Program-made: the position numbers and the translations under genes
Assembly: GCF_002222615.2 (NCBI RefSeq)
Contig: NZ_CP022412.2
Coordinates: 3,906,001-3,970,000, forward strand
DNA: 64,000 bases
Reading direction: 5' to 3'
Origin: Bacteroides caccae
GTDB taxonomy: Bacteria; Bacteroidota; Bacteroidia; Bacteroidales; Bacteroidaceae
Notes under the pieces: generated by a model
Database searches by the model: none
The model's input: the letters and a program-made list of their open reading frames with translations, nothing else
What the model was told of the DNA's origin: nothing
Shown here: piece by piece, positions 1 to 64,000 of the stretch
Numbering within the stretch: position 1 is the stretch's first letter
Layout of the letters: the number at the start of each line of letters is the position of its first letter

Positions 1-858
1 AAGCCAAATGTACAAACTCCGACAGTTTTCTTTTCAAAGAGCGGTTATACTCAAAACTTTTTCTCGGACAACGGCCCTATTAAAATGAATTTCACTTTGC
101 CATTGGAAATTCCTATTCCAAGCAAATGGGACTTCTCTTGTGAATTAACTATCGATTCGAAATTGTTAGACGAATATAATGCAGCAAACGAATGTGATTA
201 TGCAATGTTACCTTCTACTGCTTACACGCTGGAGACAACTGTCAACTTTACCAACGATATGGAAAGTGTAAAAGAGGCGAATATTGAAGTAGACCGTACC
301 GGTTTGAGTTATGGTAATTATGTGCTTCCGATTTGTTTGTCTTCATGCACTAAACCACAATTTGTTATCGATGCAGAAAGAAATACATCGTTGTATGCTA
401 TCTCTTATGTACCTGATGCAAGCAAATTAACCAAAGTCGACCTGAAAGAAAATATGATTAGTATTTTCCCGGATCCGACAAATGAAGGTTCTATTGCTGA
501 AATGCTCGACGGAAAAGAAGATACGTATTACCATAGTAACTGGAGCGGAGTAGCACCAATGCCTCACTGGATTCAAATTGCTCTGCCGAAAGAATCCACA
601 GCAGTATCAATAGGATATCAAATACGTCATAACAACAATAATGGCGCTCCTCTGCAGTATACACTTCTCGGTAGTCCGGACGGTACTGCCTTCAGTAAAA
701 TCACTACGGTTACAGAAAATCTACCAACGGCAACAAAAGCAAAATATACATCGCCGGTATTCGTCGGCAAACCATTTAAATATTTGCGGGTACAAGTAGA
801 TAAAACGTCAGTAGGAAACAGTTTTGCATTTGCAGAGTTCTGGATGAGCACAGACTGA
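1..858 (+). CDS. DUF1735 / discoidin-domain surface lipoprotein (5' end missing)
   Basis: The frame is open from base 1 with no start, so the gene begins outside the window. The first ~145 residues look like DUF1735 repeats (two beta-sandwich units, each ending in a strand like 'SYGNYVLPICLSS'). The last ~130 residues are an F5/8 type C (discoidin) carbohydrate-binding fold: 'MLDGKEDTYYHSNW', 'PHWIQIALP', 'FKYLRVQVD'. Such proteins are outer-surface glycan-binding lipoproteins encoded after susC/susD in Bacteroides polysaccharide utilisation loci. The next gene on the same strand encodes an M60-like peptidase, which suggests a glycoprotein or mucin target. A strong hairpin separates the two genes. 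The family call is firm; the ligand is inferred. Confidence 0.85.
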   Translation, partial: KPNVQTPTVFFSKSGYTQNFFSDNGPIKMNFTLPLEIPIPSKWDFSCELTIDSKLLDEYNAANECDYAMLPSTAYTLETTVNFTNDMESVKEANIEVDRTGLSYGNYVLPICLSSCTKPQFVIDAERNTSLYAISYVPDASKLTKVDLKENMISIFPDPTNEGSIAEMLDGKEDTYYHSNWSGVAPMPHWIQIALPKESTAVSIGYQIRHNNNNGAPLQYTLLGSPDGTAFSKITTVTENLPTATKAKYTSPVFVGKPFKYLRVQVDKTSVGNSFAFAEFWMSTD

Positions 859-878
859 TTTTTCTCCTAAGTAATATT

Positions 879-914
879 TTAATGAGAGAGAGAATGTTTT
901 CTCTCTCTCATTAA
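879..914 (+). terminator. Intercistronic hairpin (GA/TC-rich stem)
   Basis: A perfect 16-bp inverted repeat (TTAATGAGAGAGAGAA with its complement) encloses a four-base loop and lies 20 bases after the stop codon of the DUF1735 gene. Only a weak T run follows, so it may be a partial terminator or a 3'-end stabiliser that lowers expression of the downstream peptidase gene. Confidence 0.6.
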
Positions 915-959
915 CTTTTATGGTTAACTTTGAATAATCTTTTGATGATACAATACTTT

Positions 960-3809
960 ATGAAGCAATATCTGTTCTTACTATGGGGGATTACTTCTCT
1001 CATCTTTTCTTCTTTGTTCCTGGCTTGCAGCGATGATGAACCGGGTGATAAAACTCCTGTATTCACAATAAAAGAGGAGTATTTACAACAGGATTTCGAT
1101 CAAAAACAATCATCGCTTGTAATACCTGTGGAAACTAATCTGGCCGCAGACGCATGGGTAGTCTCATCAAATCAGGACTGGTGTGTCGCAGCAAAAGACA
1201 TGTCGGGTTCTTCGCCCGCGGTAAAAGTATTGGTACATGCCAATGAAGAACCGGACGTACGCTCTGCAGAAATCACATTAAAGAGTTCTGTGCAAAACTA
1301 TACTATTCAAGTACGTCAATTAGGGTACGGTCCTGCTATCCTTGTCAAGAATCCCAATCCGATAATCGATGCGGCCGGCGGTCCTCTTTCCATTATTGTC
1401 ACTTCGAATATAGAATACACAATAGAGCAATCGGAAAACAGTGATTGGATCAAAACTGTTCCTGCCACCCGTGCGCTGACAGATAAAGAATACCAATATA
1501 CGGTAGATGCCAACCCATATTATGAAACACGTACTGTCACATTCACTTACATATATACTAAAGACGACAAGATAAGAGCATTATGCTCAGTTACACAAAA
1601 TGCTAAAGATTCCGGTGTTTCGGATGTAGAGATAGAAGGTGATTTGAAAATATCTCCCAATGGAGGAAAAGATAGTGAGCACCAGCCGGGACAAGGAATC
1701 GAGAACTCTTTTGATGGCAAGTTTGGTGGAACCCCCTATCATTCAATTTGGAATCAAAAGGCTAATTTTCCTGTTACTCTCGAATATTTTTTTGATGGCA
1801 CAAAAGACATAGATTACTTGATTTATCACACCCGTAGTGGAAATGGTAATTTTGGCAAATTGGATATTTACACGGCAACAGAAGATGCTCCCGAATATAC
1901 GAAGTACGGTTCATTCGATTTTAAGATGCAGAATGCTTCAAGCCGTGTGGTGTTTGCTCAGAGTTTGAAGAAAGCTACTAAAATAAAATTTGAGGTTCAC
2001 TCCGGCTTGGGAGACTTTGTAAGTTGTGATGAAATGGAGTTCTATCAAAAGAATCCGGATAAGAAACTTGACGCACAATTGCTGGGCGTTTTTACAGATA
2101 TAACTTGTACGGAGGTGAGAGATGAAGCGACCGATGCACAGATAAATGCACTTCCCGGCTATTTTGCCAATATAGCCATTCAATTAAAGAGAAACACATA
2201 TGACGAATGGGAAAAGTCTTTCCGTATACAAGATTATCACCCTTACAGTAATGTAGAGGAATGGGCAGAAACACTGATGACCAAACGATACAGTAACTTA
2301 GACAACCCTACGGGTATTTATGTGGAAGCCGGAGATTCGGTCATTGTGTTGGTAGGTGACACCCATGGACAGAGTTTGTCTATTCAATGCATCGGTGAAG
2401 AAAAGTCCGGCGACTATGTGCAAACAGCAGCAAGCGGAGAAACCCGTTTCCTTGAAGAAGGAGTTAATAAACTTGGATTTACACAGCGAGGAATGTTGTT
2501 CCTTATGTATAACACTAACTTGCAGGATGTCAATGCAAAACCTGTGAAGATACATATTCCTTTAGGTAGCGGATATGTCAGCGGATTCTTTGATGTAAAA
2601 ACGGATAAGACTAATGATAAATATAAAGAGCTTATAAATAAAGCTACTTATAAGTATTTCTGCATACGTGGTGAAAGAATTATGTTCTACTTCCATCGAG
2701 ATAAGATGATGCAGGCTGTTCCCTACGATATACTGTCTGCCATTAATCTTTGGGATAATATCATTAGTTGGCAACAGGAACTGATGGGTATTGATGACGT
2801 CCGTCCGTCACAGGTCAACAATCATTTGTTTGCCATCTCTCCGGAAGGTAGCTATATGTGGGCATCAGATTATAGGATTGGATTCGTATATACTTATCTC
2901 AACAATATTTTGCTTTATGATAACGTGATGGCTGCTAAAGACAATGCCTGGGGACCGGCTCACGAAATAGGACATATTCACCAGCGTGCTATCAACTGGC
3001 CCGGTTCAACAGAGTCATCCAATAATCTTTTCTCAAATTACATACTGTTTAAACTGGGAAAATATTGTTCGAGAGGATCGGAATTAAGCGCGTTGGCAAA
3101 AGCCCGTTTTGTTGATAAACAAGCTTGGTGGAATATGGGTAGCGCCACTCATCAGAATGAGGATACGGAAATACATATGCGTATGAACTGGCAACTTTGG
3201 AATTATTATCATCGTTGTGGCTATAAAACAGATTTCTGGCAGAAACTCTTCAAACTCTTGCGGGAAGATCGTATTGTTGAATCTAATCCGGGAGCAGGTC
3301 AGTTACATTTTGCTAAGATGGCAAGTAAGGCTGCCAATGAGAATCTGACTGAATTCTTCAGGATGTGGGGATTCCTCGAACCGGTAAATAATGTGGAGAT
3401 TGAACAGTATGGTAAATGGAACTACAATGTGACACCAACCATGATTGCCGAAGCAGTAAGCTACATGAGCCAGTTTCCTGCACCTAAACATGCATTTTAT
3501 TATCTTGAAGACAGAAAGAATAATGATGTGGGTATTGAACAATATCAGGTAGGTGATGTAGGCTATTATACACAGTTCAAGAATGACCAGAAGATTACAA
3601 AGAATGTAACATATACCCGTTCCGGGCAACATATTACAATAAGTTCGGGTGATGAAGCTGTCGCATTTGAAGTAAAAAAAGGTAGTGAGATAATGTATTT
3701 CTCTAATTTCTTCTCATTTGATATTCCGGCATCTATTCCTTGGAATGATAGCATGAAGATATATGCAGTACAGGCGAATGGAGAGAGAAAAGAAGTGAAA
3801 TCCAATTAA
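960..3809 (+). CDS. M60-like zinc metallopeptidase lipoprotein with BACON domains
   Basis: Secreted surface peptidase of the M60/enhancin-like family (gluzincin). Residues ~1-23 form a lipoprotein signal ending 'LFLACSDD' (Cys anchor). Two BACON modules follow (~35-110 and ~120-210), then a discoidin-like domain (~225-365) and the M60 catalytic region. The zinc motif HEIGHIHQ lies at about residues 668-675. M60-like enzymes of gut Bacteroides cleave O-glycosylated mucin-type proteins, and BACON domains are thought to bind mucin or glycans. I chose the ATG at 960 because it gives a compact lipoprotein signal; TTG at 930 and ATG at 945 are also in frame. The gene lies downstream of a DUF1735 lipoprotein and is convergent with a GH2 gene. 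Substrate is inferred. Confidence 0.9.
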   Translation: MKQYLFLLWGITSLIFSSLFLACSDDEPGDKTPVFTIKEEYLQQDFDQKQSSLVIPVETNLAADAWVVSSNQDWCVAAKDMSGSSPAVKVLVHANEEPDVRSAEITLKSSVQNYTIQVRQLGYGPAILVKNPNPIIDAAGGPLSIIVTSNIEYTIEQSENSDWIKTVPATRALTDKEYQYTVDANPYYETRTVTFTYIYTKDDKIRALCSVTQNAKDSGVSDVEIEGDLKISPNGGKDSEHQPGQGIENSFDGKFGGTPYHSIWNQKANFPVTLEYFFDGTKDIDYLIYHTRSGNGNFGKLDIYTATEDAPEYTKYGSFDFKMQNASSRVVFAQSLKKATKIKFEVHSGLGDFVSCDEMEFYQKNPDKKLDAQLLGVFTDITCTEVRDEATDAQINALPGYFANIAIQLKRNTYDEWEKSFRIQDYHPYSNVEEWAETLMTKRYSNLDNPTGIYVEAGDSVIVLVGDTHGQSLSIQCIGEEKSGDYVQTAASGETRFLEEGVNKLGFTQRGMLFLMYNTNLQDVNAKPVKIHIPLGSGYVSGFFDVKTDKTNDKYKELINKATYKYFCIRGERIMFYFHRDKMMQAVPYDILSAINLWDNIISWQQELMGIDDVRPSQVNNHLFAISPEGSYMWASDYRIGFVYTYLNNILLYDNVMAAKDNAWGPAHEIGHIHQRAINWPGSTESSNNLFSNYILFKLGKYCSRGSELSALAKARFVDKQAWWNMGSATHQNEDTEIHMRMNWQLWNYYHRCGYKTDFWQKLFKLLREDRIVESNPGAGQLHFAKMASKAANENLTEFFRMWGFLEPVNNVEIEQYGKWNYNVTPTMIAEAVSYMSQFPAPKHAFYYLEDRKNNDVGIEQYQVGDVGYYTQFKNDQKITKNVTYTRSGQHITISSGDEAVAFEVKKGSEIMYFSNFFSFDIPASIPWNDSMKIYAVQANGERKEVKSN

Positions 3810-3814
3810 ATGAG

Positions 3815-3854
3815 TTCCCCCAATCTTACAATATCCAAATGTATGATTGGGGGA
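3815..3854. terminator. Bidirectional terminator between M60 peptidase and GH2 genes
   Basis: An 11-bp perfect stem (TTCCCCCAATC / GATTGGGGGAA) with an 18-base loop lies between two convergent stop codons and can serve both strands. Confidence 0.75.
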
Positions 3855-3895
3855 AATTCATAGATTATTCTTTATATATTGATTCTTTTACATTA

Positions 3896-6574
3896 TCATT
3901 CAAAATCACTTTGTTGTTTTTCCACCTCTTTTAACTTCGAGCGGCTGACTTTCTGCTGTCGCTTCAAGTTGTTTCCGTTCTGTCCCTTAAAATCAGTGCT
4001 CATTGCTTTCTGTCCGGAAACAGAATTCAATCGTTCCAGTTCCTTTTTATCTGCCAGCAAAATATGCTCCGCCTGATAAGTCGGAATAATCAACTCCGCC
4101 GAAACCGGAGTATGTTTACCTTGCCATACCACGGATGCACGCACCTTGATTTCTCCCGGAACAGTAGAAGATCTTACCAATACAGGCGCAGTTCCCCAAC
4201 GAACCGGAGCCGGATTTGTAAACGTCTTACTGTCAGCAATCAGTTGTCCGGGACCTTCTATTTCAAAGGTTATTTCATAATTATTCAATCGTTTGATGTT
4301 CCCATTATCATCTGCAATAGCAGCTATTACAGTCATGATATCCGAACCGTTCGCTTTCATACTCACCTTCTCGTCATCCGCCCAAAGTAGTATTTTAGAG
4401 GGGCGGCGGGCCGGCATCACCTTATGTGTTGCAACCACCTTTCCGGCTATCAGACCTTCTGCCAGAAGATACGAATCGGCCTGTTTCCTTCCTCGCGACA
4501 ATTGCTTATCATACATAAAATCAAAAACATCGCTAAAGGTTATAACAGGCGATGGCATTCCGGCCTTATCGATTGGTTTATGATAAATATGCTGTTTGCC
4601 ATTCTTGCAGAAAGTCAGACGAACTTCTTCACAGTTACTATACACCGTAACATCTTTCGGAGAAAAAGGAGTCATCTCATTCGCAATATACACCATAGGA
4701 CCGCTATCTGCAATCAGTTCCTTGTTTTCCTCCGCAGGACGTTGCGAACAGAACATGTAATAAGAGAACTTCGGTTGCCGGAACGCATCCATAATTCCTC
4801 CATAAAACGGATCGGGATGATATCCCCTCTGATGATCGAAGGAATGCCACAAACAACCTCCCATGTGCTGTCTGGAAGTTCTATACAGTACATCATAGCA
4901 CGTATATTTATAATCGGGGTTTGCATATCCCTGCGCTTGTATCAACATCGGCACTTCTCCCCAGACACGGTTCACACGACTCGGAGAATTATGCGAATAC
5001 CAGTCATCCACATTATCTCCCCATTCCCGGGTAAAGTAACAAACATCGGGATTCAAAGTCTCCGTATTAAAGGCCCCTCCTCCCCCCATTACCGGATGAG
5101 TGAAATGGATCGGAAAATGTTCGTGTCCACGTGCCGTAACATCACAGCCGGCATAACAATATGGATAAGGATATTCCTCATTCAGTACATCTACCACATT
5201 TTTAGCAAACTCTGCCGGATACCAGGTTTCATTTAAAATCGGCTCCCACATCCACACACAAGGATGATTGCGGTCACGGCGAACCATATTACGGATATCA
5301 CTATATACTCTTTGGGCAAAAATAGGTTCATCATTCCAGAATTGCCATCCCGGAGTATTGACAATAACAAAGAGTCCCAACTCATCACACGCATCCATAA
5401 AAGCAGGATCTTGCGGATAATGTGCGTTACGGATAACACGCAACCCTGCATCGCGTAATTTCTTTGCATCGCGCCAGTGCAGGTTATTAGACAAGGCATT
5501 GCCTATCACAGCATAATCCTGATGTCTATTAGCCCCAATCAACGGATAGGGATACGGTTCACCGTTCAGCCAAAAACCGTCTTTTCCTTTAAACTCCACA
5601 CTCCGGATACCAATGCGACGACGATATCCGTCAACAATGCTGCCGGCTTTATCCTTCACATAGACGTGCAACTGATAGAGATAAGGACTGTCGGGCGACC
5701 AAAGATGAGGACTGTCAACCTTCATACGAGAGGCCACTTTTGCCGCATGCTCATTGCCCACGGACAATCGTTTCTCTGTTGAAAGCACAAGACGGTTATC
5801 ACGGTCATACAGTTCATAGCTGACTTTTCCACTGAAGAACTTTCCCGAAGTATTACGTATATGCACATCCAGATTTACCAAAGCCGATTGCCGCGACACT
5901 TTATCATAAGAAACAAACAGCCCGCCGCCTGCTACTTCATCTTCATAATTGGGGTCGGTAATAAATACGCGGTTGTGAGCTATCATCCAACAGTCACGAT
6001 AGATCCCGCCAAAGTAAGCAAAATCCAGTGTTTCCTGCGTCTTACCGGGAGGATAGGAAGGATCGTCACTATTATCAGCCCACACCGTGACCACATTATC
6101 TTCACCAAAGTTCAGGGCAGAAGATACATCAACAATAACAGGCAGAAAGCCTCCGAAATGCTCTTTCAGCAGCTTACCGTTAACCCATATTTTTGATTTC
6201 CCCATTATAGCTTCAAAATGAAGAAACAATTGTTTGTTCTTCCAGGCTTCATCAGGTGTGAAATGTTTCCGGTACCATATTTCGCCTTGGTAATTAATAC
6301 ACCCGCTAGCCTCAACCGGAAGATATTCTATCCCATTAGGTAAGGATACGATATCCCATTTCTTATCATCGAAGTTTTTCTGTTCGGCACCTTCTATCTT
6401 CCCTTTGTAGAAACGCCAGGCGGGATTCATATCATACACCGTGCGACCGGTATTGGGCAGCGAATAAAAACCTGCCGTTGAATAAGAAGGTTGAAAATCA
6501 GCATAAGACGCTAACGGATTTGCTAACAACAGGCAAACCATTAGTACTTTCCATAGCATAAAAATATGTTTCAT
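3896..6574 (-). CDS. Secreted glycoside hydrolase family 2 enzyme
   Basis: GH2 retaining beta-glycosidase (galactosidase/glucuronidase/mannosidase superfamily), 892 aa. Residues 1-25 are a signal peptide ('LLLANPLASYA'). A jelly-roll sugar-binding domain (~45-200) is followed by an Ig-like domain (~205-330) and a TIM barrel (~335-620). The acid/base Glu fits 'WEPILNE' (E449) and the nucleophile fits 'TREWGD' (E517). The C-terminal ~270 residues contain an Ig-like domain common in large Bacteroides GH2 enzymes ('MTVIAAIADDNGN'). Upstream on the same strand lies a sulfatase 3'-end remnant, so the gene probably once belonged to a sulfatase-GH2 operon. Exact sugar specificity cannot be read from the sequence. 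Confidence 0.88.
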   Translation of the reverse strand: MKHIFMLWKVLMVCLLLANPLASYADFQPSYSTAGFYSLPNTGRTVYDMNPAWRFYKGKIEGAEQKNFDDKKWDIVSLPNGIEYLPVEASGCINYQGEIWYRKHFTPDEAWKNKQLFLHFEAIMGKSKIWVNGKLLKEHFGGFLPVIVDVSSALNFGEDNVVTVWADNSDDPSYPPGKTQETLDFAYFGGIYRDCWMIAHNRVFITDPNYEDEVAGGGLFVSYDKVSRQSALVNLDVHIRNTSGKFFSGKVSYELYDRDNRLVLSTEKRLSVGNEHAAKVASRMKVDSPHLWSPDSPYLYQLHVYVKDKAGSIVDGYRRRIGIRSVEFKGKDGFWLNGEPYPYPLIGANRHQDYAVIGNALSNNLHWRDAKKLRDAGLRVIRNAHYPQDPAFMDACDELGLFVIVNTPGWQFWNDEPIFAQRVYSDIRNMVRRDRNHPCVWMWEPILNETWYPAEFAKNVVDVLNEEYPYPYCYAGCDVTARGHEHFPIHFTHPVMGGGGAFNTETLNPDVCYFTREWGDNVDDWYSHNSPSRVNRVWGEVPMLIQAQGYANPDYKYTCYDVLYRTSRQHMGGCLWHSFDHQRGYHPDPFYGGIMDAFRQPKFSYYMFCSQRPAEENKELIADSGPMVYIANEMTPFSPKDVTVYSNCEEVRLTFCKNGKQHIYHKPIDKAGMPSPVITFSDVFDFMYDKQLSRGRKQADSYLLAEGLIAGKVVATHKVMPARRPSKILLWADDEKVSMKANGSDIMTVIAAIADDNGNIKRLNNYEITFEIEGPGQLIADSKTFTNPAPVRWGTAPVLVRSSTVPGEIKVRASVVWQGKHTPVSAELIIPTYQAEHILLADKKELERLNSVSGQKAMSTDFKGQNGNNLKRQQKVSRSKLKEVEKQQSDFE

Positions 6575-6598
6575 AAATTTAATGGATTAAATAATTTA

Positions 6599-6778
6599 TT
6601 ATAGAACTTCATCCGGCCAAGGAACGATTTCCCCCGTCTCTTTAAAAGAAAGACGTTGAGCATAATTTTTCCGTAAATATACACCTAATTCTTCAGATAA
6701 CTTCTTTACTACATCAGGTATTCTTCTACAAGATTATTTTTCCGAAATATCTTCTACAATATTAAACCATTCATTAAA
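6599..6778 (-). pseudogene. Eroded 3' end of a sulfatase gene
   Basis: The minus strand reads '...EWFNIVEDISEK*', then '..RRIPDVVKKLSEELG' and 'VYLRKNYAQR', and ends 'VPWPDEVL' at a TAA. This is the usual C-terminus of Bacteroides arylsulfatase-type sulfatases ('YNLxEDxSEx..LGxYLRxxxAQRPSFKxTGxxxPWPDE'). An in-frame TAA at 6734-6736 breaks it, another stop follows near 6776, and nothing of the catalytic domain remains before queF. It lies 25 bp upstream of the GH2 start on the same strand, so it looks like the relic of a gene once co-transcribed with GH2. Confidence 0.65.
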
Positions 6779-6850
6779 TCATCCAGCCTTTTATCCATTT
6801 CCTCAAGAAGTGCCGCATAAGCAATGCCGATGTTTGACAAGCCTTTTTTA

Positions 6851-7306
6851 TTATTCCCGATTCATCAACCGATGTTCCGCCATTTGTTCGAACTTCGTTC
6901 CCGGACGACCGTAATTGGCATACGGATAGATAGAGATGCCTCCACGCGGAGTAAAGATTCCCGTGACTTCGATATATTTGGGGTTCATCAGTTTAATAAG
7001 GTCTTTCATGATGATATTTACACAATCTTCATGAAAAGCTCCATGATTGCGGAAGCTGAAAAGGTAGAGTTTCAAACTTTTGCTTTCTACCATTTTTACT
7101 TCCGGAATGTAGCTGATACGTATTTCGGCAAAGTCCGGTTGTCCGGTAATGGGACACAGACTTGTGAACTCCGGGCAGTTGAAACGTACCCAATAGTCAT
7201 TTTCCGGATGCTTATTATCAAAAGCTTCCAGTACTTCAGGAGCATAATCTTGCTTATACTCGGTCTTTCTTCCCAATAAGGAAAGTTGGTCTTTTAATTC
7301 AGTCAT
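6851..7306 (-). CDS. queF: NADPH-dependent 7-cyano-7-deazaguanine reductase QueF
   Basis: Reduces preQ0 to preQ1 in queuosine biosynthesis. It is a short (unimodular, YkvM-type) 151-residue enzyme of the tunnelling fold. The catalytic cysteine lies in '[13 protein letters not shown]', with the active-site Asp seven residues later. The QueF substrate/NADPH motif is '[21 protein letters not shown]'-like (read here as ESKSLK..., [10 protein letters not shown]). I chose the ATG at 7306 because the upstream 21 in-frame residues are unlike the family. It follows queC on the same strand, 443 bp downstream, with a 22-bp-period repeat array and CTATCACC motifs between them. Confidence 0.95.
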
Positions 7307-7362
7307 TACTCTTGTTAAACTACAACCTCTACCTAGATAAAAAAATGCATTTCCTCTTTCAC

Positions 7363-7456
7363 CTATCACCGGACAGGCCCAAACATCTTATTAACAGGCA
7401 TTTAAGTGGTGATAGATTCATTTTTCAACCTATCACCGTATCTATCACCTATCACC
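7363..7456. repeat. Cluster of CTATCACC motifs upstream of queF
   Basis: The octamer CTATCACC occurs at 7363, 7430, 7442 and 7449, and its complement GGTGATAG at 7408. The copies at 7408 and 7430 can pair as an 8-bp stem with a 14-base loop. The cluster begins 57 bp upstream of the queF start codon, so it could be a repressor-binding array or mRNA leader structure. It is separate from the GTTTC/GAAAC array just beyond. Confidence 0.55.
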
Positions 7457-7507
7457 TTCAACTCTTAACCAACGGCTACTGTATCCGTTCCCCACGGGTT
7501 TCAGAAT

Positions 7508-7639
7508 GTTTCTTGGCTTGAAACAAAGTGTTTCCTTATAGGAAACTTTTAGTTTCAAGCCTTTGGAACTACAGTTTCAAGGCGGTGAAACAATAGTTTC
7601 TCACTGATGAAACTATTGTTTCAAGCTGCTGAAACTAAT
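7508..7639. repeat. 22-bp-period dyad array A (GTTTC/GAAAC), six units
   Basis: Six consecutive units start exactly 22 bp apart (7508, 7530, 7552, 7574, 7596, 7618). Each is GTTTC, 7-8 variable bases, GAAAC, then 4-5 variable bases. Only the third unit deviates in its right arm (GGAAC, which still pairs as RNA by G-U). The bases between arms differ from unit to unit. GAAACAATAGTTTC (7587-7600) and its exact complement (7609-7622) also form a 14-bp stem. The array lies between queC and queF. No open frame or known element accounts for it. Confidence 0.85.
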
Positions 7640-7749
7640 TTAACCCGGCGTGTTCCAAACGAAACTTACGGCCGTTTTATAAATGAGAACTTTCTTGTGA
7701 CAGCAGGATGTGACAGCAGAAAATGCATTTTAATCTCTATGTAGAGATA

Positions 7750-8415
7750 TTATTGATTCTTACTTTTTAAATACTTCTCCAATCCTTCCCGGCGCAACGT
7801 GCAAGCCGGACAATGTCCACAACCATCCCCCGGGATACCATTATAACACGTCAATGTCTCATGACGTATCACATCCAGCACTCCCAGTTCATCCGCCAAA
7901 GCCCATGTCTCGGCCTTATCAATCCACATCAACGGAGTGTGGATTACAAATTGCTCGTCCATAGCCAAGTTCAACGTCACATTGAGAGACTTGATAAACG
8001 CATCGCGACAATCGGGATAGCCACTGAAATCTGTTTGGGAAACTCCCGTTATCAGATGATTGATGCCACGCTCACGGGCATAGACAGCCGCTATGCTCAG
8101 GAAAAACAGGTTGCGTCCCGGCACAAATGTATTCGGAAAACTATCCGCAGGTTTTTCCTGATCCATTACCATGCTCGTATCCGTCAATGAGTTATGTCCC
8201 AGGCTTCCGATGAAGGAAACATCCATCACATCAAATTCCACTTCAGCTTTCCGGGCAATCTCTCGCGCCAGCTCTACTTCCTTCTCATGTTTCTGCCCAT
8301 ACAGAAAACTCAAAGCATATACTTTCTTGAAGTTACGTTTTGCCCAAAACAGACAAGTAGTCGAGTCCTGCCCACCGCTGAATACCACCAATGCGCTTTC
8401 TTTATTCATATTCAT
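7750..8415 (-). CDS. queC: 7-cyano-7-deazaguanine synthase QueC
   Basis: ATP-dependent conversion of 7-carboxy-7-deazaguanine to preQ0, the nitrile precursor of queuosine. The PP-loop 'SGGQDSTTC' lies near the N-terminus (residues 13-21). The zinc-binding C-terminal cysteines are in '[16 protein letters not shown]'. Length (221 aa) is typical. The start is at 8415 (MNMNKES); the second Met two codons in is equally possible. It follows the queuosine-precursor transporter by 38 bp on the same strand, and queF lies further downstream, so the three genes probably work together. Confidence 0.96.
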
Positions 8416-8453
8416 AAAGTTATAAAAGGGTAAGGTTATGTTCTCTATTTCAA

Positions 8454-9134
8454 TTATATATCTCTCACTTTCAGCACGTTGTAAGAAATATCGGTGTCGT
8501 AGACATCGCTACCGTCTATCTTCTTAATGGCTTTCACTACACGGATAGTCACCGGAAGGATAATAACCTCATACATGGATTTCAGTATGATCTGAATACA
8601 CATCATGATAAGCAATTCCCGCCACGCAATGATACCTCCGAAAGCAACCGGGAAGAAAATCAACGAGTCGGCCGTCTCACCGACAAGGGTCGACAGAATG
8701 GCACGTGCCGAGAAATGCCGTCCCCGGCTGGCCACTTTCATCTTACTCATCACATACGCATTGAGGAATGAACCAACCAAGAATGCCATCAAACTGGCAG
8801 CCACAATACGGGGTGCCATGCCGAACACAAAATCGAAATGCTCCTCCCCTTCCCAAAAAGGAGCGGCAGGGATCGCAACAGCTATCAGCCCAAGAGCAAC
8901 AACAAAGAAATTCATAGCGAAGCCGCTCCAAATGATAAGGCGCGCTTTCTTGAATCCCCAAACTTCGGCGATGCAATCATTGATAATATAAGAAATAGGA
9001 AAAACCAATAATCCGGCGGTTACGGTCAGACTACCGATCTGGATTACTTTCGTTTCAAGAAGATTGGCTGCAATGAGGCACACATTAAAAAGAATGCCCA
9101 GCAGCATAAAGGGTACAGATACTTTCTCTTTCAT
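8454..9134 (-). CDS. Queuosine precursor transporter (VUT/YhhQ family)
   Basis: Inner-membrane protein of 226 aa with about six hydrophobic helices, in the vitamin-uptake-transporter / QPTR (YhhQ) family that imports preQ0/preQ1. Family-like stretches are '[20 protein letters not shown]' and, in the middle, '[15 protein letters not shown]'. It is the first gene of a probable queuosine unit (transporter-queC-queF) behind a TATCTTTG promoter at 9218-9225. Family membership is well supported; the substrate is inferred from the neighbours. Confidence 0.92.
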
Positions 9135-9217
9135 AATTCCTGTTTTTTACGTGGTGTTCTAGAATACACGACCGTTATTCACGGCATCATACGTCTCTTT
9201 TTAATTCTTTCGGGGTG

Positions 9218-9225
9218 CAAAGATA
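9218..9225 (-). promoter_or_regulatory. Bacteroidales -7 box for the queuosine genes
   Basis: Minus-strand TATCTTTG, 83 bp upstream of the transporter start. No clear TTTG -33 box is visible. Confidence 0.6.
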
Positions 9226-9293
9226 GAAAATAAAACTGAAAGTATCGCTTTCTTCTTATCAGATTCTATACGCCGGGGAAACACGGAAATAAA

Positions 9294-9334
9294 AAACAAG
9301 CCTCCCCATCAGTTTCGCATTCAGACAGGAAGGC
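9294..9334 (-). terminator. Terminator of the ECF sigma factor gene
   Basis: On the minus strand AGCCTTCC pairs with GGGGAGGCT, followed by TGTTTTTT. It lies about 50 bp after the sigma-factor stop codon. Confidence 0.7.
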
Positions 9335-9382
9335 TCATTCACTTTGACCTTAAAACACATCACTCAATTAAAAAGAACTGTA

Positions 9383-9886
9383 TCAGGAGAAGTCCTTCAG
9401 TTCTTCCTTCAACCGCTTGCGGATAAAGAACAAACGGCTTTTCACTGTCCCCATCGGCAATCCTAATTTCTCGGCAATTTCTCTATACTTAAATCCGGCA
9501 ACGAACATCTGAAAAGGAACTTTCATATCTTCGGGGATCGAATGTATCACGCGATACAGTTGCTTCATGTCATAAGCAAATTCAAATCTGTCGCTGTCTT
9601 CATCTTCTATCAGACTTTGCTGATTGATAGAATACGTATCATCTATAATATTCATCTCGCGGACGGTACGGCGATAGTTGTTGACGAAAATATTGCGCAT
9701 AATTGTAAACATCCATCCTTTCAAGTTCTTGGCATGCGCAAATTTCTCGTGGTTATCCAAAGCCTGCAATACGCAATCCTGAACTAAATCGTTGGCAGAG
9801 TCACGGTCCGACGTTAATTTATATGCAAAGCGATGCAGATCAGATTCCATCGCCAGTATTCCTTGAGTAAATTCTACTTTTTCCAT
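9383..9886 (-). CDS. ECF-type RNA polymerase sigma factor
   Basis: Extracytoplasmic-function sigma-70 factor, 167 aa. Region 2 includes 'DLVQDCVLQALDN' and '-10'-binding 'MFTIMRNIFVNNYRR'. Region 4 helix-turn-helix is 'FKYREIAEKLGLPMGTVKSRLFFIRKRL'-like (read as REIAEKLGLPMGTVKSRL). The ATG at 9886 matches the family start; a longer frame to 9955 exists but is unlike sigma factors. No anti-sigma gene adjoins it, so its trigger is unknown. A divergent porin gene begins 162 bp away and may be a target, but this is only inference. Confidence 0.93.
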   Translation of the reverse strand: MEKVEFTQGILAMESDLHRFAYKLTSDRDSANDLVQDCVLQALDNHEKFAHAKNLKGWMFTIMRNIFVNNYRRTVREMNIIDDTYSINQQSLIEDEDSDRFEFAYDMKQLYRVIHSIPEDMKVPFQMFVAGFKYREIAEKLGLPMGTVKSRLFFIRKRLKEELKDFS

Positions 9887-10048
9887 CGTCGTATTTCTTT
9901 TATCTAATTGGTACGGTACAAAGATCCGCCTTTTTAGAATCATTATAAATAGCAATTCTTCCGATTAGTTTGGCAATTTTTCCTTTGGCCTTTCAACCAT
10001 TTCTTTTTTTAGTTGTTCATTGGGCATTCACCTAAAACTTAACTTATA

Positions 10049-11338
10049 ATGAAAACAAGCTTTAAAATGGTAGCTATGCTACTGGGGATAGGAGTTTTCC
10101 CCGTCTGTGCCCAGGCACAAAAGAAAGTAGTCATCGAAGATGAGGAACCCAATTCGATCATGTTTGTCTCACGGGATAAAGCGGGCGATGAAATCATCCG
10201 TATCATGAACGACCGTTCGCAGATGCGTTTCCATGACCCGAACGCGCCTCGCTTCCTGCTTACCGACCAAAAGGGAAAATTCGCCCTCGGTATCGGTGGC
10301 TACGTTCGTGCTACGGGAGAGTATGACTTTAATGGAATCGTTGACGATGTGGATTTCTATCCGGCATTGATCGGCCGACCGGGAAAGGATAATTTTGCCA
10401 AAAACCAGTTCCAAATGGATATCACTACTTCTACCCTGTTTCTCAAACTGGTAGGACGCACCAAACATCTTGGTGATTTCGTGGTTTATACCGCCGGTAA
10501 CTTCCGTGGCGACGGAAAGACCTTCGAACTGCAAAATGCTTATGCACAGTTCCTCGGTTTCACAATCGGATACAGCTACGGCTCGTTTATGGACCTTTCG
10601 GCCCTGCCTCCTACTATCGACTTCGCCGGTCCGAACGGTTCAGCTTTCTATCGTACCACGCAACTAAGTTATATGTGCGATAAACTGAAAAACTGGAAAT
10701 TCGGAGTTTCTATGGAAATGCCTTCGGTAGACGGCACGACCAACAATGACGTAGCAATCAATACTCAACGAATGCCGGACTTCGCCGCTTCCGCACAGTT
10801 CAACTGGAACAGCAGCAGCCATATTAAATTAGGTGCGATTGTCCGCAATATGACTTATTCGAGCAATGTGCACGATAAGGCTTACTCAAAGACCGGATTC
10901 GGCCTGCAAGCCTCTACAACGTTTAATATCACAAAGAAATTGCAGGCATACGGACAATTCAATTATGGTAAAGGGATCGGTTCTTATCTGAATGATTTAA
11001 GCAATCTGAATGTTGACCTTGTTCCCGACCCTGACAATGAAGGCAAGATGCAGGTTCTTCCAATGTTGGGTTGGTATGCAGGATTGCAGTACAACATTAC
11101 GCCGAATGTATTTGTCTCCGGAACGTACAGTTTATCCAGACTTTACTCTGAAAACGGCTATCCTAGTGCAAACCCCGATTCGTATCGCAAAGGGCAATAT
11201 CTTGTAGCCAATGCTTTTTGGAATGTAAGCGGTAATCTTCAAGTCGGTGTCGAATACTTGAGAGGCTGGCGCAGTGATTTCAGTTCTTCAACGAGCCATG
11301 CAAACCGGTTGAATATGCTGGTGCAGTATTCTTTCTAA
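10049..11338 (+). CDS. DcaP-like outer-membrane porin
   Basis: 429-aa beta-barrel protein with a signal peptide ('IGVFPVCAQAQ'), many alternating aromatic/polar strands and a C-terminal Phe ('MLVQYSF') as required for outer-membrane insertion. 'GIGGYVRATGEYDFNG' and 'NAYAQFLGFTIGYSYGSFMD' resemble the DcaP/porin family, which form trimeric channels for small anionic solutes. The gene is monocistronic, ending at a strong bidirectional terminator shared with the convergent FadL-like gene. The substrate is unknown. Confidence 0.85.
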   Translation: MKTSFKMVAMLLGIGVFPVCAQAQKKVVIEDEEPNSIMFVSRDKAGDEIIRIMNDRSQMRFHDPNAPRFLLTDQKGKFALGIGGYVRATGEYDFNGIVDDVDFYPALIGRPGKDNFAKNQFQMDITTSTLFLKLVGRTKHLGDFVVYTAGNFRGDGKTFELQNAYAQFLGFTIGYSYGSFMDLSALPPTIDFAGPNGSAFYRTTQLSYMCDKLKNWKFGVSMEMPSVDGTTNNDVAINTQRMPDFAASAQFNWNSSSHIKLGAIVRNMTYSSNVHDKAYSKTGFGLQASTTFNITKKLQAYGQFNYGKGIGSYLNDLSNLNVDLVPDPDNEGKMQVLPMLGWYAGLQYNITPNVFVSGTYSLSRLYSENGYPSANPDSYRKGQYLVANAFWNVSGNLQVGVEYLRGWRSDFSSSTSHANRLNMLVQYSF

Positions 11339-11352
11339 GACAAAAAAATAAA

Positions 11353-11389
11353 GAAAGCCGCCTCAAGACAATGTCCGAGACGGCTTCTT
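11353..11389. terminator. Bidirectional terminator between porin and FadL-like genes
   Basis: AAGCCGCCTC pairs with GAGACGGCTT around a short loop, with A and T runs on both sides, between convergent stop codons. Confidence 0.8.
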
Positions 11390-11416
11390 TATATATAAAG
11401 GTCGGATTATGAAATC

Positions 11417-12754
11417 TTAGAACTTGTAGTCTACACCAAGACCGAACACCTTATTAGTACGGCTGTATGTAGTTGATGAAGCTCCAAGAGCTGTTTCTGT
11501 CATTTTATTATAGTCCTTGTAGTTTGTCCAGAAATAAGCAACATTCATCGTCAAATGCTTCGTCATTTTGATTGCGGCACCAAAACCAAGTGAATAAGAA
11601 TCGCATGAGAAACTAATATCGCTCTGGAAATCATCAGCCAATCCATAATCTGTATTTTGATAACCACCGCTAATCGTCAGTTGTTTAGTCACATCCCACT
11701 CTGCACCAAGTAGAATCTCGTGTGTACCATGTTTCAAAGCTTTCTGCTTGTCATTGGCCATACCGGCAGCCTTATCGAAGAAATGATGATATTCTACTGT
11801 TGCACGAAGTGTAGGAAGGATTTCATAACCAACGGCGGCAGTCAATAAAGCAGGAATATCACTCGGCGTATTTACACCGTCCTTATAATCAGCCAACGGA
11901 TTTCCTTCATCCCCCATTACATTCCCCATCTGACGAACTTCCGCTTTCTTGGTCTTATTCTCAAGATTCAAGCTTGTCATGAACTCATATTTCAAACCGA
12001 TATTCCATTTACCCAGTTTCACATCGGCTCCAAGAATAGGCGTAATTCCCCAACCTGTCTGGTCACAATCCAATTCGATACCTGCTAATTCCGTACCTGC
12101 CGGCATACCCGGCAAGTCTGCTTTCACTTTCGCAGTCAGAAAGCCTTCATAACCACCACTGAAATAGTTCATACGTCCACCGGCAAAAACACCCAGCCAA
12201 TCGTTAACCTTATATGACAAGCCTAATTGAACGCCATAAATGAACTGGCTTCCGTCCATTGCACTATTGATTGTGTACATATTAGGAGTAACTTTGCCAC
12301 TTGCAGCTTGATAAATCTGTCCCATTACCATTGAATCGAACATTCCCAAACCGTCATCGAAAGAAGCCTTTCCTCCTCCACCGCCAACAGCGAAGCTACC
12401 GGATACAGTCCAGTCTCCTTTTTTATAAGCACCTTGGAAACTAGGAATAAAAGGAGCAGAAGCTTTACCCTTATAATAACGTCTGTGCCCGTCTTCCGGG
12501 AACAGTGGAAACGTCATATCTATATTACGCGTTTGATAAGCACTTTGTCCGTTCAAAGAAAGATAAAGACCGTCGCCCGGCAAGAAAGCCAGACCGGCAG
12601 GATTGGAATAAACACCGTCAATATCAATGGAAGCACCGCGTGCTAACATTCTAAGGAAAGCCACATGTTGATTAGTATTTGTCAGAAGACCTCCGGCAAA
12701 AGTTGGAATTGAAACGATTAACATCACAAATCCAATCAAGGAAATTTTTCTCAT
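11417..12754 (-). CDS. OmpP1/FadL-family outer-membrane transporter
   Basis: 445-aa outer-membrane barrel of the FadL/TodX/OmpP1 family, which carry hydrophobic compounds such as fatty acids and aromatics across the outer membrane. The signal peptide ends 'SIPTFAGG'. Next comes the family-typical N-terminal hatch 'NQHVAFLRMLARGASID' and 'GVYSNPAGLAFLPG'. The final strand is 'KVFGLGVDYKF', a C-terminal Phe. It is transcribed alone behind a TATCTTTG box at 12783-12790 and converges on the porin gene. Substrate not predictable. Confidence 0.9.
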   Translation of the reverse strand: MRKISLIGFVMLIVSIPTFAGGLLTNTNQHVAFLRMLARGASIDIDGVYSNPAGLAFLPGDGLYLSLNGQSAYQTRNIDMTFPLFPEDGHRRYYKGKASAPFIPSFQGAYKKGDWTVSGSFAVGGGGGKASFDDGLGMFDSMVMGQIYQAASGKVTPNMYTINSAMDGSQFIYGVQLGLSYKVNDWLGVFAGGRMNYFSGGYEGFLTAKVKADLPGMPAGTELAGIELDCDQTGWGITPILGADVKLGKWNIGLKYEFMTSLNLENKTKKAEVRQMGNVMGDEGNPLADYKDGVNTPSDIPALLTAAVGYEILPTLRATVEYHHFFDKAAGMANDKQKALKHGTHEILLGAEWDVTKQLTISGGYQNTDYGLADDFQSDISFSCDSYSLGFGAAIKMTKHLTMNVAYFWTNYKDYNKMTETALGASSTTYSRTNKVFGLGVDYKF

Positions 12755-12782
12755 CTAAATCTTTTTTAAATTATTTCGGGCG

Positions 12783-12790
12783 CAAAGATA
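12783..12790 (-). promoter_or_regulatory. -7 box for the FadL-like gene
   Basis: Minus-strand TATCTTTG 28 bp upstream of the start codon. Confidence 0.6.
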
Positions 12791-12964
12791 CGATATAATT
12801 GCACATAGAAGGTATGATTGTGCATTTATTTTCATTACCCCCCCTATTTTAATTGAAAAACCAAACAGTTTCTAATGAAACGATTTATATTCAAGACATA
12901 GGAAAGGATAAACAATTCACCCTATTTCAGTGTTTATTATGTAAGAATAAAAACAGAAAATATT

Positions 12965-13966
12965 ATGGCCTATACAATTGCTTTTTTCGGCACAAAGCCT
13001 TATGACGAATCTTCTTTCACTGATAAAAACAAAGAGTTCGGATTTGAGATACGCTACTACAAAGGACACCTGAATAAAAACAATGTATTACTGACACAAG
13101 GGGTAGATGCAGTTTGTATTTTCGTCAATGATATTGCCGATGCGGAAGTACTCCGCATCATGGCTTCCAACGGAGTAAAGCTACTGGCATTGCGGTGTGC
13201 AGGATTTAATAATGTAGATTTAAACGCTGCCGCAGCTGCCGGAATCACGGTGGTACGTGTCCCCGCCTATTCACCCTATGCGGTTGCCGAATATACCGTA
13301 GCTCTCATGCTATCCCTCAACCGGAAAATTCCCCGTGCCTCCTGGCGTACCAAGGATGGAAACTTTTCCCTTCACGGACTCATGGGGTTCGATATGCACG
13401 GAAAAACAGCAGGTATCATCGGCACGGGAAAGATTGCAAAGATCCTGATCCATATTCTGAAAGGGTTCGGCATGAACATATTGGCCTACGACCTTTATCC
13501 GGACTATAACTTCGCCCGCGAAGAAAAAATCGTATATACTTCATTAGACGAATTATACCATAGTTCCGACATCATCTCCCTCCATTGTCCGCTTACCGAA
13601 GCTACCAAATACCTGATTAATGACTACTCTATCAGCAAAATGAAAGACGGAGTGATGATTATCAATACCGGTCGCGGACAGTTGATTCACACCAACGCCT
13701 TGATTGAAGGCTTAAAAAACAAGAAAATCGGTTCTGCCGGACTGGATGTGTACGAGGAAGAAAGCGAATATTTCTACGAAGACCAGTCCGACCGCATCAT
13801 CGACGACGATGTGCTTGCCCGGCTGCTTTCATTCAACAATGTCATTGTGACCTCCCACCAAGCCTTCTTCACACACGAAGCACTGGAGAATATCGCAATG
13901 ACGACATTACAAAATATCAGAGATTTTATCAACCATAAGCCTTTGCTAAATGAAGTGAAGAAATAA
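12965..13966 (+). CDS. ldhA: D-lactate dehydrogenase (2-hydroxyacid dehydrogenase)
   Basis: NADH-dependent reduction of pyruvate to D-lactate in mixed-acid fermentation. The 333-aa protein has the D-2-hydroxyacid dehydrogenase layout: Rossmann motif 'AGIIGTGKIAKIL' (~150), Arg in 'NTGRGQLI', Glu in 'GLDVYEEE' and catalytic His in 'VIVTSHQAFFT'. The LdhA-specific stretch 'EYFYEDQSDRIIDDDVLARL' separates it from phosphoglycerate or glyoxylate dehydrogenases. It is first in a run of six plus-strand genes (to 17762) with short gaps, ending at a strong terminator; whether all six are co-transcribed is inference. Confidence 0.93.
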   Translation: MAYTIAFFGTKPYDESSFTDKNKEFGFEIRYYKGHLNKNNVLLTQGVDAVCIFVNDIADAEVLRIMASNGVKLLALRCAGFNNVDLNAAAAAGITVVRVPAYSPYAVAEYTVALMLSLNRKIPRASWRTKDGNFSLHGLMGFDMHGKTAGIIGTGKIAKILIHILKGFGMNILAYDLYPDYNFAREEKIVYTSLDELYHSSDIISLHCPLTEATKYLINDYSISKMKDGVMIINTGRGQLIHTNALIEGLKNKKIGSAGLDVYEEESEYFYEDQSDRIIDDDVLARLLSFNNVIVTSHQAFFTHEALENIAMTTLQNIRDFINHKPLLNEVKK

Positions 13967-14027
13967 AACCTTTCCCCCACCCTCTTTGTTCATAAGACAT
14001 ATAAACAACAAGAAAAAGGAGAACATT

Positions 14028-14732
14028 ATGAAGAAAGTTATACATAAAGCAGATACAAGAGGACATTCTAAATATGAGTGGCTGGATAGTTACCACACTT
14101 TCAGTTTCGATGAATATTTCGATTCCAACCGTATCAATTTCGGTGCACTTCGTGTATTGAATGACGACAAAGTGGCACCCGGAGAAGGATTCCAGACGCA
14201 TCCGCACAAGAATATGGAAATTGTCTCCATTCCACTGAAAGGACATCTGCAACATGGTGACAGTAAAAAGAACAGCCGCATCATCACCGTGGGAGAAATC
14301 CAGACAATGAGTGCCGGAACAGGTATCTTCCACAGCGAAATGAATGCAAGTCCCGTAGAACCGGTAGAATTTCTCCAGATCTGGATTATGCCGAGAGAAC
14401 GGAACACACGCCCTGTCTATCAGGACTTCAATATCAGTGAACTGGAACGCCCGAACGAATTGGCAGTTATCGTTTCGCCCGACGGAAGCACTCCCGCTTC
14501 CCTTCTGCAAGATGCCTGGTTCTCTATCGGCAAAGTAGAAGCCGGAAAGAAACTTGGATACCATACACACCAAAGTCATGCGGGTGTCTACATCTTTCTG
14601 ATTGAAGGAGAAATCATTGTAGACGGTGAAGTCATGAAACGCCGTGACGGAATGGGGATTTATGATACTAACAACTTCGAACTGGAGACATTAAAAGATT
14701 CACATATTCTGTTGATCGAAGTTCCTATGTAA
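14028..14732 (+). CDS. Pirin family protein
   Basis: Cupin-fold iron-binding protein of 234 aa; some bacterial pirins have quercetinase activity or modulate central metabolism. The metal-binding motif 'GFQTHPHKNMEIVS' gives two His, and 'GTGIFHSEMN' gives the third His and Glu. I chose the ATG at 14028 (MKKVIHKAD) because the 14 residues upstream are not pirin-like. It follows ldhA by 61 bp and precedes pdxH by 16 bp. Confidence 0.92.
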   Translation: MKKVIHKADTRGHSKYEWLDSYHTFSFDEYFDSNRINFGALRVLNDDKVAPGEGFQTHPHKNMEIVSIPLKGHLQHGDSKKNSRIITVGEIQTMSAGTGIFHSEMNASPVEPVEFLQIWIMPRERNTRPVYQDFNISELERPNELAVIVSPDGSTPASLLQDAWFSIGKVEAGKKLGYHTHQSHAGVYIFLIEGEIIVDGEVMKRRDGMGIYDTNNFELETLKDSHILLIEVPM

Positions 14733-14748
14733 TGAACGAACAATTTAA

Positions 14749-15411
14749 ATGCCAGATAATCTTATGGTAAAAATAAACATTGCAGATATCCGGCAAGAAT
14801 ACACGAAAGGCGGGTTGAGGGAAAATGAACTTCCCGGCGACCCGCTTTGGCTTTTCAGCCGGTGGCTACAAGAGGCGATTGACGCGGAAGTAGACGAGCC
14901 TACCGCCGTCATTGTAGGTACGGTGTCTCCCGAAGGGAAACCTTCTACGCGTACCGTACTGTTAAAAGGGCTTCATGACGGGAAGTTTATCTTCTACACT
15001 AATTATGAAAGCCGTAAGGGAAAACAGTTGGAACAGAATCCACATATCTCGCTCTCTTTTGTCTGGCACGCTCTCGAAAGACAGGTACACATAGAAGGAA
15101 TTGCAACGAAAGTCCCGTCGGAGGAATCGGATGAATATTTCCGTAAACGCCCCTATAAAAGCCGGATTGGTGCACGCATTTCTCCACAGAGCCGACCTAT
15201 CAAGAGCCGGATGCAGCTGATACGCGCTTTCGTGAAAGAAGCCGCCCATTGGATAGGGAAAGAAGTGGAAAGGCCCGGCAACTGGGGCGGATATGCCGTC
15301 ACCCCCAACCGGATTGAGTTTTGGCAAGGAAGACCGAATCGGCTGCACGACCGTTTTCTGTATATCCTGAAAGAGAATGGAGAATGGCAAATCAGTCGCC
15401 TTGCCCCTTGA
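14749..15411 (+). CDS. pdxH: Pyridoxamine 5'-phosphate oxidase PdxH
   Basis: FMN enzyme that oxidises pyridoxine or pyridoxamine phosphate to pyridoxal phosphate. Full-length (220 aa), with FMN/substrate residues in 'STRTVLLKGLHDGKFIFYTN', 'SRKGKQLEQNP' and 'SRIGARISPQSRPI', and the C-terminal signature 'EFWQGRPNRLHDR' close to the end 'WQISRLAP'. The start at 14749 or Met six codons later (14764) are both possible. Lies in the ldhA-pirin-pdxH run. Confidence 0.96.
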   Translation: MPDNLMVKINIADIRQEYTKGGLRENELPGDPLWLFSRWLQEAIDAEVDEPTAVIVGTVSPEGKPSTRTVLLKGLHDGKFIFYTNYESRKGKQLEQNPHISLSFVWHALERQVHIEGIATKVPSEESDEYFRKRPYKSRIGARISPQSRPIKSRMQLIRAFVKEAAHWIGKEVERPGNWGGYAVTPNRIEFWQGRPNRLHDRFLYILKENGEWQISRLAP

Positions 15412-15479
15412 TTTCGTCGATTTTTCTTGGCAACTTCAACTAGAATACGTAATATTGCAACTACAAAAATATTCAGCTT

Positions 15480-16211
15480 ATGATACTGGATTACATTTAT
15501 CATAGCGGTTTCGCCCTCGAAGCAGAAGGCGTCACCGTTATTATCGACTATTACAAAGACTCCTCGGAAGCCGAACATAGCCGGGGAATCGTGCATGATT
15601 ACCTCTTGCAAAAGCCGGGTAAGCTCTATGTATTAGCCACTCACTTCCACCCCGACCATTTCAACCGCGAAATATTGACCTGGAAAGAACAACGGCCTGA
15701 CATCCATTATATTTTCTCTAAAGACATTCTGAAATCTCACCGTGCCCAGGCCGAAGATGCCATCTATATAAAGAAAGGAGAAACATATGAGGACGAGACG
15801 CTCCGCATCGATGCTTTCGGTTCGACGGATGTGGGCAGTTCATTCTTGATTCACCTGCAAGATTGGAGTGTTTTCCATGCCGGCGATTTAAACAACTGGC
15901 ACTGGAGCGAAGAATCTACCGAAGAAGAGATACGAAAAGCAAACGGAGATTTCCTTGCAGAAGTTAAATATTTAAAAGAAAAAGCGCCGGACATTGATTT
16001 AGTGCTGTTTCCGGTGGACCGGAGAATGGGAAAAGATTATATGAAAGGGGCAAAACAGTTCATCGAACAAATAAAAACTACTATATTTGTGCCCATGCAC
16101 TTTAGTGAAGATTATGAAGGCGGTAATGCGCTTCGTAATTTCGCCGAAAATGCAGGATGCCGGTTTATCAGCATCACCCAACGGGGCGAAAGTTTTGAAA
16201 TTACCAAATAA
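15480..16211 (+). CDS. MBL-fold metallo-hydrolase
   Basis: Cytosolic metallo-beta-lactamase-fold protein, 243 aa. The metal-binding motif is 'THFHPDHF' (~residues 56-63); the later ligands fit 'VFHAGDLNNWHW' and 'VPMHFSED'. It resembles the UPF0173-like hydrolases of unknown substrate. The following gene's start lies 13 bp after its stop, so the two are probably co-transcribed. Confidence 0.85.
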   Translation: MILDYIYHSGFALEAEGVTVIIDYYKDSSEAEHSRGIVHDYLLQKPGKLYVLATHFHPDHFNREILTWKEQRPDIHYIFSKDILKSHRAQAEDAIYIKKGETYEDETLRIDAFGSTDVGSSFLIHLQDWSVFHAGDLNNWHWSEESTEEEIRKANGDFLAEVKYLKEKAPDIDLVLFPVDRRMGKDYMKGAKQFIEQIKTTIFVPMHFSEDYEGGNALRNFAENAGCRFISITQRGESFEITK

Positions 16212-16224
16212 ACACATAATAATT

Positions 16225-17370
16225 ATGAATAAATTTACAATCCTGTTTCTTACCCTGTTCCTCGCATTGCCGATAGCAATGAAGGCAGATTCAGCAAAAG
16301 AAAAAAAAGACGACAGCAGGTATCTCGTGGGAGCTGTCCCCGAAGTAGACGGCAAAGTTATATTCTCTAAGGAATTTCAGATTCCCGGAATGAGTCAGGC
16401 ACAAATCTATGACACGGTCATGAAGTGGATGACCGAACGTCTGAAAGAAAACCAAAATGTTGATAGCCGCGTTGTCTATGCCGACGAAGACAAAGGAACC
16501 ATTGCCGGTATCGGAGAAGAGTGGATCGTATTCAGTTCCAGCGCTCTTTCATTAGACCGTACGCTAATCAACTACCAGATCACCGTTACCTGCAAACCCG
16601 GCAACTGTCTGGTGGAACTGGAAAAAATCCGTTTCACATACCGTGATACAGAAAAGTACAAAGCGGAAGAATGGATTACCGACAAATACGCACTTAATAA
16701 AACAAAGACTAAGTTAGTCCGCGGATTGGCAAAATGGCGTAGAAAAACGGTAGACTTTGCCGATGATATATTTATGGATGTAGCTGTAGCCTTCGGAGCT
16801 CCGGATACCCGTCCGAAAATAGAGAAAAAGAAGAAAGAAGAAGAACAAAAGGCTCCGTCGATCGTTACAGCCACAGGGCCGATTGTTATTGGCGGTGCAG
16901 ATAAGAAAACTGACATCAAAGTGACAATCGGCGAACCTGCCCAAAATGCAGTTCCTGCCGCCGATCTGACTCCTGCAACTCCTGTCGGCAAAGCTTCGGC
17001 AGATATGCCGGGTTATGTAGAAATCGACTTGAAACAGATTCCGGGTGAAGTATATGCTTTAATGGGAAGCGGCAAGTTAGTGATTTCTATCGGAAAAGAC
17101 GAATTCAATATGACAAATATGACTGCCAACGCCGGTGGTGCACTGGGCTATCAGTCCGGTAAAGCCGTTGCTTACTGCACGCTTTCCCCCGACCAGTCTT
17201 ACGAAGCAATGGAGAAGGCAGACAGTTATGCACTGAAACTCTACGCTCCGAACCAAACAACGCCTTCGGCTGTTATTGAATGTAAGAAACTGGCCTCACA
17301 GACTACTCCGCAAGCTGGTCAACCCCGTACTTATGTCGGTGAGATCGTGAAGCTCTTAATGAAAAAATAA
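16225..17370 (+). CDS. DUF4468 domain-containing secreted protein
   Basis: 381 aa with a signal peptide ('LFLALPIAMKA'). Residues ~25-140 match the DUF4468 pattern with a TBP-like fold ('GAVPEVDGKVIFSKEF', 'AQIYDTVMKWMTERL'). This is followed by a Lys/Glu-rich linker (~195-210) and a C-terminal region of unknown fold ('YVEIDLKQIPGEVYALMGSG'). The ATG at 16225 is preferred because it starts the signal peptide; a frame open to 16087 overlaps the previous gene. Function unknown. Confidence 0.85.
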   Translation: MNKFTILFLTLFLALPIAMKADSAKEKKDDSRYLVGAVPEVDGKVIFSKEFQIPGMSQAQIYDTVMKWMTERLKENQNVDSRVVYADEDKGTIAGIGEEWIVFSSSALSLDRTLINYQITVTCKPGNCLVELEKIRFTYRDTEKYKAEEWITDKYALNKTKTKLVRGLAKWRRKTVDFADDIFMDVAVAFGAPDTRPKIEKKKKEEEQKAPSIVTATGPIVIGGADKKTDIKVTIGEPAQNAVPAADLTPATPVGKASADMPGYVEIDLKQIPGEVYALMGSGKLVISIGKDEFNMTNMTANAGGALGYQSGKAVAYCTLSPDQSYEAMEKADSYALKLYAPNQTTPSAVIECKKLASQTTPQAGQPRTYVGEIVKLLMKK

Positions 17371-17384
17371 AGTAGATCACAACA

Positions 17385-17762
17385 ATGGAAATAAAAAGTA
17401 GATTTGACCATTTTAATATCAACGTCACCGATCTGGAACGAAGTATTGCCTTCTACGGGAAAGCACTCGGATTGAAAGAACATCATCGGAAAGAAGCTTC
17501 CGACGGCTCATTCATCCTCGTCTACCTGACAGATAACGAGACGGGATTTCTTCTGGAATTAACATGGTTGAAAGATCATACGGCTCCTTATGAGTTGGGT
17601 GAGAACGAGAGTCATCTCTGCTTTCGTGTAGCAGGTGATTATGATGCAGTCCGTGCCTATCACAAAGAAATGGGTTGCGTGTGTTTCGAGAATACCGCCA
17701 TGGGACTGTATTTCATTAATGACCCGGACGATTATTGGATTGAGATACTTCCGCAGAAATAA
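17385..17762 (+). CDS. VOC family protein (glyoxalase I-like)
   Basis: 125-aa vicinal-oxygen-chelate protein, close in sequence to lactoylglutathione lyase. Metal ligands fit His in 'FDHFNINVTDLERS', Glu in 'GFLLELTWL', His in 'ESHLCFRV' and Glu in 'DDYWIEILPQK'. All four are present, so an active enzyme is plausible, perhaps methylglyoxal detoxification. Last gene before a strong terminator. Confidence 0.9.
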   Translation: MEIKSRFDHFNINVTDLERSIAFYGKALGLKEHHRKEASDGSFILVYLTDNETGFLLELTWLKDHTAPYELGENESHLCFRVAGDYDAVRAYHKEMGCVCFENTAMGLYFINDPDDYWIEILPQK

Positions 17763-17772
17763 TTCATATGAT

Positions 17773-17812
17773 AAAAAAGCGGGGCAGGATGATTATCCTG
17801 CCCCGCTTTTTT
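17773..17812 (+). terminator. Strong rho-independent terminator after the VOC gene
   Basis: AAAAAGCGGGGCAGGAT pairs with ATCCTGCCCCGCTTTTT around a four-base loop; this ends the ldhA-to-VOC run. Confidence 0.95.
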
Positions 17813-17896
17813 ATCATTGTCTATGAAAATAAATAGCATATTCCTAAAATAACAGTTCCTATATAAAAGCAAACAAAAATAATACAAATATGATTC

Positions 17897-18082
17897 TTAT
17901 TTTTTATGTCGATTTGCTCTTTTTTTCCTGATATCAGCTTTCATCTTCGCTGCACCCGAACCATGTTGCCCACGAATATATGTTGCCTTCTTAGCCTTTG
18001 TCTTCACTTTTTCATCTTCCTGTGGCTTGTCTTTCTTACCTTTAAAGACAATTCCACCCATGATTGCTTCTTCTATACTCAT
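17897..18082 (-). CDS. Small basic protein of unknown function
   Basis: 61 aa, strongly basic in its second half ('KKATYIRGQHGSGAAKMKAD', then 'RKKRANRHKK'), with no signal or membrane segment. It may bind nucleic acid, but I recognise no family. It has its own TATCTTTG -7 box 33 bp upstream, divergent from the methyltransferase promoter, and it avoids overlapping either neighbour. These points support it being real despite its size. Confidence 0.65.
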   Translation of the reverse strand: MSIEEAIMGGIVFKGKKDKPQEDEKVKTKAKKATYIRGQHGSGAAKMKADIRKKRANRHKK

Positions 18083-18114
18083 ATATTAAGTTATTAGTAT
18101 CATATTTCCGGCAG

Positions 18115-18122
18115 CAAAGATA
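18115..18122 (-). promoter_or_regulatory. -7 box for the small basic protein gene
   Basis: Minus-strand TATCTTTG, back-to-back with the plus-strand box at 18144-18151. Confidence 0.6.
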
Positions 18123-18143
18123 ACCCTTTTCTACGGATTTATT

Positions 18144-18151
18144 TATCTTTG
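18144..18151 (+). promoter_or_regulatory. -7 box for the methyltransferase gene
   Basis: TATCTTTG 27 bp upstream of the ATG at 18179. Its position rules out the upstream in-frame start at 18149. Confidence 0.65.
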
Positions 18152-18178
18152 CCAACTAAAACAATCGTAACGACCAAT

Positions 18179-18910
18179 ATGGCAACAACAATTCTCATCC
18201 CGGAAAAAGACCCAATGGGGGCTGCTATCTCCGATTTTTTCAACCTCCACAGAGCTGACCGCTTGCGAGTTTTTTCTTCTCAATTCGAAGAAGATGAAAT
18301 TCCTGTCAAGGAGTTGTTCCGTTCCATGCCCTCCATGCCCATGCTGGAACGTACTGCCCTACAAATGGCCACAGGACAAATACTGGACGTAGGCGCAGGA
18401 AGCGGATGTCACGCCCTGGCACTTCAGGATATGGGAAAAGAGGTTTGTGCCATTGATATTTCTCCGCTATCTGTCGAAGTAATGAAGCAACGAGGAGTCA
18501 AGGATTCCCGTCTTATCAACCTCTTTGATGAAACATTCACAGAAACATTCGACACCATTCTTATGCTTATGAACGGCTCGGGAATCATCGGCAGACTAAG
18601 CAATATGCCTGATTTTTTCCGACGAATGAAACGTATCCTCCGCCCCGGCGGATGTATATTGATGGATTCCAGCGACTTACGATATCTGTTCGAAGAAGAA
18701 GACGGCAGCATAGTTATCGACTTAGCCGGAGATTATTACGGAGAAATTGATTTCCGGATGCAATACAAGAGTATAAAAGGAGACACATTCGACTGGTTAT
18801 ATATAGATTTTCAGACACTTAGCCTATACGCTTCCGAATGTGGCTTTAAAGCAGAACTTGTGAAAGAAGGAAAGCATTATGATTATCTGGCTAAGCTTAG
18901 CATTGTTTAG
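18179..18910 (+). CDS. Class I SAM-dependent methyltransferase
   Basis: 243-aa Rossmann-fold methyltransferase. Motif I is 'ILDVGAGSGCHAL' (~65), motif II acidic 'VCAIDISPLSVEVM', motif IV 'FDTILMLMNGSGI', and motif VI/VII 'ILRPGGCILMDSSD'. The substrate is unknown. The gene stands alone, and its 3' end runs into the 22-bp-period array B, whose last hairpin probably terminates it. Confidence 0.88.
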   Translation: MATTILIPEKDPMGAAISDFFNLHRADRLRVFSSQFEEDEIPVKELFRSMPSMPMLERTALQMATGQILDVGAGSGCHALALQDMGKEVCAIDISPLSVEVMKQRGVKDSRLINLFDETFTETFDTILMLMNGSGIIGRLSNMPDFFRRMKRILRPGGCILMDSSDLRYLFEEEDGSIVIDLAGDYYGEIDFRMQYKSIKGDTFDWLYIDFQTLSLYASECGFKAELVKEGKHYDYLAKLSIV

Positions 18911-18922
18911 AATGCTCTTTAT

Positions 18923-19010
18923 AAAATAGTGACGGGATGCTCTTTCGATAGTATCGCCATATCCTAAAAATAGTAACGCTATCCTGTTGTGATAGCGTTA
19001 CTATTTTTAT
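18923..19010. repeat. 22-bp-period dyad array B (ATAG/CTAT), four units; last two form a terminator
   Basis: Four 22-bp units each carry ATAG at the same offset (18926, 18948, 18970, 18992), followed after five bases by CTAT or a one- to two-base variant. Units 1 and 2 are degenerate. Units 3 and 4 are exact complements over 18 bp (18966-18983 and 18991-19008, 7-base loop, AT-rich base of the stem), an ideal bidirectional terminator between the convergent methyltransferase and TlpA genes. Confidence 0.8.
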
Positions 19011-19067
19011 TGTACACGAAAGTTTTACGATTCTTCCTGAGATACACCTGATGAAATGTTCTTTATC

Positions 19068-19670
19068 CTATTTCAGCATTTCATTAATCGTCTGCACCAG
19101 TGAAGCAAATTCTTCCTCATTGTACAAACGGGTTAGCTTTACTATTTTTCCTTCTTTATCTATCAAAACATTCCGCGTTATGCCGGACTCACGCAATGCA
19201 TATTTTGCAAAAATATCTGCACCGGGATCCAACCCCAAAGGATAAGTGACTCCGGTAGACTTTGCAAAGGCGAGCACTTTATCAAGCGGCTCGTCACGGT
19301 CAATACCAATCAGGGCAAAGTCTGCATTATCTTTATGCTTCAACCAAATGTCCTTCTCTATAAACGGCATTTCCTTCCGACAAACACCACACCAACTTGC
19401 CGTGAACTGCAACATTACCACTTTACCACGGAGAGAAGATAAAGTCACCTGCTTACCGTCAGTCAGAGTTATGGTAAAGTCTGGTGCTACCTCACCTACC
19501 TTCACGATATATCCCGTGCTATCTGCTTGAGTAGTTATCACGTCTCCAACTACTTTCGTACTATCCGATGCCATTTCAGTGGCAGCCATTCCTTTCTTCT
19601 GACCGGAACAAGCTAATAGACTTACAGCTACAAACGCCACACCACACACATTCATAATTTTCTTTTTCAT
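19068..19670 (-). CDS. TlpA/ResA-like thioredoxin-fold lipoprotein
   Basis: 200-aa periplasmic thiol-disulfide protein. It has a lipobox ('AVSLLACSG'), then a ~35-residue linker and an AhpC/TSA-TlpA type thioredoxin domain. The active site is 'ASWCGVCRKEMPF' (CGVC), and cis-Pro is in the 'GVTYPLGLDPG' region. It reduces or isomerises disulfides in the envelope, or supports cytochrome c maturation, but no client adjoins it. A TATATTTG box at 19694-19701 probably drives it, divergent from tRNA-Thr. Confidence 0.9.
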   Translation of the reverse strand: MKKKIMNVCGVAFVAVSLLACSGQKKGMAATEMASDSTKVVGDVITTQADSTGYIVKVGEVAPDFTITLTDGKQVTLSSLRGKVVMLQFTASWCGVCRKEMPFIEKDIWLKHKDNADFALIGIDRDEPLDKVLAFAKSTGVTYPLGLDPGADIFAKYALRESGITRNVLIDKEGKIVKLTRLYNEEEFASLVQTINEMLK

Positions 19671-19721
19671 TGTCTTATAATTATTAGTGAGAATGCAAAT
19701 ATAAAAAAAGTATACGATGTA

Positions 19722-19752
19722 TTTGCATTTTTAAAAGTATTTCATACCTTTG
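19722..19752 (+). promoter_or_regulatory. Complete promoter for tRNA-Thr
   Basis: TTTG at 19722-19725, 19-bp spacer, then TACCTTTG at 19745-19752: a full Bacteroidales housekeeping promoter. Confidence 0.8.
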
Positions 19753-19772
19753 CACCCGCAAAAGAAAATAAC

Positions 19773-19846
19773 GCCTCTTTAGCTCAGTTGGCCAGAGCAC
19801 GTGATTTGTAATCTCGGGGTCGTTGGTTCGAATCCGACAAGAGGCT
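19773..19846 (+). tRNA. tRNA-Thr (anticodon TGT)
   Basis: Cloverleaf fits well: acceptor GCCTCTT/AAGAGGC, D stem GCTC/GAGC, anticodon loop TTTGTAA and T stem GTTGG/CCGAC with loop TTCGAAT. The anticodon stem CGTGA/TCTCG has one U-U mismatch in its middle pair. CCA is not encoded. A complete promoter precedes it and a hairpin terminator follows. Confidence 0.96.
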
Positions 19847-19853
19847 CACCAAT

Positions 19854-19889
19854 AAAAAGCTGTTTATCCGTATGGTAAACAGCTTTTTT
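19854..19889 (+). terminator. Terminator after tRNA-Thr
   Basis: AAAAAGCTGTTTA pairs with TAAACAGCTTTTT around a short loop. The 3' end of this hairpin touches the first copy of the 47-bp direct repeat. Confidence 0.9.
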
Positions 19890-19932
19890 ATTGATTATAT
19901 CATTCAGGATTTTTGCCTGCGAAACACTACTA
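19886..19932. repeat. Left copy of 47-bp direct repeat (end of EamA gene)
   Basis: Identical at 46 of 47 bases to 23813-23859, which holds the last nine codons and stop of the EamA transporter gene. The one difference (19916, C versus T) is a synonymous Arg codon change (AGG versus AGA). The pair brackets 3.9 kb of accessory DNA. Confidence 0.85.
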
Positions 19933-20266
19933 GTTCTGCTAGAATAGAACAACATTTTTCTGGAAGTATTGACTCTTAGTGAATATCTAATAACTTCCAA
20001 TTATAATAATATCCGTTGATATTAAGAGAACATTTATTGATTATAAGTCGATTTTTTAAATGGCATTATGATTAATAGTAAAAAAAGTGATTAAAATATT
20101 TTTTATATTGAATAAGTTTATTACCTTTATTATATGTTTAAAAATTACACAAACAATCTCTTTTAAAAAAAATATAGACCTCTAATACATAATGACTTAT
20201 GACAATTGACTATACATAATAATATATTTCACATAAATAAATGTTTAACTATTAAATTACACAACT
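19933..20266. other. AT-rich stretch at the left end of the insertion
   Basis: 334 bp without a credible gene. It is much richer in A and T than the flanking chromosome and has stops in all frames. It presumably contains the promoter of the small lipoprotein gene that follows; a loose TACCTTTA box at about 20119-20126 is the best candidate. No integrase fragment or terminal inverted repeat is visible. Confidence 0.5.
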
Positions 20267-20584
20267 ATGAAAATGAACACAAAGCTAGTGCTAGTCTTAA
20301 CATTTATGTTGGTGGTATCATCGTGTAATGACTCTGATATCATAGTAGAAAATGCCAATAGTGGCATTTCAATTGACAGATCTACACAATTAAATCTTAC
20401 TCCTGACGAAAAGCTACATAAGGAGCAATCTAGTTTGGAAAACATGCTGATGGATCAGATTATTTATCGTGACTCTGCTTATATACTTAATATGAGTAAA
20501 GAAGAAGCCATTGATCTTACTATACCGGATAGCTTGTATGTCCATTATCTAAAAATAGTTGATGATCTAAACACTTTACAATGA
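20267..20584 (+). CDS. Small lipoprotein of unknown function
   Basis: 105 aa with a lipoprotein signal ('LVVSSCNDSD', Cys at about 20). The mature part is short and helical, with 'DEKLHKEQSSLENMLMDQ' and 'NMSKEEAIDLTIPDSLYVHY'. I do not recognise a named domain. Its stop overlaps the next start (ATGA), so it is co-transcribed with the following lipoprotein gene. AT-rich compared with the core genes on both sides. Confidence 0.75.
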   Translation: MKMNTKLVLVLTFMLVVSSCNDSDIIVENANSGISIDRSTQLNLTPDEKLHKEQSSLENMLMDQIIYRDSAYILNMSKEEAIDLTIPDSLYVHYLKIVDDLNTLQ

Positions 20585-21267
20585 AAAGTACAAAGTTAAT
20601 GCTAATCACAATACTATGTTTAATATTATCGTCACTCAGTGGCTGTAAAAAAGATATAGTAGAATCATTATTAAAAAATAACAGCTATGTTGAATGTATT
20701 ATAAATGGTAAATGTGCTAGGGGAGAAGGACTAAGAACAATGTTTGAAGCTCCGACAAGTTTTCATATGAACTATTCATATTATGACGATGGCTCTTTTA
20801 CTTTCAATATAGCTAAAGGCATTAATGATAAGGAAGGTGGAAATTATAGGATATATATTTCTGTCACTCAAAAGGGACTACCGCAATTGGGAGAGAAATA
20901 TTATTTCAAGGAACATATTGATAACAACGGTCTATTTGATTTTGAGGATGAATGTTATATAGCGTCCATTGAAGTAACTCCGTACCTTTATCAATGTTCA
21001 GATACAACTCTTATCCCTAAAAGTATCAGAAAAAAGAAGATTATTCTAAAGACTGACATTGTAAACAAAGGGTATATTGAGTTTACTAATATTAATGTAG
21101 ATAAAGGTGAAATCTTTGGTCTATTTAATTTTGAAACTGAGGTTACGAGTAAACGTGTTCCACAGGCTTCATATAAGGCATCAGTAACAGAAGGGAAGTT
21201 TGAGGGATATAACATTGAAAGGAATAGAACTTTCTATACATCAGGATTATTTGATTATATTTTGTAA
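20581..21267 (+). CDS. Predicted lipoprotein of unknown function
   Basis: 228 aa; signal peptide with a lipobox ending 'LSSLSGCKKD'. The rest is predicted mostly beta ('YVECIINGKCARGEG', 'YRIYISVTQKGLPQLGEKYY'), reminiscent of small Bacteroides beta-sandwich surface lipoproteins, but I cannot assign a family. It overlaps the preceding gene by four bases and is followed after 14 bp by the large surface-protein gene, so the three form one accessory operon. Confidence 0.75.
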   Translation: MKSTKLMLITILCLILSSLSGCKKDIVESLLKNNSYVECIINGKCARGEGLRTMFEAPTSFHMNYSYYDDGSFTFNIAKGINDKEGGNYRIYISVTQKGLPQLGEKYYFKEHIDNNGLFDFEDECYIASIEVTPYLYQCSDTTLIPKSIRKKKIILKTDIVNKGYIEFTNINVDKGEIFGLFNFETEVTSKRVPQASYKASVTEGKFEGYNIERNRTFYTSGLFDYIL

Positions 21268-21281
21268 AAAGTCTACTCATT

Positions 21282-23470
21282 ATGAAAAATATAATTTTTC
21301 TGTTGTGCTGCATATTCTACATGTCGGCACTAGGGCAATCACATTTTGTTGAAGATACCCCTGAAGTCAGGAACTGGCTTGACAACATGTTCCAGCACCT
21401 TGACAAGAGTAAGATTCCTCATGGTCTTCTTCGTGACTATGCCTTTGAATTGGCTGATCTGGATATTTATAATGGCAAGGAATTGAATGATAGCAATTAT
21501 GTGGATCGTGTCGCCTTCGAGAATCTTCTTCGTACCGTTCGCTCCTCCTCTGTGGGTGCCAAGCCTTTCAATGCAGAAGAGGTTCTTGCCACCCAACACT
21601 CCCTTTCTGGAAGAGGTAAGGGGATTATAGGGGTCGTGTTGTACCAGTATTCATATATTCGTGAAGACGCATTGAGCAGTCATCTTATACGTTACGAGAA
21701 TGAGCAGGTTTTCGACAACGAGGTGAACGGTGTTTGGCAGAACAGATATCTCCTGTGCTTTATAGCAACGCTGCCCGTCAGATGCTTATCAACTATGTTG
21801 ATGACAATGGGAACGTAGACAACTCCTATCATACTGTTTGGCAGCGTGAACTCACCAAGATGGGCTATCCAGAGGGTGATAACGGATACAAGATGCGTGT
21901 CGTCAGTATAAGTAACGGCCAGACACCGGTTATTGATTGCCGCAAACCTTATATATATGTCGATGGCAGGGCTTCGACCAAAATCCTTTCGGATATCTTG
22001 ATGGAGTTTGTGGCACCCAACTTCTTTGCTTCGGTTCTTGGTATCGCTCTTCAGGACTGGCAAGTGTTCCTGCTTGGTTTTCTTCCCGGCAGCTCAACAT
22101 TACTTCTACATTTTGAGGCAAACCCAATAGGTTACGACGGTCGTTCAGTATGCAACATGTATCTTCGTTATGTGAAGAAGTTCCTTTGGATGATCAAGAT
22201 TCGCCGGACTGTTTTTTCTTATCAGCGGGATTACCCTTTATCAATGATTAACTATGACAAGATGCCCGGTTCCTATTATGAACTGTCCAATGCCAATGGT
22301 GCTGCCATAAGCAGTGACCAGGCCGAAAGATGGGTCCAGCTCTTTACCCGGTATAATCTTACAACTAATTTTGAGAATAAACTGATGTTTATCCCTACAG
22401 TCAGCTCTCTGGATATCGGTGAGGGTAAGGTTGAACTGACTCAAAGTGATTATGAGAAGAAGTATTTGATGAATTTTCCACCTGCTAGCCCCAAACATAC
22501 CCCGTTCGACGCATTCTATATAACCGACGGGTCTACCTACCATACTTCTTTCGAGCCTACTATGCTTGACTGGATGCTGGAGCAGATGAAGGTTACTGTG
22601 GACGGTCCAGAAGTTGCCACTGACGGTAGCCGTTACACCATACGTAATAATACGATGAATTACAATATTACATGGAATACATCTGATGAGTCTGTAGCTA
22701 CTGTAGACAATACCGGTACGCTGTCGATGAAGAAGTACGGTGTTATCACTATTACCGCCAGTTGTGTTATTAATAATGTTACAACGAAGTTCCATAAGAA
22801 GATAATGGTTGGGTTTCCCCCATTCGTCCTTGAATGGCGTATGGAAGTTAGCGCTTATATGGTGTCTGCCAGATGTATAGACTCAAAAGCAGAAACTTTT
22901 TTGAAAAATATTCAATATGAATGGAAACTTAAAAGGGATAGTGAAAGCTCGACTTCGGATTGGTCACAAACTATTGATCCTTGGTGGGGAGTTATGCCTA
23001 CACAAAAAACTAATAAAGTGACAGTCTATATGAGAGTATTTAATGCTGAGGGTATTAGGTCAAATCCAGTTTTTCTGAATATGGATGCCACAGCCCCTTT
23101 CGAGTTTGAACCACATACTCCAAATTTTGAAGTAAGTCAATATACTAACCCATTTACTGCTAGCCTTGATTTCTTTCCTAATCCGCAGTATGAAGATCAA
23201 GAAGCGTTAGTTAATAATGACGAATTTAAGATACGGAGGGTAGAATCAAGTGGTGGAAACTATTTGTATATTGATTTTAATCTTGTCACAAGTGGAACAA
23301 TATTTCTTGAAGATTGCTGGTCGAGAGGTGGCTTTCTTACTTGGTTTAATATGGTAAAGGGAGGAGGAGTAGGTTCAACTCGTGAAATTATGGCAATATT
23401 ATTATTTAAAAATAATTATGGTAGAATAGTATATAGAAAAGTGTTACGAGTCAGATATTTTAGACTATAA
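21282..23470 (+). pseudogene. Frameshifted large secreted surface protein with a BIG2-like domain
   Basis: The first part (21282-~21745) reads in one frame: signal peptide 'CIFYMSALGQ', then 'EVRNWLDNMFQHLDKSKIPH' and '..GVWQN'. After ~21745 the coding signal continues one base back in another frame, through 'ISPVLYSNAARQMLINYVDD' to 23470. Together they would encode ~729 aa. A BIG2/BACON-like segment lies near the middle ('ITWNTSDESVATVDNTGTLS'). The last ~215 codons are visibly AT-richer than the middle. It is either a decayed gene or a single-base sequencing error. Function unknown; the family looks like large Bacteroides surface proteins. Confidence 0.7.
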
Positions 23471-23751
23471 TAGATATCCTTGATATAATGCTGTAAGGAT
23501 TTTCGGATAACTGATAATAGAGGAAGGTAGGCGAAGAACAGCACTTTCAAAAGCATGCGAGAATAATAAGCAGGACAACAACCACCTTTATAAGTGGATA
23601 ACAACAGACTGATGTCAAACTCATCAACGAGCTGGTTGGCAAGCCTGACCGGAGCATCCGAAGAAATATTTTCATCAAGACGGGAAGGAAATAAGGAATC
23701 CATGCCTTGAGAATACTCCTTAAATTGTATATTTGTGCTATCGATTAACAT
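23471..23751 (-). pseudogene. IS1182-family transposase, N-terminal fragment
   Basis: The minus-strand frame begins MLIDSTNIQFKEYSQ and matches the N-terminal DUF772 region of IS1182-type DDE transposases: 'LFPSRLDENISSDAPVRLAN', 'LVDEFDISLL', 'YKGG', 'RMLLKVLFFAYL', and a weaker 'RKSLQHYIKDIYYS'. Everything after the first ~95 residues, including the catalytic domain, is missing, and the frame runs into the end of the surface-protein gene. So this is a remnant, probably a scar of the event that built the insertion. Confidence 0.75.
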
Positions 23752-23780
23752 GCTCTAAGATAAACATTTTAGAGCAAATA

Positions 23781-23816
23781 AAAAGAGGTTGTCTCAAATT
23801 TGAGACAGCCTCTTTT
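23781..23816. terminator. Hairpin at the right edge of the insertion (possible IS end)
   Basis: AAAGAGGTTGTCTCAAA pairs with TTTGAGACAGCCTCTTT. It acts as a terminator for either strand and may be the outer end of the IS1182-type remnant, since such 'GAGGTTGTCTCAAA' ends are common in Bacteroides IS elements. It touches the right 47-bp repeat. Confidence 0.6.
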
Positions 23817-23859
23817 ATTGATTATATCATTCAGGATTTTTGTCTGCGAAACACTACTA
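23813..23859. repeat. Right copy of 47-bp direct repeat, within the EamA gene 3' end
   Basis: Contains the stop codon and final nine codons of the EamA gene. It pairs with 19886-19932, one mismatch. Confidence 0.85.
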
Positions 23860-24709
23860 TGCTTACTGCCAACAAGATTAGTATAATTCCAACAGCGCTA
23901 TTCACAGTAAAAAGCTCTTTGAATACAAAAACTCCGATTACAACAGCCGTTAATGGTTCCATTGCACCCAAGATGGAAGTCAGTGTAGGTCCGGCATATT
24001 TAATAGCTTGTACTAAAGTTATATTGGAAATAGCCGTAGCCGGTAATGCCAGCCCAAGAATAATCAGCCAGGTATATCCATCCGACACAAGTTGAAGTCC
24101 GGAAGTACAATAGGCGCCTATGAGGTAAAAAATAGTTCCCAACCCCATAACATAACAAGTCAATGCCGTAGAGTTTATTTGTACGGCCCGCGTTGTCCGC
24201 ACTCCAACAATATACCCTGCGTATGAAAAAACAGAAACACAGGCAGCAACCAAACCAACCATTGTATTTCCACTTTTCGCCTCCAACTCTCCCAATGAAA
24301 GTAAAGCTGCTCCCAGCAAAGACATCAATACTGCAAGTATCACCAAGAGGGACTTCTTCTCCCGGAAGAAAAACATCATTGCCAAAGCAACAGCCAACGG
24401 ATACATAAAATGTATGGTAGAAGCCACTCCGCTAGCTATATTCTGATAAGCAATAATCAAACTAAATGAAGTAACGGCTCTCAACAAACTCAACAGAAAA
24501 ACAACTCCCCAATCTTTTCCAGCCAATCGAAAATTGCAACCGGATAACCAACCAAACACAATCAATACAATCGACGCCACTCCCCAACGATAAGAAAGTA
24601 CCTCGAAAGCCGAAAAACCGGCTAATAGCAAAGTGATAGAAAAAAACGGAGCCAGCCCAAAAGTGGAGGAGGATACCGCTGCATAAAGTATACCTTTTAT
24701 ACGATTCAT
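23831..24709 (-). CDS. EamA/DMT-family transporter
   Basis: Ten-helix inner-membrane transporter of the drug/metabolite superfamily, 292 aa, made of two EamA repeats. The first holds 'LRAVTSFSLIIAYQNIASG', the second ends with 'AMEPLTAVVIGVFVFKELF', the classic EamA tail motif. Substrate unknown. I chose the ATG at 24709 (MNRIKGILYA); TTG at 24721 would add four residues. Its last codons are duplicated 3.9 kb away beside tRNA-Thr. Confidence 0.92.
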   Translation of the reverse strand: MNRIKGILYAAVSSSTFGLAPFFSITLLLAGFSAFEVLSYRWGVASIVLIVFGWLSGCNFRLAGKDWGVVFLLSLLRAVTSFSLIIAYQNIASGVASTIHFMYPLAVALAMMFFFREKKSLLVILAVLMSLLGAALLSLGELEAKSGNTMVGLVAACVSVFSYAGYIVGVRTTRAVQINSTALTCYVMGLGTIFYLIGAYCTSGLQLVSDGYTWLIILGLALPATAISNITLVQAIKYAGPTLTSILGAMEPLTAVVIGVFVFKELFTVNSAVGIILILLAVSIVVFRRQKS

Positions 24710-24936
24710 AGATTCAACCAATTTTCGCTACACAAATGAAAAAAAACGATGCCCATTTGTTTCGTTGCTTTATAAGAATGTAAGTTCGGGATAGATGACA
24801 GCATAAACAGTATTGTTGAGGTAATTTTGGAAAGGCTGAAACGAGCAAGCGAATAACTATTCTATCTCCTTGATTCGCTCTATCTGGCGATTCAGAACTT
24901 CATTAGAGATTAATCCTCTTTTTAATCCTAAAAGCA

Positions 24937-24981
24937 AAATCCTTGCAACTTTTACTGAATTTCAGTTAGTTGCAAGGATTT
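24937..24981 (-). terminator. Terminator downstream of tRNA-Cys
   Basis: A 13-bp perfect stem (AAATCCTTGCAAC / GTTGCAAGGATTT) lies five bases beyond the tRNA-Cys 3' end, followed on the minus strand by GCTTTTA. Confidence 0.8.
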
Positions 24982-24985
24982 CTTG

Positions 24986-25057
24986 AGGTTCCTGGCGGAT
25001 TCGAACCGCCGTACACGGTTTTGCAGACCGCTGACTAAGCCACTCATCCAAGGAACC
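24986..25057 (-). tRNA. tRNA-Cys (anticodon GCA)
   Basis: Acceptor GGTTCCT/AGGAACC, anticodon stem GCGGT/ACCGT with loop CTGCAAA, T stem GGCGG/CCGCC with loop TTCGAAT, and discriminator U as expected for tRNA-Cys. A TACCTTTG -7 box lies at 25078-25085 on the same strand. Confidence 0.96.
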
Positions 25058-25077
25058 ATTTTTCTTGTTTGCGGTTG

Positions 25078-25085
25078 CAAAGGTA
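25078..25085 (-). promoter_or_regulatory. -7 box for tRNA-Cys
   Basis: Minus-strand TACCTTTG 20 bp upstream of the mature tRNA. Confidence 0.65.
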
Positions 25086-25107
25086 GTACAAATTTTGAAA
25101 TTACCAA

Positions 25108-25323
25108 CTATCCACAGCAATTTTTCTTTGTACTTTTTTTCTTTACACCACACTCTTTACGCTTCTTCTCTAGCATATCCTTTAGTTCACAGCCACTTAC
25201 ACAACTGTCACAAGGATTTTTATTTTCTCGCGTATGACGAAAAAAAAGAAAGATTCCATATATAATACGAGCAATACAGAGTACTACCAGTACTCCTACT
25301 ACCCATTCCTGCCAATTAATCAT
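25108..25323 (-). CDS. FeoB-associated Cys-rich membrane protein
   Basis: 71 aa: one N-terminal membrane helix ('EWVVGVLVVLCIARIIYG') and a cytosolic Cys-rich tail ('NPCDSCVSGCELKDM', '..CGV...NCCG'). This is the usual small partner of Bacteroidetes FeoB, probably handling Fe(II). The start ATG overlaps the feoB stop (ATGA at 25320-25323), showing translational coupling. Confidence 0.88.
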   Translation of the reverse strand: MINWQEWVVGVLVVLCIARIIYGIFLFFRHTRENKNPCDSCVSGCELKDMLEKKRKECGVKKKSTKKNCCG

Positions 25324-27806
25324 ACAAATAATCCTCCAATCTGATAAACGGCAAAGGATACAAGCCAAGCCAATACCGTAGTATAACAAGCTGCAAACAA
25401 TGCCCATTTCCAACTACCGGACTCCTGTTTTATAGCAGCCAATGCCGCAATACACGGGAAGTAAATCAGTACAAAAAGCATATAACAGAATGCGACCAAC
25501 GGAGTGATCGGAATCCTTTCTGCCAAACTTACCGAATCTGCATCCGGATCATCGACATACAACACTCCCAATGTACTTACCACCAGCTCCTTTGCCCCCA
25601 CTCCTGAAATCAAGCCAATTCCAAGTTTCCAGTCAAACCCCATAGGTTCTATCACCGGCTCTATCGCACGTCCTAACTGACCGATATAAGAATTTTCCTG
25701 TTGCTCGGCAACTGTCTCGTATGCATCATGATTCGGATAATATCCCAGAAACCAAATTACAACAGAAGCGACCATAATAATTCCGCCCATTTTTTTCAAA
25801 TACTGCGCTCCCTTTTCCCATGTATGGCGAAAGATCGATTTCGCAGTCGGCATACGATACGGCGGGAGTTCCATAACGAACGGAGTATCGTCACCCTTCA
25901 CCAAGAACTTGCTAAACAACCGTGCTAACAGTACAGCCAGAAAAATACCAATTGCATAGATGCTTAACAATACCAAGCTCGCATTGTTCGGAAAGAAAGC
26001 TCCTACCAACAACAAGTAAATAGGTAAGCGCGCACTACATGACATAAGTGGATTAATCAACATCGTAATGAGACGACTTTTCCGGTTTTCGATAGTACGT
26101 GAAGCCATAATAGCAGGTACATTACATCCGAATCCCATAATCAAAGGTATAAACGATTTTCCGTGCAACCCCATTTTATGCATAATCTTATCCATAATAA
26201 ACGCCGCACGAGCCATATAACCGGAATCCTCCATTAATGAAATACAGAAATACAAAATCAGAATATTTGGTAAAAAGACAATAACGCCTCCTACACCACC
26301 CACAATGCCGTCAACCAACATATCTTTCAACGGACCATCCGTCATATTGTTACGAATCAAATCGCCTATTTGTTCCACCAACCATTCAATCCCCATCATC
26401 GGATATTCCCCGAGCACAAAAGTACCTTCAAACATCAGATACATGAAAAGGAAGAAAATAGGATATCCCCAAATACGGTGAGTGACAATGGAATCCAACA
26501 CTTTTGTAGTCTGCGCCTGTTCCAAATGATTATCAGTAAAAGTTTCTTTCAGCGCACCACTGATAAAACCATATTTCGCATCCGTAATAGCCGACTCGCA
26601 ATCTTCATTCATCGTATCCTGTACGCGTTTGGCCATTTTATCACGAATACGCAGGATTTCCTCCGCATTCGGCAAAGTACGTACAAAACTCTCTATGTCC
26701 GGATCATTCTCCAACAATTTTATTGATAGAAAACGGGTAGAGTACTTATGGCGAATGAACTCATTCTTGGAAACTTCTTCTTTTACAGCCTCAATAGCTT
26801 TCTCCAAATCAGGTCCATGATTGATATGAATATGGCGGAACACACGCCCGGTCCTTTTATGTTCGCGTACATAATCTTCCAGATGTTCCTCTTCATGATT
26901 CTTACGGTCCTCCAAAGAATCATGCCATTCGGTCAGATCCTTCAATACTTCCGGATTCATATTCCCCTGTTTATCAAAGAAATCGACGCCTTCATAAAGG
27001 TTGATTACGACATGAAACAAGGTATCCAATCCACGGTTCTTCTTACTGACAGTAGGTAACATCGGTACTCCAAACAGTTTGCTCAGCAAATGATAGTCTA
27101 ATGTATTCCCACTGGATTCCAATTCGTCATAAATATTCAAAGCCACCACCATACGGACATTCATGTCAATCAATTGCGTCGTAAGATATAAATTCCGTTC
27201 GAGGTTGGAGGAGTCTACTACATTAATAATCACATCCGGCGTTTCATCTATAATATGACGACGGACATAAATTTCTTCGGGCGTGTATGCAGATAACGAA
27301 TATGTCCCCGGCAAATCTACAATACGAAAATGATACCCTTCAAAATCAAAATGCCCTTCTTTGGCATCCACAGTCACACCACTATAATTTCCGACATGCT
27401 CATGGGCACCGGAAGCCAGATTGAAAAGAGAAGTCTTGCCCGAGTTCGGATTCCCGACCAAGGCAACATTAATGGTACGGCGTTTACCTAACGCCAACCG
27501 CTTCATATCTTCTTCTTTTACAGAAACATCTTCAGGCAAACCTTCGTGATAAATAGTTTCGCCGGCTTGTTTTTTTGCTTCTTCTTCACTGACTACCTCA
27601 ATCATCTCAGCTTCCTGACGACGCAAAGAAATTTCATAACCTAAGACTTTATATTTAATGGGATCTTTCAATGGAGCATTCAATAAAACTTCAACGGTTT
27701 TACCTTTAATAAAACCCATCTCCACGATACGTTTACGAAAACCACCGTGTCCCAGCACCTTTACGATGACACCTTTTTCGCCTGTTGTTAATTCGGACAA
27801 ACGCAT
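25320..27806 (-). CDS. feoB: FeoA-FeoB fusion ferrous iron transporter
   Basis: 828-aa Fe(II) importer of the inner membrane. Residues 1-~75 are a FeoA (SH3-like) domain ('LSELTTGEKGVIVKVLGHGG'). A G domain follows with G1 'GNPNSGKTSLFN', G3 'DLPGTYSLS' and G4-like 'VVALNIYDE'. The C-terminal two-thirds holds the gate regions and eight or so helices ('GYMARAAFIMDKIMHKMGLH', 'GFGCNVPAIMASRTI' with the essential Cys). Fusing FeoA to FeoB is normal for Bacteroides. Behind a complete promoter (27825-27856); a TTATTTA/TAAATAA inverted repeat just upstream could be a regulator site. Confidence 0.97.
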   Translation of the reverse strand: MRLSELTTGEKGVIVKVLGHGGFRKRIVEMGFIKGKTVEVLLNAPLKDPIKYKVLGYEISLRRQEAEMIEVVSEEEAKKQAGETIYHEGLPEDVSVKEEDMKRLALGKRRTINVALVGNPNSGKTSLFNLASGAHEHVGNYSGVTVDAKEGHFDFEGYHFRIVDLPGTYSLSAYTPEEIYVRRHIIDETPDVIINVVDSSNLERNLYLTTQLIDMNVRMVVALNIYDELESSGNTLDYHLLSKLFGVPMLPTVSKKNRGLDTLFHVVINLYEGVDFFDKQGNMNPEVLKDLTEWHDSLEDRKNHEEEHLEDYVREHKRTGRVFRHIHINHGPDLEKAIEAVKEEVSKNEFIRHKYSTRFLSIKLLENDPDIESFVRTLPNAEEILRIRDKMAKRVQDTMNEDCESAITDAKYGFISGALKETFTDNHLEQAQTTKVLDSIVTHRIWGYPIFFLFMYLMFEGTFVLGEYPMMGIEWLVEQIGDLIRNNMTDGPLKDMLVDGIVGGVGGVIVFLPNILILYFCISLMEDSGYMARAAFIMDKIMHKMGLHGKSFIPLIMGFGCNVPAIMASRTIENRKSRLITMLINPLMSCSARLPIYLLLVGAFFPNNASLVLLSIYAIGIFLAVLLARLFSKFLVKGDDTPFVMELPPYRMPTAKSIFRHTWEKGAQYLKKMGGIIMVASVVIWFLGYYPNHDAYETVAEQQENSYIGQLGRAIEPVIEPMGFDWKLGIGLISGVGAKELVVSTLGVLYVDDPDADSVSLAERIPITPLVAFCYMLFVLIYFPCIAALAAIKQESGSWKWALFAACYTTVLAWLVSFAVYQIGGLFV

Positions 27807-27824
27807 AACTCTCTAAATTTTCGG

Positions 27825-27856
27825 CAAAGATAATTCATAACTTCGGAGCACGCAAA
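27825..27856 (-). promoter_or_regulatory. Complete promoter for feoB
   Basis: Minus-strand TTTG (27853-27856), 20-bp spacer and TATCTTTG (27825-27832), 18 bp upstream of the ATG. Confidence 0.8.
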
Positions 27857-27990
27857 TTATTTAGATTGTTTTTAAATAAGAGTCATTTCTAATCGAAAAA
27901 CCTCCTCACTAAAAAAGATCTGGTAATCAGAAAAAGAGGAAACAGAAGGAGAAGTTCCTGAAAAATTCAAAAGACTAAGCAAGAAACTAT

Positions 27991-27998
27991 TATCTTTG
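27991..27998 (+). promoter_or_regulatory. -7 box immediately ahead of tilS
   Basis: TATCTTTG ends only five bases before the tilS ATG, so transcription from it would start at or within a base or two of the start codon. No TTTG -33 box is seen. Confidence 0.55.
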
Positions 27999-28003
27999 CA
28001 AAC

Positions 28004-29284
28004 ATGATACAGCAACGGATTACACAATATATAGAAAAGAATCATCTGTTTTCATCAGACAGCAAAATTCTGGTAGCATTGAGCGGCGGCGCCGACTCTG
28101 TGGCACTGCTACGTATTCTCCACACAGCAGGTTATCACTGCGAAGCCGCACATTGTAACTTTCATTTACGCGGCGAGGAATCAAACCGCGATGAATCATT
28201 TGTCCGCCAACTCTGCCTGAAATACAACATCCGATTGCATACCACTGATTTCAACACAACCCAATACGCAGCCGAAAAGCATATTTCGATAGAAATGGCA
28301 GCGCGGGAACTCCGTTATAACTGGTTTGAAGAAATTAAAAATAAATACCGGGCCGATGTCATTGCCGTTGCTCATCACCAGGACGACAGTATAGAAACAA
28401 TGTTGCTCAATCTAATCCGTGGCACAGGAATCACCGGATTACTCGGAATCCGTCCTCGCAACGGAGCTATTGTACGTCCACTCCTTTGTGTCAACCGCAA
28501 AGAGATCATTCAATATTTACAAAACATTGAACAGGATTATGTAACCGATAGTACAAATCTGGAAGATGAATACACCCGCAACAAGATCCGGCTCAACCTC
28601 CTTCCACTTATGGAGGAGATTAATCCATCCGTCAAGAATAGTCTGGTGGAGACGAGTAATTATCTGAATGATGTAGCTACTATATATAATAAATGTATAG
28701 CAAAAACAAAAGCAAGAATAGTCACACCAGAAGGAATCCGGATCAGCAGTTTATTAAAAGAAGCTGTACCCGAAACTATTTTATTCGAGACTCTGCATCC
28801 ACTCGGCTTTAACTCCACACAAATCAAAGATATTGCAAACTCACTTCATGGACAATCGGGAAAACAGTTTGCCAGCAAAGAATGGAGAGTGATTAAAGAC
28901 AGGGAATTTTTGCTACTGGAAGAAATCCGGTCTGAAGAAAAAGACATCCCCCCTTTTCAATTAATTAAAGAAGAGAAAGAATACACGTCAAATTTTCAGA
29001 TTCCACGGGAAAAAGGAACAGCATGTTTTGACGCTGACAAGTTGAATGAAGAAATCTATCACCGTAAATGGCAAATCGGTGATACTTTTATTCCTTTCGG
29101 AATGAAAGGCAAGAAAAAAATAAGCGATTACCTGACCGACCGCAAATTTTCTATCAGTCAGAAAGAGCGTCAATGGGTGCTCTGTTGCGGAGAACGCATT
29201 GCATGGCTGATAGGCGAACGAATAGATAACCGCTTCCGTATTGATGAAACAACGAAACGCGTTGTTATTTACAAAATAGTCTGA
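28004..29284 (+). CDS. tilS: tRNA(Ile)-lysidine synthase TilS
   Basis: Essential enzyme that ligates lysine to C34 of the CAU-anticodon tRNA-Ile so that it reads AUA. 426 aa: N-terminal PP-loop '[13 protein letters not shown]' (~24-36), family motifs '[15 protein letters not shown]' and '[20 protein letters not shown]', and a C-terminal TilS domain ('[20 protein letters not shown]'). Start at 28004 is supported by the family N-terminus. The transcript may be leaderless. Its 3' end overlaps the convergent ferredoxin gene by 16 bp. Confidence 0.96.
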
Positions 29285-30105
29285 GGCTGTTTCTGCTTCT
29301 TGAAACAATCCGATAATAAAGCCGCAAAAGGAGTATCATACACTTTTGCATTCCTAGGACAGACTTTCACGCAAGCACAGCATTTGATGCATTTGGTTTC
29401 ATCTACATTTAGTTCATCGCCTTTTGTAATAGCACCCGCCGGACAATGAACCACACACAACCCACAATGTGTACACAGACTCTCATCTTTTACCCACGGA
29501 GTACGAGGAAGCGGTGTGCCACTTTTACGTAACTTGATAACCTTCCTCAAAAAACGAAATAAGGGGAAGAAAGGCTGCCTCGGGCGTTTGATAGCACGGA
29601 CATCTATCGGATAAAGAGTATCCGGGCCGGTAGCCGTTTTTATTTTTTCTATGATCTTTTTCCCGAACTCCGTAGCCAGAGCCAGGTCCGAATCATTCGG
29701 ACGTCCGGCAGCAATCGGATGTTCATCCGTACTATATGAATGCTCACCGATAAAAGTTGCGCCGGCAATCACTTTCAATCCGTGGGGAAGGGCGAAAGCG
29801 TCCAATTCCATTAAGGCTTTTTCATAAGCACGATTGCCATAAACCACAACCAACACAGTAGGTGTATCCAAGCCACGAATATTCTGCAAACGTTCCATTG
29901 CCAAAGGAGCTACACGGCCTCCATATACGGGAACTACGATAATAGCCAATGCAGATGCAGGAATTACAGCTTCCCCGGTAGTCTGCAAAGTGACATTAAC
30001 AGGAAGAATATTTTTTATTCCTGTTCCGTGAACAATCGCCTCGGCAACTTGTTTTGATGTGTGTGTAGGCGAAAAATAAATTAAATGAGCTTCATTTACT
30101 GTCAT
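29269..30105 (-). CDS. EFR1-type flavodoxin-ferredoxin protein
   Basis: 278 aa: an N-terminal flavodoxin-like domain ('[16 protein letters not shown]', '[12 protein letters not shown]') fused to a C-terminal 2x[4Fe-4S] ferredoxin ('[16 protein letters not shown]' and '[15 protein letters not shown]'). Known as EFR1-family ferredoxins, whose exact electron partners are undefined. ATG at 30105 fits the domain start; the 65 residues upstream in frame are not protein-like. A TATCTTTG box at 30125-30132 drives it, divergent from rho. Confidence 0.9.
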
Positions 30106-30124
30106 ACTATTTTCTTTTATGTAG

Positions 30125-30132
30125 CAAAGATA
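30125..30132 (-). promoter_or_regulatory. -7 box for the EFR1-type ferredoxin gene
   Basis: Minus-strand TATCTTTG 19 bp upstream of the ATG. Confidence 0.6.
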
Positions 30133-30185
30133 CACTTTTACGTTGAAAAAAAGGTTTGATTGTTTATGAAACCAAAAAAATTTAT

Positions 30186-30340
30186 TATCTTTGCCCCGTT
30201 GAAACATTCTACGATTCAACATATACATCCCTAATTCATAATAAAAACAAAACGTATGCTCGCATATCTGTGACCGGAGAGTCATAGTAATGCTGTCCAT
30301 AATTCAGCAAAAAAGAAATATTAATAACTTACCATACTAT
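30186..30340 (+). promoter_or_regulatory. rho promoter and ~140-nt leader
   Basis: TATCTTTG at 30186-30193 is followed by a long untranslated leader to the ATG at 30341. The leader holds small hairpins (GTTGAA/TTCAAC at 30198-30220; ATGC/GCAT near 30255) but no open frame of note. Rho genes are often autoregulated through their leader, so this is a plausible control region. Confidence 0.55.
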
Positions 30341-32539
30341 ATGTATAACATTATCCAATTAAACGACAAAGATCTGTCGGAACTTCAAGTTATTGCCAAA
30401 GAGTTAGGCATAAAAAAAACAGACTCATTAAAAAAGGAAGACCTTGTTTACAAAATACTCGATGAACAAGCAATCGCCGGAGCCACAAAGAAAGTTGCCG
30501 CAGACAAGCTTAAAGAAGAACGCAAAGAAGAACAAAAGAAAAAGCGTTCACGCGTAGCGCCTGCCAAGAAAGATAACAAAGTAGTTTCCGCAACCAAGGA
30601 AGGAGAAGCTGAGAAAGCCAAAGAAGCTGCTCCTGCCAAGCCACAACAGCCTTCTAAAAAAGAGGAAAGTGCAAATAAAGAAAAAGAGACTCCTGCTGTT
30701 GAAGTTAAAGCAGAAAATACCGCAGCTCCTAAACGTAAAGTAGGCCGTCCGCGTAAAAATGCCGATGCAGCAGAGCAAAAAGAAGTTGAAAGCGTGAAAA
30801 CTGCAACTCCGGCAACTCCTAAAGTAACGGAAGATAAAGTAGTTACTGAGAAAGCTCCTGAAGTAATAGAAAAAGCAGTCCCGGCACAAGCTCCCGAAAA
30901 GAAAACAAAAGCCAACAAACCTGCTGAAGAGAAGAAAGTAGTAGTGAAACCGCAACCGCAAAAGAAAGCCGAACCCGTTATAGACGAAGAAAGCAATATC
31001 TTATCCGGTGCCGACGACGATGATTTTATTCCTATCGAAGATCTGCCTTCAGAAAAGATAGAACTTCCCACCGAACTTTTTGGAAAATTCGAAGCCACCA
31101 AAACTGAACCGGCACAAACTGCTACCGAACAACAAGCACCACAGCCACAACAACAGGCTCATCAGCAACAACAGCAACAACGTCCACGCATTGTCCGTCC
31201 GCGTGACAACAATAATGGCAATAATAATGCTAGCAATAGTAACAATAACGCCAATAATAATAACAATAATAACTTCCAACGTAACAATAACCAAAATCAG
31301 AACCAGCAGCGTGTACCGATGCCGCGTCCTGCCCAGCCAAACAACGCGAACGAAAATCTTCCGGTACCACAACAGCAGCAGGAACGTAAAGTTATTGAGC
31401 GTGAAAAGCCTTACGAATTCGATGACATCCTTAATGGAGTAGGCGTACTGGAAATTATGCAGGATGGATACGGATTCCTCCGTTCTTCCGATTATAATTA
31501 CCTTTCTTCTCCTGACGATATCTATGTATCACAGTCGCAAATCAAGTTATTTGGCCTGAAAACCGGTGACGTGGTAGAAGGAGTTATCCGCCCGCCCAAA
31601 GAAGGAGAGAAATATTTCCCGTTAGTAAAGGTATCGAAGATTAACGGACGTGACGCCGCTTTCGTTCGCGACCGTGTTCCTTTCGAACACCTGACGCCGC
31701 TTTTCCCGGATGAAAAGTTCAAACTCTGCAAAGGCGGTTATTCGGATTCCATGTCTGCCCGCGTAGTAGATCTTTTCGCTCCAATCGGTAAAGGTCAACG
31801 TGCTTTAATCGTAGCCCAGCCTAAAACCGGTAAGACAATTTTAATGAAAGACATTGCAAATGCCATTGCAGCCAATCATCCGGAAGTATACATGATTATG
31901 TTGCTTATCGATGAACGTCCGGAAGAAGTAACAGATATGGCGCGCAGCGTCAATGCCGAAGTTATCGCTTCTACCTTTGATGAACCGGCAGAGCGCCACG
32001 TGAAAATCGCAGGTATCGTATTGGAAAAAGCAAAAAGACTGGTAGAATGCGGCCACGACGTAGTTATATTCCTTGATTCTATTACTCGTCTGGCACGTGC
32101 ATACAACACAGTATCTCCTGCATCGGGCAAAGTACTTTCCGGTGGTGTGGATGCAAACGCACTTCATAAGCCGAAACGTTTCTTTGGTGCTGCCCGTAAC
32201 ATCGAGAACGGTGGTTCACTGACAATCATCGCAACTGCATTGATTGATACCGGTTCTAAAATGGACGAAGTTATCTTCGAAGAATTCAAAGGTACAGGTA
32301 ACATGGAGTTGCAACTCGACCGCAACCTGTCCAACAAACGTATCTTCCCGGCAGTCAACATTACCGCATCCAGTACTCGTCGTGACGATCTGTTACTTGA
32401 TAAGACAACTCTCGACCGTATGTGGATTCTCCGTAAATATCTTGCCGACATGAATCCGATCGAAGCAATGGACTTCGTAAAAGACCGTCTGGAAAAAACC
32501 AGAGACAACGATGAATTCCTGATGAGCATGAACAGCTAA
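30341..32539 (+). CDS. rho: Transcription termination factor Rho with long disordered insert
   Basis: RNA-dependent hexameric helicase that terminates transcription. 732 aa, versus ~420 for E. coli Rho. The Rho_N domain (1-45) is followed by a ~190-residue Lys/Ala/Glu/Pro-rich region, an acidic patch ('[18 protein letters not shown]') and a Gln- then Asn-rich tract (~265-345). Then come the RNA-binding cold-shock-like domain ('[18 protein letters not shown]') and ATPase with Walker A '[12 protein letters not shown]' and Walker B '[13 protein letters not shown]'. I chose the ATG at 30341, the Rho_N start. In B. thetaiotaomicron the disordered region of Rho has been reported to drive phase separation needed for gut fitness. 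Confidence 0.97.
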
Positions 32540-32557
32540 TTAGCAGTAAACCATAAA

Positions 32558-32608
32558 TAATGAACGGTGAACAGAATGCGTTATAATCGCAGTTTGTTCA
32601 CCGTTTAT
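32558..32608 (+). terminator. Hairpin after rho
   Basis: ATGAACGGTGAACA pairs with TGTTCACCGTTTAT around a ~20-base loop. There is no long T run, so it may be a processed 3' end rather than a strict intrinsic terminator. Confidence 0.55.
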
Positions 32609-32704
32609 AGTTTTATCACCCATCATTTATTCCAATTTTGTACAAAAAACTTTCACTTGCGTCCAAAACAAGTATTCCCCCCTTTTTTACTTTCCCTTTT
32701 TTCC

Positions 32705-32712
32705 TACTTTTG
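32705..32712 (+). promoter_or_regulatory. -7 box for the sulfatase gene
   Basis: TACTTTTG 35 bp upstream of the ATG. Confidence 0.55.
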
Positions 32713-32747
32713 CTTCAAAATCAAGTATCACTTAATTCTAACCAAGA

Positions 32748-34214
32748 ATGAAAACAATTTATCCTTTCATGGGATTGGCTCTTTGCGGCATAGCAGCCCA
32801 AGCACAAGAAAAGCCCAATTTTCTGATTATCCAATGCGACCATCTTACACAACGCGTCGTTGGCGCCTACGGTCATACACAAGATTGCACCCTTCCTATC
32901 GACGAAGTAGCTTCAAGAGGAGTTATCTTTTCCAATGCTTATGTAGGCTGCCCCCTCAGCCAACCGTCACGCGCCGCTTTATGGAGTGGCATGATGCCTC
33001 ATCAAACTAACGTACGCTCCAACTCCAGCGAACCGATCAATACACCTATACCGGAAAACGTTCCGACATTAGGAAGCCTTTTTTCGGAAAACGGTTACGA
33101 AGCTGTACACTTCGGAAAAACGCACGATATGGGTTCATTAAGAGGATTCAAACATAAAGAACCGGTAGCAAAGCCATTTACCGACCCGGAATTTCCGGTC
33201 AATAATGATAGTTTTCTGGACGTAGGAACCTGCGAGGACGTTGTTTCCTATTTAAGCAATCCTTCGGAAAAACCTTTCATATGCATTGCCGATTTTCAGA
33301 ATCCCCATAATATCTGCGGATTCGTAGGAGAAAATGAAGGAGTACATACTGACCGACCTGTCAGCGGCACACTTCCGGAACTGCCCGACAATTTCGATGT
33401 AGAAGACTGGAACAACATACCTACCCCGGTGCAATACATCTGTTGCAGCCACCGGCGTATGACGCAAGCCTCCCATTGGAGTGAGGAAAATTACCGCCAT
33501 TACATCGCCGCTTTCCAGCACTATACAAAAATGGTATCCAAACAAGTAGACAGTGTTTTGAAAGCATTATACTCCACCCCCGCAGGAAAGAACACAATCG
33601 TTGTTATCCTTGCCGACCATGGTGACGGAATGACTTCACACCGTATGGTGACCAAGCACATCAGTTTCTATGATGAAATGACAAACGTACCATTTATCTT
33701 TGCAGGTCCCGGTATCAAGCATCAGAAAAAACCGGTAGACCACTTGCTCACGCAGCCTACACTAGACTTATTGCCAACCCTCTGTGACCTGGCCGGCATT
33801 CCTGTTCCCGCAGAAAAGGCAGGAATCAGCCTCGCACCGACATTAAAAGGAGAAAAACAAAAGAAGACTCATCCATATGTTGTATCCGAATGGCATAGTG
33901 AATATGAATACACAGTTACTCCCGGACGTATGGTACGTGGCCCCAGATACAAGTACACCCATTATTTGGAAGGCAACGGAGAAGAACTCTATGACATGAA
34001 GAATGACCCAGGTGAACGTAAGAACCTCGCCAAGAATCCCAAATATGCCAAGGTTCTTGCAGAACATCGTGCCATGCTCGACGACTACATCACCCGGTCA
34101 AAAGATAATTACCGCAGTCTGAAAGTAGACGCCGACCCGAGATGCAGAAATCATACTCCCGGCTACCCCAACCACGAAGGCCCTAGCGCACGTGATATTA
34201 TCAAAAGAAAATAA
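32748..34214 (+). CDS. Ser-type S1 family sulfatase
   Basis: 488-aa exported sulfatase with a signal peptide ('ALCGIAAQAQ'). The formylglycine motif is 'SQPSRAALWSG' with Ser71 as the modified residue, so anaerobic maturation by anSME is needed. Metal-site Asp are in 'IIQCDHLTQRVVGAYGH' and 'VVILADHGDGMTSH'. The C-terminus has the usual 'YTHYLEGNGEELYDMKNDPG' region. It stands alone between rho and two histidine kinases and ends at a strong terminator. The substrate (probably a host glycan) cannot be read. Confidence 0.93.
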   Translation: MKTIYPFMGLALCGIAAQAQEKPNFLIIQCDHLTQRVVGAYGHTQDCTLPIDEVASRGVIFSNAYVGCPLSQPSRAALWSGMMPHQTNVRSNSSEPINTPIPENVPTLGSLFSENGYEAVHFGKTHDMGSLRGFKHKEPVAKPFTDPEFPVNNDSFLDVGTCEDVVSYLSNPSEKPFICIADFQNPHNICGFVGENEGVHTDRPVSGTLPELPDNFDVEDWNNIPTPVQYICCSHRRMTQASHWSEENYRHYIAAFQHYTKMVSKQVDSVLKALYSTPAGKNTIVVILADHGDGMTSHRMVTKHISFYDEMTNVPFIFAGPGIKHQKKPVDHLLTQPTLDLLPTLCDLAGIPVPAEKAGISLAPTLKGEKQKKTHPYVVSEWHSEYEYTVTPGRMVRGPRYKYTHYLEGNGEELYDMKNDPGERKNLAKNPKYAKVLAEHRAMLDDYITRSKDNYRSLKVDADPRCRNHTPGYPNHEGPSARDIIKRK

Positions 34215-34218
34215 ATTA

Positions 34219-34262
34219 GAAAAAAAGAGCGAAGATTCTTGTCAGTCTTCGCTCTTTTTGTT
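34219..34262 (+). terminator. Terminator of the sulfatase gene
   Basis: AAAGAGCGAAGA pairs with TCTTCGCTCTTT, followed by TTG and more T. Confidence 0.92.
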
Positions 34263-34295
34263 TCTTTTGCATAAAACCTTGCAAACAAACATCCG

Positions 34296-36146
34296 GTGAA
34301 TAGAAACTTACACCACATAATTACTACAATTATAACGGTATTCATATCGGTAACATTGTACGCTGCACATACTAATGCAGAACGTCTGTCTTTATTACAG
34401 CCGCTTATTCAGTATGACCTTGCTTTTAACACCGGCGTCACCACAGACAGTATTATCTTATGGGAGAAGCTGTTAACACCTGAACTTGAAAAACAGCAAC
34501 GATACGACATCTTATTCCAGCTCAAAGCAATGGCGGTTCAGTCATCAATAACAGAAGGAAATATCAGCCTGGCTATTGACAACGCCAATTCAATGTATAA
34601 GAAAGCTAAAGAGATAGACTACCCGCTAGGAACAGCTCTTGCACTACGTGCAATCGGAAATACATATTTAAGCTCATCAACACCACAAGTTGCCATAGGT
34701 TCTTATGAAGAAGCAATAGAGATTATGCAACAGATACCCGAAGCCGACATCTATTTAAAAAACGCATTATCTCAAATGATACTTATTAAGCTCAATAACC
34801 GGCAAATGGCAGGAATTGAGAAAGATATCAACTACTTGGAAGCTCTTTGCGACAAAAGGCCCGATTCACCTTGCTATTTTTATCTTCCCTGTTGCCGTGC
34901 GTTTTATGAGATACAGTCAGACAAACTCCCTTCGGCATTGGAACATCTGCAAAAAATGGAGCGAATCTATGCCAAACATCCGTATCCATATTTTCTTCTG
35001 TTAATCAAATACTTATATGCTTCCTACCATATCGCCGCAAAAGAATATACCCAAGCATTGCAATCGTATGATGAATTACTGCCATACGTCAAAGAATCCG
35101 GTTCGTACAAAGACATACAGATATCACAAGAACGGGCAAAAGTTCTTTCATTAATGGGACGTATCGAAGAAGCATGTGAGGAATATGAAGTGATTAACGC
35201 ACGCAAAGACTCACTTGACGCCAATAGCTATCTGCGCCAGATCAATGAATTGCATACTCTCTATCAGATTGACAAGAATGAATTAAACAACATAAACAGG
35301 CAAAAGAAAATCTTATACTGGAGCTGGTTTATTATCCTGTCTGTCCTCTCCTTAATTATATTCTTCATCTTCCGCATCAAAAGGAACAACAAACGTCTGA
35401 TCCAATCGCAACAAGAACAAGAAAAAGTAAAGAAACAGGCAGAAAATTCGATTCGCACTAAAAGCCTTTTCCTCTCTAACATGAGTCATGAGATTCGTAC
35501 TCCACTCAACGCCTTATCCGGCTTTTCCACCATTCTGACGGAAGAATCCATTGATGAAGAAACGAGAAAACAGTGCAATGATATTATCCAGCAAAATTCG
35601 GAACTGTTGCTAAAGTTGATTAATGACGTGATTGACTTATCCAGCCTTGAAATTGGAAAGATGACATTCAAGTTCAAAATATGCGATGCAGTAGGACTAT
35701 GCAGAAACGTCATTGATATGGTGGAAAAGATAAAGCAGACCCATGCAGACGTCCGCTTCTCCACTCCTCTCGATTCCTTGGAACTACTGACAGATAGTGC
35801 CCGCCTGCAACAAGTACTGATCAACCTGCTTATCAATGCAACTAAATTCACCTCACAAGGCTCTATCACTCTGCAACTTGAGCAACAAACGGAAGATACG
35901 GCACTTTTCTCTGTCACCGATACCGGCACAGGAATCCCTAAAGAAAAACAGAAAAAGATATTCAACCGTTTCGAGAAGCTCAATGAAAATGCCCAAGGTA
36001 CGGGGCTCGGACTATCGATTTGCCAACTCATCATCGAACAACTGGGAGGTAGTATCTGGATCGACCCCGATTACGAAGAAGGTTCACGTTTCTTGTTTAC
36101 ACATCCTATTGACAAAAGCGACCAAGGAAAGGAGGAAACAAGATGA
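34296..36146 (+). CDS. TPR-containing sensor histidine kinase
   Basis: 616 aa. Signal peptide, then tetratricopeptide repeats in the periplasm (~45-325), one membrane helix ('LYWSWFIILSVLSLIIFFIF'), a HisKA domain with 'NMSHEIRTPLNALSGF' (His398), and a full HATPase domain: N box 'INLLINATKF', G1 'TDTGTGIPKEK', F box 'NRFEKLN' and G2 'GTGLGLSIC'. All catalytic residues are present. Start is GTG at 34296, chosen for the signal peptide. No response regulator adjoins it. Its stop overlaps the next start (ATGA), so it is coupled to a degenerate paralogue. Confidence 0.92.
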   Translation: MNRNLHHIITTIITVFISVTLYAAHTNAERLSLLQPLIQYDLAFNTGVTTDSIILWEKLLTPELEKQQRYDILFQLKAMAVQSSITEGNISLAIDNANSMYKKAKEIDYPLGTALALRAIGNTYLSSSTPQVAIGSYEEAIEIMQQIPEADIYLKNALSQMILIKLNNRQMAGIEKDINYLEALCDKRPDSPCYFYLPCCRAFYEIQSDKLPSALEHLQKMERIYAKHPYPYFLLLIKYLYASYHIAAKEYTQALQSYDELLPYVKESGSYKDIQISQERAKVLSLMGRIEEACEEYEVINARKDSLDANSYLRQINELHTLYQIDKNELNNINRQKKILYWSWFIILSVLSLIIFFIFRIKRNNKRLIQSQQEQEKVKKQAENSIRTKSLFLSNMSHEIRTPLNALSGFSTILTEESIDEETRKQCNDIIQQNSELLLKLINDVIDLSSLEIGKMTFKFKICDAVGLCRNVIDMVEKIKQTHADVRFSTPLDSLELLTDSARLQQVLINLLINATKFTSQGSITLQLEQQTEDTALFSVTDTGTGIPKEKQKKIFNRFEKLNENAQGTGLGLSICQLIIEQLGGSIWIDPDYEEGSRFLFTHPIDKSDQGKEETR

Positions 36147-38107
36147 AACGATTAATACTACTGCACATAGTCTGTTGCTGCTTTCTTGTCGGAAAAGCCG
36201 ATTATGAAATGAACACGGACAGTTTGATACAGGTGTTTCAAAACCTGCCTCATGACTCAACCCGTCTTGTAGCTTTAAACAACATTATAAGAATAGAACA
36301 GAATAATCCTAAATGCATCCAGTTCTCGGACACTTTAATGAAAGAAGCATTGTTTCAGAAGGATGATAAATACGCAGGACTGGCAGCCTATTATCACCTA
36401 TTGTACTATTATAACCACAACAAAACAGACAGCGTAGCGAAATGGATTACACAAATGGAACCACACGTCCACAAATCCGATATATGGGATTATTTCTTCG
36501 ACGCCAAACGTTTCCAGATCGACTTGTACACTTACAACGAAGAATACGAGCGTGCCATTAGCGAGGCAAACAAGATGAAGCAACAAGCTTTCGAAAAAAA
36601 CAATCATCGGGGACTGGTAGCCGCTCATCAGTGTCTGAGCAATGCCTACATCGGCAGTCAACGTTGGGAGGAAGGCATCAAAGCACTGGAAGAAGCCTAC
36701 AAGCTACTTGCTCCGGACGCTAATCCGGTAGTTCGCATCTCGGTACTGTCGCAATTGGTATCTGTCACCAAAGAAATGAAGAATAACAGCAAGCTGTTTA
36801 AATACCTGCAAGAACTCGAAAGCACACTCTATAAACATATCAAGGAAAATCCTTCTCTTAAAGACGGTTTCTCTGACGTATTTCTGTTCAACGAATTGTT
36901 CTATGCTTATTATTACCTGAATACCCAACAGCCGCAAAGAGCCTATGAACATCTGGTGAAAGCTAAGGAATATCAGAACGAAAACAACTATTTCATGTAT
37001 CAGGTACTTTATTTCGACACCTACGCCAGATATTACAAATATATCGGTGAATATCAAAAAGCCTCAGATTATATCGACACCACATTAGTCATGCTGAAAG
37101 ACAACTATGCCAGCGACTATGCCGAACAGTTATTGGTGAAAGCTAAAATATGGGTAAAGGCCGGCGATAGCGAAAAGGCCGTTCCACTATATCAGAAGGC
37201 ACTTGCCATTAAAGATTCCGCCTCCATGTCGCTTGCAAACAATCAAATGGAACAAATAAAGAGCAGTTATCAACTGGATAAAATCAATATGGAACAACAA
37301 CGGCACAACAACCGGATTCGCCTCATCTTTCTGGCTGTGATTATCGTTGTTTTATTTGTATTATTCATTTTCATGTTCCGTCTGGCTATGGTACGAAAGG
37401 CATTGAAACGTTCGGAAAACGAAATCCGCAAAGCCGCCGCAACCGTTCGGGAAACGAATGAAATAAAGAACCGCTTTCTTTCGAACATGAGTTATAACAT
37501 CCGCACTCCGCTCAATAACGTAGTAGGATTCTCGCAACTCATAGCGTGCGAACCGAATATTGACGAAGGAACAAGGAAGGAATATTCAAACATAATCCAC
37601 CAAAGCTCTGAAAAGTTAATGAGACTTGTCAACGATGTGCTCGACTTATCACGCCTGGAAGCTCAAATGATGAAATTCCAGATACAAGTTTACGATGCTG
37701 TCGAACTATGCAACGAAGCATGTTATATGGCACGTATGAAGAATGAAACGACAGGCATCCAAGTCCGATTCTACACAGAAACGAAGTCACAGCCCGTCCG
37801 CACAGATACCGCCCGCCTGACACAGATGATACTTAGCACACTGGTTTACCCGCATGAATACCAGCAAGACCAAAAACAGGAACGCGTCATCCGTTTCATA
37901 CTCAGCCGGAAAGATGAAATGCTTCATTTCCAAATCATTAATTCGCCGTTGGCGGATACTACCTTTGTCTCACAGGAAACTGTCATCCGGCACGAAATCA
38001 ACCAATTATTACTGACACATTTCGGAGGAACCTATCAAATCAATACCCAACCCCCGGAGGGTCCGGAAATTGTTTTCACCTACCCGATCGCTTCCGATTC
38101 GGAATAA
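36143..38107 (+). CDS. Degenerate TPR histidine-kinase-like protein
   Basis: 654 aa with the same layout as its neighbour: signal peptide, ~10 TPR-like helices, a membrane helix ('LIFLAVIIVVLFVLFIFMF') and a kinase-like C-terminus. The phosphoacceptor motif reads 'NMSYNIRTPLNNVVGFSQ', so His is Tyr (Tyr451) and the next Glu is Asn. The ATPase half has lost the N box ('LVYPHEYQQD'), G1 ('INSPLADTTF') and G2. It should be unable to phosphorylate itself, yet the reading frame is intact. It overlaps the active kinase gene by four bases. A pseudokinase partner or sensor is inferred. Confidence 0.88.
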   Translation: MKRLILLHIVCCCFLVGKADYEMNTDSLIQVFQNLPHDSTRLVALNNIIRIEQNNPKCIQFSDTLMKEALFQKDDKYAGLAAYYHLLYYYNHNKTDSVAKWITQMEPHVHKSDIWDYFFDAKRFQIDLYTYNEEYERAISEANKMKQQAFEKNNHRGLVAAHQCLSNAYIGSQRWEEGIKALEEAYKLLAPDANPVVRISVLSQLVSVTKEMKNNSKLFKYLQELESTLYKHIKENPSLKDGFSDVFLFNELFYAYYYLNTQQPQRAYEHLVKAKEYQNENNYFMYQVLYFDTYARYYKYIGEYQKASDYIDTTLVMLKDNYASDYAEQLLVKAKIWVKAGDSEKAVPLYQKALAIKDSASMSLANNQMEQIKSSYQLDKINMEQQRHNNRIRLIFLAVIIVVLFVLFIFMFRLAMVRKALKRSENEIRKAAATVRETNEIKNRFLSNMSYNIRTPLNNVVGFSQLIACEPNIDEGTRKEYSNIIHQSSEKLMRLVNDVLDLSRLEAQMMKFQIQVYDAVELCNEACYMARMKNETTGIQVRFYTETKSQPVRTDTARLTQMILSTLVYPHEYQQDQKQERVIRFILSRKDEMLHFQIINSPLADTTFVSQETVIRHEINQLLLTHFGGTYQINTQPPEGPEIVFTYPIASDSE

Positions 38108-38112
38108 AGCGC

Positions 38113-38120
38113 TATCTTTG
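38113..38120 (+). promoter_or_regulatory. -7 box for the MATE gene
   Basis: TATCTTTG 25 bp upstream of the ATG. Confidence 0.65.
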
Positions 38121-38145
38121 CAAAATGTAAACTTAAACGCTTAAT

Positions 38146-39468
38146 ATGTATACCAACAAACAGATTTGGAGTGTCAGTTACCCGATACTACTCAGCTTGC
38201 TGGCACAAAATGTCATCAATGTCACCGATACGGCGTTCCTGGGTCACGTAAGTGAAGTTGCCTTGGGAGCTTCTGCTATGGGCGGACTATTCTATATATG
38301 TGTATTCACCATCGCATTCGGATTCAGTACCGGTTCGCAAATTGTCATTGCGAGACGTAACGGCGAGGGACGCTACACAGATGTAGGTCCGGTGATGATT
38401 CAGGGAGTTATGTTCCTATTTGTAATGGCATTACTACTCTTCGGTTTCACCAAGGCTTTCGGTGGCAACATCATGCGGTTGCTGGTTTCCTCGGAATCAA
38501 TCTACAAAGGGACAATGGAGTTTCTGGACTGGCGTATATACGGATTCTTCTTCTCATTCATCAATGTTATGTTCCGGGCACTGTATATCGGAATCACACG
38601 TACTAAAGTGCTGACCATTAACGCAGTCGTCATGGCATTGACCAATGTCGTGCTGGACTACGCACTGATCTTCGGGAAATTCGGTCTGCCCGAAATGGGT
38701 ATCAAGGGAGCCGCCATTGCTTCCGTACTGGCCGAAGCCTCCTCTATCCTATTCTTCCTCATCTACACATATGTCACTATCGACTTAAAGAAATACGGAC
38801 TGAACCGTCTGCGTTCGTTCGACCCTGCACTGTTGATGCGGATTCTCAGCATTTCCTGCTTCACCATGCTCCAATACTTCCTGTCAATGGCTACATGGTT
38901 CGTATTCTTTGTTGCCGTAGAACGGCTGGGACAACGGGAACTGGCGATTGCCAACATAGTCCGGAGTATCTACGTCGTATTGCTGATTCCGGTCAATTCA
39001 CTGGCAACCACCACAAACAGTCTTGTCAGTAATGCTATCGGTGCGGGAGGTATCAAGCACGTAATGCCGCTTATTAATAAAATTGCGAGATTCTCGTTCT
39101 TTATTATGCTGGGGCTGGTAGCAGTCACAGCACTATTCCCGCAACTACTGCTGTCCGTCTATACCAGTGAGGCAGCACTGATTGCAGAATCCGTCCCTTC
39201 AGTCTATGTGATTTGTATCGCCATGCTCATCGCATCGGTAGCCAATGTTGTGTTCAACGGTATCTCGGGCACAGGAAACACACAAGCCGCCTTACTGCTC
39301 GAAACAATTACAATTATCATTTACGGCTCGTATATCATTTTCATCGGGATGTGGCTCAAAGCACCGATTGAAATCTGCTTTACCATTGAGATTGTGTACT
39401 ATACCTTGTTATTGATAACGAGTTATATTTATCTCAAAAAAGCAAAATGGCAGAATAAAAAGATATAA
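38146..39468 (+). CDS. MATE family efflux transporter
   Basis: 440-aa inner-membrane antiporter with twelve predicted helices in two MatE halves. N-terminal signature: 'IWSVSYPILLSLLAQNVINV' and 'TDTAFLGHVSEVALGASAMG'. It exports cationic drugs or metabolites using Na+ or H+. Monocistronic behind its own -7 box; ffh follows with a separate promoter. Confidence 0.93.
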   Translation: MYTNKQIWSVSYPILLSLLAQNVINVTDTAFLGHVSEVALGASAMGGLFYICVFTIAFGFSTGSQIVIARRNGEGRYTDVGPVMIQGVMFLFVMALLLFGFTKAFGGNIMRLLVSSESIYKGTMEFLDWRIYGFFFSFINVMFRALYIGITRTKVLTINAVVMALTNVVLDYALIFGKFGLPEMGIKGAAIASVLAEASSILFFLIYTYVTIDLKKYGLNRLRSFDPALLMRILSISCFTMLQYFLSMATWFVFFVAVERLGQRELAIANIVRSIYVVLLIPVNSLATTTNSLVSNAIGAGGIKHVMPLINKIARFSFFIMLGLVAVTALFPQLLLSVYTSEAALIAESVPSVYVICIAMLIASVANVVFNGISGTGNTQAALLLETITIIIYGSYIIFIGMWLKAPIEICFTIEIVYYTLLLITSYIYLKKAKWQNKKI

Positions 39469-39484
39469 ATACAAGAGATTTTTG

Positions 39485-39492
39485 TACATTTG
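39485..39492 (+). promoter_or_regulatory. -7 box for ffh
   Basis: TACATTTG 34 bp upstream of the ATG. Confidence 0.6.
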
Positions 39493-39526
39493 CAGGCTCA
39501 AAATATTAATTCGTAATTAAATAACT

Positions 39527-40849
39527 ATGTTCGATAATTTAAGTGAAAGACTAGAACGGTCATTCAAGATTCTGAAAGGTGAAGGCAAAATCACCGAAAT
39601 TAACGTGGCGGAAACGCTGAAAGATGTACGCAAGGCACTTCTTGATGCCGACGTAAACTACAAGGTAGCAAAGAATTTCACAGATACCGTGAAAGAAAAA
39701 GCTCTTGGACAGAACGTACTTACAGCAGTGAAACCAAGCCAGTTGATGGTGAAAATCGTGCACGACGAACTGACCCAGTTAATGGGTGGCGAGACTGTCG
39801 AAGTTGATATTGATGCCCGCCCGGCAGTAATCCTGATGTCAGGTTTGCAAGGTTCCGGTAAGACTACCTTCTCCGGTAAGCTGGCCCGGATGCTGAAAAC
39901 CAAGAAGAACCGCAAGCCATTACTGGTAGCTTGTGACGTTTACCGTCCGGCAGCTATCGAACAGTTGCGTGTGTTGGCAGAGCAAATTGACGTACCGATG
40001 TACTGCGAACTGGAAAGCAAGAACCCGGTAGAAATCGCGCAACACGCTATCCAGGAAGCTAAAGCCAAAGGATACGACCTCGTAATCGTCGATACAGCCG
40101 GACGTCTGGCAGTAGACGAACAGATGATGAACGAGATTGCCGCTATCAAGGAAGCAATCAATCCGAACGAAATTCTGTTTGTGGTTGATTCCATGACCGG
40201 ACAGGACGCTGTGAATACGGCCAAAGAATTTAATGAACGTCTGGACTTCAACGGTGTGGTACTGACCAAGCTCGACGGTGATACCCGTGGTGGTGCGGCG
40301 CTTTCTATCCGTTCAGTAGTCAACAAGCCGATTAAGTTTGTAGGTACAGGCGAAAAGTTGGACGCGATCGACCAGTTCCACCCTGCCCGTATGGCAGACC
40401 GTATCCTCGGTATGGGTGATATCGTTTCGTTGGTAGAACGTGCGCAGGAACAATACGACGAAGAAGAAGCTAAACGTTTACAGAAGAAGATTGCCAAGAA
40501 TCAATTCGACTTCAACGACTTCCTCAGCCAGATTGCACAAATCAAGAAAATGGGTAATTTGAAAGACCTTGCTTCCATGATTCCGGGAGTAGGAAAAGCA
40601 ATCAAAGACATTGATATCGACGACAATGCTTTCAAGAGTATCGAAGCTATCATCTACTCCATGACTCCGGCAGAGCGTTCCAACCCGGAAATCCTGAACG
40701 GTTCACGCCGCACACGTATCGCGAAAGGTAGCGGTACAACGATTCAGGAAGTAAACCGCCTGTTGAAACAATTCGACCAGACTCGTAAAATGATGAAAAT
40801 GGTAACCAGCAGCAAAATGGGTAAGATGATGCCTAAGATGAAGAAATAA
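39527..40849 (+). CDS. ffh: Signal recognition particle protein Ffh
   Basis: SRP54 GTPase that targets membrane proteins to FtsY and the Sec translocon. 440 aa: N domain (1-90), G domain with 'GLQGSGKTTFSGKLA', 'DTAGRLAVDEQMM' and 'TKLDGDTRGGAALS', then a Met-rich M domain ending 'MVTSSKMGKMMPKMKK' that binds 4.5S RNA and signal peptides. It ends at a clear terminator. Confidence 0.98.
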   Translation: MFDNLSERLERSFKILKGEGKITEINVAETLKDVRKALLDADVNYKVAKNFTDTVKEKALGQNVLTAVKPSQLMVKIVHDELTQLMGGETVEVDIDARPAVILMSGLQGSGKTTFSGKLARMLKTKKNRKPLLVACDVYRPAAIEQLRVLAEQIDVPMYCELESKNPVEIAQHAIQEAKAKGYDLVIVDTAGRLAVDEQMMNEIAAIKEAINPNEILFVVDSMTGQDAVNTAKEFNERLDFNGVVLTKLDGDTRGGAALSIRSVVNKPIKFVGTGEKLDAIDQFHPARMADRILGMGDIVSLVERAQEQYDEEEAKRLQKKIAKNQFDFNDFLSQIAQIKKMGNLKDLASMIPGVGKAIKDIDIDDNAFKSIEAIIYSMTPAERSNPEILNGSRRTRIAKGSGTTIQEVNRLLKQFDQTRKMMKMVTSSKMGKMMPKMKK

Positions 40850-40869
40850 AAGATTTCGTTTCAAATTCT

Positions 40870-40912
40870 AATAAAGAAAGGAAGCTTCCGGCTTCCTTTC
40901 TTTATTTTTTTA
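40870..40912 (+). terminator. Terminator of ffh
   Basis: AATAAAGAAAGGAAGC pairs with GCTTCCTTTCTTTATT around a short loop, followed by T run. Confidence 0.95.
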
Positions 40913-40983
40913 AACCCCTCCTCTCCTTTCCTACATCTACTTTATGTGATTTTCTCCTTATAATCACATCAGCTCTGTCATTC

Positions 40984-41002
40984 AATTGTAATGATTACAA
41001 TT
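40984..41002. promoter_or_regulatory. Perfect 19-bp palindrome, Fur/PerR-type operator candidate
   Basis: AATTGTAAT-G-ATTACAATT is an exact 9-1-9 palindrome and contains the 7-1-7 form (TTGTAAT-N-ATTACAA) typical of Fur-superfamily boxes, closest to PerR/Zur consensus sites. It lies 74 bp upstream of the resB-like gene, first in an operon that ends with a cytochrome c peroxidase, so peroxide or metal control is plausible. Confidence 0.55.
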
Positions 41003-41075
41003 TTACATAGATTTTATATGTATATTCATTTTTATTTGTTTACTTTGCAAAAAATAACAGAACAAAAGCACGAAT

Positions 41076-41954
41076 ATGCACTACGTCTACGTAATGGTAT
41101 ATATTTCACTGGCAGTTGCGATGCAACTACTTACGGGAAATTTTCCGGTTTCCTTTTTCGCCTTTCCGCTCAATCTTGTTTTTGCAGCGCTATGGCTTTT
41201 CTTGTTATGGATGTTGTATAAGGAATATAAAATTGCAAAATTTACCCGATTCCTCTATTCTTCCCAAGCAAGTATCCTATCTATCGGATTACTCATCTGC
41301 GGTTGCCTGATAATAGGTCTTTTCCCTCAACTATCCGATGCGGAAGCAAAAATGCGTGAAGGGCTTCCAGCCTTTTTAGGTTGCTATAACTTTATGACTT
41401 CCTGGATATTCATCGCCATACTTCTGTTCTTATTAAGTAACCTGGCAATGATTACCATTCACGCCTATCATTACCGCAAACAGGCACGTTGGAGATTCAT
41501 CCTGAATCACGCGGGGCTATGGCTGGCTCTATTTGCCGGTTTTCTAGGAAGCAGTGACACACAGACTTTACGTATACCTATATATAAAGGTGAGCCATCA
41601 CGCGAAGCATTCGACATGAACGGTGCATCGCATTATTTGGATTATGAAATCGAACTCAACTCTTTTGCCGTAGAATACTACCCGAACGGGCGTCCTTCCC
41701 GCTTTGCCGCCAATGTACGTCTGGGAAATGAAAAAGCATTGCTTGAGGTCAATCACCCATACGCCTATCGGTTGGGAGAAGATATTTACCTCACCGGCTA
41801 TGACGTAACGAAAGGCAACGAGAGTGAGTACTGCATCTTGCAGGTAGTAAAACAACCCTGGAAATATATAATAGTAGCAGGTATCCTGATGATGCTTGCG
41901 GGAGCTATTCTTCTATTCATTAACGGACCTAAAACAGATGATAAACTGGGATAA
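41076..41954 (+). CDS. ResB-like cytochrome c maturation protein
   Basis: 292-aa membrane protein with four N-proximal helices, an extracytoplasmic beta-rich region (~165-265, 'MNGASHYLDYEIELNSFAVE') and a last helix ('YIIVAGILMMLAGAILLFI'). This matches a short ResB/CcsB-type protein of the system II cytochrome c synthase. It overlaps the CcsA-like gene by 17 bp, and a c-type peroxidase follows. Family call rests on layout and context more than on single motifs. Confidence 0.85.
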   Translation: MHYVYVMVYISLAVAMQLLTGNFPVSFFAFPLNLVFAALWLFLLWMLYKEYKIAKFTRFLYSSQASILSIGLLICGCLIIGLFPQLSDAEAKMREGLPAFLGCYNFMTSWIFIAILLFLLSNLAMITIHAYHYRKQARWRFILNHAGLWLALFAGFLGSSDTQTLRIPIYKGEPSREAFDMNGASHYLDYEIELNSFAVEYYPNGRPSRFAANVRLGNEKALLEVNHPYAYRLGEDIYLTGYDVTKGNESEYCILQVVKQPWKYIIVAGILMMLAGAILLFINGPKTDDKLG

Positions 41955-42723
41955 TTTCTATGTATTTGCAGCAGTATCTATCTGCTTATGGCTGATAGGA
42001 GCAGTATTTGCCCTTCGCTCGTCAACAAGAAGTAAGACAGCAATCGGTTTTACGTCAGGCGGAATTATCGTTCTGGCCGTATTCATTACCGGATTATGGC
42101 TCTTCCTGCAACGTCCTCCGTTACGCACTATGGGGGAAACCCGTTTGTGGTACTCTTTCTTCATGGGCATAGCCGGACTACTGACTTATATCAGATGGCA
42201 GTATCGTTGGATTCTTTCTTTCTCGGCACTGCTCGCCACAGTCTTTGTCATTATCAATCTGATGAAACCCGAGATACACGACCAGTCACTAATGCCGGCT
42301 CTGCAAAGCATATGGTTCATTCCCCATGTCACCGTATATATGTTCTCTTACTCTGTATTGGGCTGTGCTTTTATAATCGCATTGACCGGGTTGTTCCGCC
42401 ATAAGGAAGAATACTTGCACACAGCCGACAATTTGGTTTATGCGGGAATAGCATTCCTCTCCATTGGTATGCTGCTAGGTTCCCTTTGGGCAAAAGAAGC
42501 ATGGGGAAACTATTGGAGCTGGGATCCGAAAGAGACTTGGGCAGTCATCACTTGGGCAGGGTATTTACTTTACGTACACCTCCGTCTTTTTCGGAAAACG
42601 GGACGGAAAACGCTTTATGTGTTGCTCATCATGTCCTTCCTGACTTTGCAGATGTGCTGGTACGGAGTAAATTATTTACCGGCGGCTCAACAAAGCGTAC
42701 ACTTATATAATCGTAATAACTAA
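41938..42723 (+). CDS. CcsA-like cytochrome c haem lyase subunit
   Basis: 261-aa integral membrane protein with about eight helices, of the CcmC/CcsA haem-handling family. The tryptophan-rich haem motif is 'WGNYWSWDPKETWAVITW', with flanking His in 'WFIPHVTVYMFSY' and later 'LYVHLRLF'. With ResB it attaches haem to apocytochromes outside the membrane. The ATG at 41938 fits the helix start and overlaps resB. Confidence 0.93.
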   Translation: MINWDNFYVFAAVSICLWLIGAVFALRSSTRSKTAIGFTSGGIIVLAVFITGLWLFLQRPPLRTMGETRLWYSFFMGIAGLLTYIRWQYRWILSFSALLATVFVIINLMKPEIHDQSLMPALQSIWFIPHVTVYMFSYSVLGCAFIIALTGLFRHKEEYLHTADNLVYAGIAFLSIGMLLGSLWAKEAWGNYWSWDPKETWAVITWAGYLLYVHLRLFRKTGRKTLYVLLIMSFLTLQMCWYGVNYLPAAQQSVHLYNRNN

Positions 42724-42743
42724 TCTAAAAAAACAAATGTGAA

Positions 42744-44129
42744 ATGAAGAAAAGTACAAAACTAATTGTGGCACTGTTGGTAGTGGTAGCGGCATTAGCA
42801 GTCACTTATCGACTTATGCACCGCGTACCTTCTGCCGATCTGGAAGCAAATGCGCAGATGCAGCAGATTATTACGGATGCAGGATGTTTGAGATGTCATA
42901 CCTCAACACCGGACCTACCGTTCTATGCAAGCATGCCTGTGGCCGGAAAAATTGTAATGGAAGACGTCAGCAAGGCATACCGTGCCTTCGACATGACCCA
43001 AATGGAGGCAGATCTGGAAGCAGGACAGCCCCTCAATCCGGCAGACCTGGCCAAAATAGAAAAAGTGATCCTCGACGGAAAAATGCCCCAGGCAAAATAT
43101 TACCTTGTGCATTGGGGGGCTTCCTTCAATGACGCAAAAAAGGAAGTCGCACTGAACTGGGTAAAAAGTCACCGTATGGGAATGTATACGGACATTACAG
43201 TAGCACCGGAATTTGCCAACGAACCCATTCGTCCCATTGCCGATTCTATCGCAGTGGATGTACGCAAAGTCGTTCTGGGTAATTTGTTGTATCATGACAC
43301 ACGTTTATCTGCTGACAATACCGTATCATGTGCCAGTTGCCACGGGTTGGATACAGGCGGCGTGGACAACAAACAATATTCCGAAGGTGTAGGCGGACAG
43401 TTTGGTGGCGTCAATGCCCCGACAGTATACAACGCCGCATACAATTTCGTTCAATTCTGGGATGGCCGTGCCGGAACTCTTGCCGAACAAGCTGCCGGTC
43501 CTCCGTTGAATCCGGTGGAAATGGCTTGCGAATCATTCGACCAGATTATCGATAAATTGGCTGAAGACAAAGATTTCGTATCCGCATTCAACGAAGTGTA
43601 TGCCGACGGATTGAGTGAGAAGAATATCACAGACGCCATTCAGGAGTTTGAAAAGACTTTGCTGACTCCCAACTCACGCTTCGACCGCTATCTGAAAGGA
43701 CAAAAAGATGCAATCACCGAAAACGAAATCGCCGGATACGAACTTTTCAAGAAGTATGATTGCGCAACCTGCCATGTAGGAGAAATCCTGGGAGGGAAAT
43801 CTTATGAACTGATAGGCGTACAGCACGATTATTTTGCCGATCGACAGGCAGAAATGACTGAAGAAGACAACGGCCGCTTCAAACAGACTCAAATAGAACG
43901 TGACCGCCACCGCTTCAAAGTGCCCGGTCTGAGGAATATCGAACTGACCGCTCCATATTTCCACGACGGCAGCATGGCTACTATGGATGACGCAGTCCGT
44001 GCAATGGCTAAATACCAGTTGGGCATCGATTTGCCACAACAGGAAGTAGATAAGATTGTAGCCTTCCTCCGCACACTGACCGGAGAGTACAAAGGACAGC
44101 TATTAACGAATAAGAATATGGAAATCTAA
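42744..44129 (+). CDS. Three-haem cytochrome c peroxidase
   Basis: 461 aa, exported by an uncleaved N-terminal anchor ('LIVALLVVVAALAVTYRLM'). It has three CxxCH haem sites: CLRCH (48-52), CASCH (196-200) and CATCH (340-344). The last two belong to the MauG/CcpA di-haem peroxidase domain, and the first to an N-terminal haem-binding domain fused in front, which probably feeds electrons in. It reduces H2O2 in the periplasm. It follows the haem-lyase genes by 20 bp, so apoprotein and maturation machinery are made together. Followed by array C. Confidence 0.93.
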   Translation: MKKSTKLIVALLVVVAALAVTYRLMHRVPSADLEANAQMQQIITDAGCLRCHTSTPDLPFYASMPVAGKIVMEDVSKAYRAFDMTQMEADLEAGQPLNPADLAKIEKVILDGKMPQAKYYLVHWGASFNDAKKEVALNWVKSHRMGMYTDITVAPEFANEPIRPIADSIAVDVRKVVLGNLLYHDTRLSADNTVSCASCHGLDTGGVDNKQYSEGVGGQFGGVNAPTVYNAAYNFVQFWDGRAGTLAEQAAGPPLNPVEMACESFDQIIDKLAEDKDFVSAFNEVYADGLSEKNITDAIQEFEKTLLTPNSRFDRYLKGQKDAITENEIAGYELFKKYDCATCHVGEILGGKSYELIGVQHDYFADRQAEMTEEDNGRFKQTQIERDRHRFKVPGLRNIELTAPYFHDGSMATMDDAVRAMAKYQLGIDLPQQEVDKIVAFLRTLTGEYKGQLLTNKNMEI

Positions 44130-44159
44130 TCAGGAAAAAGTCCTTTTTAGCCTGTTTCC

Positions 44160-44247
44160 GAACAGAGGCTCTATTTGCATCAAACGGAGGCTCTATTTGG
44201 GGTAAACAGAGGCTCTGTTTCACCTAAATAGAGCCTCTGTTTTTTTT
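44160..44247. repeat. 22-bp-period dyad array C (AAACAGAG/CTCTGTTT), four units
   Basis: Four units start at 44160, 44182, 44204 and 44226. Each is a 17-base dyad AAAYAGAGSCTCTRTTT (first base G in unit 1, one more change in unit 2) plus five variable bases. Units 3 and 4 are also complements of each other, and the last ends in eight T, so the array can terminate the peroxidase transcript. The folD promoter starts 26 bp later. Confidence 0.85.
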
Positions 44248-44272
44248 GTATCCCGACAAAAACAACAATCCT

Positions 44273-44304
44273 TTTGGAGAGTTCAGTTATTTATTTTACT
44301 TTTG
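44273..44304 (+). promoter_or_regulatory. Complete promoter for folD
   Basis: TTTG (44273-44276), 20-bp spacer and TACTTTTG (44297-44304), 27 bp upstream of the ATG. Confidence 0.8.
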
Positions 44305-44331
44305 CCTATCACCAATAAATACTCTGAAAAT

Positions 44332-45213
44332 ATGACTCTGATAGACGGAAAAGCCATTTCCGAACAAGTAAAACAAGAGATTGCAGCCGAAGTAGCCGAA
44401 ATTGTGGCTCAGGGCGGTAAACGTCCCCACCTGGCAGCTATCCTTGTGGGACACGACGGTGGCAGCGAAACTTATGTAGCCGCCAAAGTAAAAGCCTGCG
44501 AAGTTTGTGGGTTCAAATCTTCCCTCATCCGCTACGAAAGCGACGTGACCGAAGAAGAACTGCTTGCCAAAGTACGTGAACTGAATGAAGACAGTGACGT
44601 AGACGGATTCATCGTCCAACTCCCGTTACCGAAACATATCTCCGAACAGAAAGTTATCGAAACGATTGATTACCGTAAGGACGTAGACGGATTCCACCCT
44701 ATTAATGTAGGACGTATGTCTATCGGACTTCCGTGTTATGTATCTGCCACTCCCAACGGTATCCTCGAACTACTGAAGCGTTACAAAATTGAGACTTCGG
44801 GCAAGAAATGTGTCGTACTCGGCCGAAGCAATATCGTCGGCAAGCCTATGGCTGCCCTGATGATGCAGAAGGCTTATCCGGGAGACGCAACCGTCACCGT
44901 ATGTCACAGCCGCAGCAAAGACCTGATAAAAGAATGTCAGGAAGCCGACATTATCATTGCCGCTTTGGGACAGCCCAACTTTGTGAAGGCTGAAATGGTA
45001 AAAGAAGGTGCAGTCGTAATTGATGTAGGTACTACCCGTGTGCCGGATGCAACCAAGAAATCCGGATTCAAGCTGACCGGTGACGTGAAGTTCGACGAAG
45101 TAGCGCCAAAATGTTCTTACATCACCCCCGTACCGGGTGGCGTTGGTCCGATGACGATAGTATCGTTAATGAAAAATACACTTTTAGCCGGTAAGAAAGC
45201 CATTTATCAATGA
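44332..45213 (+). CDS. folD: Methylenetetrahydrofolate dehydrogenase/cyclohydrolase FolD
   Basis: Bifunctional one-carbon enzyme: 5,10-methylene-THF to 10-formyl-THF through the methenyl form. 293 aa with signatures '[15 protein letters not shown]' (catalytic Lys), '[12 protein letters not shown]' and '[13 protein letters not shown]', and C-terminal '[11 protein letters not shown]'. The ATG at 44332 agrees with the promoter position. The stop overlaps the CapA-like gene start (ATGA). Confidence 0.97.
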
Positions 45214-46364
45214 GACATGCACTGTTTCTGATGATTTTATTTCTCTCCCTGTCCTGCACCTCCCGGTCGCAGGCAAGGAGAGATTCTATTAATACCTTAT
45301 CTGATACTCTGTCGACACCCGACAGCATCATGTCTGCCGACACCTTGCGGCTTCTTTTCGTAGGCGATCTCATGCAACATCAAGGACAGATCAATGCTGC
45401 GCGTACCGCAACAGGGACTTATGATTACTCCGCTTGCTTTGAATACGTGAAAGAAGAAATTGGGAGTGTAGATCTTGCCATAGCCAATCTGGAAGTTACT
45501 TTGGGTGGAAAGCCCTATAAAGGTTATCCTGCTTTCAGCGCACCCGACGAATTCCTCACCGCCATTCACGACGCCGGTTTCAACGTACTGGTGACAGCCA
45601 ACAACCACAGTCTCGACCGCGGAAGATCAGGATTGGAACGTACTATTCTTCTGATCGACTCTCTGAATATCCCTCATGCCGGTACGTACACCAATGCCGA
45701 AGAACGCGAAAAGAAATATCCGCTCCTGTTAGAAAAGAACGGATTCCGTATCGCCCTGCTCAACTATACGTATGGAACCAACGGAATCGCCGTTACTCCT
45801 CCCAATATCGTGAACTATATTGATACGGCTATTATCGCCAAAGACATCGAAGTGAGCAAGACACTGCATCCGGATGCCATTATCGCCTGTATGCATTGGG
45901 GAATCGAATATCAATCCCTTCCTGATAAAGAGCAAAAGTTCCTTGCCGGCTGGCTTCTTCAAAAAGGAGTAGACCATGTCATTGGTTCACATCCGCACGT
46001 TGTCCAACCAATTGAAGTCCGTACGGATAGCCTGACAAATGACAAACATCTTGTCGTATATTCTTTGGGAAATTATATTTCCAATATGTCCGCCCGCCGT
46101 ACCGACGGCGGACTCATGGTAAAAATGGAACTGGTAAAGGATAGTACCGTCCGCCTCAACAACTGCGAGTATAGCTTAGTATGGACAGCACGACCGGTTC
46201 AATCTGAGAAAAAAAATCACCAATTACTTCCGGTAAACTTACCGATAGAGTTAGTTCCTTTAAAAGCCCGTAACTCGTTGAAAATCTTCACGAATGATGC
46301 GCGATCCCTTTTCAGCAAGCACAATCGGGGAATAAAAGAATACACTTTTTATAAAAAAAAGTAA
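45210..46364 (+). CDS. CapA-family metallophosphatase-fold lipoprotein
   Basis: 384 aa, lipoprotein signal ('[10 protein letters not shown]'). The PGA_cap/CapA domain (~45-300) has metal-site motifs '[13 protein letters not shown]', 'ANLEVTLGG', '[11 protein letters not shown]', '[11 protein letters not shown]' and '[11 protein letters not shown]'. The family is related to metallophosphatases and includes poly-gamma-glutamate capsule proteins; here no capsule genes adjoin, so the role is unknown. Translationally coupled to folD. Confidence 0.9.
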
Positions 46365-46372
46365 TAGAATTC

Positions 46373-46403
46373 TTTGGAGATTTAAAGATAATATCTATCT
46401 TTG
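46373..46403 (+). promoter_or_regulatory. Complete promoter for tRNA-His
   Basis: TTTG (46373-46376), 19-bp spacer and TATCTTTG (46396-46403). Confidence 0.8.
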
Positions 46404-46428
46404 CACCGCGTTAGAGAAACGCAGACAT

Positions 46429-46503
46429 GGTGGATGTAGTTCAGTTGGTTAGAGCGTCAGATTGTGGTTCTGAATGTCGCCGGTTCGAGTCCGGTCTTCC
46501 ACC
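46429..46503 (+). tRNA. tRNA-His (anticodon GTG)
   Basis: Includes encoded G-1 (46429) opposite C73, the mark of tRNA-His. Anticodon stem TCAGA/TCTGA with loop TTGTGGT, T stem GCCGG/CCGGT with loop TTCGAGT. The acceptor GTGGATG/CTTCCAC has one U-U mismatch at pair 6-67. Confidence 0.96.
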
Positions 46504-46524
46504 CCCAACAATAAGAGTAATTGA

Positions 46525-46558
46525 TGAAAGCTTCGAGTAGTAATATTCGGAGCTTTTT
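46525..46558 (+). terminator. Terminator after tRNA-His
   Basis: AAAGCTTCGA pairs imperfectly with TTCGGAGCTTT, followed by T run. Confidence 0.7.
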
Positions 46559-46580
46559 TCTTATACAAAAACAGTATATT

Positions 46581-46820
46581 ATGGAAAATAACAAAAAATT
46601 AACCAGAGCTTCCGCCGGTAACCGAATGGTTGCAGGGGTATGTGCCGGAATCGCCGATTATTTCGGCTGGGATCCCACCCTATTAAGAATCGTCTATGTA
46701 TTAGCAACAATCTTCACCGCTTTTGCCGGAATCATCATATATATCATCCTATGGATCGTAATGCCGGAAAGAAGACCGGGAGATGGATATGAGGACCGTA
46801 TGAACAACCGATTACACTAA
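46581..46820 (+). CDS. PspC-domain membrane protein
   Basis: 79 aa. PspC (phage-shock protein C) domain: 'RMVAGVCAGIADYFGWDPTL' followed by a helix ('IVYVLATIFTAFAGIIIYII') and 'LWIVMPER'. Probably an envelope-stress membrane protein; no pspA or pspB adjoins it. The ATG at 46581 fits the domain start. Shares a bidirectional terminator with dnaX. Confidence 0.9.
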   Translation: MENNKKLTRASAGNRMVAGVCAGIADYFGWDPTLLRIVYVLATIFTAFAGIIIYIILWIVMPERRPGDGYEDRMNNRLH

Positions 46821-46824
46821 AAAT

Positions 46825-46871
46825 AAACGTCGGTAGACTTGAGTGAGAACACTGCAAGTCTGCCGGCGTTT
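46825..46871. terminator. Bidirectional terminator between pspC-like gene and dnaX
   Basis: AAACG-CGG-AGACTTG pairs with CAAGTCT-CCG-CGTTT (two mismatched pairs) between convergent genes. Confidence 0.75.
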
Positions 46872-46925
46872 GTCATTTCTATTCTTGTCTTGCAGAAAAA
46901 GGAAGCGGGAATTTCTTACCCGAAA

Positions 46926-48782
46926 CTAATACAGTTCCAATCCGAATTCTTCTTTCAACTGCATCAATGCCTGATTCTTTTGAGACATCATCTGGAACTT
47001 CTCCACACGACCTACTGCACGAACCGTTTCTGTCGGTGCACTTACCCGTACCGTCATCACCACTTTACTATTCTTCAACCGGACACGGAGATAATCCTGC
47101 AACTCAGGAATCAATGCCGTAAAGTCCTTTGCAGCAATCTCATTATCCACTACAATTTCAAAAGTGGTAGAGTTATTGAGCAACACCGGACGAAGCACCT
47201 GCATGCGTTTTGCGATAGCCACCTGCTCTTTCGGCAACTGACCTGCATACTCCTGCCAATAATAATTCAAATCCCGTTCATTGAAGTTAGAGTCTTGTTC
47301 CGGTTGCTGTACTCTGGGAACATGAGCTACAGTTGCATTCTGCGCGGCCTGATCGCGCTGCGGATTCTTGATAGATACGCCCAAGCTGGACATCTTCATC
47401 ACCGGAACCTTTCGTTCCTCTTTGGCAACCGAAGGAATTCCTGCGCCCGGCAAAGGAGCGGATGAAGTCGTATTCGTAGCAGAAGGCGATACAGGCCTTG
47501 CCGTCGTAGCCATCTGCGGCTGCCTGTTGGGAGTGACATTAGCAGTAACCGAAGCCGGTGACGAATGAACAGGAGCCTGCTGTACAGATGAAGCGGAAGC
47601 TACCTGCGACGGCTGAGCGGCGGCAGGTTGTGAGAACACGGGTTTTATAGTCTGTTTAGGGCTACGCCCACCACTCACATCATCCCCCTCGGTGGTAAGC
47701 TGCGCAACCTGTATCAAGGTCAGTTCTACCAGCAAACGCTTGTTCTTGCTGATGCGGTAATTCAAATCACATTCGTTACAGAGCTTCATCGCCTTATACA
47801 AGAAAGGCAACGGGCATTTCTGCGCCTGTTCCTGATAACGTTGGCGGATACTCGCTCCCACCTCAAGCAAAGGAAGTGTTACCGGATCTTTGCCTACCAA
47901 CAAATCGCGAAAGTGAGAAGACAATCCGGTTATAAAGTGACTTCCATCGAATCCCTTATTCAACACATCGTTGAAAAGCAACAATGCATCACTCACTTTA
48001 TTGGCAAGAAAGCAATCCGTCAAACGGAAATAATATTCGTAATCAAGTACATTCAGGTTGTCAATCACGCTTTTATACGTGATATTTCCTCCGGTAAAAC
48101 TCACCACCTGGTCGAAGATAGACAATGCGTCGCGCATACCTCCATCTGCTTTCATGGCAATCACGTTCAGTGCTTCCGGCTCTGCTGAGATTCCTTCTTT
48201 CGAAGCAACATACGAAAGATGATTCACCGTATCTTCCACACTGATACGATTGAAATCATAAATCTGACAACGGGAAAGAATGGTCGGAAGAATTTTATGC
48301 TTCTCCGTCGTGGCCAAGATGAAAATAGCATGACGGGGAGGTTCTTCCAGCGTTTTCAGAAACGCATTGAATGCAGAAGCCGAAAGCATGTGTACCTCGT
48401 CGATGATATAAACCTTATACTTGCCAATCTGTGGCGGAATACGCACCTGCTCCACCAGCTGACGAATATCGTCCACCGAGTTGTTGGAGGCTGCATCAAG
48501 CTCATGGATATTATACGACCGCTGCTCGTTGAAGGCAACACAAGATTCACACTGGTTGCAAGCTTCACCGTCGGCAGTAGGTGTCATGCAGTTGATTGTT
48601 TTGGCGAAGATACGTGCACAAGTAGTCTTTCCTACCCCACGCGGTCCGCAAAATAAATACGCATGAGCAAGTTTCTGAGTAGCAATTGCATTTTTTAGCG
48701 TAGTGGTCAGCGCCCGCTGTCCTACCACCGATTCGAACGTGGAGGGACGGTATTTACGGGCCGATACAATATAGTTTTCCAT
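46926..48782 (-). CDS. dnaX: DNA polymerase III subunit gamma/tau
   Basis: Clamp-loader ATPase of the replisome, 618 aa. N-terminal AAA+ domain with Walker A 'FCGPRGVGKTTCARIFA', a zinc finger ('CMTPTADGEACNQCESC'), Walker B 'VYIIDEVHML', SRC motif 'ILSRCQ', domain III, then a low-complexity Ala/Pro/Ser/Thr/Gln linker (~385-500) and a tau C-terminal domain. ATG at 48782 is preferred (MENYIVSARKYRP). A TACATTTG -7 box lies at 48815-48822, back-to-back with the FtsB-like gene's promoter. Confidence 0.96.
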   Translation of the reverse strand: MENYIVSARKYRPSTFESVVGQRALTTTLKNAIATQKLAHAYLFCGPRGVGKTTCARIFAKTINCMTPTADGEACNQCESCVAFNEQRSYNIHELDAASNNSVDDIRQLVEQVRIPPQIGKYKVYIIDEVHMLSASAFNAFLKTLEEPPRHAIFILATTEKHKILPTILSRCQIYDFNRISVEDTVNHLSYVASKEGISAEPEALNVIAMKADGGMRDALSIFDQVVSFTGGNITYKSVIDNLNVLDYEYYFRLTDCFLANKVSDALLLFNDVLNKGFDGSHFITGLSSHFRDLLVGKDPVTLPLLEVGASIRQRYQEQAQKCPLPFLYKAMKLCNECDLNYRISKNKRLLVELTLIQVAQLTTEGDDVSGGRSPKQTIKPVFSQPAAAQPSQVASASSVQQAPVHSSPASVTANVTPNRQPQMATTARPVSPSATNTTSSAPLPGAGIPSVAKEERKVPVMKMSSLGVSIKNPQRDQAAQNATVAHVPRVQQPEQDSNFNERDLNYYWQEYAGQLPKEQVAIAKRMQVLRPVLLNNSTTFEIVVDNEIAAKDFTALIPELQDYLRVRLKNSKVVMTVRVSAPTETVRAVGRVEKFQMMSQKNQALMQLKEEFGLELY

Positions 48783-48814
48783 ATCCGGGATTTTCTCTAT
48801 TTTTGCTTTGCTTG

Positions 48815-48822
48815 CAAATGTA
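48815..48822 (-). promoter_or_regulatory. -7 box for dnaX
   Basis: Minus-strand TACATTTG 32 bp upstream of the ATG. Confidence 0.6.
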
Positions 48823-48900
48823 CACAAAAAAGTGATAAGTAATAAGGGATAGAGAGAGAAGTTTTGAAGCAGAAGCGATAAGTTTTTAAGTTATTAGTTT

Positions 48901-48908
48901 TATCTTTG
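48901..48908 (+). promoter_or_regulatory. -7 box for the FtsB/DivIC gene
   Basis: TATCTTTG 21 bp upstream of the ATG at 48930; excludes the in-frame upstream start at 48906. Confidence 0.65.
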
Positions 48909-48929
48909 CGGAGATTAAAAAGATTAATT

Positions 48930-49226
48930 ATGGGTAAACTAATCAGTATCTGGGAATTTATATGCCGACGCAAGTATCTTATCACTATCGTCGCATTTGC
49001 TGTCATTATCGTTTTTTTGGATGAAAACAGCCTGCTTCGCCGTCTTGGATACGAACGGGAGATCAGCCAGTTGAAAGAAGAAATAGAAAAGTACCGGGCG
49101 GATTACGAAGAGAATACCAAGCGCCTTAATGAAATAAGTACCAATCCGGATGCTATCGAACAGATCGCCCGCGAAAAGTATCTGATGAAGAAACCCAATG
49201 AAGATATTTACGTTTTTGAAGATTAA
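48930..49226 (+). CDS. Septum formation initiator (FtsB/DivIC family)
   Basis: 98-aa bitopic division protein: a short cytosolic part, one helix ('YLITIVAFAVIIVFLDENSL'), then a periplasmic coiled coil ('REISQLKEEIEKYRADYEEN') and the FtsB/DivIC tail 'IEQIAREKYLMKKPNEDIYV'. It would link FtsL and FtsQ at the division site. A small membrane-protein gene follows four bases after the stop. Confidence 0.92.
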   Translation: MGKLISIWEFICRRKYLITIVAFAVIIVFLDENSLLRRLGYEREISQLKEEIEKYRADYEENTKRLNEISTNPDAIEQIAREKYLMKKPNEDIYVFED

Positions 49227-49229
49227 AGA

Positions 49230-49571
49230 ATGAAGCAACTAGTACCCGCCCTCTTTGGCGTAGGCGCCGTAATGGCCCTCACAGGAGCAGCCGTATTCAT
49301 TACAGGCTGGATTTATGCACCCTACATATATACTATTGGAGCCGGATTCATTGCACTGGCACAAGTAAACACCCCGGTAAAAGGGAAAAGCAAGACACTG
49401 AAACGTCTCCGTGTTCAGCAGATATTCGGAGCACTCGCTCTTATACTGACTGGTGCTTTCATGTTTACCACACGAGGCAATGAATGGATTGCCTGCCTCA
49501 CTATTGCTGCCATACTCGAACTCTACACCGCCTTCCGTATTCCACAGGAAGAAGAAAAGGAAAGGGCATAA
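49230..49571 (+). CDS. Small four-helix membrane protein, unknown function
   Basis: 113 aa with four predicted helices ('LFGVGAVMALTGAAVFITGW', 'YIYTIGAGFIALAQV', 'IFGALALILTGAFMFT', 'WIACLTIAAILELYTAF'). No named family recognised. Starts three bases after the FtsB-like gene stop, so it is co-transcribed and may act in the envelope. Confidence 0.85.
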   Translation: MKQLVPALFGVGAVMALTGAAVFITGWIYAPYIYTIGAGFIALAQVNTPVKGKSKTLKRLRVQQIFGALALILTGAFMFTTRGNEWIACLTIAAILELYTAFRIPQEEEKERA

Positions 49572-49675
49572 AAAAACCTGTCCAAAACTTCACAGCCTAG
49601 AACAGGAACATTATAATTTACATATTTCTAATATAAACAATGAAATCTCTTTTATAAGAGAAAAGCTAAAAAAAG

Positions 49676-50281
49676 TTACTTATTAGCAGCAGGTGAATAT
49701 CTTGCATTCAACCCGTCTACGATTTCTTTTGTGATATTGAACGCGCTATCAGCATAAAGCAGATTATCAAAACCTGTATTACTGAAAATCAAGCTATATC
49801 CATGTGTCTTATTATATTCTTTCAAGAAAGCATTGATAGAATCACGGAACAGCAAACTGTTCTTATTGTTTTCTTCCATTAAACCGTTTTGAAGTTTGTT
49901 ACTCAACTCTTGCAAGTCTTGTTCCATCTTAGCCAAACGATTGTATTCTTGTTGAGCTCTATCCTGTGACAGGAAAGCACCGTTTTCATACTTCTTCTGG
50001 AAGTCTTGTTTTTCCTTATTCAAAGCAGTAGCTTTCTGATTCAGTGTCATACGAACGTTTTCGCTCTTCTTCACCATTGCCTCATTCAAGTCAATACAGA
50101 AGTTATATTTAGCTAATAGCGAATCTATTTCAACATAGGCGATTTTCATTCCTGACAGTTCGGCATTCACCTGAGCCGGAGTTGTTGAAGTTTGATTGTC
50201 AGTTTTGCCGGCACATTGTGAAAATAAAACAATAAACGCAAGAGCAGCCAAACCGTTCATGAGGTAGTTCATTCTATTCAT
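49676..50281 (-). CDS. OmpH/Skp-like periplasmic chaperone lipoprotein
   Basis: 201 aa. Lipobox ('IVLFSQCAGK'), then a Skp/OmpH domain: short strand 'MKIAYVEIDSLLAKYNF', two long coiled-coil helices rich in Lys/Glu/Gln, and a closing strand ('GYSLIFSNTGFDNLLYADS'). It likely holds unfolded outer-membrane proteins. Starts at 50281 or Met four codons in. Follows a small membrane-protein gene by 29 bp on the same strand. Confidence 0.9.
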   Translation of the reverse strand: MNRMNYLMNGLAALAFIVLFSQCAGKTDNQTSTTPAQVNAELSGMKIAYVEIDSLLAKYNFCIDLNEAMVKKSENVRMTLNQKATALNKEKQDFQKKYENGAFLSQDRAQQEYNRLAKMEQDLQELSNKLQNGLMEENNKNSLLFRDSINAFLKEYNKTHGYSLIFSNTGFDNLLYADSAFNITKEIVDGLNARYSPAANK

Positions 50282-50310
50282 AATTTAATAAGTGTATTGT
50301 TTTTAATAAT

Positions 50311-50544
50311 TTAATTCATACTATCGTTCAAGGCTTTTTCCAACTCATCAATAGAAAAACGTGGCTTCTTCTGTGCTTCGCGATCTTGAGACTGTGCACA
50401 CCCAATCCCTTTCTTACGCAGCGCTTTATTCCCACTCACATGACCGTTCGGGAACTTCCCTCCCTTCGTAAAGAATACTTTCACCCCTAATAATACCAGG
50501 GAAATAGCAACTATTAACAAAGTTATCAGTATAGTCTCAACCAT
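50311..50544 (-). CDS. Conserved small membrane protein
   Basis: 77 aa: one N-terminal helix ('ILITLLIVAISLVLLGVKVF'), a Gly/Asn-rich stretch 'GKFPNGHVSGNKALRKKGIG' with 'CAQSQDREAQKK', and an acidic tail. Similar short proteins are common in Bacteroidetes, without known function. Behind a TATCTTTG box at 50565-50572 and upstream of the Skp-like gene. Confidence 0.85.
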   Translation of the reverse strand: MVETILITLLIVAISLVLLGVKVFFTKGGKFPNGHVSGNKALRKKGIGCAQSQDREAQKKPRFSIDELEKALNDSMN

Positions 50545-50564
50545 TTCTATTAATTTTGTGAGTG

Positions 50565-50572
50565 CAAAGATA
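50565..50572 (-). promoter_or_regulatory. -7 box for the small membrane protein and Skp-like operon
   Basis: Minus-strand TATCTTTG 21 bp upstream of the ATG. Confidence 0.6.
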
Positions 50573-50677
50573 GGCTTTAATGAGATATGAGTTCAGATAA
50601 GCCAATCAAATTAACCATATTTAGCAATAGAAGAAGCCAAAACCACTCTTCTATTCCTATTATAAAATAGAAACAGC

Positions 50678-52138
50678 ATGGAAAAAAAAGATTTGAAGCC
50701 GGCCGGCGTATTCAAGTATTTCGAAGAAATCTGCCAGGTGCCCCGCCCTTCGAAGAAGGAAGAAAAAATGATTGCCTACCTGAAGGCATTCGGAGCAAAA
50801 CATAACCTGGAAACCAAAGTGGACGAAGCCGGTAACGTACTTATCAAGAAACCCGCTACTCCGGGAAAAGAAAACCTGCAAACTGTCGTACTGCAATCGC
50901 ATATCGACATGGTGTGTGAAAAGAACAACGACGTTCAACACGACTTCCTCACCGACCCCATTGAAACAGAAATTGACGGTGAATGGTTGAAAGCGAAAGG
51001 TACCACCCTTGGAGCCGACAACGGTATCGGCGTAGCCACCGAACTGGCTATTCTGGCCGACGATAGCATTGAGCACGGTCCGCTGGAATGCCTGTTTACC
51101 GTAGACGAGGAAACCGGACTCACTGGAGCTTTCGCCCTGAAAGAAGGTTTCATGAGTGGTGACATCCTGCTTAATCTCGACTCGGAAGATGAAGGAGAGA
51201 TCTTTATCGGATGCGCCGGAGGTATCGATTCCGTTGCAGAGTTTACTTATAAAGAGGTTGAAGTTCCCGCCGGATATTTCTTCTTCAAAGTAGAAGTGAA
51301 AGGATTGAAAGGAGGACATTCCGGTGGTGACATCCACCTCGGACGAGGCAATGCCAACAAAATACTGAACCGCTTCCTCACCCGCATGGCTACCAGACAT
51401 GACCTGTACCTCTGCGAAATCAACGGCGGTAACCTGCGCAACGCCATTCCTCGCGAAGCATACGCAATCTGCGCGGTTCCCGAAGACGCCAAACATGACG
51501 TCCGCACCGAACTGAATATCTTCACCAGCGAAGTAGAAAACGAGTTATCCGTTACCGAACCGGACTTGCGACTAGTCCTTGAATCGGAAACTCCCCGTAA
51601 AACAGCTATCGATCAGGATACCACCGCCCGTCTGCTGAAAGCTCTGTATGCAGCCCCTCACGGTGTTTATGCCATGAGTCAGGACATCCCCGGACTGGTA
51701 GAAACGTCTACTAATCTGGCTTCTGTCAAGATGAAACCGAACAATGTCATCCGTATCGAAACCAGCCAACGCAGTTCTATCCTGTCCGCACGCGACGACA
51801 TGGCAAATACTGTCCGCTCCGCTTTCCAACTGGCAGGAGCCAATGTTACCTTCGGTGAAGGTTATCCGGGCTGGAAACCGAACCCGCATTCAGCTATCCT
51901 AGAAGTGGCTGCCGAATCATACAAACGTCTATTCGGCGTAGATGCCAAAGTAAAGGCGATTCATGCCGGACTGGAATGCGGTCTGTTCCTCGACAAGTAT
52001 CCGACGCTCGATATGATTTCTTTCGGCCCGACCTTGACAGGAGTTCACTCTCCTGACGAACGGATGCTTATCCCTACCGTAGAGAAATTCTGGAAACATC
52101 TGTTGGATATTCTGGCACATGTACCTGCCAAAAAGTAA
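50678..52138 (+). CDS. pepD: Aminoacyl-histidine dipeptidase (PepD)
   Basis: M20C zinc dipeptidase that cleaves Xaa-His and other dipeptides. 486 aa, with metal-site motifs 'VVLQSHIDMVCEKN' (first His and Asp), 'GTTLGADNGIGVA' (bridging Asp), 'TVDEETGLTGAF' (catalytic Glu, Glu), 'NLDSEDEGEIFIGCAGG' and the C-terminal His in 'GPTLTGVHSPDERM'. A dimerisation lid domain lies at ~190-380. The next gene overlaps its 3' end by 20 bp. Confidence 0.96.
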   Translation: MEKKDLKPAGVFKYFEEICQVPRPSKKEEKMIAYLKAFGAKHNLETKVDEAGNVLIKKPATPGKENLQTVVLQSHIDMVCEKNNDVQHDFLTDPIETEIDGEWLKAKGTTLGADNGIGVATELAILADDSIEHGPLECLFTVDEETGLTGAFALKEGFMSGDILLNLDSEDEGEIFIGCAGGIDSVAEFTYKEVEVPAGYFFFKVEVKGLKGGHSGGDIHLGRGNANKILNRFLTRMATRHDLYLCEINGGNLRNAIPREAYAICAVPEDAKHDVRTELNIFTSEVENELSVTEPDLRLVLESETPRKTAIDQDTTARLLKALYAAPHGVYAMSQDIPGLVETSTNLASVKMKPNNVIRIETSQRSSILSARDDMANTVRSAFQLAGANVTFGEGYPGWKPNPHSAILEVAAESYKRLFGVDAKVKAIHAGLECGLFLDKYPTLDMISFGPTLTGVHSPDERMLIPTVEKFWKHLLDILAHVPAKK

Positions 52139-53216
52139 CGGACAGATAAGCCACTATAAAAAAGGAGATTGTGGTCGTAGCAGAAAAAGAGCAGCTATGG
52201 CCATAATCTTTTTTGTTATGGGCTTCTGCACCCTCTCCTTTGCACAACAAATCCGTTTCAGAGTTGTAAGTTGGAATGTAGAAAACCTATTCGACATACA
52301 TCATGATTCGTTGAAAAACGACCGTGAGTTTCTTCCCGATGCCCTCCGTCATTGGAATTACACCAGATACAAGAAAAAGCTGACTGATATGGCGCGTGTC
52401 ATTACTGCCGTCGGCGAATGGGAACCTCCGGCATTAGTCGGGTTATGTGAGGTAGAAAATGATACGGTACTTCGCGACCTCACCCGCCGTTCTCCTTTAA
52501 AGGAATTGAATTACCGCTATGTCATGACCGACTCTCCCGATTTAAGAGGCATTGACGTAGCATTGCTCTATCAACGGGATTTATTCAAACTCTTGTCTTT
52601 CCGTTCTGTCTCTATTCCGCCCCTGAAACAGTTTCGCCCCACGAGAGATTTGTTGCACGTCAGTGGTTTGCTACTGACCGGAGACACACTGGACGTATTT
52701 GTCTGCCACTTGCCAAGTCGTTCCGGCGGAGCAAAAGAATCCGAACCGTACCGCCTTCATGCAGCCCGAATACTGTACACAGAGGCTGACAGTATTCTCA
52801 ACATACGGCTTCATCCACAAATTATCATTATGGGAGATTTCAATGACTATCCGACCAATAAATCTATTCAGAAAATACTGGAAGCAGAATCTCCTTCGCC
52901 AACTGCTCCTTCTCCTTTAAAGCTTTACCATTTACTTGCCCGAAAAGCCCAATCCAAAAATTTCGGTTCATACAAATATCGGGGAGAATGGGGATTACTC
53001 GATCACCTAATTGTATCCGGTTCTCTACTTAACCCAGCAAACAGTTTTTCCACAAGCGAAAACAAAGCAACCGTTTCCAACCTCCCTTTTCTATTGACCG
53101 AAGATAAGAAATATGGCGATAAGGAACCTTTCCGCACCTATAAAGGAATGAAATATCAGGGGGGTATTAGCGATCATCTGCCAATCTATGTCGATTTTAA
53201 TCTGATTCTTTATTAA
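52119..53216 (+). CDS. Secreted endonuclease/exonuclease/phosphatase-family protein
   Basis: 365 aa, EEP superfamily (DNase I/synaptojanin fold). Motifs: 'FRVVSWNVENLFD' (Asn), 'VGLCEVENDTV' (catalytic Glu), 'IIMGDFNDYPTN' (Asp, Asn) and 'GISDHLPIYVDF' (Asp, His). An N-terminal signal with basic n-region is followed by 'AIIFFVMGFCTLSFAQQ'. The 52119 start keeps the basic residues, but ATG at 52197 is possible. Could be an extracellular nuclease or sugar-phosphatase. The 3' end is followed by array D. Confidence 0.88.
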   Translation: MYLPKSNGQISHYKKGDCGRSRKRAAMAIIFFVMGFCTLSFAQQIRFRVVSWNVENLFDIHHDSLKNDREFLPDALRHWNYTRYKKKLTDMARVITAVGEWEPPALVGLCEVENDTVLRDLTRRSPLKELNYRYVMTDSPDLRGIDVALLYQRDLFKLLSFRSVSIPPLKQFRPTRDLLHVSGLLLTGDTLDVFVCHLPSRSGGAKESEPYRLHAARILYTEADSILNIRLHPQIIIMGDFNDYPTNKSIQKILEAESPSPTAPSPLKLYHLLARKAQSKNFGSYKYRGEWGLLDHLIVSGSLLNPANSFSTSENKATVSNLPFLLTEDKKYGDKEPFRTYKGMKYQGGISDHLPIYVDFNLILY

Positions 53217-53260
53217 TTAAGACCATAAACCTCATCCCAGCATACCTCAGACAAGGGATT

Positions 53261-53370
53261 ATTCTCACCATAGCGAGAAAAAATTCTCCTCATAATGAGA
53301 AAAAATTCTCCTCATAATGAGAAAAAATTCTCACCATGATGAGATTTTTTTCTCATCATGGTGAGAATAC
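53261..53370. repeat. 22-bp-period dyad array D (TTCTC/GAGAA), five units with terminal hairpin
   Basis: Five units start at 53261, 53283, 53305, 53327 and 53349. Each is one base, TTCTC, eight variable bases, GAGAA, three bases (one arm base differs in unit 4). Units 2 and 3 are identical. Units 4 and 5 are exact complements over 18 bp, forming a strong hairpin with T and A runs, which can terminate both convergent neighbours. Confidence 0.85.
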
Positions 53371-53387
53371 TTTGAGAATATAATCAT

Positions 53388-54563
53388 TCAATCCGAATAC
53401 TGATAAACCTTCAAATCGAACTTAGGAACCATTGCCAGTAAATGGTCGAAGATATCTGACTGGATACGTTCATATTCTTTCCAGACCTTATTGCGGGAAA
53501 AGAAATATACCTGAATAGGCACACCATACATCGTGGCTTCCTTCTGGCTGATAATTAAGTCCAAATCCTGATTCACCACAGGCAAACTACACAAATACCG
53601 TTCAATATACACACGGTAAACCTGCGAATTGGTAGGCACGACTCCTGCCTCGGGTTGATAATCTGCCATTAAAGGTATTTCTTTTCGATAACGGTCGAGC
53701 ATTTCCGGCGTACAGAATTGGAGGGTAGTCAAGTCCAGGGTTATATTCTTCATCACCCTTCGTCCTCCCGATTGCACCATTCCCCGCCAGTTCTGAAAGG
53801 GGCTGCTGACCAGAGTATAAGGCGGAACGGTAGAGATCGTATTATCGAAGTTCTGAATTTTGACTGTATTCAACGTAATCTCCTGCACCGTACCATTAGC
53901 TGCGCCGGAAGGAAGCGTAATCCAGTCTCCGGGACGAACCATATCATTGGCAGACAGCTGAATGCCTGCTACAAAACCCAATATGGAATCCTTGAACACC
54001 AACATCAGAATAGCTGCCGAAGCACCTAATCCGGCAAACAGGCTGGCCGGAGACTTATTCACGATAATAGCAATAATTACAATTCCTCCGACAAAGAACA
54101 AAAGTACCTGCAACACCTGAATGAATCCCTTCATCGGGCGGTTCTTCATCGACTCCTTTCCATCGTAAATGTCCATTATCATCAGCAAAATCCCATTAAC
54201 TGCCAACAACAAAGAAAAGATGATGTAAACGGCACAAGCTTTCTGGGAAATAAGCAATAAATCCTTGCCACGAACAAAAGCCATTGGCAGCAAAGCATAA
54301 ACCAGAAAAGCCGGAATCGTATGAATCAGATTATGAAACACCTTACGCTTCATCAACAACGTGTTCCAAAGATGTGGTTTCCGACGGGTGTATTGCTTCA
54401 TTCCTCCTATAAGAATCGCCTGACACAGATAATTCAGACCGATAGCAATCGCTATCATCAGCAAAGCAATAATAGTTTCATCAAAACGATCAGCTACCTT
54501 CGGGTCTATTCCCCAATCTATCAGGATTTTGTTCATCCACTTTCCTAAATCTACTACTAGCAT
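53388..54563 (-). CDS. Mechanosensitive ion channel, MscS family
   Basis: 391 aa: four to five N-terminal helices, then the MscS pore helix and beta domain. Pore region 'SPASLFAGLGASAAILMLVF' is followed by 'KDSILGFVAGIQLSANDMVR', then 'GDWITLPSG' and 'GTVQEITLNTVKIQNFDNT', the family signature. The layout is like the YbdG/MscM-type channels. Releases solutes on osmotic downshock. Confidence 0.94.
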   Translation of the reverse strand: MLVVDLGKWMNKILIDWGIDPKVADRFDETIIALLMIAIAIGLNYLCQAILIGGMKQYTRRKPHLWNTLLMKRKVFHNLIHTIPAFLVYALLPMAFVRGKDLLLISQKACAVYIIFSLLLAVNGILLMIMDIYDGKESMKNRPMKGFIQVLQVLLFFVGGIVIIAIIVNKSPASLFAGLGASAAILMLVFKDSILGFVAGIQLSANDMVRPGDWITLPSGAANGTVQEITLNTVKIQNFDNTISTVPPYTLVSSPFQNWRGMVQSGGRRVMKNITLDLTTLQFCTPEMLDRYRKEIPLMADYQPEAGVVPTNSQVYRVYIERYLCSLPVVNQDLDLIISQKEATMYGVPIQVYFFSRNKVWKEYERIQSDIFDHLLAMVPKFDLKVYQYSD

Positions 54564-54612
54564 AACTTCTGTCTTTTTTAATTAATAACAGTAAAAGGTT
54601 CATTTGGTTTAA

Positions 54613-54660
54613 TAAAAAAAAGACTGGCGTCTGATTCACGAGAAATCAAGACCGCCAGTC
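54613..54660 (-). terminator. Terminator of the GH29-GH2-GH20-sulfatase operon
   Basis: GACTGGCG pairs with CGCCAGTC around a ~30-base loop with internal pairing; on the minus strand it is followed by TCTTTTTTTT. It lies 45 bp after the GH29 stop. Confidence 0.85.
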
Positions 54661-54705
54661 CTCACTGCTACTCTCTAAGCATATCTTTCAATGATGACAA
54701 CTCCG

Positions 54706-56523
54706 TCAGGGGGTTATCTTCACTCCTATTTCATTCATTTCCACTTTTGCGGTTGTTGCGGTAGGCGTAGTAGCCTCCAACTTAATATAGCGTGCCTGCA
54801 CTTTCTGACCGAAAGCAACGGTCTGCGGCAACGGGTTATGCATAATATTACTGAACTCACCGTTGGTAGGAACTTCCTTCCAGTTCTTGCCGTCCGCACT
54901 CACAAAGAATTTATAACGGAAAGCCATTGTAGGTTTTGCTTCCGCTTTCAATGGAGCATAGGTAAAACTGGTCAATGTCACCGACTTGCCCAAGTCAATC
55001 GTCAACGGCGAAGCAGCGACCTGTTTCCAACCGGTACGGGGCAGGTTGTTCCAATCTTCACCCTGAACGGTTGCCTGCAAAGGAGGCGCATAATAAGCAG
55101 CCACTTGATTAATGTGAGCAGTCAGACGACATTCATCAATCTTCACCCGCAGCCTGCCGGCTTTTACCGCCGGAAAACGCAGCATACGCTTATATCCGAT
55201 TGTCGTGCCTTTACCAACTTCTTTCCAACCGTTATCCGTCAGAGCCTCAACGGTAAAAGCCTCTACCCTCTGCCCTTTCGTTATATCTTCCTGAAGCATT
55301 ACAACATTGATTTCCGACTTCGGCTTCAAGGAATAAACAGCTTCACTACCCGAAGTGGCATTCCAGTAGTTTCTTCCTTTTTTCACCCGGTTGTCAGCAA
55401 ATATCTGTTGGCGGTAAGCTGCAAATTCTTTCAGACGATTCACATCCGCCTCACTTATCAAGCCTTTACGATCGGGAGGAATATTCAACAAGAGCACGGA
55501 ATTATAGCCTACCGACCGGAAATAGATATCCGACAGATGTTTCAAAGACTTTACTTTGCTATCTTCCGCCTCATGATAGAACCACCCCGGACGGATAGAC
55601 ACATCCACTTCCGACGGATACCAGAACAGCTCCGTGGCCTTCTCCAACATCTTACGGCTTCCTAAGTCCGCCGCTTTACTAAAGACACCCAGGCGCTTGT
55701 TGTTTTCCGCCGAACGGGCATAAATTCCCGGAGTGAGCACAGTGGCATTCCATTCTGTTTCACGTCCCAGTCCTTTCTCATTTCCTACCCAACGCACATC
55801 ATCGCCCATAATTGCCATAACAGCTTTGGGTTGCAGACGTTGAATCGTTTTATAGAAAGCGTCCCAGTCATATACTTGTTTCTTTCCGTTCGGTCCTTCT
55901 CCATTCGCACCGTCGAACCAGACTTCGTGCACTTCACCGTAATTGGTCAGCAGTTCCGTCAACTGGCGGATAAAAAACTCATTATATCGGGGAGAATCTC
56001 CATAACATTCCGCGTTTCTGTCCCACGGAGAGAGATAGACTCCGAACTTCATTCCATACTTATCGCAGGCTTTCCGGAGTTCTTTCACAACGTCTCCTTG
56101 TCCGTTCTTCCAAGGAGAAGAGGCTACGGAATGTTTGGTGGTGGCCGTAGGCCAAAGGCAGAATCCATCGTGGTGTTTCGCCGTCAGAAGCACCATTTTA
56201 AATCCGGCATCTTTAAGGCTGCGCACCCATTGTTCGGCATCCAGTTCCGAAGGGTTGAAAAGTGCAGGATCTTCTTTTCCGTCTCCCCATTCGCGTCCGG
56301 TAAAAGTGTTGATACCGAAATGGAGAAAAGCGGTCAGTTCCATTTGTTGCCAGGATAACTGTTGGGGAGTAGGTATCAGGCGCGCCGCCATATCTACTTT
56401 CTGTTCAAGAGTCGCGTTCGGGGGAAATTCAACATGCTTCACATAATATTCTTCTGCCTTTTGTGCCTGAACACTCAATGTTATGACAGAGGATAATAAT
56501 ACTGCGGTCAGTAGTTTGTTCAT
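54706..56523 (-). CDS. Alpha-L-fucosidase, GH29
   Basis: 605 aa, exported by a signal peptide ('SSVITLSVQAQ'). The catalytic barrel carries 'WQQMELTAFLHFGINTFTGR', 'LLTAKHHDGFCLWPT' and the nucleophile Asp in 'EVHEVWFDGANGEG' (Asp204). A linker with 'GRLRVKIDECRL' leads to a C-terminal F5/8 type C carbohydrate-binding domain ('YIKLEATTPTATT'). Removes terminal alpha-fucose, as on mucin and Lewis-type glycans. Last gene of the locus, with its own TATCTTTG box at 56553-56560. Confidence 0.95.
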   Translation of the reverse strand: MNKLLTAVLLSSVITLSVQAQKAEEYYVKHVEFPPNATLEQKVDMAARLIPTPQQLSWQQMELTAFLHFGINTFTGREWGDGKEDPALFNPSELDAEQWVRSLKDAGFKMVLLTAKHHDGFCLWPTATTKHSVASSPWKNGQGDVVKELRKACDKYGMKFGVYLSPWDRNAECYGDSPRYNEFFIRQLTELLTNYGEVHEVWFDGANGEGPNGKKQVYDWDAFYKTIQRLQPKAVMAIMGDDVRWVGNEKGLGRETEWNATVLTPGIYARSAENNKRLGVFSKAADLGSRKMLEKATELFWYPSEVDVSIRPGWFYHEAEDSKVKSLKHLSDIYFRSVGYNSVLLLNIPPDRKGLISEADVNRLKEFAAYRQQIFADNRVKKGRNYWNATSGSEAVYSLKPKSEINVVMLQEDITKGQRVEAFTVEALTDNGWKEVGKGTTIGYKRMLRFPAVKAGRLRVKIDECRLTAHINQVAAYYAPPLQATVQGEDWNNLPRTGWKQVAASPLTIDLGKSVTLTSFTYAPLKAEAKPTMAFRYKFFVSADGKNWKEVPTNGEFSNIMHNPLPQTVAFGQKVQARYIKLEATTPTATTAKVEMNEIGVKITP

Positions 56524-56552
56524 GATATAAAATTTAATTAATACTGATAGTG

Positions 56553-56560
56553 CAAAGATA
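56553..56560 (-). promoter_or_regulatory. Possible internal -7 box ahead of GH29
   Basis: Minus-strand TATCTTTG 30 bp upstream of the ATG, in a 148-bp gap within the locus. Confidence 0.5.
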
Positions 56561-56671
56561 ACGTAAAGGTGTGAATTTCACTACTTTCATAGAACATTTC
56601 TGACAATATTCAGAAAAGCCAGTAAAATCCACACCTATTATATATAATCTAATAACCTATTGGTTCAACAC

Positions 56672-59764
<3,093 letters not shown>

Positions 59765-59772
59765 CTAGACTC

Positions 59773-62097
59773 TTATTCTATCATTACTTCATCAAAATAG
59801 ATTCTTGCTTCCTGATCGGGACGGACATGATCTTTAGGGCATATCCCTGCTCCTTTCGCCGTCACACGTACATAACGGGCAGATACGCCACCCATATCCA
59901 GCGAGTAATCATTTCTAAAAGTTCCTTCCTTATAAATTTCTTCCAAAGAAAAGTTCAACTCCCCTATGGCACAGTATGTCCGGTTATCATCGGAAACTTC
60001 CACACGGATCATTTTCGGTTTATGCACTCCCATTCCATAATTCGTAATGCAACCAATGGCAAATTTATTCAATTTTTCCTTACCAAGCAAATCTATGGTG
60101 AAAGAAATTGAATCATTCCGGCTCCAGTTACACCATTCGAAATCAGTATATTTCAGGCTTCCCCGCAATCCGTTGACTAATAACATTTCATTTTTCTTAT
60201 TACCAAGCAATGGTTTTGCCGTGGCTTTGTTCCATGTAAGCTGCAAGTCCAGGATTTCTCCCATTTGCTTGCCGTCCATAAAGGTGGCGGCTTTCACCAT
60301 TTGCGTTTTTGTCACACGGATAGGTCCGTCATAACGATGTGAGGACATCGCCGGGTTACTGCCATTCAGCGTATAGCGAATTTCCACATCCGGACGGAGA
60401 CATTCCAGATTCACCTCCAGATGTCCGTTCACCGGTGTCACCGTTTGCTGGATATTATACATCGAACGGGCATAAACAATCCCTTTTTCCGCCAAATGTG
60501 CATTATATACATCCATCCGTTTCAAGAAACCGGACCAATCTTTTGTGCCCGTGGGCGTCCATGCTACTTCTGCCAGAGCAGCCAGACGAGGAAACAAGAG
60601 ATAATCCACGTCTTCCGGCTTATTACAAAATTCTGTCCACATACAAGCTTGTATGCCCATTAATAAAGATTCATATTCCGGTTTCCAATCCTTCTGCACA
60701 GGCTCGTAGTCAAAAACATCTTTCAGTGTATTGTTTCCGAAATATGTTACCGGTTCAAACCATTGAGGTCCCTGATAACGGATCAGATACATGATACGTG
60801 CCGGAGTCATAATAAATCGATGTCCCTTTTCGGCAGCTTTCAGGGCAGCCGTTCCCATTCCCTGCCAACCAAGTATAATAGACTCTTCGGGAAGAAAAGA
60901 ACTGTTTGTCAACTCGTCCCAACCAATCACTTCACGTCCTTTTTTACGCAGATAATCACTGATACGCTTCATAAAGTAGCCCTGTAAATCTTCTTCATTA
61001 GTCAAATGCTGCTTTTTCATCCGCTTCTGACAAAGCGGGCATTTTTCCCAGTTCGTCTTTCGTGCCTCATCTCCCCCAACATGAATATAGCGGGAAGGGA
61101 AAAGTGTCAGAATTTCATCGAAAATATCTTGCAGAAAGGTAAATACACTATCGTTTCCCGCACAATAAATAATCTCTGAGTTCCGTCCTCCCAATCCGGG
61201 AAGTACACCGATAAAGTCTTTCACGACCGGACAGGCAAGTTGAGGATATGCAGCAAGCGCCGCATTACTATGTGCCGGTACATCTATCTCGGGAATAACT
61301 TCAATCTGCCTGTCAGCGGCATAAGCCACTATTTCCCTGATATCTTCCTGTGTGTAGAAACCGCCTATCGGCGTTGGTTCTCCCCGTTTCGGGTTACGGC
61401 GTGAGTGGAAAGGCACATCCGTACGGTCTACCCTCCATGCACCGACTTCCGTTAAACGAGGATATTTCTTGATTTCAATCCGCCAACCGTTATCATCTGT
61501 CAGATGAAAATGAAGTTTATTGATTTTCAGCATCGCCATACAGTCGATAATCCGCAGTACATTTTCTTTAGGAATAAAACAACGTACCGGATCCAACAGT
61601 AATCCCCGGAAACCAAAACGAGGTTCATCCTGAATTGTCACTGCCGGAACACTCCACGCGACATTCTTTACCGGTTGTCCCGATTCTATGGCAGCAGGCA
61701 GAAGTTGGCGGATAGATTGTAATGCATAAAAAAAGCCCTTTGTATCCGAAGCTTTAATAAGTATCTGTTCCGGCGTAACCTTTAACAGATACGCTTCAGT
61801 TTTTAAAGAAGAATCTGTCACGAAAAGGACTTGCCCCTCCTTGCTCCCGACATTTAACATGGGGGTTATCCCGGCAGCATGGACAAACAAATCGATAAAG
61901 TTGTGAGCAATTGTGGCCTGTTCCTGATTTTCTACTGCAAATGTAGTTTTTGCAGAAAAGATAAAGCTACCACTACCCGGCGTAATTTGTGCCGGGCGTG
62001 GAACTATTGAATTAAAAGGGGATGTTAAGTTATCAGCCTGCAAAAACACCGGCAATGGCGAAAGCAGAATGAGAATGATTAAGATATATTTTTTCAT
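59773..62097 (-). CDS. Beta-N-acetylhexosaminidase, GH20
   Basis: 774 aa, signal peptide ('LLSPLPVFLQA'). GH20b domain (~25-145), then the TIM barrel with the catalytic pair Asp343-Glu344 in 'YIHVGGDEARK', plus 'GFRGLLLDPVRCFIP' and 'KLHFHLTDDNGWRIEIK'. A C-terminal region has a small Ig-like or chitobiase-type module ('VEIRYTLNGSNPAMSS') and an F5/8C domain ('RYVRVTAKGAGI'). It cleaves terminal beta-GlcNAc/GalNAc by substrate-assisted catalysis. Confidence 0.96.
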   Translation of the reverse strand: MKKYILIILILLSPLPVFLQADNLTSPFNSIVPRPAQITPGSGSFIFSAKTTFAVENQEQATIAHNFIDLFVHAAGITPMLNVGSKEGQVLFVTDSSLKTEAYLLKVTPEQILIKASDTKGFFYALQSIRQLLPAAIESGQPVKNVAWSVPAVTIQDEPRFGFRGLLLDPVRCFIPKENVLRIIDCMAMLKINKLHFHLTDDNGWRIEIKKYPRLTEVGAWRVDRTDVPFHSRRNPKRGEPTPIGGFYTQEDIREIVAYAADRQIEVIPEIDVPAHSNAALAAYPQLACPVVKDFIGVLPGLGGRNSEIIYCAGNDSVFTFLQDIFDEILTLFPSRYIHVGGDEARKTNWEKCPLCQKRMKKQHLTNEEDLQGYFMKRISDYLRKKGREVIGWDELTNSSFLPEESIILGWQGMGTAALKAAEKGHRFIMTPARIMYLIRYQGPQWFEPVTYFGNNTLKDVFDYEPVQKDWKPEYESLLMGIQACMWTEFCNKPEDVDYLLFPRLAALAEVAWTPTGTKDWSGFLKRMDVYNAHLAEKGIVYARSMYNIQQTVTPVNGHLEVNLECLRPDVEIRYTLNGSNPAMSSHRYDGPIRVTKTQMVKAATFMDGKQMGEILDLQLTWNKATAKPLLGNKKNEMLLVNGLRGSLKYTDFEWCNWSRNDSISFTIDLLGKEKLNKFAIGCITNYGMGVHKPKMIRVEVSDDNRTYCAIGELNFSLEEIYKEGTFRNDYSLDMGGVSARYVRVTAKGAGICPKDHVRPDQEARIYFDEVMIE

Positions 62098-62115
62098 GAT
62101 GTATGTACATTGGAT

Positions 62116-63699
62116 TTATTCCTTGTCACGTTCCGGTGAGAAACGGACAGGATCATTGTATTGCTCCTGAAGTTTCAGCATTTCTTCTTTCAACTCCTTC
62201 ACCACCGGTTCGTATTCTGGTTGTCCGTAGAGATTGTGCATTTCCGACGGATCAGCTTGCAGGTCATATAGTTCCCACCAGTTGATATCATTATAGAAAT
62301 GAATCAGTTTATAGCGGTCTGTGCGTACACCGTAATGACGTTTCACCATGTGTTCAGCAGGATATTCATAGAAATGATAGTAAAGAGCTTTCCGCCAGTC
62401 TTTCGGATGTTCACCTTTCAACAAAGGCACAAGAGATACACCTTGAATATCGGAAGGTATCTCTGCTCCCGCCAGTTCGAGGAAAGTAGGTGCATAGTCA
62501 ATGTTTTGAACCATTTCGGTGATGTCACCTCTGCGGTCGAATCCTTTCGGCAGACGCATGACAAGCGGTGTACGCATAGATTCTTCGTACATGAAACGTT
62601 TGTCAAACCAACCGTGTTCGCCCATATAGAATCCCTGATCGGAAGTGTAGACTACAAGTGTGTTATCCAGTAAACCTTTCTCTTTCAAGTAATCGAGTAC
62701 GCGACCAACATTGTCATCCAGTGATTTTACAGTCTTCATGTAATCACGCATATAACGCTGGAATTTCCAATTGGCAAGTTCCTTACCCTGAAGATTCTGT
62801 TTATAGAAATCATCTATAATCGGAGTGTAAAACCTGTCCCATGCGGCACGTTGCGCTTCATCCATACGACCGATATATTTCTCATACAAGGATTTCAAAC
62901 GGGATTTTTTATCAGGACGGAGCATTTTGAGGTCATAAATCATGTCCATATCCTTTACAATGCTCATTTCTTGTGCAGCGGCAGCGGGACGACCTTCATA
63001 ATCGTCAAAGAAATTATCCGGTAACGGGAAGGTTTTATCTTCATACAAAGCCAAATTACAAGTATCTGCCAGCCAGTTACGGTGAATTGCCTTGTGATGT
63101 ATCAAAAGACAGAAAGGTTTCTCCGGGTTGCGTTTATTCTCTATCCAGTCGATAGCATCATCAGTAATAAGGTTCGTAAGATACCCATGTTTTTGAATAG
63201 TGTCATTATTTTGCGTAATGAAATCCGGATTGTAGTAGTCACCTTGTCCGGGGACTATCTGCCAGTAATCAAAGCCGGAGGGCAGGCTTTCAAGATGCCA
63301 TTTACCCACCAATGCTGTCTGATAGCCGATTCTCTGCAACAGCTTCGGGAAAGTCTGTTGCGAACTGTCAAATACGCAAGTGGTATTATCATAGAATTTA
63401 TTGGCGCAACTATGCTTTCCTGTTATCATACAGGCGCGACTGGGACCACTTAAAGAATTGGCAACAAAGCTTTGGGTAAAACGTACACCGTCGGCAGCAA
63501 TGCGGTCAAGATTCGGTGTTTCCATGTAGCGTGTGTCGTAACAGCTCATCATTTGTGCTGTGTGATCGTCTGTCATTATGTAGACGATATTCAGTGGTTT
63601 CTGCTCCACAGGCTTTTGTTTGATTGAACAAGAAACAAGGGAAGTTACGGCGGTAACGCCAGTCAAAGAGTAAAATAGTCCGGATTGTAGATTTTTCAT
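62116..63699 (-). CDS. Ser-type S1 family sulfatase lipoprotein
   Basis: 527 aa; lipobox 'VTSLVSCSIKQ' (Cys24) suggests a surface or periplasmic lipoprotein. The formylglycine motif is 'SGPSRACMITG' with Ser84, so Ser-type, matured by anSME. Metal site: 'IVYIMTDDHTAQM' and 'VVYTSDQGFYMGEHGWFDKR'. The C-terminus 'YKLIHFYNDINWWELYDLQA' is typical. The locus context (GH20, GH2, GH29) points to a sulfated GlcNAc- or galactose-containing host glycan; regiochemistry is not readable. Confidence 0.95.
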   Translation of the reverse strand: MKNLQSGLFYSLTGVTAVTSLVSCSIKQKPVEQKPLNIVYIMTDDHTAQMMSCYDTRYMETPNLDRIAADGVRFTQSFVANSLSGPSRACMITGKHSCANKFYDNTTCVFDSSQQTFPKLLQRIGYQTALVGKWHLESLPSGFDYWQIVPGQGDYYNPDFITQNNDTIQKHGYLTNLITDDAIDWIENKRNPEKPFCLLIHHKAIHRNWLADTCNLALYEDKTFPLPDNFFDDYEGRPAAAAQEMSIVKDMDMIYDLKMLRPDKKSRLKSLYEKYIGRMDEAQRAAWDRFYTPIIDDFYKQNLQGKELANWKFQRYMRDYMKTVKSLDDNVGRVLDYLKEKGLLDNTLVVYTSDQGFYMGEHGWFDKRFMYEESMRTPLVMRLPKGFDRRGDITEMVQNIDYAPTFLELAGAEIPSDIQGVSLVPLLKGEHPKDWRKALYYHFYEYPAEHMVKRHYGVRTDRYKLIHFYNDINWWELYDLQADPSEMHNLYGQPEYEPVVKELKEEMLKLQEQYNDPVRFSPERDKE

Positions 63700-63822
63700 A
63701 TATAATAAATTAAGTAAACGAAGAATTCATCATCGGCAAAAATAAGCTTTTTGATTAATAATCGACTTCCATTTATCGCCATTTTATTTCCATAAATGTT
63801 CAAAAGGACTGATTATAACCCT

Positions 63823-63866
63823 AAATTCCGGATGCCAGGACAAATATCCCCCGCATCCGGAAATTT
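63823..63866 (-). terminator. Hairpin between susD-like gene and sulfatase
   Basis: AAATTCCGGATGC pairs with GCATCCGGAAATTT (one-base bulge) around a 17-base loop, 32 bp after the SusD stop. Such a hairpin may lower expression of the enzymes relative to the susC/D pair or protect the susD 3' end. Confidence 0.65.
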
Positions 63867-63897
63867 ATCAAGTCATTTAAGGGGTTTAAGCTTCTGC

Positions 63898-64000
63898 TTA
63901 ATTCGTATAGCCAAAATTATTATCTGAAGTAGTAAGGGCCGGATTGGCGTCAATCTCGCTACTAGGAATTGGCAATAACAAATTCTTTTTCAAAAATTCA
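63898..64000 (-). CDS. SusD/RagB-family glycan-binding lipoprotein (C-terminus only)
   Basis: The minus-strand frame reads '..EFLKKNLLLPIPSSEID' and 'ANPALTTSDNNFGYTN' then stop. This 'LLPIPxSEIDANPxL' ending is the standard SusD C-terminus. The rest of the gene, and presumably susC, lies beyond the window. It is the upstream end of the sulfatase-GH20-GH2-GH29 locus and identifies it as a polysaccharide utilisation locus. Confidence 0.9.
   Translation of the reverse strand, partial: EFLKKNLLLPIPSSEIDANPALTTSDNNFGYTN

Follow-up and report, generated by a model that had tools for sequence, protein, structure and literature searches.

Four gene gaps in a 64,000-nucleotide stretch of Bacteroides caccae DNA (this whole stretch is hereafter the window) carry rows of short dyads repeated every 22 bp, which raises the question of what could hold the period and symmetry of such rows constant when their sequences differ.

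The four arrays of the window

The positions and exact 22-bp steps reported in the first-pass annotation were confirmed, with six units starting at 7508, four at 18926, four at 44160, and five at 53262 (Table 1). The final pair of array 2 (units 3 and 4) folds into a perfect hairpin with a T run after it, and array 4 carries the conserved tail ACTTTGAGAA beyond its five units. The dispersed "leader" module near array 1 recurs beside other F1 arrays, once beside an F6 array, and once, within the stretch read, without any array; it is associated with array 1 and separate from the 22-bp array proper.

Table 1. Dyad arrays of the window, the associated leader module, and the flanking genes
Feature	Position	Strand	Structure	Gene gap
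Array 1, family F1	7508..7639	.	6 units, 22-bp period; GTTTC-N7/8-GAAAC	queF 6851-7369 (-) on one side, queC 7750-8415 (-) on the other
Array 2, family F13	18926..19013	.	4 units, 22-bp period; ATAGYGTCACTAT and its reverse complement	Convergent: methyltransferase gene 18149-18910 (+) / redoxin gene 19068-19670 (-)
Array 3, family F2	44160..44247	.	AAACAGAGNCTCTGTTT; four 17-bp units, 5-bp spacers, T run after	Cytochrome c peroxidase gene 42744-44129 (+) / folD 44302-45213 (+)
Array 4, family F3	53262..53378	.	TTCTCA-N6-TGAGAA; 5 units, 22-bp period	Convergent: Exo_endo_phos gene 52119-53216 (+) / mechanosensitive channel gene 53388-54563 (-)
Leader module near array 1	7326..7461	.	ACCTATCACC repeats and GGTGATAGATT-N8-AACCTATCACC	

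As a control for dyad strength, the 6,375 noncoding bases of the window were put through 200 dinucleotide shuffles, and the top score of every shuffle was kept for comparison. Arrays 3 and 4 scored 29 of 36 and 36 of 45, above the respective shuffle maxima of 24 and 28. Array 1 (32 of 54; shuffle mean 28.3, maximum 32) was borderline when taken alone, and array 2 (16 of 36) fell below the shuffle mean of 21.0 and was not significant alone as a dyad array. Arrays 1 and 2 are secured because their families recur: the pattern GTTTC-N7-GAAAC-N5-GTTTC (at most two mismatches) had 105 matches in the genome versus 16 for the reversed control, and the ATAG family of array 2 comprised nine arrays in the stretches analyzed, seven of them with four units. 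The four arrays indeed have no sequence in common, as had been noted, but every one of them belongs to a family dispersed through the genome. The proposal that all dyads face the same side of the helix is approximate, since at 10.5 bp per turn a 22-bp step drifts by about 34 degrees per unit (arithmetic).

A 22-bp lattice across the genome

The period and step scans and the context, clustering, and wobble tests were run on an even sample of 100 evenly spaced 20-kb stretches (2.0 Mb; 213,772 noncoding bases), while the spacing, similarity, compensatory-change, unit-number, and terminator tests also used 20 F1-picked stretches, 8 F2/F3-picked stretches, and the window. In the dyad scan, period 22 yielded 16 arrays at three units or 19 at four, period 11 yielded 21 and 34, and period 33 yielded 6 and 8, respectively, whereas the remaining periods from 10 to 70 gave 0–5 and 0–8. 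Three shuffles gave 0–2 arrays at period 22, and the coding DNA of the even sample had no period-22 peak. A similarity scan independent of dyads detected 29 three-unit arrays at step 22 in the noncoding even sample; the 30 remaining steps between 15 and 45 gave 0–3 apiece. The genome-wide enrichment at 22 bp, on which the claim had been made to depend beforehand, was therefore present. Simple extrapolation from 32 + 5 arrays in the 2.0 Mb of the even sample gives about 85 arrays per genome. A period of 23 bp is used by some species; one array scan missed all four such 23-bp arrays, which were seen in another analysis.

Eight families (F1–F7 and F13) contained at least three arrays each, and further families (F8–F12) occurred at one or two loci; the labels F1–F13 were assigned by eye, and F10 is perhaps an F1 variant. 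The units of a family are built on a conserved palindromic core, 13–18 bp long. Among neighboring core pairs at most 60 bp apart, a spacing of 22 or 44 bp was found in 28 of 29 pairs for F2, 14 of 15 for F3, 6 of 6 for F4, 2 of 2 for F6, 12 of 12 for F7, 3 of 3 for F9, 12 of 12 for F1a, and 58 of 66 for F1b, whereas permuted-arm controls for F2, F3, F4, F7, F9, and F1b gave at most one pair at 22. Some permuted controls for F1a (6 pairs in one control), F5 (as many as 7), and F6 (as many as 4) also had pairs at 22, perhaps because they met other families. With the loose F5 pattern, only 8 of 24 neighbor pairs were spaced at 22. Exactly four units were present in 26 of the 35 arrays of at least three units from six non-GTTTC families; F1 arrays had from 3 to 9 units.

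Gene context was assessed for 32 arrays (41 from the dyad scan minus 9 AT-rich stretches or ordinary hairpins dropped by eye), the same set being used for the clustering and G-U/A-C tests. Genes were long open reading frames (at least 100 amino acids) picked by script rather than annotated, so the contexts and sense strands are possibly wrong in places. At least one flanking gene end was found for 29 of the 32 arrays versus 369 of 482 gaps generally, and convergent gaps for 13 of 32 versus 77 of 482 (P = 0.0012). The statement that the arrays lie at the 3' ends of genes was thus mostly right; this preference could reflect passive tolerance. Array families are lineage-limited, and across species gene gaps keep an array while its family or subfamily changes (the counterpart of the queF–queC gap of array 1 was compared in four other species). 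An organization into chromosomal macrodomains was considered, as F2 and F3 seemed clustered, and was rejected because same-family nearest distances were not different from those of label shuffles (P = 0.64). A regulon was likewise rejected, the 30 proteins flanking 16 of the 32 sampled arrays having mixed functions.

Local copying, mobility, and RNA-level function

The identity of units within and between arrays bears directly on how the arrays arose. For F2, core identity was 0.766 within and 0.770 between arrays, and spacer identity was 0.285 and 0.265; for F7, the corresponding values were 0.856 and 0.852 for cores and 0.274 and 0.271 for spacers. In these two families, which have the cleanest data, spacer identity is thus at chance while spacer length is fixed (5 bp in F2, 9 bp in F7). 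Within- and between-array likeness of units was also equal in F3 and F4, whose spacers were not clearly random (0.361 and 0.292 within, 0.463 and 0.379 between, respectively), and F1b units were slightly more alike within arrays (core 0.607 versus 0.580; spacer 0.492 versus 0.455). It should be noted that part of the core conservation is built in, as units were gathered by matching the core; spacer identities and the comparison of arms between orthologous arrays are unaffected. In the latter, made for F1-type arrays of two species, arms differed at 9 of 50 positions, compared with 29 of 60 positions outside the arms (P = 0.0012).

Random spacers and the absence of extra within-array likeness in F2 and F7 argue against local copying. 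The suggestion that a seed hairpin had spread within each array was accordingly unsupported for the class, all four families of the window recurring elsewhere. The second earlier suggestion, a factor reading shape and spacing, stood as regards spacing (core-pair spacing and similarity scan); reading of shape alone is unsupported because arm sequence is kept within a family. Functionless minisatellites, produced by tandem duplication and by quasi-palindrome correction through replication slippage, would account for the local duplication within certain F1 arrays (3324844-3324975 holds six identical units), for the F1-type array in the queF–queC gap of genome G009, where neighbors are graded and unit numbers change, and for inverted F3 unit pairs that change in parallel between two species (by eye). 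We regard this origin as highly improbable for the class, given the fixed spacing around random spacers, the equal within- and between-array similarity in F2 and F7, the retention of arms relative to the rest between species, and a unit number whose mode is four.

Copying between loci is seen for some arrays. Three F1 arrays (1404k, 1469k, and 1964k) agree in most bases and in the order of their units, apart from a unit missing in one of them, and have unrelated flanks; F3 elements at four loci have about 100 bp in common with conserved ends, and several F7 loci have identical spacers. Together with the lineage limits of the families, this is what selfish, non-autonomous REP/BIME-like palindromes would show if an enzyme recognizing the core moved them and the lattice mirrored that enzyme. 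The arrays resemble REP/BIME sequences with RAYT in being dispersed intergenic palindromes in regular clusters, with several families; they differ in the 22-bp lattice common to unrelated sequences, in often having four units, and in the random F2 and F7 spacers. However, the genome had no match to the RAYT Y1 transposase PF01797 (the control search matched 5 of 14 known genomes), so identity with REP/RAYT was rejected. F2 spacers at chance identity give no recent common copy; that F2 cores are nevertheless alike suggests selection on each copy. By eye, the aligned boundaries of three F1 and four F3 copies had no terminal inverted repeats of the MITE type and no target duplication. The flanks of these copies were unrelated and gave no shared leader and tail, although F3 has short conserved ends and array 1 has the recurring leader. 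Mobile palindromes are rather unlikely as the explanation.

A close published element is the BrickBuilt MITE minisatellite of Porphyromonas gingivalis (PMC4596501), whose intergenic 23-nt tandem units have conserved and variable halves, change in copy number by whole units, and may form stem loops; 22- and 23-nt repeats reported for strain W83 are also mentioned there. In these features and in its Bacteroidales host it is like the arrays studied here. BrickBuilt differs in its single unit consensus and in having terminal inverted repeats along with a leader and tail, whereas the arrays have many unit sequences, and their aligned F1 and F3 copies lie in unrelated flanks.

A role in RNA is suggested by several arrays: neighboring units would pair into 13–18-bp stems and serve as intrinsic terminators in both directions or as hairpins that block exonucleases. 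In arrays 2, 3, and 4, the final two units pair almost perfectly into a stem. Of nine F13 arrays, five, array 2 included, have TTTT after their right-hand last unit (two of these five runs are off the sense side by the script gene calls), and eight T end array 3 and one further F2 array. In F3, the last stem reached 0.89–1.0 in four of five arrays, with no T run. Overall, stems of at least 0.9 were found in 14 of 67 last pairs versus 18 of 171 other adjacent pairs, and the enrichment in convergent gaps points the same way, as do the ordinary terminator-like hairpins seen by eye at the array 3 position in the folD gap of genomes G012, G009, G021, and G001. Across the class, by contrast, sense 3' ends had the same T content (0.358) as the other ends (0.353) and the spacers (0.333), and stem quality averaged 0.674 at the sense end and 0.675 for other pairs (53 arrays, seven families). 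The earlier statement that arrays end in a terminator hairpin was therefore correct for individual arrays (with a T run in 2 and 3, without one in 4) and partly for some families, and not for the class, which differs from intrinsic terminators also in its fixed spacing.

No excess of wobble pairs was found on the sense strand (G-U 36 versus A-C 44; 16 arrays). Compensatory double changes numbered 5 versus 14.6 in shuffles (five families); the mismatch limit drops heavily changed units and inflates this expectation, so the missing excess is firm and the deficit is not. Both results favor reading as duplex DNA rather than as RNA hairpins. At Rfam gathering thresholds, the window contained three tRNAs and no other RNA element. 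In addition, the RNA-level explanation leaves the exact 22 bp unaccounted for, since loop length may vary, above all where 13-bp cores alternate with 9-bp spacers. For the class it is improbable; for single arrays ending in a terminator hairpin and T run, an RNA role is likely.

Candidate readers of the arrays and significance

To our knowledge, rows of 22-bp dyads with unrelated sequences fit no known repeat class. CRISPR arrays are similar in their constant period, conserved palindromic repeat, and short unrelated spacers, whereas the arrays here have spacers of 4–9 bp and about four units; no cas genes were found among the 30 flanking proteins mentioned above or beside the four window arrays, and CRISPR identity was rejected. 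The 5-bp arms and 7-bp spacer of F1 resemble a Bacteroides inversion motif, a tyrosine-recombinase site; this candidate, which fits F1 only, was set aside.

Lrp/AsnC octamers bind operators with several palindromes per site, about two turns apart, four dimers per octamer recognizing duplex DNA. The arrays differ in lying mostly at gene ends rather than promoters, and one such octamer paralogue per family was rejected, there being three AsnC-type genes for eight or more families. The three 3.2-kb AsnC-type loci contained no family array; sub-threshold 22-bp dyad signals were present at two of them (L312, near 1220-1242; L313, near 2572), and one of the three genes is followed, some 1.5 kb further on and beyond the limits of its 3.2-kb locus, by the F4 array at 738871.

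The reading that we prefer from the sequence data, with belief and doubt in about equal measure, is that the arrays are phased operator-like dyads bound cooperatively by putative family-specific dimers at gene 3' ends. Each family's dyads would be read in duplex DNA by their own dimeric protein, and adjacent dimers would touch about every two helical turns, so that spacing would be selected and spacer sequence left free. Such a complex would span about 88 bp and may stop or insulate read-through from both sides or organize the chromosome. Arrays may spread between loci through copying or ectopic recombination, and those within one gap may overwrite each other. Weighing against operator-like dyads are the equally many binding specificities that eight or more families need, the misfit between 22 bp and a whole number of 10.5-bp turns, the use of 23 bp by some species, and the copying, local duplication, and 3–9 units of F1 arrays together with F3 and F4 spacers that are not clearly random. 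More tentatively, the arrays may form a Bacteroidales element class defined by geometry, in which some four dyads stand 22 or 23 bp apart where genes meet at their 3' ends and carry "codes" that are interchangeable and lineage-limited, each with its own putative protein; gaps would keep the element while the code is replaced, and same-code loci could be bridged as insulator or address tags.

No description of such arrays was recognized in the literature searched, mostly outside subscription journals and including PMC5771137 and PMC4596501 in their available text. The usual repeat classes are defined by sequence, whereas in these arrays the sequence may vary and what stays constant is the spacing, the symmetry, and, for several families, the number of units; ordinary repeat finders would consequently split or miss a class kept by geometry. 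If proteins read the arrays, Bacteroidales would hold an undescribed set of DNA-binding factors, for which the consensus of several families is directly usable as bait, and protein-based transcription ending or insulation, or chromosome organization, may operate at dozens of loci per genome.

Spacing and recurrence of the arrays

The genome of the window, a single contig of 4,570,803 bases, was sampled as 100 stretches of 20 kb, one every 46 kb except the last (213,772 noncoding bases). In this noncoding DNA, dyad arrays of period 22 numbered 16 in the three-unit scan and 19 in the four-unit scan, with 0–2 in shuffles; the enrichment whose absence would, according to the first-pass annotation, refute its reading is thus present. 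Periods 11 and 33 also stood out, the remaining periods giving 0–5 and 0–8 arrays (three and four units, respectively), and the coding DNA of the sampled stretches had no peak at period 22. In a scan without a dyad requirement, which demanded three similar units, direct or inverted, at steps from 15 to 45, 29 arrays were found at step 22 and 0–3 at each other step.

The exact 22-bp step reported for four intergenic arrays of inverted-repeat units in the window was correct on recheck, as were their coordinates. Set against 200 shuffled versions of the noncoding DNA of the window, the dyad scores of arrays 3 and 4 were far above chance, whereas, taken alone, that of array 1 was borderline and that of array 2 was not significant. 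Arrays 1 and 2 are secured by their relatives: the array-1 pattern had 105 genome matches versus 16 for the reversed control, and nine arrays of the array-2 family (F13) were found in the stretches examined, seven with exactly four units. The four arrays had been said to share no sequence; they do fall into four families, but each family recurs in the genome.

Array families (F1–F7 and F13, three or more arrays each) and other repeats and elements
Feature	Pattern	Position
F1 (array 1)	GTTTC-N7/8-GAAAC	window 7508..7639
F13 (array 2)	ATAGYGTCACTAT	window 18926..19013
F2 (array 3)	AAACAGAGNCTCTGTTT	window 44160..44247
F3 (array 4)	TTCTCA-N6-TGAGAA	window 53262..53378
F4	TGGCACANNTGTGCCA	
F5	TTGGATCTATATGTCCAA-like	
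F6	ACCACGGCCGTGGT	
F7	GTTTATNATAAAC	
22-bp-step array, other sequence	CTGACAGTTGTCAGA	G000:C1:94805
22-bp-step array, other sequence	AAAGCGTAGGGTTAGC	G000:C1:385171
22-bp-step array, other sequence	TGGCTTTGCCTACGCTTC	G000:C1:2865346
Dispersed module	ACCTATCACC repeats; GGTGATAGGTT-N6..8-AACCTATCACC	window 7326-7461; L035:9297-9431; L031:7439-7562; L228:5276-5397; L034:9848-9877 and 7348-7377
Direct repeat, ~14 bp	AAAAAAAYGCATTT	window about 7339-7352 and 7719-7731
Tyrosine recombinase gene (Phage_int_SAM_5, Phage_integrase)		L261:17452-18390
F10 array adjoining this gene	TTCCTTTAAAAGGAAC	4019281
Repeat runs (periods 21, 12, 15, others) within open reading frame 30290-32539	CAA/AAT-type	window 31128-31272

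Families, unit number and copying

Families F8–F12 and three unlabelled families occurred at one or two loci each. In the AAAGCGTAGGGTTAGC and TGGCTTTGCCTACGCTTC arrays, clear dyad symmetry was not seen by eye. When cores (the conserved palindromic parts of the units) were searched without presumed spacing and neighbour pairs within 60 bp were counted, 133 of 143 pairs were 22 or 44 bp apart (F1a, F1b, F2, F3, F4, F7 and F9 pooled), as were 2 of 2 for F6 and just 8 of 24 for a loose F5 pattern. For F2, F3, F4, F7, F9 and F1b, permuted-arm palindromes yielded no more than one pair at 22 bp; individual controls of F1a, F5 and F6 yielded 1–7, perhaps through encounters with other families. Lone cores lay inside or under the control range in all families but F7 (25 versus 6–20); thus, for most families, the unit is the array, not the single core. 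Counting only arrays with at least three units, F2, F3, F4, F6, F7 and F13 together had 35, of which 26 contained four units, 5 contained three, 3 contained five and 1 contained six; F1b arrays had 3 to 9.

Local copying, one of the origins first proposed, does not fit F2 and F7. Core identity within and between arrays was 0.766 and 0.770 in F2 (spacers, 0.285 and 0.265) and 0.856 and 0.852 in F7 (spacers, 0.274 and 0.271), so the units resemble separate realizations of one family word. Spacer length is fixed despite chance identity, although indels would be expected alongside substitutions, which suggests from the sequences that spacing in F2 and F7 is under selection; F3 and F4 are unfit for this argument, their spacers being too few or too similar. 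Neutral minisatellites are considered a very improbable explanation. In F1, some duplication and copying were seen.

Gene context and gap history

With genes taken as long open reading frames, arrays were overrepresented in convergent gaps (13/32 versus 77/482 gaps overall, P = 0.0012) and underrepresented in divergent ones (3/32 versus 113/482, P = 0.044). Five species, differing in unit number, have an F1 array in the queF-queC gap, where array 1 lies; in the four more distant relatives whose gap lay within the stretch read (L287, L289, L290, L292), it was short and no array was seen. The direct repeat AAAAAAAYGCATTT flanks this whole composite; in G021 both copies read CGCATTT, in G012 both read TGCATTT. 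The dispersed module, in which an 11-bp inverted repeat surrounds 6–8 bp, a layout resembling a tyrosine-recombinase core site, adjoins F1 arrays and one F6 array; once, no array was seen in the stretch read.

The 1404k gap of the window's own genome (G000) holds a near-copy of the F1 arrays at 1469k and 1964k, with unrelated flanks. At the same place, G009 and G012 have a different F1-type array, their arms differing from each other at 9/50 positions and the remainder at 29/60. The array 4 gap holds F3 in G000 and G021, F4 in G001 and a degenerate F4-like remnant in G009; G030, G014, G018, G031, G022, G004, G028 and G025 have 5–40 bp between matched coding ends, and no F3/F4-type array was seen by eye in G006 (73 bp) or G013 (171 bp). 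These comparisons suggest that some gaps persist while array contents move or are overwritten. REP-like mobility as the explanation of the arrays is possible but doubtful. In G012, ~9 kb (C1:317827-326894) separates the matches to the array 4 flanking genes, neighbours in the window.

Nature and distribution of the arrays

An RNA stem under selection should favour wobble and covariation. Paired changes keeping the dyad numbered 5 versus 14.6 in shuffles (five families), a figure inflated by the mismatch limit for unit collection, so that only the absence of an excess is claimed, not a deficit. On the sense strand, G-U and A-C numbered 36 and 44 (16 arrays in tandem gene contexts), and 13 and 13 in F1 units alone. 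The lack of wobble preference and of covariation excess favours duplex DNA over RNA. Terminator hairpins had been proposed for array ends, and at single loci (array 2, array 3, some F13) the arrays do resemble genuine terminators; over 53 arrays, however, the sense-strand end was no richer in T than elsewhere and the last stem was on average no better than the others. Very good stems were commoner at the last position (14/67 versus 18/171). RNA terminators are considered an improbable explanation of the arrays.

The F1 pattern had at least one match in 43/60 genomes of the genus, but low counts matched the reversed control; in 20/60, the count was ten or higher and no less than threefold that of the control. 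F7 was found in 17/119 genomes of the genus and, among 149 genomes of an order-wide sample (two of this genus), in the window's own only. In other Bacteroidales, arrays of different sequence occurred at step 22 in L084 (two four-unit arrays), L087 and L060, and at 23 bp in L057; arrays upstream of folD in G016, G033, G002 and G007 were at exactly 23 bp. A similarity scan was run with groups assigned by record titles (3/80 loci with unclear titles excluded). In 51 Bacteroidales loci (96,875 noncoding bases), it detected arrays at three steps only, with 5 at 22 bp, one of these AT-rich, 2 at 23 bp and 1 at 21 bp; the smaller noncoding samples of 22 other Bacteroidota loci (42,064 bases) and 4 Marinilabiliales-type loci (10,489 bases) gave none.

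We know of no named repeat class that keeps spacing and symmetry with sequence free, and a literature search of limited coverage found none; the class is therefore rated categorically new relative to the literature searched. Lrp/AsnC octamers, suggested by the geometry, were considered and set aside (three such genes in the genome). The explanation we favour, at about an even chance, is phased operator-like arrays at gene ends, where each family would be read by its own candidate dimeric protein; mobility and selection may both be at work.
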